A stretch of 64,000 nt of DNA, taken from NCBI GenBank assembly GCA_019915135.1, contig JAHLMK010000006.1:434001-498000 (forward strand), written 5' to 3'. The notes beneath the pieces are model-generated. The model saw only the letters and a list, made by a program, of their open reading frames with translations, was not told the origin of the DNA and did no database searches. Below are positions 1-64,000 of this stretch, piece after piece. Positions within the stretch are counted from its first letter, which is position 1; every line of letters starts with the position of its first letter. The position numbers and the translations under genes were made by a program. Source of the DNA: Strobilurus pachycystidiatus (taxonomy: Eukaryota > Basidiomycota > Agaricomycetes > Agaricales > Physalacriaceae).

Positions 1-484
1 AGTTTATAATGAACTCCGCGATAATTGAACTCACTTCGACCATCCGCGGGATTGTTGAGATCCTGAACACAACGCCGAATACGCTTTGCAAAGAATGCTT
101 CCTCTCGTTTGGCGGCCTGCGCAATCTCTTTATCTGATGTCGGTATCTTGGGCTTTTTCAAATTTCCGGTTGTTCGCAAAGGTGGCCAACGTTCAGGCAG
201 TTTTGGCATTGGAGGACGCAAAAGATACTCCTGAAGTGCGGCGGATGTACGACCTTTGGCACCGTGAGGGATTACGATTGGAGCCGTGTCATTGTCTGAA
301 TCGCCTCGCGTATCAAGTGAGGACGATGTATTGCCCAGGTGAGCAACCTGGTGGGATGCAGAAAGGAGTGGTGAATTCATAGATGAAGCGGGGTTATTTG
401 AATCCAGATGCGAGTCTGCAAGACGAGCGCTCCGCCGCGGTGTGTCAGGAGCTTGAACAGGGACGGCAAGCTGTTCAGCCAGAA

Positions 485-748
485 CCTCCTTCGCAAATCG
501 CGGGCTCCGACGTATAGTCTCGGAAGGCGGCTGTAAAAGAAGCTCTTATACCTGCTCATGCGGATTCATGAAATTTGGACGCACCTCGCTGTCATTTTTG
601 CGTTCGAGAGCCGAAGCCTCCTTCGCAAATCGCGGGCTCCGACGTTTAATCTTGGAAGGTCGCTGTGAAAGAAGCTGTTATACCTGCACATGCGGGTTCG
701 TAAAATCTGGACGCACCTCGCTGTCATCCTGTGTGTTCCTTTTCCGTT
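485..748. repeat. 132-bp tandem duplication
   Basis: Two copies begin at 485 and 617 with the same bases, CCTCCTTCGCAAATCGCGGG, and stay alignable for about 120 bp (roughly 85 percent identical by eye). Many differences are C/T or G/A transitions. No reading frame is clearly favoured across the two copies, so I treat it as non-coding or decayed. Confidence 0.75.
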
Positions 749-1299
749 TGAGAGTCGCGGATCGAGAAACGGGAGGCATTCGTCCCGATGGTAGGGAGGT
801 AAAAGATAAGTCAATCAATGATGCTACTTACTTTGCTACGATTCCGAAAAAGGCAATTAACAGACCTTCTCTTGTCCCGGTTAGAGGCCAAAAGGTCTCT
901 AATGACTTAGTTACATTCACTTGACTGTTGATCTTCTCGCACTTCTATCAAACTAAAACTACAAATGAGAGGCATACTAGGAGAGAAGCATAATAATGAT
1001 TCTGCAACCCCACACGGCGTCCAGTATCTAGCGCTGCAAGCTGACAACCGTCCAACTTGCAGGACTGACGCCGTCAGATCCTGGGTACGTCCATCAAAAC
1101 CCAAGGCAGCAAAAGGCACGCCGTATGTCCAGCTACAAGGGCCGCTATCTATCTATCAGCTTGCAGAATGCCGCAACAGGGAAGCTGTACTCCCCTGCAC
1201 AATGTCACAGGAGTCGCCGCGACGCGACGCCGTAAGCCGTCAGTCATGCAAGCAAGCAAGCGCGTGAGGTACATGAGGCTGCTCCGCGCTCCTGCATGA

Positions 1300-1470
1300 C
1301 TCCATTTTGCTTGTGTTTGAGGCGGCTGGCCATAGCCACGACGAGCACGTTGTTGACGATATCCATGTTGTACACGCGCTCGGGCTTTTTGACGGTCGAT
1401 TGATGCGGCGTCTGCGCGCGCGGATCCCAGAAACGCACCGACAGGTCTCACGAGCTGGAGAGCCCTATGC
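1300..1470 (-). pseudogene. WD40-repeat remnant (Rae1/Bub3-like)
   Basis: On the minus strand one frame reads DLSVRFWDPRAQTP, then KPERVYNMDIVNNVLVVAMA, which resembles a WD repeat of the Rae1/Gle2 or Bub3 group (their pattern is SWD..vrfWDpR....lpERvYamDv...lvVa.a). The codon expected to be Trp in the preceding SWD motif is TGA at 1448-1450. No further repeats can be joined on either side. I infer a broken fragment of a WD40 gene; the exact family is uncertain. Confidence 0.5.
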
Positions 1471-1810
1471 CCTGGCACATTCCGCCAATGACGCGCGCCG
1501 TATCTCGCGGAGAGTCGTTCACGGCGAGCTGGATGTCCTCCCGCCCAAAAACTGTGCCTGTCCACCAAGCAAGATGGGGCTCGTCTCCGCCTCTACAACG
1601 TCGCACATGCCGGGTCAGTATGGACAATGCAAGAAAAGATAGAGACGACGCACTGGGCGGTCGTCTTGGGGTGTATTGGCGGCGAAGAGCGTCGAGAGGC
1701 GTCTTGCTGAGTGGGAACGACGAGGAAAGTCGGCTCTAGAAAAGGATTAGCGTGAGCAAGGGCAGAGAGGCGACAACAACAACGCACCAGCTCCGGTCAA
1801 CGTTGGCAAG

Positions 1811-2317
1811 GCATAGTCCGTCATCTGTTGGTCCTGTGCGGACGGTTGGAGGCGAGGGTTGGTTAGTGTATACCGGGTTAGTCAAGTAGTGATCATTGAA
1901 AGAGAAATTGAACATACCCAAATGACAACAGTTGGTGGTATGACACCCATACCACAATGTCGTATACCATCCTCTTCGTCTCTCTGCGATTTGGCTTGTA
2001 AAAATACTGGGCGCACCGTCGTTGACGAGACGGACAGTGACGGGTGGGCGGGACCGGAGTTATACGTCGCGAGAGACGGTGGGCGAATACGAATGTCAGT
2101 ACAGCGAGGCGTGGACGCCGGAGGAGTTACAACTGTGACAGACAAAATACCAAAGGTATGTATCCGTCGTCACTGTTGTCGCTGTGTCGGGTCAGCGCCG
2201 CTGCCATAGGGAAGAAAAAACTATACTCACAATGCGCTGTGTTCGGGGCGGAGGATCTCTATGCTCGGCGCATTCCGTCATTTGTCGGTCCTGTGCGGAA
2301 AGTCGTAGGCGAGGGTT
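1811..2317. repeat. About 50-bp direct repeat pair
   Basis: The segments 1811-1860 and 2270-2317 share most bases, including GTCCTGTGCGG and GGCGAGGGTT, in direct orientation. It is one of several short duplications in this flank. I see no coding role. Confidence 0.6.
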
Positions 2318-3014
2318 GTCGAAAAGACAGCGGCCTACAACGATCAGTGTGTTTTTGGGTTACTGGAAAAAGAGACCACTTACGACTCATTGACACGATG
2401 AACGAGTTTGCTGCCATACTCAATGTTGGCACGTTGTCCGTTCAACGTCGCGGGCAATATGAGTGCGCACCAGGCGCGCGCCCGTACTGGCATTGCCGTC
2501 CACGCTCCCTGGGATCGTCCAGGAGCTCGTTGGCGGCGCCCTGTGGGTCACCGTTGTCGTCACTCGCTGCTGCCACCCCTCTCATCTCAGCGCACGAGGC
2601 CTTGATGGGTGCCGACTTGCTTCCCAGTTTCTTCAGCGACGATGGGTCCAAGCTTGGGAGGAATGTAAGACGCTGATGGAAGTGTGAGTTTTGGTGATGG
2701 TAGGACGTCTTTAACAACGTACTGATGAAATCAGCAAACTTGGTCTTCTCGCCAAGAAAGCAGAGGCCCATGCTTTCTTCGCGTTCAGCAGTGCGGAGGG
2801 CGAACTTTCGCGCCAGCTCTCGAACCTGAGACTTGGTGTAATCGCCGTCTCGTCGCGCGTATCCCAGTTGCGCATCCGCGGTAATTAGGCCCGCTGCCCG
2901 TAGCTCCCGTCGCCGTTCACGCTCCCTGGCAGTGTCTTGAAAGTTTTCGGTGTCGTCCTGAGGGTCACCGTCGGCGTCGTCCATGCGCAGGTGCCAAAGA
3001 GCAAAATAGTCATG

Positions 3015-3554
3015 CTATGCGACGCCGGCCAGGTCGAGGCCCAGATCCATACCCCAGCGGGATGTGGCGGCAGGAGATGCGGCGAGGGTGTTAGACGGCG
3101 TCTTGGGCAATGGGGCAGGCGACGGTGCCAGTACTTCGACGTTGTGCGCGGGTAGATCCGGCAGGTCGGGACGTTGTATCACAGGCGCCGAGGCAGACTA
3201 TGATGTTGTTGAGGTCGCCGTACTTTTCTGCGGATCCTGCGTTCTTCACGAGCTGCTGCTTTGCTTGGTTGCCGATGTACTGTTGCACGATGAGCGTGAT
3301 GATGACCGGAAGGACGATAAACGCACCATCTCCTCGCCCTGCTGCACGCAACCTGGCGCTCGCCATCCTCATTCCCCATTCCCTCCTGTTGGTGCGCGTC
3401 AGTCATCCGTTGTGCACGACGTGGGGAACACGCACCTCGTGTTCGCTCGACATGTCGCAGGCTTCTTCATGGTTGTGCTAGCGTCGTTGTTGTTGCTGGA
3501 GTCGTGGTTACGGTGAGAGAGTGATTGTCGTGCGGAGATGAGTGTTGAATTCAT
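3015..3554 (-). pseudogene. Frameshifted small membrane protein gene (unknown family)
   Basis: The start at 3554 opens a frame MNSTLISARQSLSHRN. A plausible intron (GTGCGT...CAACAG, near 3370-3420) leads to a hydrophobic segment, AFIVLPVIITLIVQQYIG, followed by KQQLVKNAGSAEKYGDLNN. The expected continuation, beginning QRPDLPDLPAHNVEVLAPSP and ending at TAG 3015-3017, lies in another frame one base away, with no good splice site between. I infer a single frameshift in a formerly functional gene with one membrane segment. I do not recognise the family. An unusual small intron is the alternative reading. Confidence 0.4.
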
Positions 3555-4037
3555 TGTCATTGTTGGGCATCGTTCAACGAGAACGCTTTCGACAGCCTTA
3601 TGGATGTCCGTATGAGTCGCGGCTTGTGTCGTCTCCCAGTGCACGCTCAACCGATGAGTGCACCGCGTCCCAGTCAGTTCCGGCTATGTTATCGTCGTAG
3701 TCAGCGTGGGCGCCGGAGACTTTGGTCGGTGAATGCATGGCCGCGAGTGGACGCGATCAACGTGGTGGTACTAGTGAAAAGACAAGGTCGATCAATCCCT
3801 TGCCTTTGCATAGACTTCCTGATATGGCAAATCGATGTCCCACATCGTCTCCAAGCTGTTTTTGCTTGGATACCACGACATAGTGTTACGCCAACTCCCC
3901 TGCATAGCGGCCTTGGCTGTCATTTTGCACGCGAATTACGGTTCTCGCCCGCTGAATTCCAGAGTAGCTTAACGCACTGTGACGGAAATTCACAGGGGTC
4001 GTGCTAACCATTGTGCCACTCATATACCTTCCTTTTC

Positions 4038-4044
4038 GATGTCT
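4038..4044. repeat. Left target site duplication of element A (GATGTCT)
   Basis: The bases GATGTCT directly precede the element and recur exactly at 18268-18274, directly after it. The neighbouring bases differ, so the duplication is 7 bp. Confidence 0.85.
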
Positions 4045-4121
4045 CAACCATTTCCCCGGGACTTGCTGAATCCCAGTGGTTATTACCACTGACCCCGTTT
4101 CCACATTTTGTGGATCTTACC
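4045..4121 (+). repeat. Left terminal inverted repeat of element A
   Basis: A 33-bp tip is followed by GGTTATTACC (4078-4087), CGTTTCCA (4096-4103) and the diverged palindrome GGATCTTACC (4112-4121). Spacing matches the other three ends: 33 bp to the first palindrome, 34 bp between palindromes. It is the most decayed of the four ends. Confidence 0.8.
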
Positions 4122-4814
4122 ACAGAATTTCGGACCTCTCAACACCATATTTCAGTGCTTGTATTCACTGGGTGCGCCTCACCCGCATACGGGAGCTACA
4201 CCAAGGCTCGGGCAGGTTCCCGGCATCATGCTCACACTTACCTTGGCCCCAGTTTAGGGTTCTAGTGTATTAATACTCTAAAAGTCCTCGTCATTTGATC
4301 GTACACGTCCATAAGTAGATATAAGTAAATATAAAACGTCCAGATGTTCGTAGATGCGCTAATCGTCCAAAGTGGGATCGTCGTTGTTGGCGGCAAGGGC
4401 GCGCGCCGCCGCCAAGCCATGCTCCTCTTCCACAGACTCCTCCTCCTCGTCGGACTCCTCCTCCTCCTCTGCCGCGGCAACCATCTCGATACGGTCAGGC
4501 ACTCTGCGGTTGCGTCCCTTGTACGGTCTGGACCAGATGTCGGCGAAAAGAGACGCGAGTTGACGGTATATCGCGGCTTGTCGATATGCGTATGCTCTAA
4601 CACCAGCCGCGGACGCCACCGAGAGCCCATCCCAGCCGCCAGCCCTCTTCTCAATCCAGCATGATGCCTCCAATTCCAGCGTCACAAGTGTTCGGCGCCT
4701 CTCCTCCTCGATGAGTCTGACCTCTTCAGTCCAGCTTCTCGCACGCGCTCGACTCTTTAACCATTCTACCCTGACCGAATCGTTAAGCTTGTCCTTGTTG
4801 TACGAGTTGAGCGA

Positions 4815-5663
4815 TGTCATGATGTGGCCTCACCGCAACTCAAGGCCCTCCACTTTGGTCACACTTTGGCGTCCTGATGCTACGGCTACACAAACCAGCG
4901 CCACACCGGAAGATGCCGAGAGATATATCAAGGGGTTGAGAGTTCGATCCCTTATGGCGACAGAACCGGGATCCTGAAGTCCCGCCCTTGTCGGGCTTCC
5001 CGCCCTCCCGGATACACTTTGGAGCGAGCACACATGGTATAAGACACCCCGGGAATATACTTAGGCCGCGTGAGTCAGGCGGGAGTCGGTACCCGACCAA
5101 ACCCGCCTTCCCGACCAATGGGCGGTCATCGATCTGTCGGGCGGTCATCGGGATGTCGGGATCTCCGTCATCCGCAGCGTCGGACCACTCCCGACGCATC
5201 GGGAGTATGTGGTAGAAGCTTCGAGAAGAGGAACAATGAGCAAGCATGGGATTAGTATAAATACAGAGGCAACGCTGTACTAGCTACTCAGACTTCGTCC
5301 TTAACCAGTTTTCCCCATACAACCCCGTTGGGCACTCTGAGCTCTCCGTGGTAGGACTCACCCACATGTCTCCCTTCGATACCTCCGCCAACGTCGTTGA
5401 CTCCGACGAGAGAAGGCTCCCCGACGCCACACCTGGGACTAGGTCCGGCGGCGAGCCTCGTACCTTGGGATTAGGTTCCTACGGTATCACAGTCTCTGGC
5501 GAGATGGATGTGCGACCATCGAGGGCCCCTATGACTGGTACAGTACGACCAGTCGAGCACAATACGAGGATGTACGTGGTACGCTCGCAGGAAAGCTATG
5601 GGTTGACTACAGGGGTAGTCTCTCATGAGCGGGTCCTTGTCACGGCGGGGTCAGGTCGTAACA
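4815..5663. mobile_element. Solo LTR inserted in KDZ transposase A (849 bp)
   Basis: The segment begins TGTCATGATG and ends TCGTAACA, so it has TG...CA (TGT...ACA) termini. It is flanked by the 5-bp duplication AGCGA at 4810-4814 and 5664-5668. A TATAAATA box lies at 5256-5263, where a U3 promoter would sit. No gag or pol coding is present. These are standard hallmarks of an LTR retrotransposon reduced to one LTR by recombination; the LTR superfamily (Ty3 or Ty1) cannot be told from the LTR alone. Transcription polarity is plus, judged from the TATA box. Confidence 0.88.
5256..5263 (+). promoter_or_regulatory. TATA box of the solo LTR
   Basis: TATAAATA lies about two thirds into the LTR, the usual place for the U3/R boundary promoter. 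It could still drive transcription antisense to the broken transposase. Confidence 0.5.
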
Positions 5664-8600
5664 AGCGAGTTCTCCATGCGCCAGATCCACGAGATCTGGT
5701 AGCTCCCGCTCCCGTACTGGACCTCGTTCTTCTTCATTCCAGTCTTCCGCTTTTTCTCCGCAGGTTGGTCGACTTCGAAGGTGAAGCTGTCCAGTGCGCG
5801 AACGTCCGCGTCCGCCAAAAGCTGCAAAGTCTCCATCCAGGAACCGTCTCCTCGTAGTTGATGGAGCGCCGCGCGCGCTGTTCGGTACTTTGACACAGCC
5901 ATATTGGATTTGACCTCGAGACGGGTGAGAATTGCCATTGTTCGAGTCGTTCGTCGCTGACCACGGACATGCCGGCGGCGGAAAGCGCGAACACTTCGGC
6001 GAGTGCGCTGCATGGCTCGTACAGTCTCGAGTGCATCGTGACACTGTGCCTCGCGAAGATTGGCCTCTTTGTCGAGTACTCCACTGATACAGCCGGCTGC
6101 ACGAAGACCGGGCGGCAGTGCAGATGGGAGTATGAGGGGTTCTGTCTCAACGTCTCCTTCGCGAGTGCCTGCGAGATGCTTCAACACCGCGTCGGCCCCA
6201 GGCATGTAGACGGCCTGCAGCGCTCGGAATTGCCGGATCTGATGCTGGAGTAGCGTCCGCTTTTCCTGGATTTCTTTGACGGTGCTTGGACTGTCCTTCT
6301 CGTCACTGACAAGCATGTAGATGACGCGCCGCCTTGGGAAAATGGAATCAGTTTGAATTGGAGGCGCGAAGAGGATTGATACTGACTGCATATCCTCGAT
6401 AAGCAGGCCAAGGCTTATACAAACAGACGCACTTGTCTCGCGCAGCGGTATTTCGGTCGCCGCGAGCTTGCGCTCCTCCTCAGCAAGCGCTTGTTTGACC
6501 GAGTTTTCGCTTGCATCTGTAACAAAAATGTCAGAGAGTGACAGCTCAAAATTGAAACGGGACTTACGGAGGGCTGGTAGGAAGTATGGGTTGCGCAGGC
6601 TGTGATCGCATTCCCACTCCTTGATCTCCTTCGTCCATCTCTCCTCACATCCGTCCGGGAGAGCCTGCAAAAACTCGTCATGGGCGGCAACATGCTGGGC
6701 CATGCCTATCGTCGCCAGGTACCCTTTCCGGTGTAAGGACCTCCCTGAAGGGATGTTAGGACGGACACGACAGTCTGATGAATTACTCACCGAGATCCAC
6801 AAACTTCTCCCAGTTGTGGGTGGCGATCTGTCGGTCTAGTGTGTCATGCCGGCTACCTGGCAGCATCTCCTTCGTTGAGGGCGCCGCGTTGTTTAGCTTG
6901 GGCCACGTCCGCTCGATTCCCTCACCGCAAGTGCGTCCAACTCCGCCCTGAATGTTCATACTAAAGAGGACCTGGCATCCGATCTTGTGTCCTTCGCAAT
7001 GACACTTCGGAATCCCCCAAGCAATCGCAATGTTGTCCGGCAAATGGAGACACTCGGGCATGGCGCGCATCCGTTCTATAAAGTTGATTGACCACTGGCA
7101 GGCTATGTCGTAAGAGAAGAAAATTTGCCGCAATATCGTCGAACGCAAGGCCGACAGGACGATGTAGTCCATATTGCAGTACCTCAATTAAGGTCAGCTT
7201 AGAGTATGACTGGATGTATCAAGGAGACTATACCTTTCCCCTCGTTGGAGGTCGCCGATTCCATTTGGCAGTACGATCTCATGTCGCGCGCAGATCGCCA
7301 TACCGACCCTCGTGGAACGTAAGCCTGTCGCATTCTTGGATTCGGCGTGGGCCAATGTCTTGAAGCCGGCACAAGAACTAATCTATTCGGAGATGTCAAC
7401 ACAAATGAAGAATACCGACTGAAAGGCTTACATCCGTCTGCTTCGGATATTTTGCAATGTGCTCCAGGTATGGGCCGTTTTCGACAAAATAAGCCCACCC
7501 GGTGTGCAGACCAGGATCTAAGCTGCTGGGCCGCCGTAAATTCTTTAGACGAAAGTTTGCGTCGAGAGCTACGATCAGGCGATATATATATCTGCGCCGG
7601 AGAGAATTAATTCAAACGATTCCACCTGGAGACTGTAATTTACTCACTGTTCCTTGGGAGATAATAACTCCCAGCCCGGCGGCAGATTGATACCAGGACG
7701 AGGACAAGCAGGGCAGCGCAGAGCGAGCTCTCCGGACTGAGTTGTCGCGCGGCATTGACGACATTGCCGCGTCCGGCGCGTTTCAGCATCTTGATGTGGC
7801 CGAATTGGCAAATCATACAAAAAAGCGATTTATAACGCGACTAAGGGGAAAAGGTCAGATGATGGTTATACCAGACAAGAGACGTGAAACCAACCTTGGG
7901 TAAATTGACGCGCGTATTGTCGGTTAACTTCTCGAGGGCTTGGTGATATTCGAATACGCTGAGCTTTCCTGAAGAGGATAGCATCTCGTAGTGCTCCAAA
8001 CCGCGGAGTGTTGCTCCAGTCTTCGGGTGCATTGTTGTGGCTGGCCAGACCTCAGATTGAAGCATTTGGATTCGAGCAGGAGCGCGTTGAGCGCAGCCGC
8101 AAAAGTTGGCGTTGACCTTGTGGATACCGTTTTCGTGAAGGATCGTGAAGTCGCGAGGGGCCGGTTGGGGATTGACGCAGAAGTTCACGTCGTCGTGCCC
8201 AAAGAGAACACGCACACCCAGCGTGCGTAAAGCGAACGGCTCAAATGAGTTTCCGTTCCATTTCTATAGTGGACACCGTTAAATCAATGCCGAGCAGACA
8301 TCCAGCAAGACATCGCTCACCTGTATGCGATGAAGAGGGTTCCGTTGATGGCTCAACCAAATGCAGCGGCTACACTCTGTGAAGGCGCCCCAGCAGTCTT
8401 CGCAGCGGTACAATGCCTCTCCGGGTACTATCTCTCTCAACTCGTCTGTGCAAAAGAGGCAGGCGAGCGAGACCGGTGCGTTGGCCTGCAACACACGGCT
8501 TCCGAGGCCCTCTAGCCGGACCATTTCCTCCAAATTCTCCTGCGGTCGGCTCTCATCTACCCAATGAAGCATGTTCTGGTCCTGGGTATGATTTTAGCGC

Positions 8601-9177
8601 GAACAATGGGGTCGAGAGGAAAGGAAACACATACGGAATTGTAATACCGGCGCGCTGGCAGCTTGCACGACGCGACTTCTTCAGGAGCATAGAAACGATT
8701 CGTCCACACCAAAGGCTGTCCTGACGCGTCGTCGTCTCGCGCACAAGACGTAGTAACCGAAGATATGTGTCGTTTGCCGTCCCGAGAAAGATTGACGGTA
8801 CGGGCTTGAACTACGTTGAGGTCATCGTAGTCGTCATCGTCGTCTGCGCGAACCGCTCTAAGAGGGCGCTTTTTCAAGCCAGTCTTTTTCATGACTTGAG
8901 GGCGAGAGGTAGACGAAAAGAAGTGACCCGGGTCTCCATCAACCAACGTCGCGTGGAGTTCATTATGGACCGGACTCGGAGTTTCGGATTGTTGAGAGAC
9001 ACTAAATGAATACACAAGAGGGTTGTCATTCATTCATATATAGTTTACACTAATAATGGGGATCGCCATGTAGGAAACAGTCCAAGAGCATAACGAAGGC
9101 ACGATGGTCATAAGCTTCTGGTTCGAGAGATAAACTATGGGCTACCAGGAGCGAGATATGGGTTGCGTCGTCTAAGC

Positions 9178-9784
9178 CTAGTTCGCATGAGTGAGCGCAC
9201 TTTGAATTGAAGAGATCACCCTACCCGCAGCCAGGATCCGTACACCAAGCGCATCCACGCAGCCCATCTGGTAAAAAGCCGGTACCCATTCCAATTGGCC
9301 GCAGCGGTCGAGGAAGTCGGTCGTCTCCGCGTCGAGAGAAATGTCGCCTGGAAAATGATACTGTTAGTCAAATGCCTGCCTATCGGAGCGCACTGAACAC
9401 ATACCCTCCTCTTTTTTCACCGTGCCCCGATTCGCACTCCTCTTCGAACGTGGCGCCTCTAATTCTATGGCCAGGTCAGGACGCACGGTTCACAAGGCGA
9501 CTATTCGACTTACCGGCACGCGTGAGTTCCGCCTGAATCAAGCGACGATGACGTTCAACATACACGCGAATTGCATCCCGCGATTTGTGAACCTCTTCCA
9601 GGCTCGGCATCGGTCTTTTGTCAACAGGATCGAACCCCAATGGTAGGCAGAGGCAGTTGTTGGGATGGTCGGCGCCACCTTGGCAGCCATCGCCGTAGAT
9701 ATGAGCAGACGCGCGATCTAGGGTGAGCCATCTCTCTTTGATGCGGTCGCTACCTGGGTAGTGGTCGGTGGAAGTTATGGCGGT
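9178..9784 (-). CDS. Exon set of an unknown protein, element A only (start unresolved)
   Basis: Three exons join in frame (9784-9514, 9464-9405, 9347-9178) across introns with good GT-AG sites. The first begins at a clear acceptor (CTCTACTCTAG) in frame with TAITSTDHYPGSDRIKERWL, and the last ends at TAG. The protein contains CQGGADHPNNCLCLPLGFDP and a helical ERHRRLIQAEL segment. No starting ATG exon is visible upstream, so the 5' end is missing or joins gene 2 through a long intron. Element B has nothing at this place. I do not recognise the family. Confidence 0.45.
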
Positions 9785-9920
9785 CTAGAGTAGAGACCCT
9801 GTGGGCTTAGTCAGGCTCCTTTATTGCCTTCAGGCACACAACTCGGCTTTCTAAATCGGTTTGTCTCCGAGATTATTTTCACATTGAACAAACGGATCAC
9901 AGATTACAACTACGTCGGAA

Positions 9921-10326
9921 CTATTTCTTGTCGGTACTATTAACCTCGGTGTGGCACGAACACTGGCATGGGCTATCGCTACCAACGCAAGTCACATCAT
10001 ACGAGCAACTGAAATCAAGACATCCGGGGTCCGGGATGATCATGGTTTTGAAAATGTCCGCTTTGCCGAACCTGATCAGGAGGTAAGCAAGAGTCAGCCA
10101 GTCAGGATATAGACTTTCCTGTCACCCCGTAGTAGGCAGGACGCTGGAAAAGCTTTCTTGGCTCTAAGAGTCAGACGAGTGTTGTCATCGATCCCAGCAA
10201 GGCGATGCGAGGACAATTTCTGCGAGGCCCTGCGAAAGCGGGTCAGTTCATGAGAAAGCCAGTGAATGGCTTGACGCATGCTTACTTGCTGGCTTCCGAG
10301 GTCTTGTTGTCGTCGTTGCTAGCCAT
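9921..10326 (-). CDS. KDZ cargo gene 2, copy A (small Cys-containing protein)
   Basis: The start at 10326 gives MASNDDNKTSEASK, followed by a clear intron and an Arg/Lys/Ser-rich segment (SHRLAGIDDNTRLTLRAKKA). The end reads FSCSYDVTCVGSDSPCQCSC and HTEVNSTDKK before TAG 9921-9923. The SYDV...C.C.CH core matches gene 2 of element B (SYDVSWQSRCLCACHKQ). The middle splice joins only with a less usual acceptor, so the gene may be slightly damaged. It is divergent from gene 3, with 170 bp between starts. Function unknown. Confidence 0.5.
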
Positions 10327-10495
10327 GGCGGTGAGTGGGTGAAGAGTCTAGACTGGGTTTGTTTGGTTGTTTGGCTAGCTAGCTATGAGCTCACGCCACG
10401 CTGATACCTTTCCCCACTGCCTTCATTGCGGATTACTCGGTAAGTCTCCACGCATTCGCGTGCCCTATCGTAAGCAGTCTGACTATGATTAGGCG

Positions 10496-10979
10496 ATGGC
10501 TTTTGTGTTCACTTGCGATCAAGCCGCCTGCCTCAACAAACACATGCTGACATTTCATGTCACTTTCGAATACGGTAATCAAGACGAATATTTCGCGGCA
10601 TGGCTCGCTCGAGACTTTCAATATCAATTTCCGGAAACGGTCGGGCTTGGCAGCATTGTGCTTGAGGTGCGATCCGCTATCACCGAAAGCCTATATGCAT
10701 CTACTTAATCAGACACTCCAGGCGGCCCTCACTTACATGCATGTGAATTACAACCCGGAGTTCGAGGAGAGACACCTCAAATTCCTCGACGACCTGGGTT
10801 CGATTGAGTTCCGTATGTCGTGCTTGTCATTGATCAATCCGGAAGAGGAAGAGAGCCCTTGGGATGCAGAGCGGCGCCAGACGGATAGGAGGGTGTCATG
10901 GGGACTTGAGTTGCCAGGGTGGCCTTACATCCCTCGGAGGGAGCGAGACTACCCGCATCTCCCGTCTAATTGGGATTGA
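10496..10979 (+). CDS. KDZ cargo gene 3, copy A (unknown protein)
   Basis: Two exons, 10496-10666 and 10713-10979, join in phase (GAG then ACACTC). The protein starts MAFVFTCDQAACLNKHMLTF and ends in an acidic then Pro/Arg-rich tail (INPEEEESPWDAERR, LPSNWD). The intron falls at the same place as in element B's gene 3 (after VLE here, after VLFN there). The sequences are only weakly alike (C....L...H...FF/YF..WL). It is the only plus-strand cargo gene, convergent with gene 4. Start choice is tentative; a possible upstream exon at 10384 does not join in frame. Confidence 0.5.
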
Positions 10980-11149
10980 ATGACAGACAATTCAATAGAA
11001 TTATGTAACAACAAAAGAATAACATGTTGAAGTGAATGAACTAGAGTTTAGATAAGATGAAATATGGGCTAGATACGCGTGCCCAACAAAAAGTAAAGTG
11101 AGTATATAAACTGCGGATAAAACGTCGGTCGGTATTCCAATCGTATGAT

Positions 11150-11986
11150 TCAAAACTCTGGCCCCCAAATAGAACCAGGAGAGCGCAAGCGATCATGCTC
11201 AGCCCTCGCTTTTCTGAGCTTTTCCCGGACGCTCGGTTGACCTGCTCTTGCGGCCTCATGCTTGGCACGCGCAGCGTCGAAAGCCCGGATGGCAGCGAGG
11301 TCGTCTTCGAGCTCCATGTCCCCGTATTTGTCCATGTCGACGGCCGTAGTCGCCTCGCTCTCGATGTCGCTGGGGAACTCGATATCGCTAGAGAAATCGA
11401 GCTCGCTTGATTCTCCATCAGTGGAGTCGGCGCAAATGACGCGAGGAGAGGTCGGAGCTTCGCTGTCGGGGGGCGATGGGGCGGCGGCGACGATGGCAAG
11501 CCTTGCTGGTCGCAAAGGCCGAGGGCGTGGACGCGCAGCCTGTACAAGAGGGTATCGCGGCGCGGCTATCGGGTCGACCACAATCCACAGCCCTTGGGGG
11601 GTTTTCTTGAGGGAGAGGGTATGCGCTGCCCACTTCATGCCTTCACAAAGGGACTAGGAAACGATCAGGACGCGTCAATATAATCGTGATTAGAGAGCCT
11701 ACCTTTTTTCGCATCTTTTGACGGTCACTGTACTGCCCATCGGTCTCGTCGATGTGCCGGGCCAGACGAAATTCTATGTCGTAGGCAAGCTCGAAGCGCG
11801 CCTTGAAACGGCCCACGTCGCGACCGACGAGATTACGCGACCTGAATTCACGCGTCCAATCGAGCAAAAATATCTTCTCGTCGCTGGAGAAACCCTACGC
11901 AGGCGTCAACAGGGAGCATGACGTGATGAAGAGCCAGATATTACCTTAGGCAAAGGCGGACATGCAAAAATGGCTTGAGAAGGCAT
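11150..11986 (-). CDS. KDZ cargo gene 4, copy A (unknown protein, 245 aa)
   Basis: Three exons: 11986-11945, 11894-11703 and 11653-11150, all in phase. The first two exons are 42 and 192 bp, exactly as in element B. Start MPSQAIFACPPLPK parallels MSQQTFLAPPAFPK there. The N-terminal half is charged and helical (LDWTREFRSRNL, DRQKMRKK). The C-terminal half is Pro/Arg-rich then Ser/Asp/Glu-rich, ending SPGSIWGPEF, like SLSPVWGPEF in B. The fixed WGPEF end suggests a short interaction motif; that is inference. No known domain is recognised. Confidence 0.75.
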
Positions 11987-12103
11987 GGAGACGACGTGTT
12001 TTTTCGCGTGCGAGGGAGGTAGTCGTGGAGGGGATTTGGGAGGGAAGAAACACGATTTTCTTTCGCCCGTTTTGTTTGCGGTATCGCGCCGACGCCCGAC
12101 TTT

Positions 12104-12131
12104 GCTACTCAGCCCAACTCAGCTGTCAGGC
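12104..12131. promoter_or_regulatory. Conserved upstream motif of cargo gene 4 (A)
   Basis: GCTACTCAGC followed by AACTCAGCTGTCAGGC lies 118 bp upstream of the gene 4 start. Almost the same string lies 112 bp upstream of gene 4 in element B, inside flanks that are otherwise unlike. It contains the E-box-like palindrome CAGCTG. I infer a promoter element. Confidence 0.5.
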
Positions 12132-12383
12132 AGAGAACGGCAGGGAGCGTCGCGAGGGTGCTTGAGAAGCAGTAGAGGCCCCCCCCAATTGGGACGTAAG
12201 TCGCTTCCAGTCGATTCCTGCCCAATCTTACGTAGTCTTGAGGCGCACGACAATGAGATGGAGACAGAGGCCAGCTGGGGATGCAAGCAACACAAAAAGG
12301 CTATCAATACATTAGCTTATATCACAAACAACAATAAATGGACGCGATTGTAAGGAAAGATGAAGAAAATACATGGGGGACCA

Positions 12384-13058
12384 CTAAGTCTGCTGGAACA
12401 GCAGCTTGCGAGAACGTCTAGCGGACTTCAGTTTCTTGTTCTCCGCCTGCCTGTAAAGGTCTTCGATGTAGTTGTGCATGGTGGCAAACCGTTGGTGTAT
12501 CGCCTGCGCGTCCTTCCAATACGAGTTACCGACTCCAACTTCGGCCTCCAGCTGTCCGACAACGTTGGCGGTATATTCCCTCTTCGACTGATAATGGGCC
12601 TCCAGGTCGCCGAGAAACTTCAAACCGGGGAGATAGTCTTGCTCTTCATACTGGTTGGCGATATCAGAGACGTAGGCCAAGGGCGAATTGGAAGTTTCTC
12701 CCCGCATCTCGCCATCAATCAGACGGAGGCGGCGAAGGAGACGCTTGCACAGGGCCTCGTCGAAGAACCTGGGTTGACATTGAGTGCGGGTTGGTTGGAT
12801 GGGTATGAAAGACAACGCACTGCGGCTCGGCAACCTGGTTGGACTGCTGACGGCGCTTGGTTCCAGCCTTCGCCGCTTTGTCGTCGTAGCGCTTTCTCAT
12901 GGCCGTCAGTTGGCTCTCGCGATTTCTAGAGGTTGCAAATGAGAGAGCGTGAAGGATAATATCTCGACGACGACGTACTTGTGATGCCACCGAAGCCGCT
13001 TTGCTCGTTCTGCCTCCTTCTTGAGCTCGGGGGTATCGTATAATTTCTTGCGTCCCAT
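12384..13058 (-). CDS. KDZ cargo gene 5, copy A (189 aa, MGRKKLY family)
   Basis: Three exons: 13058-12979, 12925-12821 and 12768-12384 (80, 105 and 385 bp), the same lengths as in element B. The N-terminus is MGRKKLYDTPELKKEAERAK, a basic helical segment that could bind nucleic acid. A Lys/Arg-rich linker follows (LTAMRKRYDDKAAKAGTKRR), then a conserved core, FFDEALCKRLLRRLRLIDGE, with long helices to the end (KSARRSRKLLFQQT). Function unknown; a DNA-binding or structural role is a guess from charge. Its upstream region carries the phased TTGGACC array. Confidence 0.8.
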
Positions 13059-13240
13059 CCCTCTGTGTAGTGGCTAGAGAGAGAGAAAGGCCGTGAGAAC
13101 ATAGCCCAGGGCCGGCAGGATAACCGTACCGGTTGTGGAAGGGAAAGGCCTGTGGTTGTTGGCTATGCGGTGGTGCGCGTCCTAGTAGTAGGAAGCAAAT
13201 CAGCAACTCTTTAATGCTATTGCCTTAACGTCTGAGGTCA

Positions 13241-13612
13241 TTGGACCTTTATTGGACCGAAATCGCTTTACCGCAATTAAAAATTCTATGATAGTGAACT
13301 ATCATGTAGTGTATTTAAAAATGAATTGTAGTCGTTTTTATGAGGCCGAAAGTCAAGGTGGAAAGGATAGCAAGCTCAACTGGTCTCCGAGCGGAAATGA
13401 TCCTTCATTGGACCGGATTGGACCTCTACTGGACATCTATTGGACCTTTATGCCGGTTTTGCGCAATACGAAGACAAGAAAAATTTCCCTCGATAGGATT
13501 GTGGGACACATACATAGGAGTAAATACGAGCTACTCCGAGAACCAATGCGCGAGGTGCGAAAGAGATGTATCGAATTTGCCAACGGCCCGATGACTGGAC
13601 CTCTATTGGACC
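13241..13612. promoter_or_regulatory. Phased TTGGACC array, 2-4-2, element A
   Basis: Units YTGGACM start at 13241 and 13252; at 13408, 13418, 13429 and 13440; and at 13595 and 13606. Spacing within clusters is 10-11 bp, about one helical turn. Cluster starts are 167 and 187 bp apart. Element B has the same pattern at the same place. The array begins 183 bp upstream of gene 5. Two single TTGGACC sites follow at 13807 and 13877. I see nothing else in the spacer 13613-14430. Confidence 0.75.
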
Positions 13613-14430
13613 GATTCCAGAACGAGCTCCCGGTACATGGGACAAACCCGGGGGGTATCAGAGCACAAATAAAAGACTTCAAAGCTTGCATTTACGGTAG
13701 TCCGAGGGCAACTTGTGGCAGATGGACCCATAGTAAGCCAAAATGGTCGGAATCTGAGCGTGGGATACGTCGACTTCAAGCCTTTACTCCTGTCCGAGTC
13801 CTAGGTTTGGACCAGAAGTATATGGAGCCACCATGAGAAGTTGATTCCGACATATGTCACAGCGGACGAGATGCAATTGGACCTGGGATGTGAGATGTCG
13901 GTGTGGGGCGAAGGATGGCCGAAAGTCACTATGATGTGACACCAGGTTAAGACGATTAGATATCGGAACGCCCTTACCGATCATGTCCCTGGCTTAATGA
14001 CTCTCGGCCCTCGGGCTCGGGCTTAATGAGCTTAATGGCTTGGGCTTGCGGATTGGCGCTGCGTGTCGAGCTGGTTTGAGGCAAAAAGGTTAACTTTACT
14101 CGCAGCCCACTGACACAGTGGTCCTAGTCGCGCCGGTGGATTTGGTTCTTTCCAGAACCACTATGTCGTGGGCTGCCATGAAAATCTATGTTCACACAAA
14201 CTTTTTTCTGTTCGAGTTTGCCTCATTTCGGATTTTTTGCCTCTCGAGCAAGTCGAACATTCTTCTTTCCATTGTCATTCACGGATTTCTTCCAAAACAT
14301 CATATCATATTGAAGTCAGACATAATAATCTTTGCACTAAAACAGCCACAGATACAAACTATTATGATTTTTAGGCTACAAGAAAGCACGACGAAAGCAT
14401 GAGTACAAGAAAAGAAGACCGACTATAATG

Positions 14431-16733
14431 TTACAACATCGAGCTCAAAACCCACTCTACATCCTCGACGGCAAACACCCATTCGCCGAAACCCAAGACG
14501 TCGTCGGCGCATGCTTCGCCCCACCAAGCGAGGAAGGCGAGAACCGAGAAGTGTCCGTTGACACCACTGGTACGTAACTTTCCCCAATCGCCTCCGGCAG
14601 CTTGACGATGAATGTCGCGGAACGGCACGTCCTTGAGCTCGACGGAACGCCACGATGGCTGAAGACGAGCCCACCAAGGCCAGAATTGGTCCGCAAGCGT
14701 GCGGAATGCGAGGCTCGGTCGGTAATCGTGGGGGCGAGCGCGCTGAATCCACTCCTGGATCGAAGTCGGACGAATTCTGAAGGAGGGGATCGGCTTCCCA
14801 TTCTTCTGGAAATCCAGGGATTCTTCCAGTCTGACGTACGTCAAAAGGAGGCGAGACCAGGCCTCACCAAGAGGGAAGGCGTCCAAGAGCTTGTAGGCAT
14901 CTATAATGTAGTCGGGATGGGTGGAAGGTTGAGGTGGTAGACCACGAGAGCGCGTCGGAGAGGCGGGAGGGGGAGCAGGAATGGCGAGGACGTTCTCAAA
15001 GGGATGGAGCGAATCGTTGGGCCCACATGTCGGAATAGATGAAGAAGCCGCGCCTGTCAGAAGCATAGGGTCAATCATTGCATTCGTGACATCTGTCAAG
15101 ACGGCGCGCTGAGGCGCCGGAGTAGCAGTCTTGCCAGCGCCAGCAGCGCCGCCGCGAGAGATGGGTGATGGGGGAGCGCCAGAGGGGGCGGGAGGATTGT
15201 TCTCGGCGCTGGCGGCATCGTCCTCTTCGTCTGAGTCCTCAGGAGCAGGTACGGTCGAGCTCCCTTTCTTCCGCGGCTTTGACTCGTTGCCAGAGCGTTT
15301 ACGTTTACGTGTCGCTTCCTTCGGTCCTTTCTTCGCTTCGTTGGGGGCGACGGTTGGTGATGGGGGGTCAGACGTCGTTGGAGTCGGATTGTCAGAGTCC
15401 CAAGGATGTTCTTGGCGCATGAACCAAGGGAGCGTCTTCGGCATTTCGACATCGGGAAGTGAACGCGAGCGCTGTTGTTGTTCATCTACATTTCAGATTG
15501 TGAGTAAGGCGCTAGATCGAAAGAGAAAAACTTACTGAAGCTTGACATGCCAAATTCGCCAATCGCTGCTTCGTAAGTCTTGAAGCGACGCTTGCCGCGA
15601 TTGCCGTCCGCCTCATGAAAGGCCTTCGGCGCAGGTGCAGAATTCGTGCCAACGTTGATTCTGATGGAATAGTTAGACAGGGAAGACTGTGTAAATAGCA
15701 TACCAACGTTATCACGTTGACTTGTCCACCCTTCCGGGGTTCCGGGCCGCACCACGAGAAGGCGATATTTCCCCCAAGGACTGTCGACATGCCCTCAAGC
15801 AGAGGCTGAAGCGTGGCGGCCAAATTATCCAGGGCTCTGACACAAACAAATATTAGCTACGAGACAACAGGAAAAGTCAATTGACATACGCTTGCGTTTC
15901 CTCCGGCGATAAGAGCTGGGGTGCTTCCTGAGCTGCCGCTTTCCCCTTAGCAACGTCGAGAGCGTCCTCCTCCGCGCGCTTTCGCCAGTGTGCCTTCTCC
16001 TCTTCGGCGAGGCCATCCCATACCTCCATAGAGTAACTGGCAACTTCGTTGATTCGCCCACGGCGCGCGTCCTTCCCAGTCTCAAAGAAGTCTTCTTCGA
16101 ATTCCTTCTTGATGTTCGAGAAGCTCTCCTTCATCCACATCTGTGCGGGTGTGCGGGCGCGTTTGCGCGTGACGTCAAGCCCTGCAACCTTGCAGAGGAT
16201 GGCACCGATGGGGTCCTTCCCGAGTTGAGACTTTGAGAGTTTCGCAATCGGCGTGGCCTTGCTGAATTGTGTATCGTAATAGTTTCGGATTCCCTAAAAT
16301 GACGCGTGAATAGGATTCGAAAGTGTCAGATAGCACACGCACGACAGAGAGGCGTTCCAGTAACGCGGATTTCCGAGCTCGTTCGGACGGGGAAATCTCC
16401 AAGTCTAGAGGAAGTGCGGGAAGAGATGTGGGAGGCTCCTGGTCCATGGGTAGGTCGTATGGATATCTCGCGCACATTGCGTTGAAGACGGTATCGGCAA
16501 ATTCGACGCCGTGATTCTTACCCTTGCGACGCGCCGCAACATAACCGTCCATTCCGTCTTCGAGCATCTGCTTCCGTCTGCCCTTGGCCCATCCTCGACG
16601 AAAGGGCTGAACCGCAGCCGAATCAGATGCAGGGACCGTGGTATCAGGAGGAGTGAGCCTGCACGGAGATATCAGTATGTCAGTCAGACGCAATATCAGA
16701 TGTGAGATAGACTCCATACGTGACTGAATCCAT
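14431..16733 (-). CDS. KDZ cargo gene 6, copy A (680 aa, unknown)
   Basis: Six exons: 16733-16720 (14 nt), 16658-16343, 16293-15890, 15836-15708, 15660-15536 and 15485-14431, all in phase. Near the N-terminus: VQPFRRGWAKGRR. Middle: KVAGLDVTRKRARTPAQMW, then a charged segment, VWDGLAEEEKAHWRKRAEED, that resembles helices 2-3 of an HMG box (tentative). Then GGNIAFSWCGPEPRKGGQVN. A long Pro/Ser-rich basic stretch (TRKRKRSGNESKPRKKG) precedes a conserved C-terminal domain, FRTLADQFWPWWARLQPSWR ... WGKLRTSGVNGHFSVLAFLA, ending in WVLSSML. No enzymatic motif is seen. Confidence 0.8.
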
Positions 16734-16839
16734 GTAGTGAGCAATTGCGGCTGTAGAAACGCGTCTTTGGAGGTTGGAGATGGCGGACGCAGCAGAGAAG
16801 GGGAAGTAAACAAACGACGTTGCCAAATATTGCGGCAAA

Positions 16840-16990
16840 CCATCTTTGCTGGCAGCCCCGCGATGCCGTTTGATTGCTAGTGCCGGGACCCATTTGTGCC
16901 GGTAGCCCCGCAATGCCGTTTGATTCAGACTGCCGGCACCCATCTTTGCTGGCCAGCGCCGCGATGCCGTTTCGTTGCCATTGCATTGCC
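16840..16990. repeat. Three-copy 50-bp tandem repeat upstream of gene 6 (A)
   Basis: Copies begin at about 16840, 16891 and 16941. Each holds CATCTTTGCTGG- or CATTTGTGCCGG-like bases, then GCCCCGCGATGCCGTTTG. It lies 107 bp and more upstream of the gene 6 start, between genes 6 and 7, and has no counterpart seen in element B. Confidence 0.65.
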
Positions 16991-17041
16991 GACACCCAAA
17001 CCCCGCATTGAGAAAAAAACATGACACTTTGTACATAACGA

Positions 17042-17628
17042 TTACAGAGACAGCGGGAACCCTTGTTTCTCGTGCGTGAAATCTACCATCACCCACATCT
17101 CGAAGTCATCCAGCACTTCGACCAGCGACGTCTCAGCGCGAGAGAACCCCAGCGAGAGACGCGCCCGAACACTTTTCTCCTTCCTTCGGCTGCCTACCGC
17201 GGTTCGAACCAAATCTGCCAACGCCAATGTGACCTCCTGCGGATAGTTCTGAGACGTCCTCGGGCAAGATGTAGAGCTTACCTTGCAGCGCTTCGCGCGA
17301 CCCTCCCGCTCCTCAGGGAACATCCGGAACCAATGCGCGAACAGAGCGAGCAGATAATCGTCGCGGTCCCAGCCATCCGCACCGGCAAGGACACGCGTCA
17401 AGCTGTCCACCTCCTCGACCAACATATTGTATTGGCCGCGATTGAAGGTGAAGACACTGGGTTTAGGTAAGCAGGGAGCGAATCCGCGGACGGAGGGAAG
17501 ATTACTGACTGTCTTGTCCAGACTGGGTTCGGTCCGAAAGGGTTCACGACGTGGAGTGACTGCGAAGACCAACCAGCCGCTTCACCATCCGTCGCGCTTG
17601 CAATGTATTGAGATATGATGGGCGGCAT
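17042..17628 (-). CDS. KDZ cargo gene 7, element A only (162 aa, unknown)
   Basis: Exons 17628-17510, 17456-17282 and 17236-17042 join in phase. The product starts MPPIISQYIASATDGEAAGW and contains FNRGQYNMLVEEVDSLTRVL, then WDRDDYLLALFAHWFRMFPE, then ALADLVRTAVGSRRKEKSVR. It is helical and charged, with no domain I recognise. The right end of element B lacks it: only about 500 bp separate gene 6 from the TIR there, against about 1.46 kb here. Confidence 0.65.
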
Positions 17629-17755
17629 GGATCTGAGGGGAGGGAAGGAAAAATTGAGATGAGAAGCGGTTTATAAGGGAAGCGGGACTCGTACGTCAAA
17701 TGTAAGTCTTCTTGTTTGGTTCGGGTTGTGCATCGACAATATCCCACCTGGTTCT

Positions 17756-18040
17756 GTACACTGTCTGAATCTAATCCAAAGTTCATCCCTGTTCATGTGT
17801 GAAGCAATTTTAGTACAATACCGCGCCCAATCCCAGCGGGCGCGCGCTGGCGCGCGTGCGGCCCCGCCCCGCCCAAATTACACGTTTATCGGATTCTATA
17901 TACTGTCTGGATCTATTCCAAAGTGAATCTCTGTTTCGTCATTGAAGCAATGCAATTGTAGTGCAATACCGCGCCCAATTCCAGCGGGCGCGCGCGCGTG
18001 CTGCCCCCCGCCCAAAATACGCGTTGATCGGCAAATGCCG
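17756..18040. repeat. 145-bp tandem duplication with GC-rich core near right end of A
   Basis: Copy 1 begins near 17756 and copy 2 near 17902, each starting A-CTGTCTG-ATCTA. Each includes CAATACCGCGCCCAATYCCAG followed by GGGCGCGCGC and a C-rich tract (CCGCCC). It lies 150-430 bp inside the right TIR. Such GC-rich subterminal repeats may be transposase-binding or simply unstable sequence. Confidence 0.65.
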
Positions 18041-18191
18041 TGAAACACCGACATGCCAATTCCCAATTGGGCCGCGTCCGCGCATTTATTGACGACTTTC
18101 TTTGTTGACATGGCAAGCCTTGTGGATATTAAAAAAAGCCTGCTCATAGGCTAGGGCTTGGGGCTGTGGGTAGGGTTACATGGTTCCCAGT

Positions 18192-18267
18192 GGTTATAAC
18201 CTCCCATCTGGAAACGGCGCCTGTGGCTATAACCACTACATTACCCCAGGAATTACAGCTTGGCCTG
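18192..18267 (-). repeat. Right terminal inverted repeat of element A
   Basis: Read inward from 18267 it starts CAGGCCAAGC. The first palindrome, GGTTATAGCC on this strand, is at 18225-18234, exactly 33 bp from the tip; CGTTTCCA follows (18209-18216 reversed), and GGTTATAACC is at 18192-18201. It matches the right end of element B best (CAGGCCAWGC tip). Confidence 0.85.
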
Positions 18268-18274
18268 GATGTCT
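18268..18274. repeat. Right target site duplication of element A (GATGTCT)
   Basis: Exact copy of 4038-4044. Confidence 0.85.
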
Positions 18275-18332
18275 GGCCGTAAACGTCCCCCACCCACGGA
18301 AGAGTGTGTATAGATATTTATTATTGTGTATC

Positions 18333-21157
18333 ATGTCTTACTTCTCATGCAGGCAACGGCAACGTGCAAACGCTCTGAAACAAGAATCTAGGGCAAGGTA
18401 GGTGCCAACAAAGCCTTCAATCCACAAATTCATTGTGCTCTAGGAAACGGCTCGAAACCTTCGGAGCGGACGACATGATGGCCGTACAGCTCACTCCGGA
18501 TAATATGGCAACAATGGCACGAAGAGGACGTCCCGCCCGCTATAAGAAAGGTTTGATCTACATTCGGAGGTATCTACATGGGCTGATCATGCAACACATT
18601 AGAGCTTCCGTTACAGAGTGAACAGGCGTCGTTGCAGTCGCCATCCTTGGCTTTGCAGGGCTACTCTTCTTTCATGGTCTCCACTCATGTAGATTTCGAA
18701 CATGCTTGTATCACTATCGACGCACCTATGTGCACTACGACTTCGAACGGCGACGGTGTTCCCGAAGCCATTTTTGATGTGGTGACCTCACCCAGCTCTC
18801 CTTCAGACAACACTTTGAACGGTGACGGCCTTGTCCCGTTCACTCCTCCTCCATCGTTTTCATCCAGCCCATCCGCAGACAGCACTACGCCTTTGATCGG
18901 CGACGTCGTTCCCGGAGCCACCCCTCATCTGGAGACTTCACCCATCTCTCCTCCAGACAGCATCTTACACGGCCATGGTATACCCGTGTTCACTCATCCT
19001 CAGCCGACTTCGTCCACTCATCTCGCAGACAAAGCCTCAAATGGCGACGATGTTCACATGTCTCTCCTCTCACCCGCGACTTCACCCGTTCTTTCTCCAG
19101 ACAACATCTCAAATGGGGATGATGTTCCCGTCTTTCCTCTGGCGACTTTACTCACCTCTCGTCTGGACAATGCCTCGAACGACGACGGTCTTCCTCCGTC
19201 CACTTTACCCACCCCTCCCGCAGAAGATGCATTGAATGGCGATGGTACTCCAGTCTTTGGTCCGGCGACTGTACTCACCTCTCCTCTGGACAACGCCTCA
19301 AACGGCGACGATCTTTCCGCGATCATCCTTCCTCCGACCACTTCACCCACCCCTCACGCAGAAAATGCATCGAATTGCAATGATGTTCCCATGTCGTTCC
19401 TCCCATCGGCGTCTCCGTCTACTCCTCTTCCAAACAACGCCTTTGATAGCGGCTCTGATGTCGTCACAGATAAGGATGATGTCCCCATGAGTCCATTAAC
19501 GGATCTGCCCGAGGAATATACCAGTGCCCCCCCTTCACCGTCTTTCAGTAACCTGTCTCTCCAACCGACACTGTCAGTGGGCGAGTTCCCGGAGGGCAGC
19601 CGGTCATCATCTTGCCCGCCTGACACCTCATCAGTCAACTGCGCACCGGGTGACCAATCTGCAATTGCAGTCGAGGAGTCCGTGGCAGAGACTCCTTTAC
19701 GTGCTGCTGAATTGGACAATCAGGTTGACGTTGAAACGACTTCCTTTCCACCGAGCGAAGATTTGGCTAGTCCGACAGCTGTTTCGGCCCCGTTGGATAC
19801 ACCTCCGTTACCAAGTACGATTCTTATTGTTCCATATTCTGTCAAATTTAATCCAGTCTAGGCGTAGAAATCATATCACAGCGCAACTGTTAGCTTGGCT
19901 ACGTACCGTCTACTGTGATGTTGACGGTAGGCCATCCATTCGGACAAATGCTGCAACTCATCTGGCTGCTCATACCGCCAAGATGGAACAGTTATTCCCT
20001 ACTCTGAACGCCGTCACCTTCTTCCAGCTGCGCGACCACATCCACTTCCTGGACCACTTCGTTCAAACTTATTCCAACGATGCATCTTCAGACACCATCA
20101 GCCTCTGCGCTGCTGCGCAACAATCTTCTGCCACCGTGCAGGCTCGTATCGTCTCGAAGGCTGTCAGTCAAGCGGCAGCAAATAAGAAGATCTTACAGTC
20201 GGTTCGTTGGTTTAGCGTGTCGTTGCTAAGGTCACTGATATCAACTGGTGTTCTCCCAGGTCTTTCGTCGTTGCGCACAAACTCTACAGGAAAGCAAGAA
20301 CAACCGACACAATTTCACGCGCAACGACCTTCTCAAGTTGATGAGCGAAGCGCTTCTGAATGACTCTATTGTCAATGGTCTGCTCCTGATATGGTTTGAC
20401 GGCCACTACGTGGCAAGTCACCGTGTTGTTATCCTCACCACATACTTCGCTACCCGCTTTTTGTATGAGCTTAGCGACACTAGACCGACGACTGTCCCAT
20501 TGAAGAAAATACCAGAGGAGTTATTCGAGAAGGTCTTAAAAGATCGCCCACTCGTGGTATGAGCATGATCACAAAGCGTCGTCATCCCACTGATATCCCT
20601 ACAGGAAAACTTGGCAGAGCTTTCGGAGTGGCGGCGACTTATTATACCGATCAACAAAAGCGGGAACCATTGGATCAGTGTTGTTGTGGACTTCAAAAAA
20701 CCCTCCATCAGCATTTACGATAGCTGGTACCAGCGCCCAGGCGCGATGGAATGGAAACCAAAATCGGTGGATGGCGCTCTCATCAAAGTAGGTGTACCTT
20801 TGTGATATCTACATGCTGTTCACCCTTGTGTAAGATTGTTCGATCTCTCGTTGATTGCCTGTATATTCATTGTGGACTTTCGCCGATCAAATGGCAGCCT
20901 GCGACGCATTTTCGTACACATCCATTTGTAAGTGGGTTCTGTAACTTTGTCGATCCATGGCTCAGCGTTTGTAGATGCTCAGGCAGAGCAATGACATTGA
21001 TTGTGGAGTGTACACGCTTCTAAGGATTCGCCAGCTCGTCTTTGGCGACAGATTGAACCCCATTGAATTATCTCCTCTATATCACTTTTTGCAGTCACCG
21101 TCGATGACATTCACAAGAGCGTTATTTATGTACGATATCTACAAACATTTCACATGA
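18333..21157 (+). CDS. Ulp1/C48-type SUMO-protease-like protein, 819 aa
   Basis: Eight exons join in phase: 18333-18397, 18444-18550, 18603-19814, 19882-20201, 20260-20556, 20605-20787, 20835-20927 and 20975-21157. The N-terminus is basic (MSYFSCRQRQRANALKQESR). Residues about 75-460 are Ser/Pro-rich with degenerate repeats around NASNGDD-VPVF and ending in SP-rich tracts. The C-terminal protease domain has LNDSIVNGLLLIWF, GNHWISVVVD (His689), ISIYDSW (Asp706) and RQSNDIDCGVYTL (Gln763, Cys769), the His-Asp-Gln-Cys set of Ulp1 cysteine proteases, which remove SUMO or related modifiers. The set looks complete. Convergent with M2. Element A lies about 60 bp upstream of the start codon, so its promoter is probably altered. 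Confidence 0.85.
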
Positions 21158-21359
21158 TGAGGGTTTGCTACACAAGCATTTGGCAAATGACAATTCGATT
21201 GCAATTGGACACAACTAATCGAGACTACAGAACTATTCGATGGCGTAGATATACGACTTTTTTGGAGCGGAGACGGTAGCAAAGGGACATGGTGCAAGTA
21301 CAAGAGAGCGATATAAAAGCGGATACGGAAGACGGAATACAAGTACGTAGCAGGTGAGA

Positions 21360-24300
21360 TCAGTCGACAAATGAGTCCAAGATATGTGTGTGCAAGGGCA
21401 AGTCTTTCGCAGTTCCCTCATCCTTCTTACGAAGACCCAGCAAGACGACGCACTGGACATTGAAGGCAAAGGTTTCCCCATACTGCTGTTTATCCTTCTT
21501 CATCCACGTCTGAACTGAGTGTACGATGAGTACAAGGGCGTCCACCGGAAGCTCAGTGTTGCCGTTTCCGAACACTGGCCAACCGGCTGGGTCCGATGCC
21601 AGGCGGGCGAAATCCTGGTCTGTGAAGGCAAACGGCTTATACTTGCCTGCACCTCTACCGTCATAGATGGGAACTACTCGCTAGTTTAGAAAAAGGTCGT
21701 CATGCATAAACAATTGACATACTGGCGTCATCGAAGCCGGCAACCTGGAATTGTGGTACATAACGCAGGCTTGCCTGACTCTGTGCACCAAGGGGATTGA
21801 CGAAGGCCCGACGGGGTGAAGCTTGCATCGCTGATGCAATGTCAGCGGTGGATCCGGGTACTTCGAGCGTGTTCCCGGGCTTCGGTGGCGCAGGAGGAAC
21901 TGGAAAAGCATGAAGATCAAATCAAAGTTGAGGAAAGTCTAGACGTACTTTTCATTGGCCACACAGGCCAAGGCTTGTCGGGTCCACTCTTCTGCAAATC
22001 GGAAGTGTACTTCGCCATGGTCGTCGCCACATAGTAAGCGTAGACATTGTCTCCGGCGTTCTGAATACAAGCAGACTCCAATCCGCTGTTCTTGTTGAAA
22101 ACCTTCGCAAGGACAGAATTCGCCAGACGCTCCTCCTGGGTAAAAGGTGCAAAGGCTATTCCTCTTGTAGAAGAAGAGGGCGGCTTGGGGAACCTCCCAC
22201 AAAGACATGATACGACAACGGTAGCCAAGGTGCAGGCAAGCGGAGTACGCTCAGATCCCTGGAAGGCTAAACGCGATCCAATAGTGGAATTCGTAGTGTT
22301 GTACGGCTTTACCCGCAGAATGGCGGGGTCCACGCGAGCTAGGTGGATATAATCGCCCGACCGTTCAAAGGTCAAACCCAGGAAAATCGTCCTATGCGGT
22401 AATGAGTTTCGCGAAGAACGAACAGTAGTGTTAGCTTACGCGATGTTCGCTCGACTGTAGTGTTCTCCACACTGTTGCAAATCCGTCCTGTAGACCAAGA
22501 GTTTGCGGTCTTGGGTATAAGATGCGGCAAACTCGCAAAACCTGAAGCATGTCGTTGAGAGCTGTGTCATGACATCAAATGCTAATCACATACGGTAAAC
22601 TTATTCGGAACATCTTTGTAGAGCTTGCGAGCAGCAAACTCAGGTAGCATGACGGGCTGAGACCCCGGTCCAGCTGCCTTGAACGGATTCTCGTGGGCAA
22701 GGTCTCCCTCGTAGGCACCAACTGTTAATGGGTCAGACGAGAGTATATCGGCAAAAGTAGTAGACTCACAATCAGAAGGCTTATCAGAGTCAGTGGCCCC
22801 AGATGGCTCCGGTGCGAGACCGCCGTTGACTTCAAGACCGTTATCCGGTTGCTGATTGTCCAAGTTCATGGGTAAACCTGGCCCTTCGTCAACAGCTCTG
22901 GCCTTTCCCTTATCGACGGCAACAGGAGGGAGAGATTCGGTGGACGTTTCAGTGGAGATGAAGGCCGCCGAGTCAACTTGGGCAGGCTCTGAGGCACTCG
23001 CGTTAGATACAGATTGGAAACCTGTGAGATACGTGACAATGAGAACAATAGTCATACCAAGAGAGGTATGCCACATACCCGTCATTGGGTCCTCAGGTAG
23101 ACCATCGTCACTATCATCGACACGGGGACGCTTAGACCTGGAGACAAGAATCAAAGATTAGGAGTGATGTTCAAATCAGTACCGATGGCTTACATAGAGC
23201 CTAATGAGACAGATGGGACATCGTCGCCAGTACTGTCCCGTTTCTTGCGCTTTAGGTTCTTGAAATCTTGGAGATCGTTCGTCGAAATGCCGTAGTGAGT
23301 CTCCAGTAGAGCCAGCATAGCTGGCGTGAAGCTGGAAACCGAGTCCATGTCGACAGCAGACTCGCCACTGTCCGAGCACAAATCAATGACCTCGTCATTT
23401 GTGTCGTTACCAGCTTCATCGTGGTCTACATCGTCCTCGACAATGAAACCATCGAGGTCGTACCCATGCTTGGATTGGGGAAGGGCGGAATCGTTCTCGG
23501 TTGTCTCCGGTCCGCTCAGCTCTTCAGCCTCGCCATTTTCTTCAACTGCTTCATCGTCTATTAGCTTTTCTCCTCTGGGGAATCTACAACGGCTATTAGA
23601 GCTAAATCAATAAATATAACCATAAAACTTACAGTTCATCCGCGATGGACTCGACAATTTTGCCTGGTTTTTTCCTAGTGGGCAAATCAACAAATACGAA
23701 ACCGGAAATCATACTTAAACTTACACTTTTTTGGCCGCCAACTGCGGTCGGTCACTCGGCTCTATCTTGATAGTTTTCTCAACAGGTTCGGTCTTGATCT
23801 TCGAAGGCCTGAGAAGAGTCAGATGGCGGTCAACAAGAAATAAAAGAGCAACTCACAGAGGAGCAAGACTAGTTGCCATAGCCTTACGTTTCACGAGGAT
23901 TTTGAGACGAGAGACTTCTTTCTCCGCATCAAGCAGACGTTGCTGTTTGTCTCTGGAACGACGGTGTACAGCCTCAATTGTGGGAGAGCCCGGCGCCCTC
24001 ACAGCATCTTGTCTTAGCTCGAGTGGGGAGCGAAGAGCTACCGCAGAAGGTACGGGCATACCCTTGTATGAGGGTTGACCTGAAGCGACGGTGGGAGTAA
24101 GCTCTTTCAGAGCAGCCGACACTATGGCAAGCGTACTCCTCTTAACAGGACTTGGGGCAGCAGAAGCAGGAGGTGCAAAGGCGTCGAGGAAGTCGTTCTC
24201 GATAAGAGCTTTCTGAACTACTGCGAGAGTGCTTGACTTTGCCGGAAAGATAGACGGTTGTTGGGCTTGTCTGACAATCACGTATGAGGAGGATTAAAGA

Positions 24301-24377
24301 GAGCGAATAGAAGAAGAAACTCACGGAGTACAAGGAGCGGCGTTGGTTCCTTTTTTGTCAGAACGATTTGGACTACC
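21360..24377 (-). pseudogene. M2 gene, 3' part (split by element B)
   Basis: A multi-exon gene of unknown family reads leftward to the stop at 21360. Segments in order: a Ser/Ala/Pro-rich part with two alike motifs, STLAVVQKALIENDFLDAF and STLAIVSAALKELTP; a short coiled coil (RRSRDKQQRLLDAEKEVSRL) ending in a basic KRKAM; an acidic region (DDEAVEENGEAEELSGPETT); KRKKRDSTGDD; and a folded-looking C-terminal half (LTFERSGDYIHLARVDPAIL, then WPVFGNGNTELPVDALVLIV, then ETFAFNVQCVVLLGLRKKDE). The ATG at 24384 falls inside the transposon end and is not the native start. The true 5' exons are at 36697-37452. I infer loss of function, or expression of a truncated protein. Confidence 0.75.
24371..24377. 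repeat. Left target site duplication of element B (GGACTAC)
   Basis: GGACTAC precedes the element tip CAACCATTGC and recurs exactly at 36697-36703. Confidence 0.88.
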
Positions 24378-24454
24378 AACCATTGCACCTGGAGATAGGG
24401 AATATGAGTGGTTATAACCATTGATCTCGTTTCCACCTACAATGGTTATAACCA
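24378..24454 (+). repeat. Left terminal inverted repeat of element B
   Basis: The tip CAACCATTGC matches element A's left tip (CAACCATTTC). GGTTATAACC lies at 24411-24420 (33 bp in), CGTTTCCA at 24429-24436, and GGTTATAACC again at 24445-24454 (34 bp further). A third copy, GGTTACAACC, follows at 24489-24498. Confidence 0.88.
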
Positions 24455-24735
24455 GTGCTGAACAGCGGGGAAAAAGCCATAACTCGCTGGTTACAACCAG
24501 TGGTGGCTGTGTAGCCGCATTTAGCCTGTGTCCGTACCTACCCGACCACATATAGACCATTCCCCAGAGCTGCCATCGGCCAAATGTAGCAACTCGCATG
24601 GCAATTAGGACCATTCCAATTCAATTACACGTTTATTGATGGTGACTACTTGATTGAGCAAAAAATCGGTCGAAAACTAGAATGTCCGTGTGTACAATGT
24701 CCAAAAGAGATAGTAAGCTAGAAGAGGGAGGCGCA

Positions 24736-27700
24736 TCAGTCATCCAAAGTCGCATCGTCATCGTTTGCCGCCAGCGCACGCGCTGCAGCAAGCCCCTCGA
24801 TAGCCAGCTCGTCCTCAGACTCCGATTCCTCCACCTCTTCCCTGATCTCGATCCGATCCGGAATCCTCCTTTCACGAGACTTCCACGGCCGGGCCCACAT
24901 GTCAACGAAATGACTGGCAAGGCTGCGGCGGACCGCCGCCTGGCGATGAGCATACGCGCGAATTCCCGCCGCCAAGGCCGGACTAGCCTCGTCCCAACCA
25001 CTAGAGCGCTCCGTCAGCCACAGATCCGCCTCCCGCTCCAAAGAGACCACTATGCGCCGCTTCTCCTCAGTCAACAGCTGCACCTCTTCCGTCCAGCTCC
25101 TCGCCCTCGCCCTACTCTTCAGCCACTCAACCCGAACTGAATCGTTGAGCTCGTCGTTATTGTAAGAGTCGAGCGCGTTCTCCATTCGCCAGATCCAGGA
25201 AATTTCGTAACTGCCACTGCCGAGCTGTGTCTGCTGAGAATTGATGCCCGTCTTGCGTCGCTTTTCCGTGGGCTGGTCGACATCGAATATGAAGCTGTCC
25301 ATGGCACGTATGTCGGCATCCTCCAATACTCGGAGTTTCCCTTCCCAACCTCCCGGCCCTCGAAGCAACAGAAGCGCCGCTCGCGCTACTCGATACTTTT
25401 GCACCGCTAGATTCGACTTTGCCTCCAGGCGCTCGATGATGGCGAATGACCTCCCGGTTCTCTTCTGCCCTCGGACGTTTCGCTTTCGGAAGGCGGCAAC
25501 AGAACGACGCGTACGCTGCATCGATCGAATCGTTTCCAGCGCGTCATAGCACTGAGCCTCCCGCAGTTTATCCTCCTTCTCTGCTACCTCTCCAATACAT
25601 CCTTGGGCTCGTGCGGCAGGACTGAGAGCCGAAGGCATGAGGAGAAGTTCCGTCTCAACATCGCCCTCCCTGGATCCAGCGAGGTCTCTGATGGCGATCC
25701 TGACCGCTGGCATATATACGCTCTGGACGTCCCGCAACTGACGGAGCTGCCGCTGGAGCTGGGCACGCTTTTCCTGGATCTCTTTGACTACAGCGGGTGC
25801 GTCCTTGTTGTCGCTCTTCATTAGGTAGGTGACACGACGCCTAGCAAATGATGATTAGTGATAATACGGACGACTAGAAAGAAATACGCACTGCACGTCT
25901 TCAATCAGAAGACCTAATGCAACGCAGACCGACGGACTAGTCTCGTGTAGCGGGAATGAGGCGGCTTCAGCTTTGCGCTCCTCCTCTGCCAATTTCTGAC
26001 GAATAGTGTTTTCGCTGGCATCTAGAACCCATCAATACTCAATTGACAGAACGTAGGAGATAACTTACGAAGAGCGGGAAGAAAATAGGGATTTTCCTTC
26101 TCGCTATCTTGCTCCCATCCTTCCACTTGCTTTGTCCACTTGTCCGCGCATCCCGCCGGTAAGATTGCCGTGAACTCTTCGTGCGCTGATACGTGCGCTG
26201 ACCGTCCCTTGAGTGCCTGATAGTGTCGTCGATGAGTCAGTCTCCCTAAACAACGCATTAGAGAATTGAAAAAAGGCAGCTATGAAAGATAAACCTAATC
26301 CAGTCGTCTTCGCCCAATTATGGCTACTCATCTGCCGGTCCAGAATGTCATGCCGATGACCAGGCAGCATCTCCTTCGTTGCCGGCGCTGCGTTGTTCAA
26401 ACCCGACCATGTGCGTTCGATACCCTCGCCGTCCGTCCTGCCCACGCCATGTTGGATATTCATGCTGAATTTGACCTGGCACCCGATTTTGTGGCCCTTG
26501 CAGTGACATTTCGGGATGCCCCACGCCATCGCAAGATCGTCGGGAAGATGGAGACATTCTGGCATCCGACGCATGCGCTCGACGAAGTGTATCGACCATT
26601 GACAAACGATGTCGTACGACACAAAGATTTGACGGAGTCCTCGCGCCACGATACTCAGAGCTGATAGACTGATATAATCCATGTTACAGTATCTAGACAA
26701 GACAAATGAGAAATGGGTATAGCAAAGAGTCATTAGAAATTCTTACCGTTCACCGCGTTGCAGATCGCCCGCCCCGTTGGGGAGAATGAACTCGTGCCGC
26801 GCGCAAATTGTCATTCCAATGCCCGTTGAACGCAAGCCGGTTGCATTTTTGGATTCGGCATGGGCGAGCGTCTTGAAGCCTGCGCAAGAGCTGATCTGTA
26901 CCTCACGGTCAGTAAATAATCACAGGAAATAAGGAAAACCCACATCTTGCTGTTTCGGGTATAGAGCAATGTGCTCCAGATACGCCTGTAGCTCGACGAA
27001 GTAAGCCCACCCTGTGTGTAAGCCAGGGTCCACGGTACTCGGTCGACGCAAATTTTTGAGCCGAAAATTCGCGTCCAGGGCGATGATTAGTCGATAGAGA
27101 AATCTGAAAACATTGTTAGTCGACTGCAGAGTGAAAGATAACGAATCACATACTGTTGTTCGGCCGGCATAGACTCCCAGTTGGCAGGAAGATTGAAGCC
27201 AGGGCGCGGGCACGCTGGGCAGCGAAGCGCGAGCTCGCCTGAGGCCGTAAGAGCACGACCATCCTTCATAGCACCGCGTCCAACCCGCTTCAACATCTTG
27301 AGGTGTGCGAACTGGCGATTCATTCGAAGTAAAGACTTGTACCGGCTCTGGGATTTTTGATTAAACACAATCCCCGAATTAGAGAATAAGCAGCGTACCT
27401 TTGGCAGTGCGACTCCGGTATTATCAGTCATGCGTTCCAGCGCCTGATAGTATTCCAGCGTGCTGAGCTTGCCCGAAGCAGCGAGCATCTCGTAGCACTC
27501 CAACATCCGGAACGTAGCACCTGTTTTGGGGAATTTTGTCGTGGCAGGAAAGAGCTCTGTCCGTAGCATCTGGATGCGAAGCGGAGCGCGTTGATCGCAA
27601 CCACAGAAGTCGGCGTTAACTCGATGCACAGTGTTACCGTGGAGAATGGTAAAATTTGCGTGGGCGGGTTGGGGGTTGACGCAAGAGTTGACGTCCTGGT

Positions 27701-28350
27701 GGCCAATCTGAACGCGTAGACCAAGGCCCTTTAGAGTGACTGCTTCGTAGCATTGGCCGTTCCAACGCTACAACAAAAATCAACCACGGCACGAATATGA
27801 CAAGTAGAGGACGTACCTGGATACGATGCAGAGGATTACGAGTGTGGTGCAGGATTGTGCAGCTCAAGCACTCGGTGAATGTGCCCCAACAATCCTTGCA
27901 GCGAAATATAGCGTGTCCCGGCACGATCTCTTGAATACCGTTATAGCAGGTCTGGCAGGGCCTATCCGCGCTACCGATAGCTTCCAGACGCGTCATCTCC
28001 TCCAAAAACTCCTGCGGCATGCCATCGTCGACCCATTGCATTTGGTTCCGATCCTGCCGGACAGCGTCAAAGGACTACCCAAGGCAAAGAGTCGAGGAAC
28101 ATACGGGATTAGGTTTGCGCTGTAGTCTGGCGGTGGAAGGAGGGGGGATGTGAAAACGGTTGGTCCAGATGGCCGGCATGGCATTGGCGCCTTCGTCGCG
28201 TGCACAGCTTGTTGAGGCGGAAGTCGACATGCGCTTGCCATCTCGGGAGAGAGCGACTGTCCGCGCTTGAACAACCTGCAAATTATCGTAGTCTTCATGG
28301 TCGTCGGCGCGGACCGCCTTGAGGGTACGTTTTTTCGAAGGGGCCGGCAT
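24736..28350 (-). CDS. KDZ transposase with CxC2-like cysteine cluster, 1054 aa
   Basis: Ten exons join in phase: 28350-28105, 28053-27817, 27767-27399, 27347-27154, 27103-26944, 26895-26747, 26692-26295, 26245-26069, 26021-25892 and 25840-24736. N-terminal basic tail; Cys cluster at about residues 115-160 (CQTC, CKDCWGTFTECLSC, HH) typical of KDZ-associated CxC2 zinc-binding modules. RNase H-like core: LIIALDANFRLK (Asp359), SYDIVCQW (Asp479), KCHCKGHKIGC, and GVGRTDGEGIERTW (Glu541 or Glu544), giving a likely D-D-E triad. The helical C-terminus ends in an acidic tail (EEVEESESEDELAIEG). Expected role: cut-and-paste transposition in the nucleus, binding the TIRs. No lesion seen, so potentially active. 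Confidence 0.9.
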
Positions 28351-28484
28351 GGAAAGACAAAGAAGTGGGAGTCGGTCGCATGTTGGTCACGGCGCTCAAC
28401 AAGTTTGGGGCTGTGGCTGTGTTTGGCCTCGAGATCACTTCATGTCCTTCTTTTAATTTAACAAGCTTTAAGTCGCAATCTAAT

Positions 28485-29025
28485 CTACGGATCCCCTGCC
28501 GTGTTCTGGTCGCCGCCATCGTTCTCCTCGCCGCCATCGTTCTCCTCGCCACCAACAATCTCCTCGCCACCAACAATCTGCTTGTGGCAAGCACACAAAC
28601 ACCTGGACTGCCAGCTAACATCATAGCTGATCATGACTTCCGGCGACGGCACCGACATCGCGCGAGCAAGAGCCACATCCAGTTCACTATTACCTGTAAT
28701 GAGGTAGAGCTGGAAAGAATGGTGCAGCGACATACGAGGGGGAAATGGACAAGCGTTCTCCGATCACAAACTCGCTCTGACTCTGAAGACTGCCCATCGC
28801 GCATTCAGTAGACACGAGGACAAGACGAGGACGACAGACTTACTGCTTGGCTTCATTTTGTCGCATGGCCTTCAATCGCCAGTTTCCATCGGAGCTATAG
28901 ATGCGAGTCAATAAGGTGCGCCCCAGGTTACTATTCAAATGCACTTACGCCACAAAACGTTCTCCGCCCCACGACGTACTGCTCTTCTTGACCTTGAAGC
29001 GATTCCTGGACTGCGAGCTCGGCAT
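28485..29025 (-). CDS. KDZ cargo gene 2, copy B (121 aa, small Cys-containing protein)
   Basis: Exons 29025-28949, 28894-28844, 28789-28694 and 28626-28485 join in phase. Start MPSSQSRNRFKVKKSSTSWG is basic. The core SYDVSWQSRCLCACHKQ matches copy A. The tail is four 6-residue repeats (IVGGEE, IVGGEE, NDGGEE, NDGGDQ) encoded by an 18-bp tandem repeat at about 28505-28577. The C-C-C-H pattern could bind a metal. The stop lies 135 bp from the transposase start, so the gene is read toward the transposase. Function unknown. Confidence 0.65.
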
Positions 29026-29257
29026 GGTGGGCAAAGGTGAGAGATCGAGTACGGGAGTAGAGCGACTCACTCACGATATTAGAGTCGCAGCGACAGACAT
29101 CGAAGAGTCCTGTCGTACATAATGGATGCGCCCTGCTTCTATCCTTGGACGGACACGTGTGTTGGCCTTCACTCATTACCTCCATCACTGACCTCAACTT
29201 GACGAGGTAAAAGCTAATCAGTACTGTTAACGGACGTGCTAATGATTTTCGAGACAG

Positions 29258-29719
29258 ATGTATGTTTGCACGGAAAAGCAAGTTCTCGCGTTTTGCAAAT
29301 ATTGTCTGTCGTACCATACGACGCGCCACCTCGAGTTCTTCGATATGTGGCTCCAGGCCTGGATCGATACGGTGCTTCTTCACGTTCAACCCGAATTAGC
29401 GGCACTAGCCTCAGACGTTTTATTCAATGTATGTTGTTACACTTACTTGAATGTTCATGCTCATGCTCACTGCAATGTGCAGATCGTCCTTGGCGAAGTC
29501 GAGCGCAGTTATGATGCTGCTGCCGTGGAGGCAATGCTGTCAATGGAGGACGACATCCAGGATCTTACCTACGGAATGTATCAGCTTTCCTTGTACACTC
29601 GTTGGGACCCGGATTCGATGAGAAGCATTTCGGATACATGGCGGACGTCGCCATCGCCCTGGCCCTCCTCATCACGCACCGGATGGGAATCTTATAGAGA
29701 CGACCTTTGGGGCAATTGA
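29258..29719 (+). CDS. KDZ cargo gene 3, copy B (unknown protein)
   Basis: Two exons, 29258-29428 and 29483-29719. The product reads MYVCTEKQVLAFCKYCLSYH ... FFDMWLQAWIDTVLLHVQPE, then an acidic middle and a Ser/Trp-rich tail ending YRDDLWGN. The intron position and position on the plus strand between genes 2 and 4 match element A. ATG 29258 directly follows an AG, so an upstream exon is possible; the open stretch at 29122-29218 does not join cleanly. Divergent from gene 2. Confidence 0.55.
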   Translation: MYVCTEKQVLAFCKYCLSYHTTRHLEFFDMWLQAWIDTVLLHVQPELAALASDVLFNVCCYTYLNVHAHAHCNVQIVLGEVERSYDAAAVEAMLSMEDDIQDLTYGMYQLSLYTRWDPDSMRSISDTWRTSPSPWPSSSRTGWESYRDDLWGN

Positions 29720-29912
29720 GTTGAAGCAGGCAGAGGGTTCCGAGATCACTCGATAAATACAATGTCATACAGATATTTTTAATTTTAAGTGGTCCGTATA
29801 ACGATGAAGGCGAGTATAGCGAAATAAAAAGCAACAAGATATAAAGTAGAATAATATGATATCGGACTAAAAAGATGCGGGAGATAGGGCGGCAGATATA
29901 TATAATTTACGA

Positions 29913-30840
29913 TTAAAACTCGGGACCCCAAACAGGCGAGAGCGAGCGCGGGCGAGGCGGCGCTGCGCGTCTGGCGCGTACGAGCTCTAGCAAGGATGGA
30001 CCTTTGCGAGCAGCCTGCATCTCTTGCACCCATTTTCCGACATCGCGATCCATGGCTTCTGTGTCCTCCTCCTCCGATTTGACATCGGTCTGAAGTCCAA
30101 CGGCAGTGGCCTCGGTTCCTTCACTCGCAACGTCCATGACAGCGTCGGGAATATCATCGTCGAGGGACTCTGTCGACGTGAACGAGAGGGAGGAAGAGAT
30201 GGATGGAGATGGAGACCATGAGGAAGAGAGGGACGGAGACCGGGAGGAATCGACAGCGGCAGGGGACGCGTCTCTCACAGCGGCAGGAGACGCGTCTCTC
30301 ACGACAGGGGACGCGTCTCTGGACTGGTCGGACGCGACAGAGGGCTCGGCAACGCGCTCAGGTTTGACGAGCCGACGAGGGCGAGGGCGAGGGCGAGGCT
30401 GACCGTCATAAATGACGAGGTTCTTGCGCCGCTCCCAGAGGCCGTGCTCGTTCTGGACCGTCATTAACTTGCGGCATCCCCACAACAGTCCGAAACAGAG
30501 GTTCTAAAAGTCACAATCAGAGAGGACTATGAGCAAGACGCGTTGAGTACATACCTTGCAACGCTTGTTGAAGCGTTTCAAGTGATCCTCTTTCGTCTCA
30601 TCGAGGAGACGGGGCAGCGGAAACTCGACGGTGTGCAGCGTTTCAAAACGCTGACGAAAGGCCTTGATATCACCGTTCCGTTTGTGGACGCGCGCAAGCT
30701 CGCGGGCGGAGCTGATGAAGAATGGAGCCTCGTCGGCGGTGAAGCACTACGCATCGATATCAGCAGGGACGCGACGCGTCAAGGAAGGGGAGACGTACCT
30801 TAGGAAAGGCAGGAGGAGCCAGGAAAGTCTGCTGAGACAT
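29913..30840 (-). CDS. KDZ cargo gene 4, copy B (274 aa)
   Basis: Exons 30840-30799, 30746-30555 and 30503-29913 (42, 192 and 591 bp). Start MSQQTFLAPPAFPKCFTADE; charged helical middle (RVHKRNGDIKAFRQRFETLH); a run of Pro-Arg dipeptides; then Ser-rich repeats with DASPVVRDASPAAVRDASPA encoded by an 18-24 bp minisatellite near 30250-30320. Ends SLSPVWGPEF, as in A. Same place and orientation as copy A. Function unknown. Confidence 0.78.
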
Positions 30841-30951
30841 TTTGAAGGCTGAGGACGCGTCGATTGCGAGCTGGAGTGAAAGGAGGTGGGAGACGAAGGA
30901 TTTAGAGTTTTTGCCTCGTTTTGTCGACGGAAGTGTGCCGACGACGACTCC

Positions 30952-30980
30952 GCTACTCAGCAACAACTCAGCTGTCAGGC
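30952..30980. promoter_or_regulatory. Conserved upstream motif of cargo gene 4 (B)
   Basis: GCTACTCAGC, then AACTCAGCTGTCAGGC, 112 bp upstream of gene 4. It is the counterpart of 12104-12131 in element A, where the distance is 118 bp. Confidence 0.5.
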
Positions 30981-31191
30981 GAGAGTCGGCAAAGAAAGAT
31001 GCACACACCACGCGAGAAGAGGCATAGCTAGATCGTAGATGGGGAGAATCGCATGAGAGGCGCTGCTCATTTACGTACAGAACTAGCGCAACGGCGGTGC
31101 GTGAGGACCTGAAAATGCGTTAATAGAGGGGCCAGCGACGAGTGGGGCGATGATAACGTACAGTTCAAACCAATGTTATATTTTGGACCTG

Positions 31192-31857
31192 CTACTTTTG
31201 CTGATAGAGAAGTTGGCGGCGGCGCTTTGCTGTTTTGAGCGACCGAGCCTTGGCGTGTTGAAGGAGGTCCTCGAGAAGGGAATGCACACTTTCGAAGTGG
31301 GCGCGCATCTCGAGGGCATCCTTCGCGTACTCATGTCCCATCCCCGCCTCGTCTTGAATCTGCCCTACGCCTTCCCGCACGTACTCTAACTTTTCGCGAT
31401 AGAAGAACTCCTTGGTGGAAATGAGGTCGAATCCCGCGGCCCAGTCCATCTCCTCGAATTGCTCTACCAGTTTGGCGGCGTAAGCGATGAGGTTATTGCT
31501 GCTGTCTGCACGCAATTCGGCATCGACTAGGCGGAGCCGGCGAAGGACGCGCTTGCAGAGCGCGTCGTCGAAGTACCTAGCAGATTGATTAGCCAGTTCA
31601 GAGAAAGAAGAGAGCACGCACTTGACTGGCGCCGCCTGTGGAGCCTGCGCGCGACGACGTTTGCCTTCTTTGCGGGCTTGGACATCGTACCGACGTTTTT
31701 GCGCCTGGAGTTGGGATTCCCGGTTTCTGGCTCGTTGCCGTCAGCGTCAGAGGAGTGGAGATGCAACGACAACGCACTTAAAGTACCATCGAAGGCGTTT
31801 ATCCTTCTCCGCCTGGGCTTTCTCCTCCGGGGTGTTGTATAATTTCTTGCGGCCCAT
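31192..31857 (-). CDS. KDZ cargo gene 5, copy B (189 aa, MGRKKLY family)
   Basis: Exons 31857-31778, 31726-31622 and 31576-31192: 80, 105 and 385 bp, identical in length to copy A. Start MGRKKLYNTPEEKAQAEKDK; basic middle (QAQKRRYDVQARKEGKRRR); core YFDDALCKRVLRRLRLVDAE; basic end SLKTAKRRRQLLYQQK. Equal total length (189 residues) despite many substitutions points to purifying selection on the protein. Function unknown; nucleic-acid binding is possible from its charge. Confidence 0.82.
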
Positions 31858-32033
31858 GGTGGCGGTAGTAACTAGAGAGAGGCCTCGTCAGTCTAAGAAT
31901 GCAGGCGCTAGGCAATACGAGGGCTTACAAAAGGTATTGGAGTGGTTGTAGCCAGTCAAAGGGAGGTAGCACAGGTGAGCGTACGAACGGAATCAGCAAT
32001 TGCTCTGGGTACTTGCCTTAGGAAACGAGATCA

Positions 32034-32404
32034 CTGGACTTCTATTGGACCTTTATTCTTACCTCTCACAAATAAAATCGGAAAAAATTCGTAGCGTTAA
32101 AATACAATTGATTATGGTTTTAGGTATTTTTTGGGGAGCAAGAATAGTGACGAATGACTGTTGTCGTCGTCGACAGTCTGAACGTGAATGGAATGATGAT
32201 TGGACTGCTACTGGACTTCTATTGGACTACTACTGGACCGTTATCATAGCTCCCTAGAGAAAGCGAGTACCCATAAAATGGCAACGCGTAGACCTGAGGG
32301 ACGTGTAAGTGATCAATGTTTCGCAAATCCGAGGACGACCTGTTTGAATGGTGAGTTATACGGATATCATTTGTCTCGGCATTTTAATGGACCTTAATTG
32401 GACC
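32034..32404. promoter_or_regulatory. Phased TTGGACC array, 2-4-2, element B
   Basis: Units start at 32034 and 32045; at 32200, 32211, 32222 and 32233; and at 32387 and 32398. Spacing is exactly 11 bp within each cluster. Cluster starts are 166 and 187 bp apart, against 167 and 187 in element A. The array begins 177 bp upstream of gene 5. The sequence between clusters is not alike in the two elements. Confidence 0.75.
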
Positions 32405-33137
32405 GAAATGGTAGCGGTCCGTGCAGGGAGTGGACAGTCTGGGAAAGAGTGAGTAATCAAGGATAAGACGCTGGACAGTCACTTCGTCGCGATCCGGGAG
32501 TGTTTTCTTGACTGAGCCTCGATAGTAAGTCCAAAGAGTTGCCTACAGTTTGATTGGACCATTTCATTTCGGAACATAGGTGCTGTTCCGGAAGACCGAA
32601 TACCAGAGGCATCGCGAGCAGACAGCTAGACAAGCACAGCATGACCATGAGCGCCAGCGGGAAGGGTACAACCGTTCATTACTGAAGGTAGAGTTTATGC
32701 GACTCGTCGTTCTCGGAAGAGGTGGTCCGGCTAAAAGCGCCGAGCAGTCATTCTGATGTGACAAGGGACTGGCCAAGCCGGTTCGATTGATCTAATTGAT
32801 GTCTTGTACGTGATACGTGATCCTGGTGCAACTTGGTATACGGCACAAAACTCCTGTACTACCCACAGCCAGATGGCATACTGGTTCTGAGCACTGAAGA
32901 ACCAGTGTTGAGTACCAGGTCCCATCTGGCTGTGTATTTTGGATCATACAATCGTCAGTCATTTTTAATTTTCCGGACTTTCGGCTATCGTCTCGCGGAC
33001 CGCCCTTAATTTTGATAACCTCATGTTGATGTTTTCTAATTTTGTTCCAGGTACACTATAGTCTCCGCGCATCACTGCCGCCATGTGCATGATGCATATT
33101 TACGCCGGATAACTCACGTCAACAGCGCATATTCTAT
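32405..33137. other. Spacer in element B without a gene
   Basis: Short, overlapping open frames only; none shows intron logic or resembles a cargo gene of element A. One isolated TTGGACC lies at about 32565. I see nothing else. Confidence 0.5.
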
Positions 33138-33141
33138 TCAG

Positions 33142-33612
33142 ACTTCAAGCGCGGCTGCTTCACTGGCTGCAGCGCGCTTGATAAGAGAGTCCACATAGAC
33201 ATTTTTCTGTGCTTGATGATCTGACAACCCGTATTTAGGTCTTTCGCCGTCAGATTTGAAGCACATCTGCCTCATTGGCGGCACTGCTTCATAGAGGGGT
33301 ACGGGACATTTTTCCCCGGGATATCTCACGTCGACGGCCCTTGTCGACACTTCTCATTCATACTCCAAGCGCGCCTGCTTCACTGGCTGCAGCGCGCTTG
33401 TCAGAGCCTTCCTTCGGTATTTTTCTTGAAGTCCGAGGTTCTGACTCCCCCTATACAGGTCTTTCGCCGTCAGAGATTATGCGTCTCTGCCTCAACGGCG
33501 GCAGCGCAATTCCAGCATCGCTGCATCTTTTTCAGGTACACGCGACTTCAAGTCGCGTGTGATGGTCATGCGCGTTTATACTTCAAGTCCCTCTGCCTCA
33601 CCGGCAGCAGGC
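33142..33612. repeat. Five-unit, about 110-bp hairpin satellite in element B
   Basis: Core CTGCYTCA positions are 33155, 33267, 33375, 33487 and 33593 (spacing 112, 108, 112, 106). Units 1 and 3 can fold: AAGCGCG-CTGC pairs with GCAGCGCGCTT around a short loop. Units 1-2 and 3-4 are also alike as a 222-bp pair, with GGTCTTTCGCCGTCAG in both. No counterpart is seen in element A. Confidence 0.7.
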
Positions 33613-33837
33613 ACTTCTGGGATGCACAAGGACATCGTCATTTTTTTTGTTAACTTACGCGCTGTATCATTAGGCAAATCTGATGTCTTTTTAAACTCAT
33701 TTATTTGCGCTGCATTTTATCAGACCGTCGAGATGTTCTGTTGTGAATAAAATATTTCATTCTCTAGCAACACAGCAACGAACACAGCGTAAATACTTGA
33801 TACAATGGTACGCAGTCAAGAAAACAAGACGAGGAAA

Positions 33838-36112
33838 TCAGAAGTGCGAAAGAACCCACGTAACATCGACAACTGCACGTTCCCACTCTCCGAGGCCTAG
33901 AACGTCGTCTCCACAAGACTCTCCCCACCATGCGAGAAATGCGAGGACCGAATAATGTCCATTCAGTCCACTAGTACGTAACTTTCCCCACTCTCGCCCC
34001 GCCGGATCGGGTCGATGCCGCTCAGTGAGTGGCCCGTCCTTGGTAGAGACATCGCGCCAGTGAGGTTGAACACTACCCCACCAAGGCCAGAATTGGTCGG
34101 CCAATTGGCGAAAAGTGAGGGACGGCCGGTATTCGTCTGCACGCGCGCGTTGAATCCAATCCTGAATCGAACTCGGTCGGATTTTATTCGCCGGGATGGG
34201 CGCCCCCTTGGCGAAGTCCATCAGCTCTTCGTTCCTGACGTAAACGCGAACAAGGCGCATCCAGCCGTCACCAAGAGCGAAGTCCTGGAGGTAACGGGAG
34301 GCCTTGCGCAGGTATTCCGGATGTTTATCTGCCTGTGGAGGCGTGGTCGACGAGGGAGGAGGGGGGGGAGGAGGGGAGGTAGCGGTTTCCAGGTTTGCGA
34401 ATGGATGGAGAGAGTCGTTAGGGCCGCAAGTTGGAATGTACGGGGGAAGAAGGGCCGGATCGATGACGTTATTGGTGATGTTCGAGAGAGGTGGAGCGGG
34501 GGAAGCGGCAACGGGAGGGACCTTCTCAAGTGGCAAAGGAGGCGGACGCGTAGAACGACGCGTCGGCGCTGTACCGTCGCCATTCTCATCGCCGCTGGTG
34601 TCGTCCTCATCGAGATCTTGAAGCGTGGGGGGCTTTTTCCGCGACTCGTTCTTGCCGTTGGCTCTCTTGCGCTTCCTTGTCACCTTCTCCTTGGTAACGA
34701 CAGCGTCGGGCAATTCGGGAAGGGGTGGCGAAGCCGATGGCACGTCAGCATGCGAGGGAGTATTCGGTTGAGGCTGCGAAGCATTCCATGGCTGAGGTTC
34801 TCGCGCAAACCACGGCAGGTGATTGGGCATCGAAACGTTGGGAAGGGATCGAGAGAGCTGATCAGAATGGGCTTGATAACAAGTAAGCAATATGTCAAAA
34901 TAGGAATGAAGAACTTACAAAAGCATGACATGCTAAATTCCCCGAACGCTGCCTGGAACGTTCTGAAGCGAAGCTGTCCCCGCGTTCCATCCGCATCATG
35001 GAAAGCCTTGGGAGCCGCACCGTTGTTTGTCCCCACATTCAGTCTAGCAGATCTTCGTCAGTCAGGTATGTAAAGTCGCGTCAAAAAGACCTACGAAATG
35101 ACATTAACTTGGCCGCCTTTGCGCGGCTCCGGCCCAGCCCAAGAGAATGAAACATTTCCTCCCAGTAACGTCGAAAGTCCTTCAAGAAGAGGTTGCATCG
35201 TGCTAGCGAGAGAGTCGAGAGCTCTGACCAATTGATATCAGCAATCTCAATCGGGAGAAGAGAAGTCGTACACATACCTCTGAGTGTCCTCTGGGGACAG
35301 GCGTTCCAGCGGACGCTTGGCGTCTTCCTTGGACTGTGCGACGTCCTTGGCATCCTGCGCGGCACGACCCTCCCAATACTTGTGCTCCTCGGCTGTCAAC
35401 GCCTTCCATCGCTCGGAGGTGAACTTTCCTACTTGCGAGATGCGCCCCTTACGCCCACCGCCGCCCGAGAGGGCGAGATCCGTGTCGAATTCCTCCTTCA
35501 CAGCTGCGAATGACTCGGATGACCACATTTGCATGGCCGTACGCCCTCGCTGACGCGCGACATCCAGACCGGCGACCTTGGAGACAAGTGTAGCGATAGG
35601 ATCCTTTCCCATCTGTGCCTTCGTCATCTTGGCAATTGGCGTAGCTTTGGACCAGCGATTTTCAAGAAAGTTTCGGATACCCTAGATAGAGGATTAGAGA
35701 CAAATGGCAATGCATGTTGATATGGCACCGTACTGTTCGTAGGCGCGTGAGGAGCGCGCCTTTCTTGTCGCGCTCGTACTGAGTGAGAGAGCTGTCGAGG
35801 GGACGCTCGATGGGAGCCTGATCGTCAGCTGGTTCTTGGTCCATTGGAGCGTCGTAGGGGTATATGGCGCAGTATTCGTTTAGGACCTCGTCGGCAAAGT
35901 CGTCCGCCGCACTTCTGCTTTTGTGTCGGGCATCCCTGTACCCCGAAATCCTGGCCTCGAGAAAGACCAGACGTGATCCTTTGGCCCAGTTTCGCCGGAA
36001 GGGTTTGACGCTGCTAGGATCAAAGACCGGGTTGAGTCTAGATGCAGGGTCAGCGACGACGCGTTAGACATTTGCCATGATGCCGAGAGATGACATACAC
36101 GGATGATGCCAT
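33838..36112 (-). CDS. KDZ cargo gene 6, copy B (669 aa)
   Basis: Six exons: 36112-36099 (14 nt), 36037-35734, 35681-35278, 35223-35095, 35043-34919 and 34871-33838. Exons 3-5 are 404, 129 and 125 bp, identical in length to copy A. Conserved blocks: VKPFRRNWAKGSR, YPYDAPMDQEP, VAGLDVARQRGRTAMQMW, KALTAEEHKYWEGRAAQDAK (HMG-like helices, tentative), GGNVSFSWAGPEPRKGGQVN, NHLPWFAREPQPW, VTRKRKRANGKNESRKKP, and the C-terminal FRQLADQFWPWWGSVQPHWR ... WGKLRTSGLNGHYSVLAFLA. Likely nuclear because of its basic clusters. Role unknown; strong retention suggests that it matters for the element. Confidence 0.82.
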
Positions 36113-36619
36113 GATCTTGATGTGCTGAGGACGCGATGAGAGTAGAGAGACGCGTCGTTTCTTCCTGAGACGGTTGTCAGAGTGCAAAGTAGAAATCAAA
36201 CAAAATGCAAACAAATCCCAACAATTACACCCCGCCATCCAATCCCAATCTGGTGTAGTCGGGGTGCCGAAATGCAGCCTAAAGAGCTGCCAGACCCTAA
36301 TAGCGCCTGGAGGAGCGATTATTCCACCTCGAGTGTAATTCCAGGGACGTACAGCTACTGTAGGTACAAAGATATGGAAATTAATATACGCATCCCGCCC
36401 GCCCGCCAGCGCTGGGGGTGCGAGCGCTCCCTGCCACTGCCGTGATGCCGGCCAGGTGGGCTCTCGCAAGATGCCGATTACGTGCCTCGCGCAAGAATTT
36501 TTCCGGGGCGCGCGATTCGGTATATCTGGATGCTCGAGTATTTCAGATTATAGTATCATTTGACGTTCTGGGCTTTCACTTAGGGTTTGAGTGCCCCTGC
36601 TAGGGTCAGCCAGCCCAAT
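36113..36619. other. Right subterminal spacer of element B
   Basis: No gene is seen. Gene 7 of element A would lie here and is absent. A GC-rich patch at 36394-36440 (CCCGCCCGCCC, AGCGCTGGG) recalls the GC-rich subterminal repeat of element A. Confidence 0.5.
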
Positions 36620-36696
36620 GGTTATAACCATTGGCTTTGCAAACAAGCCCAATGGTTATAACCATTCTTTTACCCTTAGGATAATAGCATGGCCTG
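36620..36696 (-). repeat. Right terminal inverted repeat of element B
   Basis: Read inward from 36696 the tip is CAGGCCATGC. GGTTATAACC lies at 36654-36663, exactly 33 bp in, and again at 36620-36629 (34 bp further). Around each, the symmetry extends to AATGGTTATAACCATT. Confidence 0.88.
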
Positions 36697-36703
36697 GGAC
36701 TAC
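36697..36703. repeat. Right target site duplication of element B (GGACTAC)
   Basis: Exact copy of 24371-24377. Confidence 0.88.
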
Positions 36704-37452
36704 AAAGAGTTGAGTGTTGATCAGATGAGTTGTGAATAACAACTTACGAGACTGTAGCCCGAGAGACATCTTGCGTTGGGGGAACAGATTTCGACGCAGG
36801 AGCAGGTGGCTCCACGGTACAAGTCCCAAACATGTCGGATAGCATATCGTCCACAACCGCGACCTTATGAATGGCTTCGGAGGCCTGTACATGAGCCGGA
36901 TCCGTACGAACAGGAGTGGCAGGTGTCGAATGGGATGCATTGGTCAAGACACGCGGCTGGGGTAGGAGAGAATGAGCAGTAGGTCCCGCAATACTCGCAC
37001 TGGTAACAACGTCACATTCAACACTATGAAGAAGATATGTTGCTTACCCTAGTGCAGAAGGCGTAGCAGCGGTACTCAGGGGCAATGAGAAGGAAACAAC
37101 TGGTTGAGACATAGGAACTGTAGCCGTTGATGGAAGAGACGATCCGGTCGGCTGTGTGCGGTTCTTGGCCGCACCAAGCAGGGTTTGAACGTCGAGACTA
37201 GGTAAGAGTTAGTCGTCATTGATGAAGGAGGACAGAGTGTCGTACTTTTTAGCACCAGCATCACTGGCACGCTCGAGGAATTCAATGAACGCGGCGTCCA
37301 TATTGAACCTATAAATATGCACATAATCAGAGACTTGTCGACGATAAAACATGAAGGCCAACTTACCCCTGTTCTGGGAGCATGTCCAATAGGGTATTTT
37401 TCTGAGATTTGCCGCCGCGTCCACGACCACGACCACGACCAGTAGGTGCCAT
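36697..37452 (-). pseudogene. M2 gene, 5' part (split by element B)
   Basis: The start at 37452 gives MAPTGRGRGRGRGGKSQKNT (an RG-rich, possibly RNA-binding, start). Exons 37452-37367, 37308-37246, 37197-37048 and 36999-36748 follow, with FNMDAAFIEFLERASDAG, then Ser/Thr/Pro-rich sequence, then IHKVAVVDDMLSDMFGTC. A fifth exon begins after TTTGTAG at 36699 and is cut at once by element B. In phase, it continues at 24373 with SPNRSDKKG. The first half of one gene is thus stranded 12.3 kb from the rest. Family unknown. Confidence 0.75.
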
Positions 37453-37994
37453 AGGCAAGAGAGAGTGATGGGGAAATAAAGAGACACCTCTCCGTGATTA
37501 TAACGCGTTTGCGATATAAGGAGAAGCACACATGCTCCGTTGTCACAGGAGAGAAGACCTCAAATAATGAGCATCCCAAGGTCACAAGGACAGTGCAGAT
37601 CATTGGAGTAACTTGTCAAAGGAAACCGGCGCTGCTAACTGCGATGCGACGCCAAAGCTAGAAGGCCTATTTGCACTAGAATGAGCATGTATTGTCCTCG
37701 CACTAGAATGGGAACGTACTATCCGAGGCCAATTCGTACTTGAGGGATGAGTACTTTGGCCCATACGACAGAGACTTCAACAATGGATGCTTTCTACAAT
37801 CGCGAAGCAGCCGGTAAGCGCAAATTTTGTATGGCGCAGTCAATCTACTAAAGAGGACTGTTAGTTATCAAGGTCTACGATATTATTGCTGAATGCTGCA
37901 AAGACAAAAATAATCACCTGAGTAACGAAGCTCAGGTCGGTCCCTCTCTCGTTTCATGCTTGGATAGAACTGAGCTATGTAGGTTCAAGACATT

Positions 37995-38940
37995 ATGAAT
38001 AGCGAGACTCGACTGGGAGATGACCAGATTACTTGGCGTCTGACAGGAAAGGACAACATGGAGACCACCAAGAAGTGCTTCGTGATGAACGGCATTCTCG
38101 TCGCCGCAGAGTTGCCGCCTATTTTGAAAGCTCCAAGGTAAGTAACGGCTGATACGTAGATATTGCGCTGAATATATTGTAGAATTCGTGGTCGCGTGTT
38201 GCAGGAAACTGTACAGATCTGTGGACTTGGGGACACCTCATTTTTTCAGGCAATCAAGACAATCCGAGAGGCCTACATCAAGTTTGAGCGTGTTTTTCCA
38301 AGCGGAACTTTGGAGCCATGGCAATTTAGCACCTTCGAGAACTTTCCTGCCGTCGACGCTGCAAACAGGTACTTCGAAGGAGCTCAGGATGACGACGGAA
38401 AAGTGCCTGTTGCTTTCACGTATGGAGTTGATCCCAAGAATATTCTCCAGGACATTGCGGATCGAGATAATCTGAAGCACACAGATGATAATCGGGTCCT
38501 GTTTTATGTTATGAGACGTGTCGAAGATGACAAAAAGTATGTGTGTTATATGTTTCTCTGACGGTGATACTTACAAGAGGGTTAGATTCGAGGTTTTGGA
38601 ACCACAGGCGTTTCGACTGGGCGATCTTGTAGAAATCAAGGTATCTATCTTCGTCGTACCCCTCAAAACGGATAGACGCAAGAAGGATGGGGGAAGCGCA
38701 CTGTTAAGTGTAGCCCCTTACAAGTGGCGCATGCGTCTCAAGTTGCGAGCTGTCGTACAGATTGATGGAACTTTGGTTGATGTGAGTTCTTTTGTGATAC
38801 GTACCAGAAACAGCAGAATATTTACCGCTATGTAGGATGCAAAGCGTCTGCGTACAGAAGATGCAGACTTGAGAGCGTCCACTGGGATTAAGAAGGCCGC
38901 GGGTACCGGGGAGACCATGAAGCGCAAGTACGAGTATTAG
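37995..38940 (+). CDS. Unknown protein with FEVLEPQAFRLGDLVE motif (267 aa)
   Basis: Exons 37995-38137, 38183-38536, 38580-38781 and 38836-38940 join in phase. The middle reads YIKFERVFPSGTLEPWQFST and the C-terminal part FEVLEPQAFRLGDLVEIKVS, followed by VVPLKTDRRKKDGG and a basic tail ending MKRKYEY. I recall uncharacterised Agaricomycete proteins with a similar FEVLEP block, but assign no function. It is divergent from the 5' half of M2, with about 540 bp between the starts. Confidence 0.7.
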
Positions 38941-39450
38941 ACATCAGACATGCATCGTGGGGTGAACAAGGAAATGTGTCATTAGTCATAGCCGAGAGAT
39001 ATAGGGACATGCAAGTACCATATTGAGTCATGTTGGAAATAAGAATACCAAATCCGGTCAGTACAATAACATCGGTGCCACCTAATTAAAGCCGTACCGT
39101 TTGGCTAGAAAGAGGTGATCAAGATGAGAACAAGGGAAGCAGCCGAATGAGAGTGGATCAAGATGTCAAGGCAATCCAATTGAGAAGGATCCAAGTGACA
39201 ATTCGAGACTAACTGAGCAGTGTTGTCTCAAGTTAGCACGGCCACAAAAAGAATGAGGGACATGTAAATGCCATTTTGGAGATAGGCAGACATGGGAATA
39301 CTATATGGAGCTATGTTGGACACAAGAATACCTATTTGGGACTGTACATCAAAATTCGTAGTACGAGTTCAAATTGATCAAGATGAAGAAGCCAGGTAAG
39401 AAGGAGTAAAATCTAAATCTAGGCTACAACAAGGCGCAATCCCACTGCAC
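38941..39450. other. Intergenic region with a short imperfect direct repeat
   Basis: No gene. Segments near 39004 and 39258 share GGACATG-AA-T-CCAT and GTTGGA-A-AAGAATACC, in direct orientation. Confidence 0.4.
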
Positions 39451-41203
39451 CTAACTGATAATGTACCTCTCCGCGTAGACCGTGGCTAAAGGGCATGTTT
39501 CAGTGCATGCTGATGCCAATTCTTGCAGTGTTTCCCAACACATCTTGCAGGAGTGAGTAGCATCGCTCCACGGTAACTGCATGTTCGAGAAGGTGATAGG
39601 AACATCCATGGGCCGGTGGTTATTGTGACCAGTCGGCTCAAAGGGCTCCGGCAGCAGGCCGTAAGGGAAGGCCTCCACAAGGGAGTGGTGGACATGGTCT
39701 GATCCCAAAGGGGCGACAACGACGGACAGTCTTCTGTTAATGCCTTTCCACGACGCAAGAAAGGCAAACACCCAGCCAAAGTTAAGCAACGGAAGCGTGA
39801 TGTGCAGATCGGAAACGTTGGGAAGTTCGGGAAAGTGGAAACGCGCAAGATAGTTGCCATCAATGATATCGGAGTCAACTAAACATCAAAATTCATAAAG
39901 ATCAATTTTGACATGACTCAAGAGAAGACTTACTGAGTGTCAAGCGAATTTTTTGAAGAAAGGCCCTGATAGAGCATCCTTCGAGGATTATCCTGAAGGC
40001 GGGCAACTGATGTGTGGTGATGGTGATAGTTACTTCTCGCAGATTCCTGATGCTCGTGCGATGTGGAAAGGAACGGCCAGGTATGACACAAGCAACAAGC
40101 GCCGCCTGCAGATCGGATAGAGCAGACATCAAATCACAAAAGGGGACAGAGGAGTCTGTGTCATCATCGTCGCGATCAGTACGGATTGTACCATCGGGAC
40201 GTTGAGTGAAGTCTACAGTCAGGAATTGAAGTGTACAAGTGGGATTCTCCAAAGATACAATGGATTCCTCTTCTGCGATGTTGGATAAGCCGTAGAGGGC
40301 ATACCAAAGTTGCATGATATGTGAGTTACGTTGAAGGTAGGCTCGAGGAATGGACTAGGAATATAGTCAGACAGGACTCAGGAAAACGGAGAAAGACATT
40401 ACCATATGACCCCCCAGATTATTATGAAACGTCAGAGTCTGAAGCTTGGTGTGTGGAGCCAAGAGGCCTTGGAGCGAGTGGCCTTCAAAAAAGGTGCAGT
40501 TTTGAACGGTCAAAGACGTGACAGATGCCGTGAGGAAGAAGGCGGGATAAAGATGAATATGGAGTAGGCGGATTTCGGAAACCCAAGGTGCGAACCCAAG
40601 CCACCAGCAGGGATCTGATGGTGAGAGCGGCCAACCGTCCATGGTGATGCGCTTGACCCGTCTGTAGGTCTTGTTGCGAGATAAGAGAGCACAGAGAGCA
40701 GTAGTTTCTGCCCACGCGTCAGTGTAAACATTCTGTAAATCATCTCCCGTGAGTGACGTCCAAAAGAGGGTCCGACGTAGATATATGTAGGCGTGAGTGA
40801 CCGGTGTTGTTGCTGCTCGCCAGCTACGAGACACTAGGCGCAGTGTGAGAGCGTCGGGGAAAGGAAGCATCGTGGCTATCTCATTCTTCAACTCCCATGG
40901 TACAAGGCCCTCCGTAGAGGTAGCGTTCGAAGGAGGCAGAGGTAGCATAATGGTAACTGTCAAGCAAAGGATCAGGAAAGATAGTAGAAAGCCACGTAAG
41001 AAGGTTTGACTTACAGCGGTCTCTTCGAACATGATCATTCCGCACTTTGTACTGTGCCGTGTCACCTGTCATATGTGAGATAGGTAGATATCAGAGAGAC
41101 ATGGGAGAACCATACCGTTATAGAGACTGACAAGATTAGTATCAATCTCTTCCACTGTAGAGCCTAGAGACAAAGTCGGCAATGATGACGGCCAGGAAGA
41201 CAT
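39451..41203 (-). CDS. F-box protein 1 (tandem paralogue)
   Basis: The start at 41203 gives MSSWPSSLPTLSLGSTVEEI. After two introns, GLVPWELKNEIATMLPFPDA leads into LTLRLVSRSWRAATTPVTHA, an F-box-like segment. A leucine-rich-type body follows (CWWLGFAPWVSEIRLLHIHL, SLQGLLAPHTKLQTLTFHNN), then exons at 40315-39930 and 39880-39451. F-box proteins link substrates to SCF ubiquitin ligases via Skp1. Exon starts in the second half are approximate. It is alike in order and sequence to F-box protein 2, so the two are tandem duplicates. Confidence 0.7.
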
Positions 41204-41400
41204 GGCTGCTGAACGGACACAATTCTCTGGGAGCGACTTTTAAGAAAGCGCAGATCAGGTACTGTATGGAATAGGAAACGCCAAAGAAGGGAGGGTAAAC
41301 AGCGCTTCGAAGGTCAAGAAGAGTTCAGTGCAGGCTGTTGTCCCACATGGACAAGAAGCGTATAAATAATCAGGTTTCAATACTGCTACTTACTTCAACC

Positions 41401-41748
41401 ATGTCGCAAACCCATGAAGTCATTCCTCAGTCGCCGACGACGTTGCAAAGAAGACAGCAAGCAAGAATTCGAAGATGGGAGGCATTGGAAGCACTAGGGG
41501 AGAATTCTCAGACCGTGGCTTCCAGTATTACACCAATCATGGAACTCCGAGTACGCAGCCTATTGCGGACGAGTCAATGGCACTGACCACTGTTACAGGA
41601 TGACTGTTCTAGAGAGGCTAGACTTCCGATGTATTGTGATGCTTCACCACCACCCTATACCCATGGCGCGCCACCACCGACTTATTCCGAGGTCATGAGA
41701 GTTCGGCTACCATCGGACAATAGGCGGGGAGAAGCTCAACATTGCTGA
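41401..41748 (+). CDS. 99-aa mini-protein with two PPxY motifs
   Basis: Two exons, 41401-41550 and 41599-41748 (150 bp each), joined by an intron GTACGC...TTACAG. The start reads MSQTHEVIPQSPTTLQRRQQ. The C-terminal half has SPPPYTHGAPPPTYSEVM, with two PPxY motifs (PPPY and PPTY), which are known ligands of WW domains such as those of Nedd4/Rsp5 ubiquitin ligases. It is divergent from F-box gene 1, with 198 bp between starts. A role as a ubiquitin adaptor is inference. An in-frame ATG exists at 41338. Confidence 0.6.
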
Positions 41749-42037
41749 GTGGGAGGACTGCTAAAAAATTGAGATGTAGAGGCGTAAAAAATGGGAGCTC
41801 TGTGAGCAATTAGGCAGTGAGAGGAACGCAATTGAGTACATATGACTCTAGAAGATTGGCCGGGAATGAAATCGAAACGCAGGCATCAGACATGTTGGAC
41901 AGTCAGTTACTTTATTGGGTGTAATCACGAGATCAAGTGACACATTTTACGAGGATGAAATGAGACTGCGTCCGACGATAACAAGGGTGTGTTTGACACA
42001 AGATGAACACACTGAAGAACAAGAAAAAAGTCAATAT

Positions 42038-43775
42038 TCAAGGGTCTGGGAGATATGGTGCTAGATACATGGCTGGTAGTGTAGGGTATCGACTATGAGC
42101 TTCGTGAACAATAGCAGAGTAAACAGCGACACATGCGGTACAGTGAGATATGTGACGAGGCGAGTTGATACCAATGCCGATGGGCAACGGTGTATGGAAG
42201 TTAGAAATAGAAGGCAGGTAAATACGAAGTAAGCTATCGTAAACAACGACCGTTTCATAGTTGTGAAACCGCTCGCACGGTTTAGGCAATACATGCATAA
42301 GGACAGAGTCTATGGAGACTGGCAACGGCCATACCTCCAACAGGGACAGAGCAATATTGATATTGGAAGCGCAAAGTTCGAAGGCCAAAGAGGCAAGATC
42401 TGCAAATCTGGGAAACCGAACACGACGGGCAGTGATTGGAGAGACTGACGATACTAAGAAGGAGGTGAATTGATGCGTAAGCAAATAGTAGGGAGACTCA
42501 CAAAGACGGAGTTGAATGGCTTGGAGCAGGGGGCATGACTCCAGTAGCCTCACCAGAGCAGGGAATTGAAAGTCGTGAACGGAAACCCGAAGAACCGTCA
42601 GGACATGAACAAAGATGCGACAAGGGAAGTTCGTTTCCTCAGGCATTATAAAATCAATGTTGCGGTGAAAAAGGGAGTTGCGATCCATAGAAGCAATGAG
42701 CTCCGAGGAAAAGTCTATGCAACCAGAGTCGCGCGAGGAGATGACTTCGTTAGAGGCTGAATGGGTGAAGTCGAGGTCCATGGAGGATATCGAGGCGGTA
42801 GGAGTACCAGCGCCAGCTTCATTAAAAGCCATAGTGTCGAGGCCGTGGACTGCAATCCATCGGTTGTACGCAGGACCGGAGGATTGGTAAAAGTTAGGAG
42901 GGAAGATCTAGAAATTGTTCCATGAGCAAGACGAGTGGACTGATACGAATGTGGAAACATACAATATTTCCGCCTTGAACGTTGTGTAGAATGAGATCCT
43001 CCAAACGGGACCAAGGGGCCAGAAGATTTTGCAGGCTGTGTTCCTCAAAAGAGACGGAGCAAATACGCAGGGACTTGATTTGCTTTGGAATGATGAAGGA
43101 CGGAAAGATCGTCATGATGCTGGCAGCTGGAGAGGAGAAGCCGAGAATCTCCACACGCTGAACGTTGGGGAGAAAATTTGACCACCAACAAGGGCGGTTC
43201 GGAGAGAAGGCCCAACGACGAAAGACGACTTTGCGGACAGAGTTACGGAGTCGTTCACGAGACAGAAAGCAGGCGCAAGCAATCTCGCGCTGCCAAGTCA
43301 TCGTACGAAGTTTTTCTATATCCGATGAGGTCATGGTGGACCAGGAGAGTAGAGGACCGTTCATGTAAATAGTGGAGAAAGACAAGCCATTTGTGACAGA
43401 AAACCATGCCTTGGACGAGGCGCGTAACTGGGCGTGTGTGTGTGGAAGGTCCACGAAGGAGGCGATCAATGTCTTTAACTCATTGGCCAGGTCATACGAT
43501 AGACGGGTAGGATCAGGAGCCGATGAAGGAGGGAGAGGGTTGTCGGAAGGAGGGGGAGGGTTGTGTGGACGCAAAACAGCAATATACCGTTTGAGATCAT
43601 GAGCTGTGTATTTGATGGTCTCATCGCGATCCAAATAGAAAGGGTGATAGACTAAGAACTCATCAGTAAAAGGGGAGGGGGAGGGGGAAGCGAAGTGCGA
43701 ACAATACTGAATGGAGGCGCACCGTTCGCGTATAATTTCCACCTGCAATGTATCGGAGTCAGATTCAGCATCCAT
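42038..43775 (-). CDS. F-box protein 2 (tandem paralogue)
   Basis: The start at 43775 gives MDAESDSDTLQVEIIRERCA. An F-box-like segment is LSYDLANELKTLIASFVDLP ... LRASSKAWFSVTNGL. The body resembles F-box protein 1 (CWWSNFLPNVQRVEILGF, HSLQNLLAPWSRLEDLILHN). An intron GTATGT...TTCTAG (42962-42908) leads to IFPPNFYQSSGPAYNRWIAV, and a 48-bp in-frame intron (GTGAGT...TTCTTAG) near 42460-42510 is likely. The C-terminus is less conserved. Same strand as F-box 1, with the PPxY gene between them. Confidence 0.68.
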
Positions 43776-44875
43776 AGTTGAGGACAGAGCAGAGGAGGGA
43801 ATGAGAGCAAGAACAGACGTTGCGGGAATTTAAGAAGGAGTTCACGAACGTGATAACGTTGTAATTTAGCTTAATACACGTAAGCCTGTCTCGGCTCCGA
43901 GGACTTTCAAGCAAAAGGGAAGGGACAAAGAGTCAGAATGAGGAGATGATAATGTATTGACTGACAGTTACTACTGTAGGGAGAGAGAAAGGTGAGAGGA
44001 GAGGAGTGGCGGAGGTTGGATGGAAAGATGCTGCGACATGATCGAACAAGGATTTCGGAGTTAACCGAGGGCGACGGATGGTTATTGTAAAAAGACTGGG
44101 AAAGGATGATGCTATCAAACGAGGAGCGAACGACGAGTATTAGGAGAGTCCAAAAAATGTGACGGTGAAGGCAAGGGAGGAGGAAGAGGAGAGGAAAGTA
44201 ACAGATAGGTAGGTGTCAGACAGATGATTGCCTTATCGGGACTCAGGGTCATCAACGCGACCCTGTCTCACTGATGGCAACGTTAGTGTATACAACCGGA
44301 ACACTTAGCAGTGTCCCGGAAAGAGATCAAAAGTTCGAGGGGATTAGACTTCTGAGGAGAGTTTCCGCAGCTCTGGGTCGTAGGAGACAAAAGGATCAAA
44401 TGAAATATCGGTAATCGCAGTATGGTCCCCAACTTAAAAAGTGATTGAATAGTTGTGGTGCGACCAGAATCACCAGATGTGTACTGGCACTGAGCGGTGA
44501 GCCAAGGGCCAAGAACCATTCGTCGCATGGTCGGCTTCATCTTGGCCTGTGTGGGTAGACTATTCTCCGACCTCTATCGGAACAAAGGAACCAAGAGGAT
44601 AGGTCATTCACGCTTCAGATAGACAGTCATTTCAGTGTCATGGTAATTGACAGGACCGCGAATAGGCACATAAATTCTGAATCGGGGACAGGAGACTTCG
44701 ACGCGTCGATATCGAGACCACCATGCAATAACGACGTCAAGTGCGCCAACCCAACCCGGCTCCCGTAGTCTTCGAAGCCTGGCTGGAGGTAGTTCCAGAG
44801 GCCAGCACTGATGATATGAGAACATGGTGAGAGCAAGAATATCTAGTCGAAGGCTGGGTATGAAGAATGGTCTAT
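43776..44875. other. Intergenic region without a supported gene
   Basis: Only short overlapping frames. A small hairpin (GGGTC...GACCC) lies at about 44247-44264. I see nothing else I can support. Confidence 0.4.
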
Positions 44876-44992
44876 TCAGCCTGGAGGAGATTTGATAAAC
44901 AAGCGGTGCACACCATTGCGCAAATACGAAAGCTCGCCCGATTGAAGGGCTTCCACAAGCGGCCGTTCCTCAATGGGACCTTGTGCCGTCAT
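44876..44992 (-). pseudogene. Relic of a D-2-hydroxyacid dehydrogenase
   Basis: One short frame reads AQGPIEERPLVEALQSGEL, resembling the conserved NtaRGpiidE.aLveALesG.l segment of the NAD-dependent D-isomer 2-hydroxyacid dehydrogenases. The expected continuation (GLDVF.nEP) is not found, and nothing else of the domain is present nearby. It starts directly at a (CTAC)n tract. I infer a fragment left by duplication or decay. Confidence 0.4.
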
Positions 44993-45013
44993 CTACCTAC
45001 CTACCTACCTACC
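44993..45013. repeat. (CTAC)n microsatellite
   Basis: Five CTAC units in a row, ending in CG. Confidence 0.8.
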
Positions 45014-45381
45014 GAATACACGTAATCATCAACAGACGGTCAAGCGTCTTTTACAGCTCGTCTGACGTCGATTTGTTGAATCATTCTCTCACCTTCCCAC
45101 ACATGCACTGTCCCTTTCTCTACATCCGCATTCAGGTCACTGCTGAGGCTCTTCCGGATGATGGCCTTCATTGTCTTGATGGTGCGGTCCAGCACATTGG
45201 GCGCTGGAAAGGAGGGATGATTGCGCAGGGGAACGGTATGTAGATACTCAAGCTGCCCGAGCATGGGTAGCCATGTCTCTGGGTCGGATTCCAAGGGTAG
45301 CTTTGGCGTCACGCGAAGGTTTGGGAAATATATCGTATGCAACAAAAGCTGATAGTAGACCAAGCGTAAAGCGTGACATAC

Positions 45382-45656
45382 ATGCGACAATGCGTAAATG
45401 GTGTCAAATCTGACACGATAGGAAGCAGGGAGAAACCCAAAAAATCGAGTTCTTCCAAGCAGGATACGGGAATAGAGGGAAAATACAAGAGGATTTCCAT
45501 GTGTAGCTCGTAGGGGAGTGTTGGGAAGCCTTTTGTGTTCGCGGCGAGTGGAATTGACTTCATCTCGTCTTGTTCGGCATCCCGCGTGATTGTTCTTTTG
45601 GTACGGCGTTTGCTGGATTTTGGCTGCCAGTGAGCAGAGGGTTTTCTCGGTGGCAT
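45382..45656 (-). CDS. F-box-like gene, N-terminal part
   Basis: The start at 45656 gives MPPRKPSAHWQPKSSKRRTK, then GFPTLPYELHMEILLYFPSI, an F-box start typical of Agaricomycete F-box proteins (LP.EL..eIl.YFPsIPv). It ends at a good donor (CGCAT/GTATGT). I could not find downstream exons with the usual LRR body; the open stretch at 45040-45340 (LPMLGQLEYLHTVPLRNHPS) is a candidate second exon. The gene may be truncated. Confidence 0.45.
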
Positions 45657-46489
45657 ATTGATGGAAGTTCAGGTTGAGACGCGGTCTGGATTCGCTACCA
45701 AGAAAACACGTGGCCGGCCCGATCCGATCCGCCTTGTCTCATCGCTTTTTCTGTCATTCGGAATTCCCGCCAACAGCACCGAGCCCGGCGGGACTCTCCC
45801 TCAAATGTTTGTTTCTCTGACAACGATGGCGGCGGGAACGGCGCGCCTGATCAAATGCGCTCGCATCGCATCCTAACGATACCCAAGCTACAACTGCAAC
45901 AGGGCCATTGCCATGTTGTATCCGTACTGTACCTGCCTCTTCGCACACCCCGTCCACCGTTATCGATTGTCCTCACAGCAACGGAGCCCCTCGGCCTTCC
46001 GGCGAGACATAGAGACGAATGCACCTCAAAGTAGCAAGAGCGAGGCCATCATGAATGGTGCGTGCGCAAGCTTCATCGGCATAAGCAGTGACTGATGGAA
46101 GTCAATGTCTGTAGAGGAACACTTGCGTCCCGAACTCGACTCGGCCACTCCAAACGATGTACTCGGGCCTATGATTATCTTCTCGTCAGCTGTTCAAACA
46201 ACAGATGAGACAAACCTGCCTTGCCATTGCCGATCACACACTGCCTGCTCAAACACACGATGCTGGATTTTCTCGAGCGCGCGCAGCGTGGTATGCACAC
46301 TTGGCCAATGTGATGCACAATTTAAACGACGAGCGAGGATGTCTACCACCGCCTTTTTGCATGAGTCATGTTGGTTTGGAGAGAGTATCTCGTTCGCTTT
46401 CCCATGTTTGGTCTGCTATTGACTGGAATTGCAGATATCTTACCGTTGAACGGTGCTGGACGATTGGATGGAAGGTTTTCCGACTGCCA

Positions 46490-47292
46490 CATCAGGAAAT
46501 CTCAGAAAGTATGAGAGGTATGGTACATGCTTGCCATACAGTCATACGGCCTTATGGGCCCATAAGGGATCTCATATTTCCATACATGTCCTTTTAATCC
46601 TCATATCGCTCACCCATACAGCACATACTAAGTACTTTGAGCGTCGTCCCGGGACGCGGGCCTGAGGCTGCACTGTGCAGCTCGCCAGTGCGCTTGAGCA
46701 GGTTCTTGGCGAGATAAAAAGACAGTCAACAGCAGGGATTGAACTCAAGGCCCGGCAATATCCAATCGAGAGGACAGCCTGACATGCCAACCACTAAACC
46801 ATTTCTTCTTGTTTGGCGTGCTTTTGTAGCACTTAGAACGGCTCGTCATTCTGTCAAATGCACCGATCGCAAATATTTTCACAAGTCCCTCTTGTCAGAC
46901 TGTTCCCCCTTGATTTTCCTCATCCAACGCGCACATTTGGCGCAACATTTTCAAATAGGATAAATTTGATCTCAAGCCCATTGTCAAGCCAGTTTGTGAC
47001 CCAAGAACAGTGGGATGAGTGATTGGATTGGTGTAATTTCCGGATTGCTAGTTTCACGCCTGTTTTATTGCAGACTGGGAAGCGAGGAGAGCACATTAAT
47101 ACCATTAAATCAATCTTCTCAGTGGAAACTTGTGGTACGAAACTTTCAGAAAATTAAGTATGGGAAGTATGTGAGTATGTAGAGATCAATTGGTCCTTCA
47201 AGAAAGTATGTGACCTCTTTTGAAAATTCGGCATACGTGCCATACTGTCCCATACAGTGCATACACTGCCATACTTTTTGAGATTTCCTGAT
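46490..47292. mobile_element. Non-autonomous TIR element (about 0.8 kb)
   Basis: The two ends are inverted copies: CATCAGGAAATCTCA, one variable base, then AAAGTATG at 46490-46513, and its reverse complement ending at 47292 (one mismatch in 24 bp). Both subterminal regions are full of CCATAC/GTATGG motifs. No transposase is encoded. A target duplication is not clear (at most CA). The class is unknown. Confidence 0.55.
46716..46808 (-). ncRNA. tRNA-like sequence (SINE-like or tRNA relic)
   Basis: On the minus strand, TGGTTTAGTGG (46791-46801) fits a Pol III A box and GAGTTCAATCC (46736-46746) is one base short of a B box, at a tRNA-like distance. A TTTTT run (46716-46720) follows. The acceptor stem does not pair and the D stem is poor, so it is not a functional tRNA. 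It lies inside the TIR element. Confidence 0.3.
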
Positions 47293-49216
47293 GCATCGTT
47301 CAGCTGCTGTAAAGGTCTTCACCAGTGGGACAAGGCAGCGAATAAGTTATAGGTTCGTTGATGTTGTGTTTATCTATATCATCGCTCCCCTGACATGCAT
47401 GTCTGCAGAACGTTCGTATACAGAATGAATACAAGCCCGTTACTTCGTAGTACCAAGAGACATAATCCTGTTGTCGATCATCTTCTTAACCTCCAACTTT
47501 TCGCTTGGCCGATCCTTCTTTTCCCTGCTCCTTTCACCGCCTCAGCTAGGTTCGTCAGGCCGTTTCGCAACACCTCAACGATATTGGGCTGCAAAATGTT
47601 TTACACATCGACCGGGCTCCAGGTAACAGACACATTTAGAACGATGGAACCCTTTTCCATCATCCGTGGCAGAGTCTTGATGACCAAACGTCTGCTCAGG
47701 CCGAAGCAACGACCTGTTGACGGGAAATTTTCACACGTCGATTCTGGCGATCGATACCAGTGCCATTACGAACGTACCTTGGTTCATCCTTGTCCGTCGT
47801 CTACGAGGCTGTCATATGAGTCTTCCACGGCGCCCGTGACATCGAATTCGACAACCACAGCCGGGGTGATGACTTTGGATTGAAGCTCGCTGGTAGGAAC
47901 CTCTGTTTGGTCGACGACTTGCGCGGCGCCGATGGACTAAAGGCAGGCAGATCCGCTCGAATCCAAGAAATTGAGGCTTGCCTGTTAACGACCTGGGTCA
48001 GAACCGTTGGATAAAACTCGAAAGTCGCATAAATTCTCACCAGTTCTCACCGAATTGACCCACGGAGGGGTTCGCGCCCATTTCTGGGGCTAGCCGCACG
48101 AACATGTAGGATTGAGCCCAATGCCAAGGGGTGCGGCGGCGAAAATTCTTTGCAGGCTGGCTATGATGCAGTTAACGGTGAACGTAGAGGCTTCGTCAAA
48201 GTCGAGGAGAGCTGGGATCTGCCATCGGCGAGCAACCTCAATCATCCTAAGTAGACTACACTATTAGCAACCTCTTGATGTGCACCACGAGCATCTTGGC
48301 CGTCTTCCGGAGAACTTTTTGAACTACGAACCAAAGGTGTCGATGAACTCAAAATGTTATACACACGGTGCGAGCTCCTTGCTATACGACAAGGCTGGTC
48401 TTTAGACACTTGTCATGTAGCTGGACGTACTGAGATCTCCATAGATGTTGAGCTCTAATCTGCAACGTAGGCCCTCGGTGAGGGACCTCTTTACGGAGAA
48501 CTTATTTTCCTATGACAAGATCACAGTCCACCCTGACGTCGGGGCTACTCGCGAACATCTTGAAAAGAAAGCACTTGCTGGCTTGTAAAAGTTTTCCTGT
48601 CTCGCATTGACTGAAAAACCACACTACAGTATATATCGTGCAATACCGCGCCATTGATGGCGCCAGGGCCATGAATTTCTTAACATGGAGGATCTAGTAC
48701 CGCCCGCTAGCAAAGCCTAGCATGTGCGTCGTAAGCTGTGTAGAGTCACGGAGGTTTTGAACTGGCTCTATTTCTTATGAACCCACCAGTAACGGAAGGT
48801 CTTTCCCGCTGTATGCAATATCATTAGGATGATGTGAGAAGCAAACCAATTCATCAGACTTCCATTCCCAGCACGTTGTCCCGCTATGTGTAATATTTGA
48901 AGCTGCCTGATTAGTACGTTTACAACGAGAATATACACGGACCTACATGGGCCATTTGCCCGGCGCATGCCGAATTGCCGAACGCGTAGGACGAAATAAA
49001 AGGCACGTGGCCGGTCTCCCAGTTGCTTTCGACCACGATCTTTTGCTCTGCCCGGCTTTGTTGAGTTTGTACAATCAATTACGCGCTCCCTTTAACTCGC
49101 TGACTGACTTATTTGCAGGTGGCCGCGTTATATGCTCTGTCCTCATACTTGACCAATGTGCGTACTCGCGATTGAGATCGATCGCTGCAAGGCGTTGACA
49201 GATTCATAGCACAACT
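47293..49216. other. Gene-free region
   Basis: Frames on the plus strand around 47640-48000 read partly protein-like (FDNHSRGDDFGLKLAGRNLC) but are broken by stops, so they may be a decayed gene I cannot name. Nothing else is supported. Confidence 0.4.
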
Positions 49217-50707
49217 ATGCCCACCTGCGAAGATTGCTCCGGGAGGTCTCTCCTCGGACGCGCCTCCCAGTTTCTGCCTCGTTTCCCCGACATCGGCGCA
49301 CTTTTCCACAGAAATATCCCGCCGCCCGATACGCAGCGCAAAACCATTACGCACATAGCCCTCCCCGAGACGGAATCCGCCATTTTGCTGGTGGATGCCA
49401 AGATCGCAGACCTCCAAGCCGCCCTACTGGCTTTACAAGACGAACGAGACGCCCTCCTCCGTACACGCGCCTCTTGTAATAGGGTTCTTTCCCCCATTCA
49501 CCGCTTTCCTCCTGAACTCCTCGACGAGGTTTTCGCTCATCTCGTGCATGAGCACACCTTGAGTGCGATGGAAGGCCCGCAGTGGAAGCTCATGCTGGTC
49601 TGCTCAAAATGGCGATCAGTCGTGCTTGCCAATCCCGCCTTCTGGTCTGGCATTGCCATCGGACCCAGTTGGGTGTCACCGAGGGTGCTCCATCGGGTGC
49701 TCACCCTCGTGCTACAGTGGTCGAGAGAGTATCCTCTGTCGGTTTCCATCGCGGCCGACTTCCAATCGAAACCACATGACGAGCTTCTGGCTCTGCTTTG
49801 CCCGACCATCGGGCGTTGGCGAACAGTACATCTCCAGAACACAGACCTTTCTTCATTTCGGATGGGACCTGGCTGCGCCCTTGCTCTTGAACACCTGGCT
49901 GTTTATTCTGAAAACCACACTTGGCCTCCAGACCTTACTCAAAGATACACAGTCAAAGCCTTCGAATCAGCTCCATGCCTTCGATCACTCTATGTACAAG
50001 GTGGCCGATGGGACTTGTACCTCCCTTGGGATCACCTTCACGTTCTATCCATGCTCGTTGAGTTTGAGAACCTCAGTGAATGTGTCGCTATGATTATGCA
50101 ATGCACCAGTCTCAATGAATTGACAGTCTCTTTGATGAATCAGTCCCGTCACTCGGATGCGCCCGCAGGAGTAGATGTATCCCTCCCGCTTATATGTCTG
50201 CGTACGAGCATACCCTACATTCTGGACATTCTCACCACTCCCCGTCTTGAGCAAGCCATTGTCGAAGACTTTTTCTGCCTAGATGGCCTTTCCTACTCTT
50301 CATATACCCGGCTTTTTCGGAGATCCGAGTGCTATCTCTCACTGACGCGTCTTGAAATCCACAAGAATGCCTTCGCCACACACACCGACCAATGTCATCT
50401 ACTCCCAATTCTACACAAGACGGTCAATCTCGAGACGATTGTGTTACGCTTCATATGCTGGCCTCCTCCGTCGGATGTAGGATGTCATTATGACCTTGAG
50501 GTCAAGCTGATCATGGATGCGTTCCGGGAAGTTCAGTCGTTCCTTCCGAAGTTGCGCACGTTCGATATCTCAGTTTCCAACCATTCGGCGTGGGATGTGG
50601 CGTATCTTGGTGACATCTCGGATGATTACGTCGACATTCGCTTTGATTTTCTGCGTCGGCGCCTTTCACAGGGTTTACGGATGGAAGAAATTATCAGATT
50701 TCGATAA
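49217..50707 (+). CDS. F-box protein with N-terminal coiled coil, 496 aa
   Basis: A single uninterrupted exon. Residues 55-85 form a coiled coil (LLVDAKIADLQAALLALQDE). The F-box follows at about 90-150 (LSPIHRFPPELLDEVFAHLV ... MLVCSKWRSVVLANPAFW). The rest is a leucine-rich region (ALEHLAVYSENHTW, CTSLNELTVSLMNQ, LPKLRTFDISVSNH). This coiled coil plus F-box plus LRR layout is a very common, multi-copy type in Agaricomycetes. Expected role: SCF substrate receptor; substrate unknown. Unlike F-box 1 and 2 it lacks introns and lies on the plus strand. Confidence 0.85.
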   Translation: MPTCEDCSGRSLLGRASQFLPRFPDIGALFHRNIPPPDTQRKTITHIALPETESAILLVDAKIADLQAALLALQDERDALLRTRASCNRVLSPIHRFPPELLDEVFAHLVHEHTLSAMEGPQWKLMLVCSKWRSVVLANPAFWSGIAIGPSWVSPRVLHRVLTLVLQWSREYPLSVSIAADFQSKPHDELLALLCPTIGRWRTVHLQNTDLSSFRMGPGCALALEHLAVYSENHTWPPDLTQRYTVKAFESAPCLRSLYVQGGRWDLYLPWDHLHVLSMLVEFENLSECVAMIMQCTSLNELTVSLMNQSRHSDAPAGVDVSLPLICLRTSIPYILDILTTPRLEQAIVEDFFCLDGLSYSSYTRLFRRSECYLSLTRLEIHKNAFATHTDQCHLLPILHKTVNLETIVLRFICWPPPSDVGCHYDLEVKLIMDAFREVQSFLPKLRTFDISVSNHSAWDVAYLGDISDDYVDIRFDFLRRRLSQGLRMEEIIRFR

Positions 50708-51279
50708 TCCGTTTTGTGTATGCAAACTCTGCAAAGCGAAACTTCGTCGATCCCCATTAGGAAGGTGGACCCTGAGCCTTCGACTACTCATAATCATTCT
50801 CATTCCATTACTTTTGGCTGTACGGTCCTGGGACTTCATAGCATAATTTATATTTCATACCTCGACCGCTATGCATCTTTCTCCAAATGTGTAGCGTCTC
50901 TCGTCGTGTAGCAGGATGCTTGGCTTCCGGACCGAATACCGAACATCAATTCTCGTGAAGTCCATGTTTGTAGCGAACTTTTTCTATTGTGCTAGGTCTA
51001 CTGTATAACGTCCTCAACCAGACTGTGTATCATCCTAATAGCAGCTCTGTTTCTCTGTCATACATGAATCAGCTTTTTCAGCTTTTTGGTTTCGGGTGAT
51101 TCTCGATCGAGCTTGAGCTTGCCTTCCGCGCCCACCACGAACGCCCTCCAGCTCACTCCATCACCACCACCATCTCCTCTTCGCATACCACCATGCACGA
51201 GACATTCTGCTTGAGATGGCGACTGCAGACAGCGACCTCCCTGCATCGAATGGTGACTTGACTCTCTTGATTTCCGGCT

Positions 51280-51640
51280 GGCGCGACGTGTGGTCCTTTG
51301 CTTGCACTGGGATCCGCGCTGACAAATTGTGTCTTGGTTGGCGCGGTGTGCGGTCCCAGGCCTGTGCTGGGATCCGCGTTGACGAATTGTGTTTCGGCGG
51401 GCGCGGTGTGCGATCCCTTGCTTGCACTGGGGTCCACGTTCACGAATTGTGTTTCGGTTGGCACGGCGTGCGGTCCCAGGCCTGTGCTGGGATCCACGTT
51501 GACGAATTGTGTCTCGGGTGGCGCGACGTGCGGTCCCTGGCTTGCACCGGGATTCACGTTGACGGATTGGGTTTCGGTTGGCGCGGCATGCGGTCCATGG
51601 CTTGCGCTGGGATCCACGTTGACGGCTTGGGTTTTGGACA
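51280..51640. repeat. 60-bp minisatellite with 120-bp higher-order pattern
   Basis: Units begin at 51301, 51361, 51421, 51481, 51541 and 51601, exactly 60 bp apart, preceded by a partial unit. Odd units start CTTGCAC or similar and even units CCTGTGC, giving a 120-bp higher order for the first four. All three minus-strand frames are open through the array. One encodes a 20-residue repeat around TETQFVNVDPSASKGPHAAP within an open frame of 51153-51713. Whether it is translated is unknown. Confidence 0.85.
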
Positions 51641-51861
51641 ACTCTCTTGCTTGCACTGGGGCCCAGACTGACGACTTGGGTCTTGATTTGCCGAGGCATC
51701 CATGTATGTTCATTCTTGTCTTTGGCTTCAGCTTCGTCTATGCCCTCTTGACTGTCGCAGCAATCTCTCTTTGAATGTTCTACCCACTGTCTACCCGACG
51801 AGACACTCACATTCTCCGGGCATGACCTGCCTTCGTCACCTTCTCCCATGCTTTGTCTCAC

Positions 51862-54327
51862 TTCATCGGCCTGTCAGCAGGCGACATTACCCGAGACACA
51901 TCAATTATGGACTCCCTGTTATGAAGCTACTTTCACCTGGGACGTAGAAGATTGTAGTCATCCATGGCGAGACGGCGCCCTGCTCACATTTCCTTTTTGA
52001 GCTGACGTGTCGCCTTCGGCATCGACAGAGATCGCGAATCTTTCTCGTATTCATTCGAGACAACGACTGGCTGCTGTGTCTCCTCCCTGTGCCTGTGGTG
52101 GTCACCTACGCCCGCACGGACCTTTTACTGAGTGATATTGTGCGCAAACTAGATGCACTCGAATGTGGTCACTGACTCATTGTCAGGCGCTCATACAGCT
52201 GGCATCTTTGATGGTAAACTTGTTGTGGAGGTCCTTCATAGGGGAAGTATTCACGCGATACGAAAGTTCTCTGATTTCTAGACCAGTGTTTGCAAGTCAT
52301 CTGTTTGATATACTAACACGAAGTTTCAACAGCGGCCCACTGTATACACAGACCGCCTTGGTATCAGTACATGTAGTCTTTACATGTCAAAGTCTTTATG
52401 CTCAACATGCGAAGCAGGAACGCGGCGGCAGGGGCGTGTGGTGCTATGTCTTTGACTAAGAACCTCCCTGGATTTTGCACTACCCCCCGATCGCCAGTTG
52501 TCGTTAGAAGATGGCTTTTGTGACTATGACAAAGACGAGGACGTCCGCATGTCAGAGGGCGGCAGTGACAACGACATGTTCTCTTCCTGGACACAGCCCT
52601 GCGGCGACGAGTGCTTGTACACGGAAGTACAGGGCGCAATGCAGGATATATATGTCAGCATCGCTCATGGAGAAGCACCTTGGAGCGAGGACAAGCTGCT
52701 TGTATTTGGACCGGATGGCAAGACCGGGGAACGCAGTACTTCGACACCCAATGGTTGGAGGAGACGTAGGAATTGTAAGAGCCGTTGGGCATGCAGGTGG
52801 TGCACAAGGTGGGCGTCGAGCTGAGTTGCGGACCGCCTTTGAACAGCAGGTCCTGAGTGCAAAACATTAGTTTTATGGGTGTTGCATCTTCTCTCACTCG
52901 TTCATAAAAGTATCTCTAGACTAATCTCTCGCATGCGCGTTGGTCTATGAATTGATTGAACGAGCAACGGAATCCTCCGGATTGAGGGTTAGAGGACGGG
53001 TTGGCATAGCCCAGGCCACGGCACAAGCCAACTCTGCAACGAAGGTCAGATTTTGTCTCGGCAGATACACCTTACTGCACTGTATATCTTGGTCCTATCT
53101 TCCTAGCCACAACCCATCCCCATCCGTACCCAGCTGTGCATGACATGACAAAATCTGAGCAACAGCTCACTAGTTCACGTTGAGGAAGTTTCGGCTGATT
53201 ATATACGGTGACTCCGTAGTCAGGCCAAGCGATCCTATCAGGGGATGGTCGAACATACCATCCACGCAGGAGAAAGGCGTGTTGAAGGACCTAGCGGACG
53301 ATGGCATGGTCATTGAACTGGTTTTTGCCAGCTCTAAAGTGTGGCTTCTCCGATGGCAACCAGCCGTCGAGCTCCAAAACAACGTCCACATCGACTAGCG
53401 TTCGGGTCACAAAGTCTGACTTTCCATTCCTGCCGACAGCACGGGCCCGCTGCCTACCAACCTTGACTAGAAACAACTTGAATCCAGTGTATGTATAACT
53501 GTAGGATCCTACTCGAAGCTTCTGAGACTCCATGGACATCTGAGAGCCAGCCGTGCTGTTGAGGATACTTGAGGCTCGCGGGAGGTGAAGATTCAGTCGC
53601 GTACGATGATGTCGATTAAGCAAGGGAGGACCAAACTTGAATGATCTTGCCTGCGAGTTGGATATCTCAAATGACAGTTCTATGACCACTTGACTAGTAA
53701 GTCAAGCAATCAAGATATGGATTCTTTCACAATGAGAGTTCCGTCTACGGAGTTGGGTCCGAGGACGACAACGTACTGAGACTGTACTGAGATGATTAAA
53801 AAGGCGGCGATGACAAGTGGCGGGCCGACCTGTGCACGTGGTATGTTGACTGATTGCAGATACTTAGTTTCAGGTGGTTGGACTGAGACGCGCCTGTCGC
53901 TGTCGAGTAGATGGGCAAGATGCATCAGGGAGAATTAGAACGCCAGGGCGCTCTCGATGTTGAATCTACAATTGTCATCAGTATTTCATCTGAATGTTCA
54001 CCAAGCCTCGGAGCGCTTACCTGTCAGGCGCAGTTACACATCCAGATCCCCTTTGCAATTGTCGTTGACGACACCCGAATATGACCACAACCTCGCCGAC
54101 ACGGCACCGATGGTGTAACCCGTTGGCACTGCCGAGTACTGCGACATGCCCAGATGTCTTCCCACGAGTCAATGGTACGAGAGCATGTTATGTTTGCAAA
54201 AATAGACTCTTAATCGACTAGTACAGAGTGCTACTGTGATGTAATGATATCATTGCGTGTGTGATATCAGCGTGTAGCGTGGGGTTCTGGAACATAGAAA
54301 GTGCCACAGGTTTATCCTTGGTTGCTC
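51862..54327. other. Region without a confidently supported gene
   Basis: An acidic open stretch on plus (about 52498-52824, WSEDKLLVFGPDGKTG) and minus-strand stretches at 53291-53689 (FLVKVGRQRARAVGRNG) and 53710-53925 (PPLVIAAFLIISVQSQY, hydrophobic) look partly protein-like. I could not join them into a gene or recognise a family. Confidence 0.35.
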
Positions 54328-55670
54328 TTACCAAAGTCGCGCGTGTTGCAGCGGCACATCAGTTGGTTTCGCCTGAGGAGTATAATCAGGTGGTGGTTCA
54401 TCCGACAGCTCCTGCGCCGACGTCGACTGCTGCTGAGCCTGTAAGATCTGCATCTGCTCTTTCATCGCCGCCAATTGTCGCCTCATCTGCTCCAGCTCCT
54501 CGTCCCTCCCAGTATGTCTCCTCGACCCACCAGCTTCATTCATACCCTCGGAAAGCACATCCAGTTCGGCTTGGACCTGTTGCATCTGCCCTTCAAGCAT
54601 CCTCTGCCTAGAGTGGCGTAGCTCAGCGGGATCGCGTGAGGAGCCGGGCACAGACGACGATGTCGGTGATGTGTAGTCGGTCGCCTCCAAAAGACTTCGG
54701 GTGTCGCTACGAAGGGCGGCAGACATCATGACACTACCTTTAGGAAGAGAGGTTATTGTGTTTCTCGGCAGGTACTGGGAAGGCCTTTCGGCTGCCAAAT
54801 TATGAGAGGGCGGGTCATCTTTGGCGGGGATAGAAGCGTAGTATCCTGCACCACCAGATGGCGGTGCGAGGGCAAAATCGGTGGATTTTGACATGGAGGG
54901 GACAGATGCAGTGGCGCGATTGCGGCGGCGGCGGCGAACACAGAGTCCACCAAGCAAGACGAGGACGAAGACTCCCGCCATGACGGGGCCGATAATCTTG
55001 CCAATATTCGACTTGCTCGAATGGGAGTTGGATGAAGCAGCGCTGGGGTCATATCTACGCTCAAGCGTCAGTGGCATGTTATATCAAAGCGTTCATGGAG
55101 GAGTCAACACACGTGTAAATGGCATAGTCAAAGTCGATGAAAACATCATATGAGACGCCGGAGGTGTCGATGAGCATGCTGTGGTTCTTCTGTTCGAGTC
55201 CAGTCACGACGTATACCAACGAGTTGTATTCCAAATCCGTACTGTTAGTCGGTGTGTGGTTGAAGAATCCGTCCAGGGTGCCATCGAGAGTGAAATTGCA
55301 TACGGTGCGACTCGTGATGTCCTCGTTCTCGAGGATGAAATAAATGTAGAGAGCCGTGCCTAGCAAAGGAGATAGAGTGAGCAAGTAAACGAGAAGGCAT
55401 ATAGATGTACTCACCTTCGAAATAAAAAGTGATATTAGTAGAGCCTAAGGATTCATTATAGGCAGCGTAACTCCATGTTCCATTGTAGACCGATGAAGAT
55501 GGCGAGGCTTCCGGGTTGTCGTCAAAGTTCATCATATGCCAAGCGCTTGCAGGCTCATAGACGGGCACGAGCTTCGACACCTCATCTCCGTAGGTGTCGT
55601 CGATGGTGCGATTGACCTGGGCTAGAGCGACGGCACCAAGGACCAGAGGGAAGAGAAGAGGATGCCCCAT
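54328..55670 (-). CDS. Single-pass membrane protein with PPxY cytoplasmic tail, 409 aa
   Basis: Exons 55670-55415, 55359-55113 and 55054-54328 join in phase. The signal peptide is MGHPLLFPLVLGAVALAQ. The extracellular part has several N-glycosylation sequons (NRT, NGT, NES, NIT, NFT) and beta-rich sequence (ALYIYFILENEDITSRTV), then a Ser-rich stalk. One transmembrane helix, IIGPVMAGVFVLVLLGGLCV, is followed by a basic stop (RRRRRNR) and a long cytoplasmic tail with a coiled coil (QRMLEGQMQQVQAELDVL, QMRRQLAAMKEQMQILQAQ). It ends EPPPDYTPQ, a PPxY motif. This layout is common among uncharacterised Agaricomycete surface proteins; a receptor or adhesion role is a guess. Confidence 0.8.
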
Positions 55671-56215
55671 AGTACCTGCTCCTGCCTGACCTGCTCGTTG
55701 CCCGAGAGAGAAGGGGTTCACTAGTGGATCAATCACTGAGAGCACCAAAAGCACTGGTCAGGCCCATGCTGGGCCGATGATGTGGAAGGGTAGAAGAATA
55801 CAATTGGCTGCAGGTTCATCGCAACATTTCGGATGGAATCTGCGAGTAAAGATGCCGTCGACCATGGCTCCACGTACTCAAAGGTGATTCATCTCACGTC
55901 GGTGTGGTGCTGAGTAGACTAGACAAACCGAAGTGTGTTGTGGTACATTTTGACTCTCTCGGAGAAGGCAGAAGGAAGACTACATGGTCGAAGTAGCGAA
56001 TATTGATCAAATATCGCTGACGAAATTGAAGCCGATCCGACCTGATCGGACTATGGTTCCAGGTTCGTCTCGTGGCGCGTCTCTCCACCCCATGTGTTCT
56101 GACTCTGACTGACAGTGCTCATAGTAGGTGGTGCCACAGCGGTTGAAACAGACATATCCACGTGTACATGACATGACTTTTCAGCCTGATTGGTGAAGCC
56201 TGAGGTTCGCAGTAC

Positions 56216-58538
56216 TCAAGCAGCAGCGAAGAACGCGAGGATAGCCCCAACAGCAGCCATCCCACACAACCCAGCCCCAAATCTCACCCTTCTCTCCTTA
56301 AAGTTAGCCTTTAGCACATGCTCCCACCTTCCATCTTTCCCACTCCACTCCCACTCATCCCACCGCACCTTGCGCATCACCCACCACATGTACGACCCCG
56401 CATACGGCGAGGCACCCACCAGCCGCCCATCTATGCTTCCTCCCCGGCGCAGCCAAGTCACGGTGTCGTTGAACGTCGTGCGACGCAAGTCTACTTGCAA
56501 CTGCGCGTTGAAGGCGTCTGTGGCGGTGTGCGTGGGCGCGAGGGTGGAGAGGTCCCTGGCGATGATGGGGGCGAGGAGCTGCGCTATGTAGTTCACCTGG
56601 ATGCTCGTTGGGCCAGAATTTACGAGGAAATGCAAGTCGGAGACTCACGTGGAGTTCGATCATGAACACCATATCCGTGGCGTGGTTGACACTGTTGTGG
56701 CCTGCGAATCTATGATTAGTCGAAGCGAAGGATGGATCACTGGCAGATGTGTGGGTTTGTACCAGTGATCATAAAGAAGTTGGGAAACCCCGGGACAGCG
56801 ACGCTTCGGTAGGTGTATGGCCCGTCGTGTGCATCGTAAAACTCCTTGACGCTCTGCCCGAAGGGTCCTCGGACGTCGATGAAGATGTCATCCTGCCAGT
56901 GTTCGAGCATCAGTACTAATTATAAGAGAAGAGACTGATTCCTACGGCAATACACCCAGTCGCAAATACGATAACGTCGAATGGGAGTTTCTGGCCTATC
57001 ATCAAATCAGCATGAGGAAGTAAGACGAGAGAGGTACATGGCATACCTGTTCTAGTAACAACACCATCCCGCTCCACGCGTTTGATACCGTCCCAGTTGA
57101 GATTGAGGTTCGGCCGATGCAGTGCAGCAAGGTAGCCTGTATCGTGGATGAGGCGCTTCGCTCCCAGGGCTTGGTAATGTTTTTGTGAGCGCAAAGTCAT
57201 TTGAGAGACAGACAACGCGTACTGTACTTGGGCACCATACGGTCAGCATATTCAGCGGGGGCGGTTCGAAGAATGTAGTCCCTGAACGACTGTGCGTAAG
57301 CTCAGGTTTTGAGTTAAATCTTCCGATATGAGATTCAGACCTTCGTCAACATGGGATGGAAGACCCTCGTGACTATGATAGGCCAGAAGACGAAGAACTC
57401 CCACTAGTATCGACGATGAGAAGAGATGCATGGTGTGCATGCAGGCAGCAAGCTTACCTTGAACCAGACGCCGAACCGAGCTAGCCGAGTGCAAAGTGGG
57501 ACGTAGCGATACAGGAAGCGTTTGAGGGGACCGAATCTCTCCAGGGTCTGGTATATCGTGGTGAGTGAGTTGCTGATGACATTAGCGACAGGATGGCTTA
57601 CAGAGGGAACGTACCAGTTTGGCGAGCGAACGAATTGGACGACGTCTACGCTGAGATCTTCTGAGATGTGTGTAAGGAGCTGGGTACTGGATGTCATTGA
57701 GTAGGGTCAGATAGTAAATGAGAGGCATTGCACATACGCTGAAGGCCCTGTGCCAACGACGGCTACGCGTTTACCGTTCAAATTACATTCGTAATTCCAC
57801 CGTGAGCTATGGAACGAGGTCCCCTGGAAGGAATCCAGGCCAGGGAAAGCGGGGATGATGAGCTTGTCGGACATGGTGCCTGTCGCTGTGATGATAACCT
57901 TCGCGCGCGTTTGCTCGTGTCGACTACTAGTACCAGTCATGTCCTGAGCCTGAGCCTCTGTGGTGACGAGGTAATTCTCCGTGTCCGGATCCCAATGCGC
58001 CGCCACGACGCGGGTGTTGTAGACGATGTGCTTCTGGAGGTCGTACTTGCGGGCGATGCTCCGCCAGTATGCTTGTATCTCCACACGCGAGCCGTGTGAG
58101 AACTTCCAGTCGTACCGTAGCTCGGAGGAGTGGCTGTATTTGTTGATGCCTGTGTCTGAAAGGCTGCCCTGCGAGGGTGAATGGAATGAGGCAAAGGAGC
58201 TGTAAGAGGGGAGGTACCGGAAACAAATCGCTCTAGACTTTTGTCAGATATTGACTAGACAGATGTGTATGGAGAAGTACTCACTCTCCATGTCCCGCCT
58301 AGTTCCGAAGACGCTTCGTATATCTAGTCAAGACACAGTAAGAGATTGCGAGTGCAAACATAAAGGAACTTCATCACCGTGAAATCGTCAAAACCCGGAA
58401 AGGTCTTTCGGAGTGCCATGCCCATTGAGATGCCAGCCATTCTGAGAGCGAGGATTGCATGAGCCGCAGTATGTAGATGATGTTGGTGACAGACCCAGCG
58501 CCAACGATCACTATTCTTTGAGTTCGGTGTTCGGCCAT
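56216..58538 (-). CDS. FAD-dependent monooxygenase (Baeyer-Villiger/FMO type)
   Basis: Multi-exon. The start at 58538 gives [15 protein letters not shown]; after an intron [12 protein letters not shown] completes the FAD-binding GxGxxG. Then [12 protein letters not shown]. Later [20 protein letters not shown], the signature [11 protein letters not shown] (FxGxxxHxxxW, diagnostic for this class), and the second Rossmann motif [13 protein letters not shown]. The C-terminal part has [29 protein letters not shown], and [11 protein letters not shown]. The last residues form a membrane helix ([20 protein letters not shown]). Uses NADPH and O2; the substrate cannot be told. The stretch after GGTW differs from the usual YPG..cD.p..., so that exon is uncertain. 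Confidence 0.8.
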
Positions 58539-58707
58539 GATGGCAGAGACTCAGACCAGAAGTCGGTCGAGTTTTCAGGAGTCCCAGCATACGCGTGACG
58601 TTCAACGTTATTGGAAGCAAGCCCTCAGTTCACCGCTGATACGTATCGCAAGCACGAGAAGGATGAATCGAAGAAGGGAAATTGACCGACGATGTATACG
58701 TCAATGT

Positions 58708-58900
58708 CTGGTGTGGCGCAGATAGTAAGGACAGGTTAAGTTAGTTGACAGGGAGTGTAATCACAAAGCCAAAATTCTGCACGTCGGATAACAATTGCAA
58801 GAGCGCAGCATGACTTGCTGCATAAGGGAGGCACAAGCAAAGCAGTTGGTGGTCGGCGGACAAGCCGGAAATAGCCGATCCGCCTTGCCTCTTGCCGTCA
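58708..58900. repeat. Dispersed repeat, copy 1
   Basis: From CTGGTGTGGCGCA-ATAG to CTTGCCTCTTGCCGTCA this segment aligns with 60913-61100 in direct orientation (roughly 70-75 percent by eye). The copies flank the isoprenylcysteine methyltransferase-like gene and the hairpin element. Origin unknown. Confidence 0.55.
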
Positions 58901-59203
58901 TGGCGCGCCTTGTTCATGCGGCATGGGACGCCCCCATCATTTCGAGGCTCTCACCTCGCCACTTATTTGAGGAAAGTATTCCGTAAACCTCTAGGCGCGG
59001 ACGCTAAATCGCAACAACGCTCCGCGGACGTTTACACGCTAGACGCTTCTGAGGTGCGCAACTACTAGTCTGGAAATTTCTTTGGAACTAACAGTTTTAG
59101 CTCTAGGAAGGATTAGCCTACGTCTATTTTTTGGACACGATGGAATCTCCTCTTGCTGCCCCTCGGCGTCGACAATGGCGCGTTGGGCAAAGGCGGCGCC
59201 AAT

Positions 59204-59590
59204 AGCTACGTTCAAAGTTGAAACTCTACGATGCTCCAGTGCAAGATTCACGGTGAAGATCTACGCAGGCTCTATGAAAGATTCAGAGCAAAATGGTGAC
59301 GCTTGTTGTCACGGCATGATATTGAGTGATTGTGTTCCCGCGACTTCGGAACCACTTATGATGATTGATACACAACCAGTACATCGGAAATGAGCAAGTA
59401 GTCTTAAAATCAAGATTTGTAAGGTAGCGAACGCCATTGAACGACACATCGGACCAAACAGGCCAGACCAGAAGTTGATAATCACACTTGGTCACAATAA
59501 TAACAAGGTGAATCTTTCGTAGATCCTGCGTGAATCTTCACCGTGAATCTTGCAGTGGAGCATCGTAGAGTTTCAACTTTGAACGTAGCT
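59204..59590. mobile_element. Hairpin MITE with about 70-bp terminal inverted repeats (387 bp)
   Basis: The ends AGCTACGTTCAAAGTTGAAA... (59204-59275) and their near-perfect reverse complement (about 59520-59590) pair over about 70 bp. AAT flanks both sides (59201-59203, 59591-59593), a possible 3-bp target duplication. No coding is seen. Typical of a miniature inverted-repeat element. Confidence 0.72.
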
Positions 59591-59965
59591 AATCTTTCGA
59601 ACACACAGATGCAGTAGATCCTTGCCACTGCCTGAGGCATGTATATCGAACCTCTCAACTCGTGCCATGGCGGAGGTCAAGCCCAAGCACGCTGCCCAGG
59701 GCCCAGCTATCACTGTCAGGTACGCTGGACCTTCGATACGAGCAAGCAAGAATCTCGCTAATAATGCCCTAGTCTCATTAATCAGCGGCTTTTGGACGAA
59801 CAGCAGCTTCTGGATTAATCCGCGCGCCTTCGGGTCAGTACCACTTCGCCTCTCGGGATTCCGCAACGCCTCTCAACTCACGCTGATGCGCCACATTTAA
59901 GACGCTGCTTCGCCTTCTATAAATTCCTCAGTGCGCCCCCTCCACATCCAAAGTCTCAAGGCGCC

Positions 59966-60702
59966 ATGCTCCTCAAAATCGCGCTCCTAATCTGCACAGC
60001 CCTGTCAGTCCAGATTTGCTTGACGTCGCCAAATAGGCCTCCACCCTCCAAAGAGCAGTTCGTTCCACAGCACGACGGCTTCCTCAGGACGAGCGAGATC
60101 ATTGCTCAATGGTTCTTCGAACCGGATGGTGGTGTCAGGTATCTCAAGGTACCTCCTCTGCACGGTATCAGCAACAGCCAAGCTGATTCAGTTCCCAGAA
60201 CCTCTTTTGGCTGACAGCCGCTTTGGAATCCCTACACGTCCTATATCAGCCAGCCTTCCTCCCATCCGTTCCCACATCTTCGTCTGTCCAGGAAATTTGC
60301 GCTGCGGGACTCGCAATGTCGGCCGCATGCTTGCGAGTGCACTGCTATACCGCCCTCGGACGGCTATTCACGTTCCAAATTTCAAAGCAGGCAGAGCACA
60401 AGCTTGTCACAACTGGCGCGTATGCGTACGTCCGACATCCATCATACGTCGGGACATTCCTGGTGTTTGCTGGCGCCTTGCCGCTCTATTTCGATTGGTT
60501 GGTGTCGATGATTGAGTGGTGGAAGGTGGGCTGGGCTGGGTGGATGATGCTTTCCGTGTGGTATGGTGGCGTGATATTGATGCTGGTCACACTCGTTGCG
60601 CGACTGGTCAGCGAGGATGCATTCATGGAGCGGGAGTTCGGGGAGGAATGGAAGAGGTGGAGAGAAAGGGTGCCGTGGAGGCTGATTCCGGGGGTGTTTT
60701 GA
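59966..60702 (+). CDS. Isoprenylcysteine carboxyl methyltransferase (ICMT/Ste14-like), 216 aa
   Basis: Exons 59966-60131 and 60218-60702 join in phase. An N-terminal hydrophobic helix (LLKIALLICTALSVQICL) is followed by more membrane segments. The conserved C-terminal block reads LGRLFTFQ, HKLVTTGAYAYVRHPSYVGT, EDAFMEREFGEEWKRW and WRLIPG, the S-adenosylmethionine and isoprenylcysteine binding region of ICMT. The enzyme methylates the C-terminal prenylated cysteine of CAAX proteins at the ER membrane; in fungi these include Ras-type GTPases and mating pheromones. Agaricomycetes often have several ICMT-like paralogues, so this may not be the main Ste14. Length fits the family. Confidence 0.85.
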
Positions 60703-60912
60703 TTGCTCAAGCAAGTATTGTTTATAGTCGTCGAGTTGCTACTTGCTCCACCGGAGAAGCGATGAGACTCAGAGTGGAGAGAATCTCCGTTGATATCGGA
60801 GACCATTAAGACAAAGTTGTAGGTGCTCTGATGATGTGAACTAGAGGGCAATTCGCCTTTGTAGTCGGATGGATAGACTGGGAAGCATGGACTCTAGTAT
60901 TCATCGTGTTAA

Positions 60913-61100
60913 TTCTGGTGTGGCGCAAATAGTTCGAATCCGTCAATCAGTGGCATTAATCGCAAAGCCAGCCACGGAATCGTTGTACGTTGGATGGAAA
61001 CTGCAAAGTGACAGAAGATATTTAGAGAGAGGAACGAAGCTGGTTGGCGGACAGGATAGCGGCACCGGAAGTAGCCGGACCGTCTTGCCTCTTGCCGTCA
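60913..61100. repeat. Dispersed repeat, copy 2
   Basis: Counterpart of 58708-58900, in the same orientation. Confidence 0.55.
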
Positions 61101-61831
61101 CGCTTGCTTTCGAATTTTCGACATGTCGAATCCCTCAACGCACCACCTTTTCGAATCTCTGGCTCATCAGCAACAGGAGCACCCGTAAAAAAGCGATATC
61201 TGACTCCGCCGACGTCTCCTGCCAGCCTCCAGGATGGATCGGTTTCGGAATCCGTTCGAAGAGCCAGTCGCTCCGAGTAATTGCTTTCTCCATGGCGTCG
61301 CGTAGACTTGTTGGATCAGTTTCCATCACCTTTGAATCTTTCCCCGAAGCCGAATGCACAAATTCGTCCCTCAAAGCCACGTAAGTATGCTAGCTTTATG
61401 TGGACCTTGCGAACGACATTGACATGGCTTGACTGTTGCCGTAGTTTCAGGCCTCAGGACCCAGGTGGTGCCGTTAATCGAGTACGCAATGACAATCACC
61501 TGCCGCTCCAATCATCGTAAGTTTGAATCGAATTCAGTGTCACGTCTTTCAAGATTTCCCCAAGATACTAAAAGGAATCCTCTGGGCGTGAGCTCAGGGC
61601 GCTGTCGGGACGCGCTACCAAGCGGAATCTCGCTAGACCACGCAAAGCAATTTGCGTACATGGTGCGCACACCGGGGCGGCAAGAGGGCCCAACGACCTC
61701 ATCTAACCACGATACGGCCCAGTCGGCACGCTACGCCCTGAACGCTGTCGACCTGCATGGAGGCTGAATGTTCTCTTCGGTTACCCTCTACATCCGATTT
61801 GATACTACTCGCTATCCACTTTACGTTTGTC
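61101..61831. other. Intergenic region upstream of alcohol oxidase
   Basis: An 81-codon minus-strand frame (61380-61135, DAMEKAITRSDWLFERIPKP) is the only stretch that looks protein-like. No family is recognised and it has no clear partner exon, so I do not call it. Confidence 0.4.
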
Positions 61832-61833
61832 CT

Positions 61834-61839
61834 TATAAA
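61834..61839 (+). promoter_or_regulatory. TATA box of the alcohol oxidase gene
   Basis: TATAAA lies 54 bp upstream of ATG 61888, in CCTTATAAAGG. Position and context suit a strongly expressed fungal gene. Confidence 0.6.
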
Positions 61840-61887
61840 GGCCTAAGTTCCGCCGTTAACGTGGACAGGTCCCTTTCTTCCTTCCCG

Positions 61888-64000
61888 ATGTCTGACACGT
61901 ACGATATCATCTTTGCTGGCGGTGAGTATCTTCTTCTGCTGTACAGTTCACGCTAAAATTGCTTATAGGCGGTACCGCGGCCTGTGTAGTTGCGGGACGG
62001 TTAGCCGAGCTGTCCCCATCCCTCAGAATACTGGTGAGGCTTATCCTGAATTGCGATCTTTACGCTCAAGATGGATCCAGATCATCGAATCAGGTCCGCA
62101 CATCGAGAATCTCGACGCCCACGTGCAACCAGCTCGGTTCTTGGCGAATCTTGCAACATCCAAAACGACGTTCCATTACTATGCGTCTCAGCCCAGTGAA
62201 GCAGTTGCCGGTCGTAGTATCATCGTACCCGCTGGGAAGTGTCTCGGGGGTGGATCTGCGGTGAATTGTTCGTACTCGCCCCTTCGCCATTGAGGGAGGG
62301 ATATGTTGACTCTGTTCTGCAGTCATGATGTACACACGCGCTTCTGCATCGGATTACGATGACTGGGAGAAGCTCGGCAATCCAGGTTGGGGTTTCAACG
62401 ACCTCTTGCCGCTTGCGCGTAAGGTTCGATGGTGCTTCCGGTCAATATACCAGTTCATCTACTGACCATGTTCTCATCCTCAGTTGGAGTCGTACGAGCC
62501 ATTTGGTGACGAAGACATGTCGACTCACGGTCTCTCTGGACCTATCCATGTCTCGCCTGGTGGCCACAAGACCGACGTTGGAGAGGACTTTCTCGAGATG
62601 GCCGCCAAGTATGACAAGACTCGCACGTTCGCTAAGGATATCAACGATTTCCGGACCTGCGATTCGTATGGGGTGAGTCTTTGATTGCGCCTCGAAATCG
62701 GCTTAAGCCTAAGATTTGAATCTCCAGCGTTGGGCAAAGTGAGGAGCAACATCACAACGATGTATCCTCTGTTGATCCTTCTTTCCAGATACATCGGACA
62801 CGGTAATGGCAAACGATCAGACGCAGGTCATCAATACATTTACAACCGGGACAAGGCGGAGAACATGACTATCTTGACGGGTAAGCGAGTCAAGCGTGTC
62901 TTGTTCTCCGGGGATGTCGCATGCGGGGTCGAGTGTGTCAATGAGGGCTCTGTGTCGGAGATAACGACCTCCGAGTCGACCTCATTGGAAATCTTCAACG
63001 CTTCGCGCCTGGTAGTTCTGTCAGCCGGGTCCTTCGGATCTCCTGCTATTCTTGAAAGGTATGAGAGGCTATTTCTGGTCCGCAGAGATCGATAACCGAG
63101 TCTTATTGTATAGGTCCGGCATCGGTGCAAAGGCGATACTGGGCAAGTGCGAGACCCCCCAGCTTGTTGACCTGCCTGGGGTTGGCGAGAACTATAATGG
63201 TGAGAAAGTCTTCCTCCGTTAAGCAGTTCAAGTTATTGATGGCCTGGTAACGCAGATCACAATCTTTACACCCCTGCTTTCTATGTGGACGAAAGTACGG
63301 ACTCGATGAACGACCTTTTTCAAAACACCGATCTGGATGCTGTTGCCAGTGAGTCTGGAATGACCTTCTTCCTTTCGCAAGCTAACTGGAAACTCCGCAA
63401 CAGAACACGTCTCCCTCTGGAAAGAGGGTGGGAGAGGCCTCATGGCGCACAAGTTCGTCTCCTTTTTCTGGAGTGTGTAATCGTCCTGGGACTGATACAA
63501 ACCACAAGTGGCATTGACGCTGGCATAAAGATCCGGCCAACCGCAGAGGAAGTCAAGAGTCTTGGGCCAAAATTCCAGGATGTTTGGAAGGCGTTCTACG
63601 AGCCTTCACCTGATAAGCCGCTTCATTGGATTGGGCCTTGCGCTGGGTGAGGTTCGGGCTTGATGAATGAGGGCGTGGCTGAACGACCATTCAGATACAT
63701 CGGGGGGAATCTGCCTTCTCGGAAAGCAATTGTTCTCATCTATTATGCGGTACGCATACGCGACAGCGTTCACTCCGTTAGCTGATACTGAAATCTTTCA
63801 AGGAATACCTCGAATCTCGTGGCCGAGTGCATATCTCGTCGAACGACCCACATGCCCCTCCGGACTTTGATTGTGCCTTCCTCACCCAGTGGGTCGTCAC
63901 ATCTCTATACCCGCACCGGCGCACTTACAATTATGCTCGACAGCGAATTTGACGTCCTCGCAGCGCGATACGCGTACAAGCGCTCTAGAGAGTATGCCCG
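61888..64000 (+). CDS. Alcohol oxidase-like GMC oxidoreductase (3' end outside window)
   Basis: Fourteen exons are visible, including an 11-nt exon (62728-62738); the gene runs past the window end. N-terminus MSDTYDIIFAGGGTAACVVA (FAD-binding GxGxxx), IESGPHIENLDAHVQPARF, AGKCLGGGSAVNFMMYTRAS (GMC signature), DYDDWEKLGNPGWGFNDLLP, ARKLESYEPF. Further on: RSGIGAKAILGKCETPQLVD, LMAHNGIDAGIKIRPTAEEV, DKPLHWIGPCAG, and EFDVLAARYAYKRSREYAR at the edge. This order fits the alcohol (methanol) oxidase branch, which oxidises short alcohols to aldehydes and makes H2O2. In wood- and litter-decay fungi such enzymes supply peroxide. The catalytic His lies outside the window. All visible joins keep phase. 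Confidence 0.85.

Follow-up and report, generated by a model that had tools for sequence, protein, structure and literature searches.

Several short subterminal transposase-binding repeats lie next to the ends of the plant elements En/Spm and Ac. The transpositional enhancer of phage Mu is internal, acts in cis with both ends, is bound by the transposase and is assisted by a DNA-bending protein; according to one cited title, it is located at the Mu operator (accessible portions of PMC3362531 and PMC5847225). A different use of short motifs is described for Arabidopsis VANDAL elements, in which VANC21 binds a 9-base motif and VANC6 uses other motifs; according to the accessible part of that source, VANC targets often consist of tandemly repeated non-coding DNA and differ considerably from one related element to another (PMC5735166). 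The Kyakuja lineage of KDZ transposons is characterized, in the available portion of its description, by a 7-bp target site duplication (TSD), 5'-CA..TG-3' ends and the lack of terminal inverted repeats (Kojima 2025, PMC12730594). A literature search, from which most subscription papers fell outside, returned no title or abstract start describing an internal array in KDZ elements. The array described below is a concrete candidate for a cis requirement of KDZ transposons beyond their ends.

The window, the whole 64,000-nucleotide stretch that was analysed and to which all coordinates refer, contains two complete transposons, A and B, with the following features.

4045..18267, no strand assigned: element A, complete transposon of 14,223 bp, 7-bp TSD GATGTCT on both sides, 5'-CA..TG-3' ends
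6786..7187, minus strand: KDZ transposase exon of A, PF18758, E 1.2e-36
7844..8263, minus strand: CxC2 cysteine cluster of the KDZ transposase of A, PF18803, E 1.8e-35
18192..18267, no strand assigned: right end of A, subterminal GGYTATAACC repeats, terminus ..TTACAGCTTGGCCTG
24377..36696, no strand assigned: element B, complete transposon of 12,320 bp, 7-bp TSD GGACTAC
26107..26742, minus strand: KDZ transposase exon of B, PF18758, E 3.1e-37
27090..27767, minus strand: CxC2 cysteine cluster of B, PF18803, E 6.3e-38

Both elements have the termini CAACCATT.. at one end and ..TGGCCTG at the other, that is, 5'-CA..TG-3', and comparison of their ends revealed no terminal inverted repeats, only subterminal near-palindromes in common. 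The right end of A is shared with three other copies (L043, L044 and L045). Judged by TSD length, termini and transposase domains, A and B appear to be Kyakuja-like KDZ elements. KDZ transposons are numerous in the genome, which has 174 KDZ domain matches when each exon is counted separately. TET/JBP cargo was ruled out for A and B, neither of which contains a match; the genome has 13 such matches, none above the cut-off.

Each element carries, on the plus strand, an array of short sites.

13241..13258, plus strand: 5' pair of sites in A (13241 and 13252)
13408..13446, plus strand: middle cluster of four in A (13408, 13418, 13429 as CTGGACA, and 13440)
13595..13612, plus strand: 3' pair in A (13595 and 13606)
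32034..32051, plus strand: 5' pair in B (32034 and 32045)
32200..32239, plus strand: middle cluster of four in B (32200, 32211, 32222 and 32233)
32387..32404, plus strand: 3' pair in B (32387 as ATGGACC, and 32398)
32554..32560, plus strand: fourth cluster in B, a single TTGGACC site 156 bp past the last 3' site

The first-pass annotation had recognized YTGGACY clusters in a 2-4-2 layout in A and B, and this observation holds overall: most sites fit the motif, with one per element differing in an outer letter (A 13429, B 32387), and the first-to-first distances between clusters (167 and 187 bp in A, 166 and 187 bp in B) are as claimed. The layout itself needs extension, since 2-4-2 overlooks both the fourth cluster (B 32554) and a recurring gap of ~148 bp; the real layout is 2-4-2-1. 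Tandem Repeats Finder also detected the middle cluster of B (32201-32238), and the bare 7-mer YTGGACY occurs 48 times in the window versus 32.4 expected, a count reached in 0 of 100 shuffles.

To find further copies, the pattern TGGAC-N6-TGGAC-N{136,166}-TGGAC-N{5,6}-TGGAC was searched on both strands of the same genome, with the reversed pattern as control. It matched 65 times (26 loci) compared with 0 for the control, and the sites and spacing are kept in these other copies, where the first-pass annotation had suggested looking. Among the 29 array loci that were tabulated, the step from the last middle site to the first 3' site is 154 bp in three, 155 bp in 17 and 156 bp in nine, and the site found at that step is an exact TGGAC in 27 and carries one mismatch in two. 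One step further on, an exact fourth-cluster site is present at 16 of the 29; in the remaining 13, which comprise A and its group, it is not exact, and nine of these have a one-mismatch version. Thus, the array has a 2-4-2-1 layout in which the fourth cluster is often present and the gaps are mostly 147-150 bp.

The 29 loci reduce to 21 different 400-bp array regions, 17 of which were tabulated as representatives; four were omitted, namely L052, which derives from L049, and L040, L064 and L065, which nearly duplicate L039, A and L045, respectively. L048, with a single pair only, was set aside. Gap 2, measured between 7-mers, is 147 bp in one, 148 bp in ten and 149 bp in six of the 17. Gap 1, taken from site distances because automatic parsing chose stray sites in L043, L049, L058 and L068, is 148-150 bp in 12 of 17; the other five have 159 bp (L059, L062) or 168 bp (L041, L042, L058), perhaps explained by decayed sites. 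Some copies have three clear sites in the middle cluster, and the gaps are altered in L081. L052 equals L049 minus exactly one 11-bp unit, and its first step is still 157 bp.

Across diverged copies the letters of the spacers drift more than their length. The DNA between clusters, which had been called unlike in A and B, indeed barely aligns: the identity of spacer 1 is 0.37 versus 0.32 for shuffled sequence (z 2.1) and that of spacer 2 is 0.33 versus 0.30 (z 1.3). That description has to be qualified for spacer 1, in which faint similarity reaches z >= 2 in nine of ten group pairs tested and conserved islands are visible, whereas for spacer 2, of the 21 pairs formed by seven groups, 15 stay below z 2 and are near chance identity. 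Over 15 pairs within the A group, gap events per 100 bp amount to 0.29 in the array (mean identity 67.5%), compared with 0.98 in the left promoter DNA (70.0%) and 0.82 in the right flank (51.2%). In the pair A/L043, with divergence alike throughout, there are 0 gap events in 372 bp of array, two in 177 bp to the left and nine in 710 bp to the right, and in L041/L042 there are 0 in 530 bp (73.6% identical) versus 11 in 740 bp of right flank (65.1%). The pairs A/L045 and L043/L045 prove less because their right flanks (57-58% identical) are far more diverged than the array. Indels are not rarer in the array of B/L062 (two in 360 bp versus two in 326 bp); L059/L060 has 0 and one.

Copies without genes also retain the array. 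L041 and L042 are flanked by exact 7-bp duplications (GAAGGGA and TGGTATG, respectively), have no matches to the A and B open reading frames outside the ends and array, and show their highest conservation at the ends and in a ~1.1-kb block holding the array. Arrays, partly degenerate, occur together with an exact TSD in L046, L079 and L081 and with a one-mismatch TSD in L047; in the stretches examined, no TSD was found for L077, L078, L082, L083 or L084. Roughly 0.8-5 kb separate the array from the right end. The array is present, partial arrays counted, at 31 of 36 right-end matches, a proportion that may flatter since the right-end pattern was built from array-bearing elements. Conversely, a search reaching 6.5 kb from each of the 29 arrays left six without a right-end match. 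One 1.79-kb copy with an exact TSD (L080) has no array, either because the array was lost after insertion or because it is not strictly needed. Since gene-less copies with TSDs keep both ends and array, the array likely does more than control a neighbouring gene. Cooperative binding on one DNA face had been suggested first, with three possible roles, an enhancer, a partition or centromere-like site and an accessory transposition site; the third is favored for the same reason. Nothing was found for a partition or centromere-like site, and this candidate was rejected: of the 26 pattern loci, 21 are near a gene-5 match and the other five near an element right end.

In A and B the array lies between two genes.

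12387..13058, minus strand: gene 5 of A (starts MGRKKLY..), with presumed introns; predicted ATG 183 bp left of the array
14434..16876, minus strand: gene beyond the array in A, 3' end towards the array; weak HMG-box match at 15880-16293 (E 0.014, below the Pfam cut-off)
31195..31857, minus strand: gene 5 of B, predicted ATG 177 bp left of the array
33841..36063, minus strand: counterpart in B of the gene beyond the array; weak HMG-box matches at 35250-35681 (best E 0.011, below the cut-off)

The 183 and 177 bp agree with the ~180 bp upstream of gene 5 reported initially. The main open reading frame of B gene 5 was modelled, from three sequences, as helices with a mean pLDDT of 75, the basic first helix being of low confidence (~58-60). 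The model had no PDB match at E <= 0.001, gene 5 gave only sub-threshold Pfam matches, and one homologue (P0001) was found in the protein database; the model of the HMG-like neighbour is weak (mean pLDDT 59). An array adjoins all 24 strong gene-5 homologues, and four weaker homologues have a reduced array with TAGAC replacing TGGAC. The reduced TAGAC arrays of L070-L072 have steps of ~186 and ~157 bp and one clear site at the 5' and middle positions, versus two and four, so that their register to A and B is ambiguous. At the distant gene-5 loci L073, L075 and L076, the DNA upstream of gene 5 contains only one to three TTCAYTAGAC-like sites, and L074 has none; this would be in keeping with an original role at the gene-5 promoter. 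Among 126 sites, picked by a T[AG]GAC core whose letters are therefore given beforehand, the preceding letter is T in 99 and C in 25.

From these data we infer a binder, a folded structure and a role in transposition, and tentatively, at close to an even chance, we propose that the array acts in cis, from inside a Kyakuja-type (KDZ) transposon, as an assembly site for its mobilisation. The AYTGGACY sites would be occupied by a DNA-binding protein that the element itself encodes; the most likely candidates are gene 5, whose link to the array is that the two travel together, and a domain of the transposase. With sites 10-11 bp apart, the bound proteins would sit side by side on one DNA face. Holding groups of two, four, two and often one site at ~148-bp gaps could cause the intervening DNA to fold in one defined way, perhaps with one histone octamer per gap wrapping it into a compact complex. 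Such a complex would license or stimulate the transposition of any DNA carrying array and ends, an enhancer-like action in the sense of the internal enhancer of phage Mu. An assembly site is preferred to a mere gene-5 promoter because gene-less copies with TSDs keep the ends together with the array.

The length of gap 2 (147-149 bp) is about that of one nucleosome core (about 147 bp), as is that of gap 1 in 12 of the 17 representatives. In 34 gap stretches, four of them mis-parsed, periodicity at 10, 10.25 and 10.5 bp was absent for both WW (z -0.3, -0.8 and 0.7) and SS dinucleotides (z -1.8, -1.4 and -0.6), an absence that does not exclude a nucleosome in the gap; of the 16 tests, one (WW at 11 bp) reached z 3.0. 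A bolder version, which we consider unlikely, is that each ~148-bp gap between clusters of element protein is a ruler for exactly one nucleosome and that the particle, not the sequence, licenses transposition or escape from silencing. In a related lineage, the core and its reader would then have been re-tuned together, from TGGAC to TAGAC, and a similar but reduced ruler retained.

The main rival, itself on balance unlikely, is that an element protein docks on the array to prevent DNA methylation or heterochromatin, as VANC does, and that gene-less copies keep the array since only unsilenced copies move. The short sites, the TGGAC/TAGAC pair and the gene-less retention match VANC traits in the accessible part of PMC5735166, and other Kyakuja elements have TET/JBP genes, read as anti-silencing in the available text of PMC12730594. 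However, A and B lack a TET/JBP match (with 0 of 13 above cut-off genome-wide), and VANC target repeats are said in that same part of PMC5735166 to vary considerably, whereas the second step is fixed here at 154-156 bp.

We consider it improbable that the array is solely an operator or upstream activating region of gene 5, bound by the gene 5 product or a host factor. Consistent with such a role, the array of A and B starts 177-183 bp from the predicted ATG, an array adjoins 24 of 24 strong homologues, and TTCAYTAGAC-like sites are kept upstream of gene 5 in L073, L075 and L076. However, tblastn finds no gene 5 in L041 and L042, which nevertheless share a gap-free array over 530 bp, and L057, L058 and L061 likewise have no listed gene-5 match.

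It is very improbable that the array serves as an enhancer, an insulator or a barrier for nucleosome phasing through a host chromatin or transcription factor, such as the CCAAT-binding HAP/NF-Y complex. ATTGG is CCAAT reversed, so the T before the core in 99 of 126 sites places CCAAT on the opposite strand where the core is TGGAC, and nucleosomes would fit well between bound clusters that are separated by gaps near 147 bp. Nevertheless, 25 of the 126 sites have C before the core, TAGAC sites lack CCAAT, and the CCAAT complex spans more than 11 bp. Dinucleotide periodicity at 10-10.5 bp is also absent, and a change of core within one genome fits an element-encoded reader better.

Finally, a functionless decayed tandem repeat or pure inheritance is scarcely credible and largely refuted. 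In its favor, sites within clusters make an 11-bp tandem repeat, closely related copies are alike throughout and faint common ancestry is still visible in spacer 1. Against it, groups with near-chance spacer 2 identity have kept the cluster spacing, and the array has fewer gaps than left promoter DNA of like identity in the 15 A-group pairs.

If the array is an assembly site, activity should fall when a gap is changed by a half turn and be spared when it is changed by a whole turn. Should the gap prove to be a nucleosome, the structure of a mobile element would have nucleosome length written into it by the element itself. The two site cores in one genome offer a route to the reader protein and its specificity residues.

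In comparison with known systems, A and B share TSD length, ends, absence of terminal inverted repeats and KDZ transposase with the Kyakuja lineage, but have no TET/JBP match and carry an internal site array, which the accessible part of the description does not name (PMC12730594). Compared by description with the available text on VANC and VANDAL, the array is likewise a short, element-specific motif repeated in the non-coding DNA of one element group and differing between related elements; the VANC reader is element-encoded, whereas the reader here is putative, and VANC repeats are variable whereas the array spacing is rigid (PMC5735166). The sites of En/Spm and Ac are near the ends, whereas the array is internal and A and B carry separate subterminal GGTTATAACC repeats. 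We know of no Mu enhancer counterpart to the ~148-bp steps. The Mu enhancer is bacterial and its role in transposition is established, while that of the array is proposed; like the Mu enhancer, the array is internal and in cis with proper ends, being present at 31 of 36 right-end matches, with L080 as an exception.

The two KDZ transposons of the window, elements A and B, each carry an array of YTGGACY sites (a 5' pair, a middle cluster of four and a 3' pair). They are listed here in window coordinates, with a further site found in B.

4045-18267: element A, with an exact 7-bp target duplication and CA..TG ends
24377-36696: element B, with an exact 7-bp target duplication and CA..TG ends
32554-32560: fourth-cluster site of the array in B

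The sites that the first-pass annotation had placed in both arrays are present at those positions, apart from two imperfect ones, the third of the middle cluster in A (CTGGACA, 13429) and the first of the 3' pair in B (ATGGACC, 32387). The bare 7-mer occurs 48 times in the window against 32.4 expected (at least 48 in 0 of 100 shuffles); the strength of the case lies in the layout rather than in this count. A genome search (51,781,917 bases, 61 contigs; the window is C6:434001-498000) for two pairs separated by 136-166 bases returned 39 forward and 26 reverse matches and none for the reversed control pattern. These matches represent 26 loci and, with L066, L039 and L040 added, gave 29 tabulated loci, A and B among them. 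Among 126 sites picked by a T[AG]GAC core, 118 have A at -2 and 124 have a pyrimidine at -1. Simple pair searches are inflated by another repeat that contains TGGACCGGACTGGACC and TGGACCGGTCYTGGACC and occurs repeatedly across the genome (e.g., C1:3351908, C1:3443002 within L047, and C1:5080067); it is apparently a separate repeat family. The window also holds a tandem repeat at 51275-51624 (period 60/120 bp, some 3-6 copies) with no apparent relation to the array.

Further copies keep both the sites and their spacing: when scanned over 150-160 bp, the step between the last middle and first 3' sites was 154 bp in three loci, 155 in 17 and 156 in nine, accounting for all 29. The core of that first 3' site is an exact TGGAC in 27 of them and has one mismatch in L039 and L040. 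Although the 5', middle and 3' clusters are as first described, a fourth, single site had been overlooked, and the order is 2-4-2-1, since an exact TGGAC lies one further step (154-157 bp) past the last 3' site in 16 of the 29 loci. The remaining 13, all in the A group, have no exact site there, and nine of them have a single-mismatch site. Between 7-mers, gap 2 (middle cluster to 3' pair) measures 147 bp in one, 148 in 10 and 149 in six of 17 representatives, and gap 3 (3' pair to fourth cluster) 147-150 bp in the 16 loci with the exact site. Gap 1 (5' pair to middle cluster) is 148-150 bp in 12 of the 17, 159 in L059 and L062, and 168 in L041, L042 and L058; L062 holds a 10-bp tandem duplication in this gap, and the leading middle site may have decayed in the other four. 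L052 equals L049 less exactly one 11-bp unit, leaving three middle sites and the first step unchanged at 157. The 10-11 bp steps within clusters would fit a protein that contacts double-stranded DNA from one face. Each 147-150 bp gap could hypothetically hold a nucleosome, a reading kept at that level because a search of the gap sequences for 10-10.5 bp periodicity found none.

Gap length is better kept than gap sequence. As had been proposed, the DNA between clusters is unlike in A and B, with identities near the shuffled level in spacer 1 (0.37 versus 0.32, z 2.1) and spacer 2 (0.33 versus 0.30, z 1.3). The broader claim that spacing was kept while the rest drifted holds better for spacer 2, where z was below 2 in 15 of 21 pairs among seven groups (B/L066, L060/L068, L066/L068 and L060/L039 lie at z 3.2-5.2), than for spacer 1, where z reached 2 or more in 9 of 10 pairs (A/L060, 6.6) and faint shared ancestry or function has therefore been kept. 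Conserved islands are seen in spacer 1 alignments. Many groups have an A/T-rich stretch, often AATAAAA, soon after the 5' pair (e.g., window 13274-13286 and 32070-32078), which could serve gene 5, on the opposite strand, as a promoter element. Between A and L043, which are similarly diverged throughout (79.7, 79.0 and 75.8% identity in left flank, array and right flank), gap events numbered 2 in 177 bp, 0 in 372 bp and 9 in 710 bp. A/L045 and L043/L045 had no such event in the array; their right flanks, far more diverged than the array (57-58% versus 73% identity), had 10 and 11. L041/L042 had none in 530 bp of array (73.6%), 11 in 740 bp on the right (65.1%) and 12 in 1,270 bp on the left (46%). 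Over 15 non-independent pairs of six A-group members, gap events per 100 bp were 0.29 in the array, 0.98 in left promoter DNA and 0.82 on the right, at mean identities of 67.5, 70.0 and 51.2%. B/L062 reverses the trend (array, 2 in 360 bp; left, 0 in 119; right, 2 in 326), and L059/L060 (0, 0 and 1) is little informative.

Queried with the gene 5 protein of B, the genome gave 58 matches representing 32 loci. The best 24 (E 4.6e-24 or lower) are the tabulated array loci minus L041, L042, L057, L058 and L061. The next four (L069-L072; E 3e-14 to 1e-11) have the core TAGAC, mixed with TGGAC in the irregular L069. In L070, L071 and L072, one clear site at the 5' position, one at the middle and one or two at the 3' position repeat at steps of 186 and 156-157, comparable to distances of 188 (second 5' to last middle site) and 154-155 in A and B; their register is ambiguous because the flanks would instead match their 5' site to the first of the 5' pair in A and B. 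The last four, L073-L076, are weak matches: upstream of gene 5, L073 has one site and L075 and L076 two or three units resembling TTCATTAGAC at 13-bp spacing, and no site was found near gene 5 in L074. An apparent other gene, alike in all four, starts near the expected array position (e.g., from about 370 in L075, reverse complement). We infer that a simple site beside gene 5 probably came first and that the array was built up from it later. The gene 5 product is by association the leading candidate for array reader; its model is helical, and the basic first helix is modeled with low confidence (pLDDT about 58-60).

Two complete elements with exact duplications, L041 (4,432 bp) and L042 (4,515 bp), matched A and B ORFs only at the ends and array. 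Most conserved between them are the ends and an array-holding block roughly 1.1 kb long, with 55-85 matches per 100 columns; 63-66 is reached near 1,150-1,350, and most other DNA has 25-58. A partly degenerate array also occurs with an exact duplication in L046, L079 and L081 and with a one-mismatch duplication in L047; L082 and L084 show array traces with no confirmed duplication. The core is TAGAC in L081, whose gaps are altered, and in L082. Gene absence was tested directly in L041 and L042, and in the others is judged from size, similarity and their absence among the KDZ and gene 5 matches listed. A right-end pattern derived from five array-bearing elements (up to 2 mismatches) matched 36 times in the genome (control, 0), and 31 matches have an array, partial arrays included, as scored by eye. 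The other five are:

L077 and L078: 153-bp end fragments with a flank in common
L080: 1.79-kb copy with an exact duplication
L083: stretch without element similarity
C11:1585631: right end 20 kb from an array

For 6 of the 29 arrays, no right-end match lies within 6.5 kb. L080 is the single result that directly questions whether the array is necessary; array loss by internal deletion after insertion would look identical.

The best-fitting reading, to which we give just under an even chance, is that the array may be a site where protein and DNA would assemble into a folded complex that mobilization would require in cis. Its main rival, by analogy, is an anti-silencing dock in the manner of VANC proteins (PMC5735166), which would equally predict the core changes and array retention but not the rigid spacing. 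Retention of the array in gene-less copies shows that it is more than a gene 5 promoter. Distinct from the putative assembly site, near-palindromes like GGTTATAACC lie subterminally in A and B (window 4078, 18192, 18225, 24410, 24444, 36620 and 36654) and are perhaps transposase-end sites.

B appears to have been active or duplicated recently, since its array region (window 32034) is identical over 400 bp to those of L054 (C1:5449667) and L055 (C1:5463009), which lie 13.3 kb apart on a single contig. L043 (C27:257000-266900) and L044 (C27:332600-342500), about 75 kb apart, are recent copies; they share 9,693 bp at 99.97% identity and terminate in the same right end, and their flanks differ.

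In both A and B the encoded KDZ transposase includes a CxC2 cluster. The two elements also have gene 5 in common, together with a short stretch of gene 4 and a gene that weakly resembles HMG-box sequences; no TET/JBP match was found in either, nor terminal inverted repeats at their ends. The presence of KDZ transposons suggests that the genome is fungal, probably that of a mushroom relative. Kyakuja is the best-fitting label because 7-bp duplications, CA..TG ends and absence of terminal inverted repeats also characterize two Kyakuja families, whereas Zisupton and one Dileera family have 8-bp duplications, according to Kojima (PMC12730594). No comparable array was found in titles and abstract beginnings of the open-access papers listed. 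Multi-site internal cis elements of transposons are already known; this array differs by its steps of nucleosome length, its 2-4-2-1 order and its change of core.
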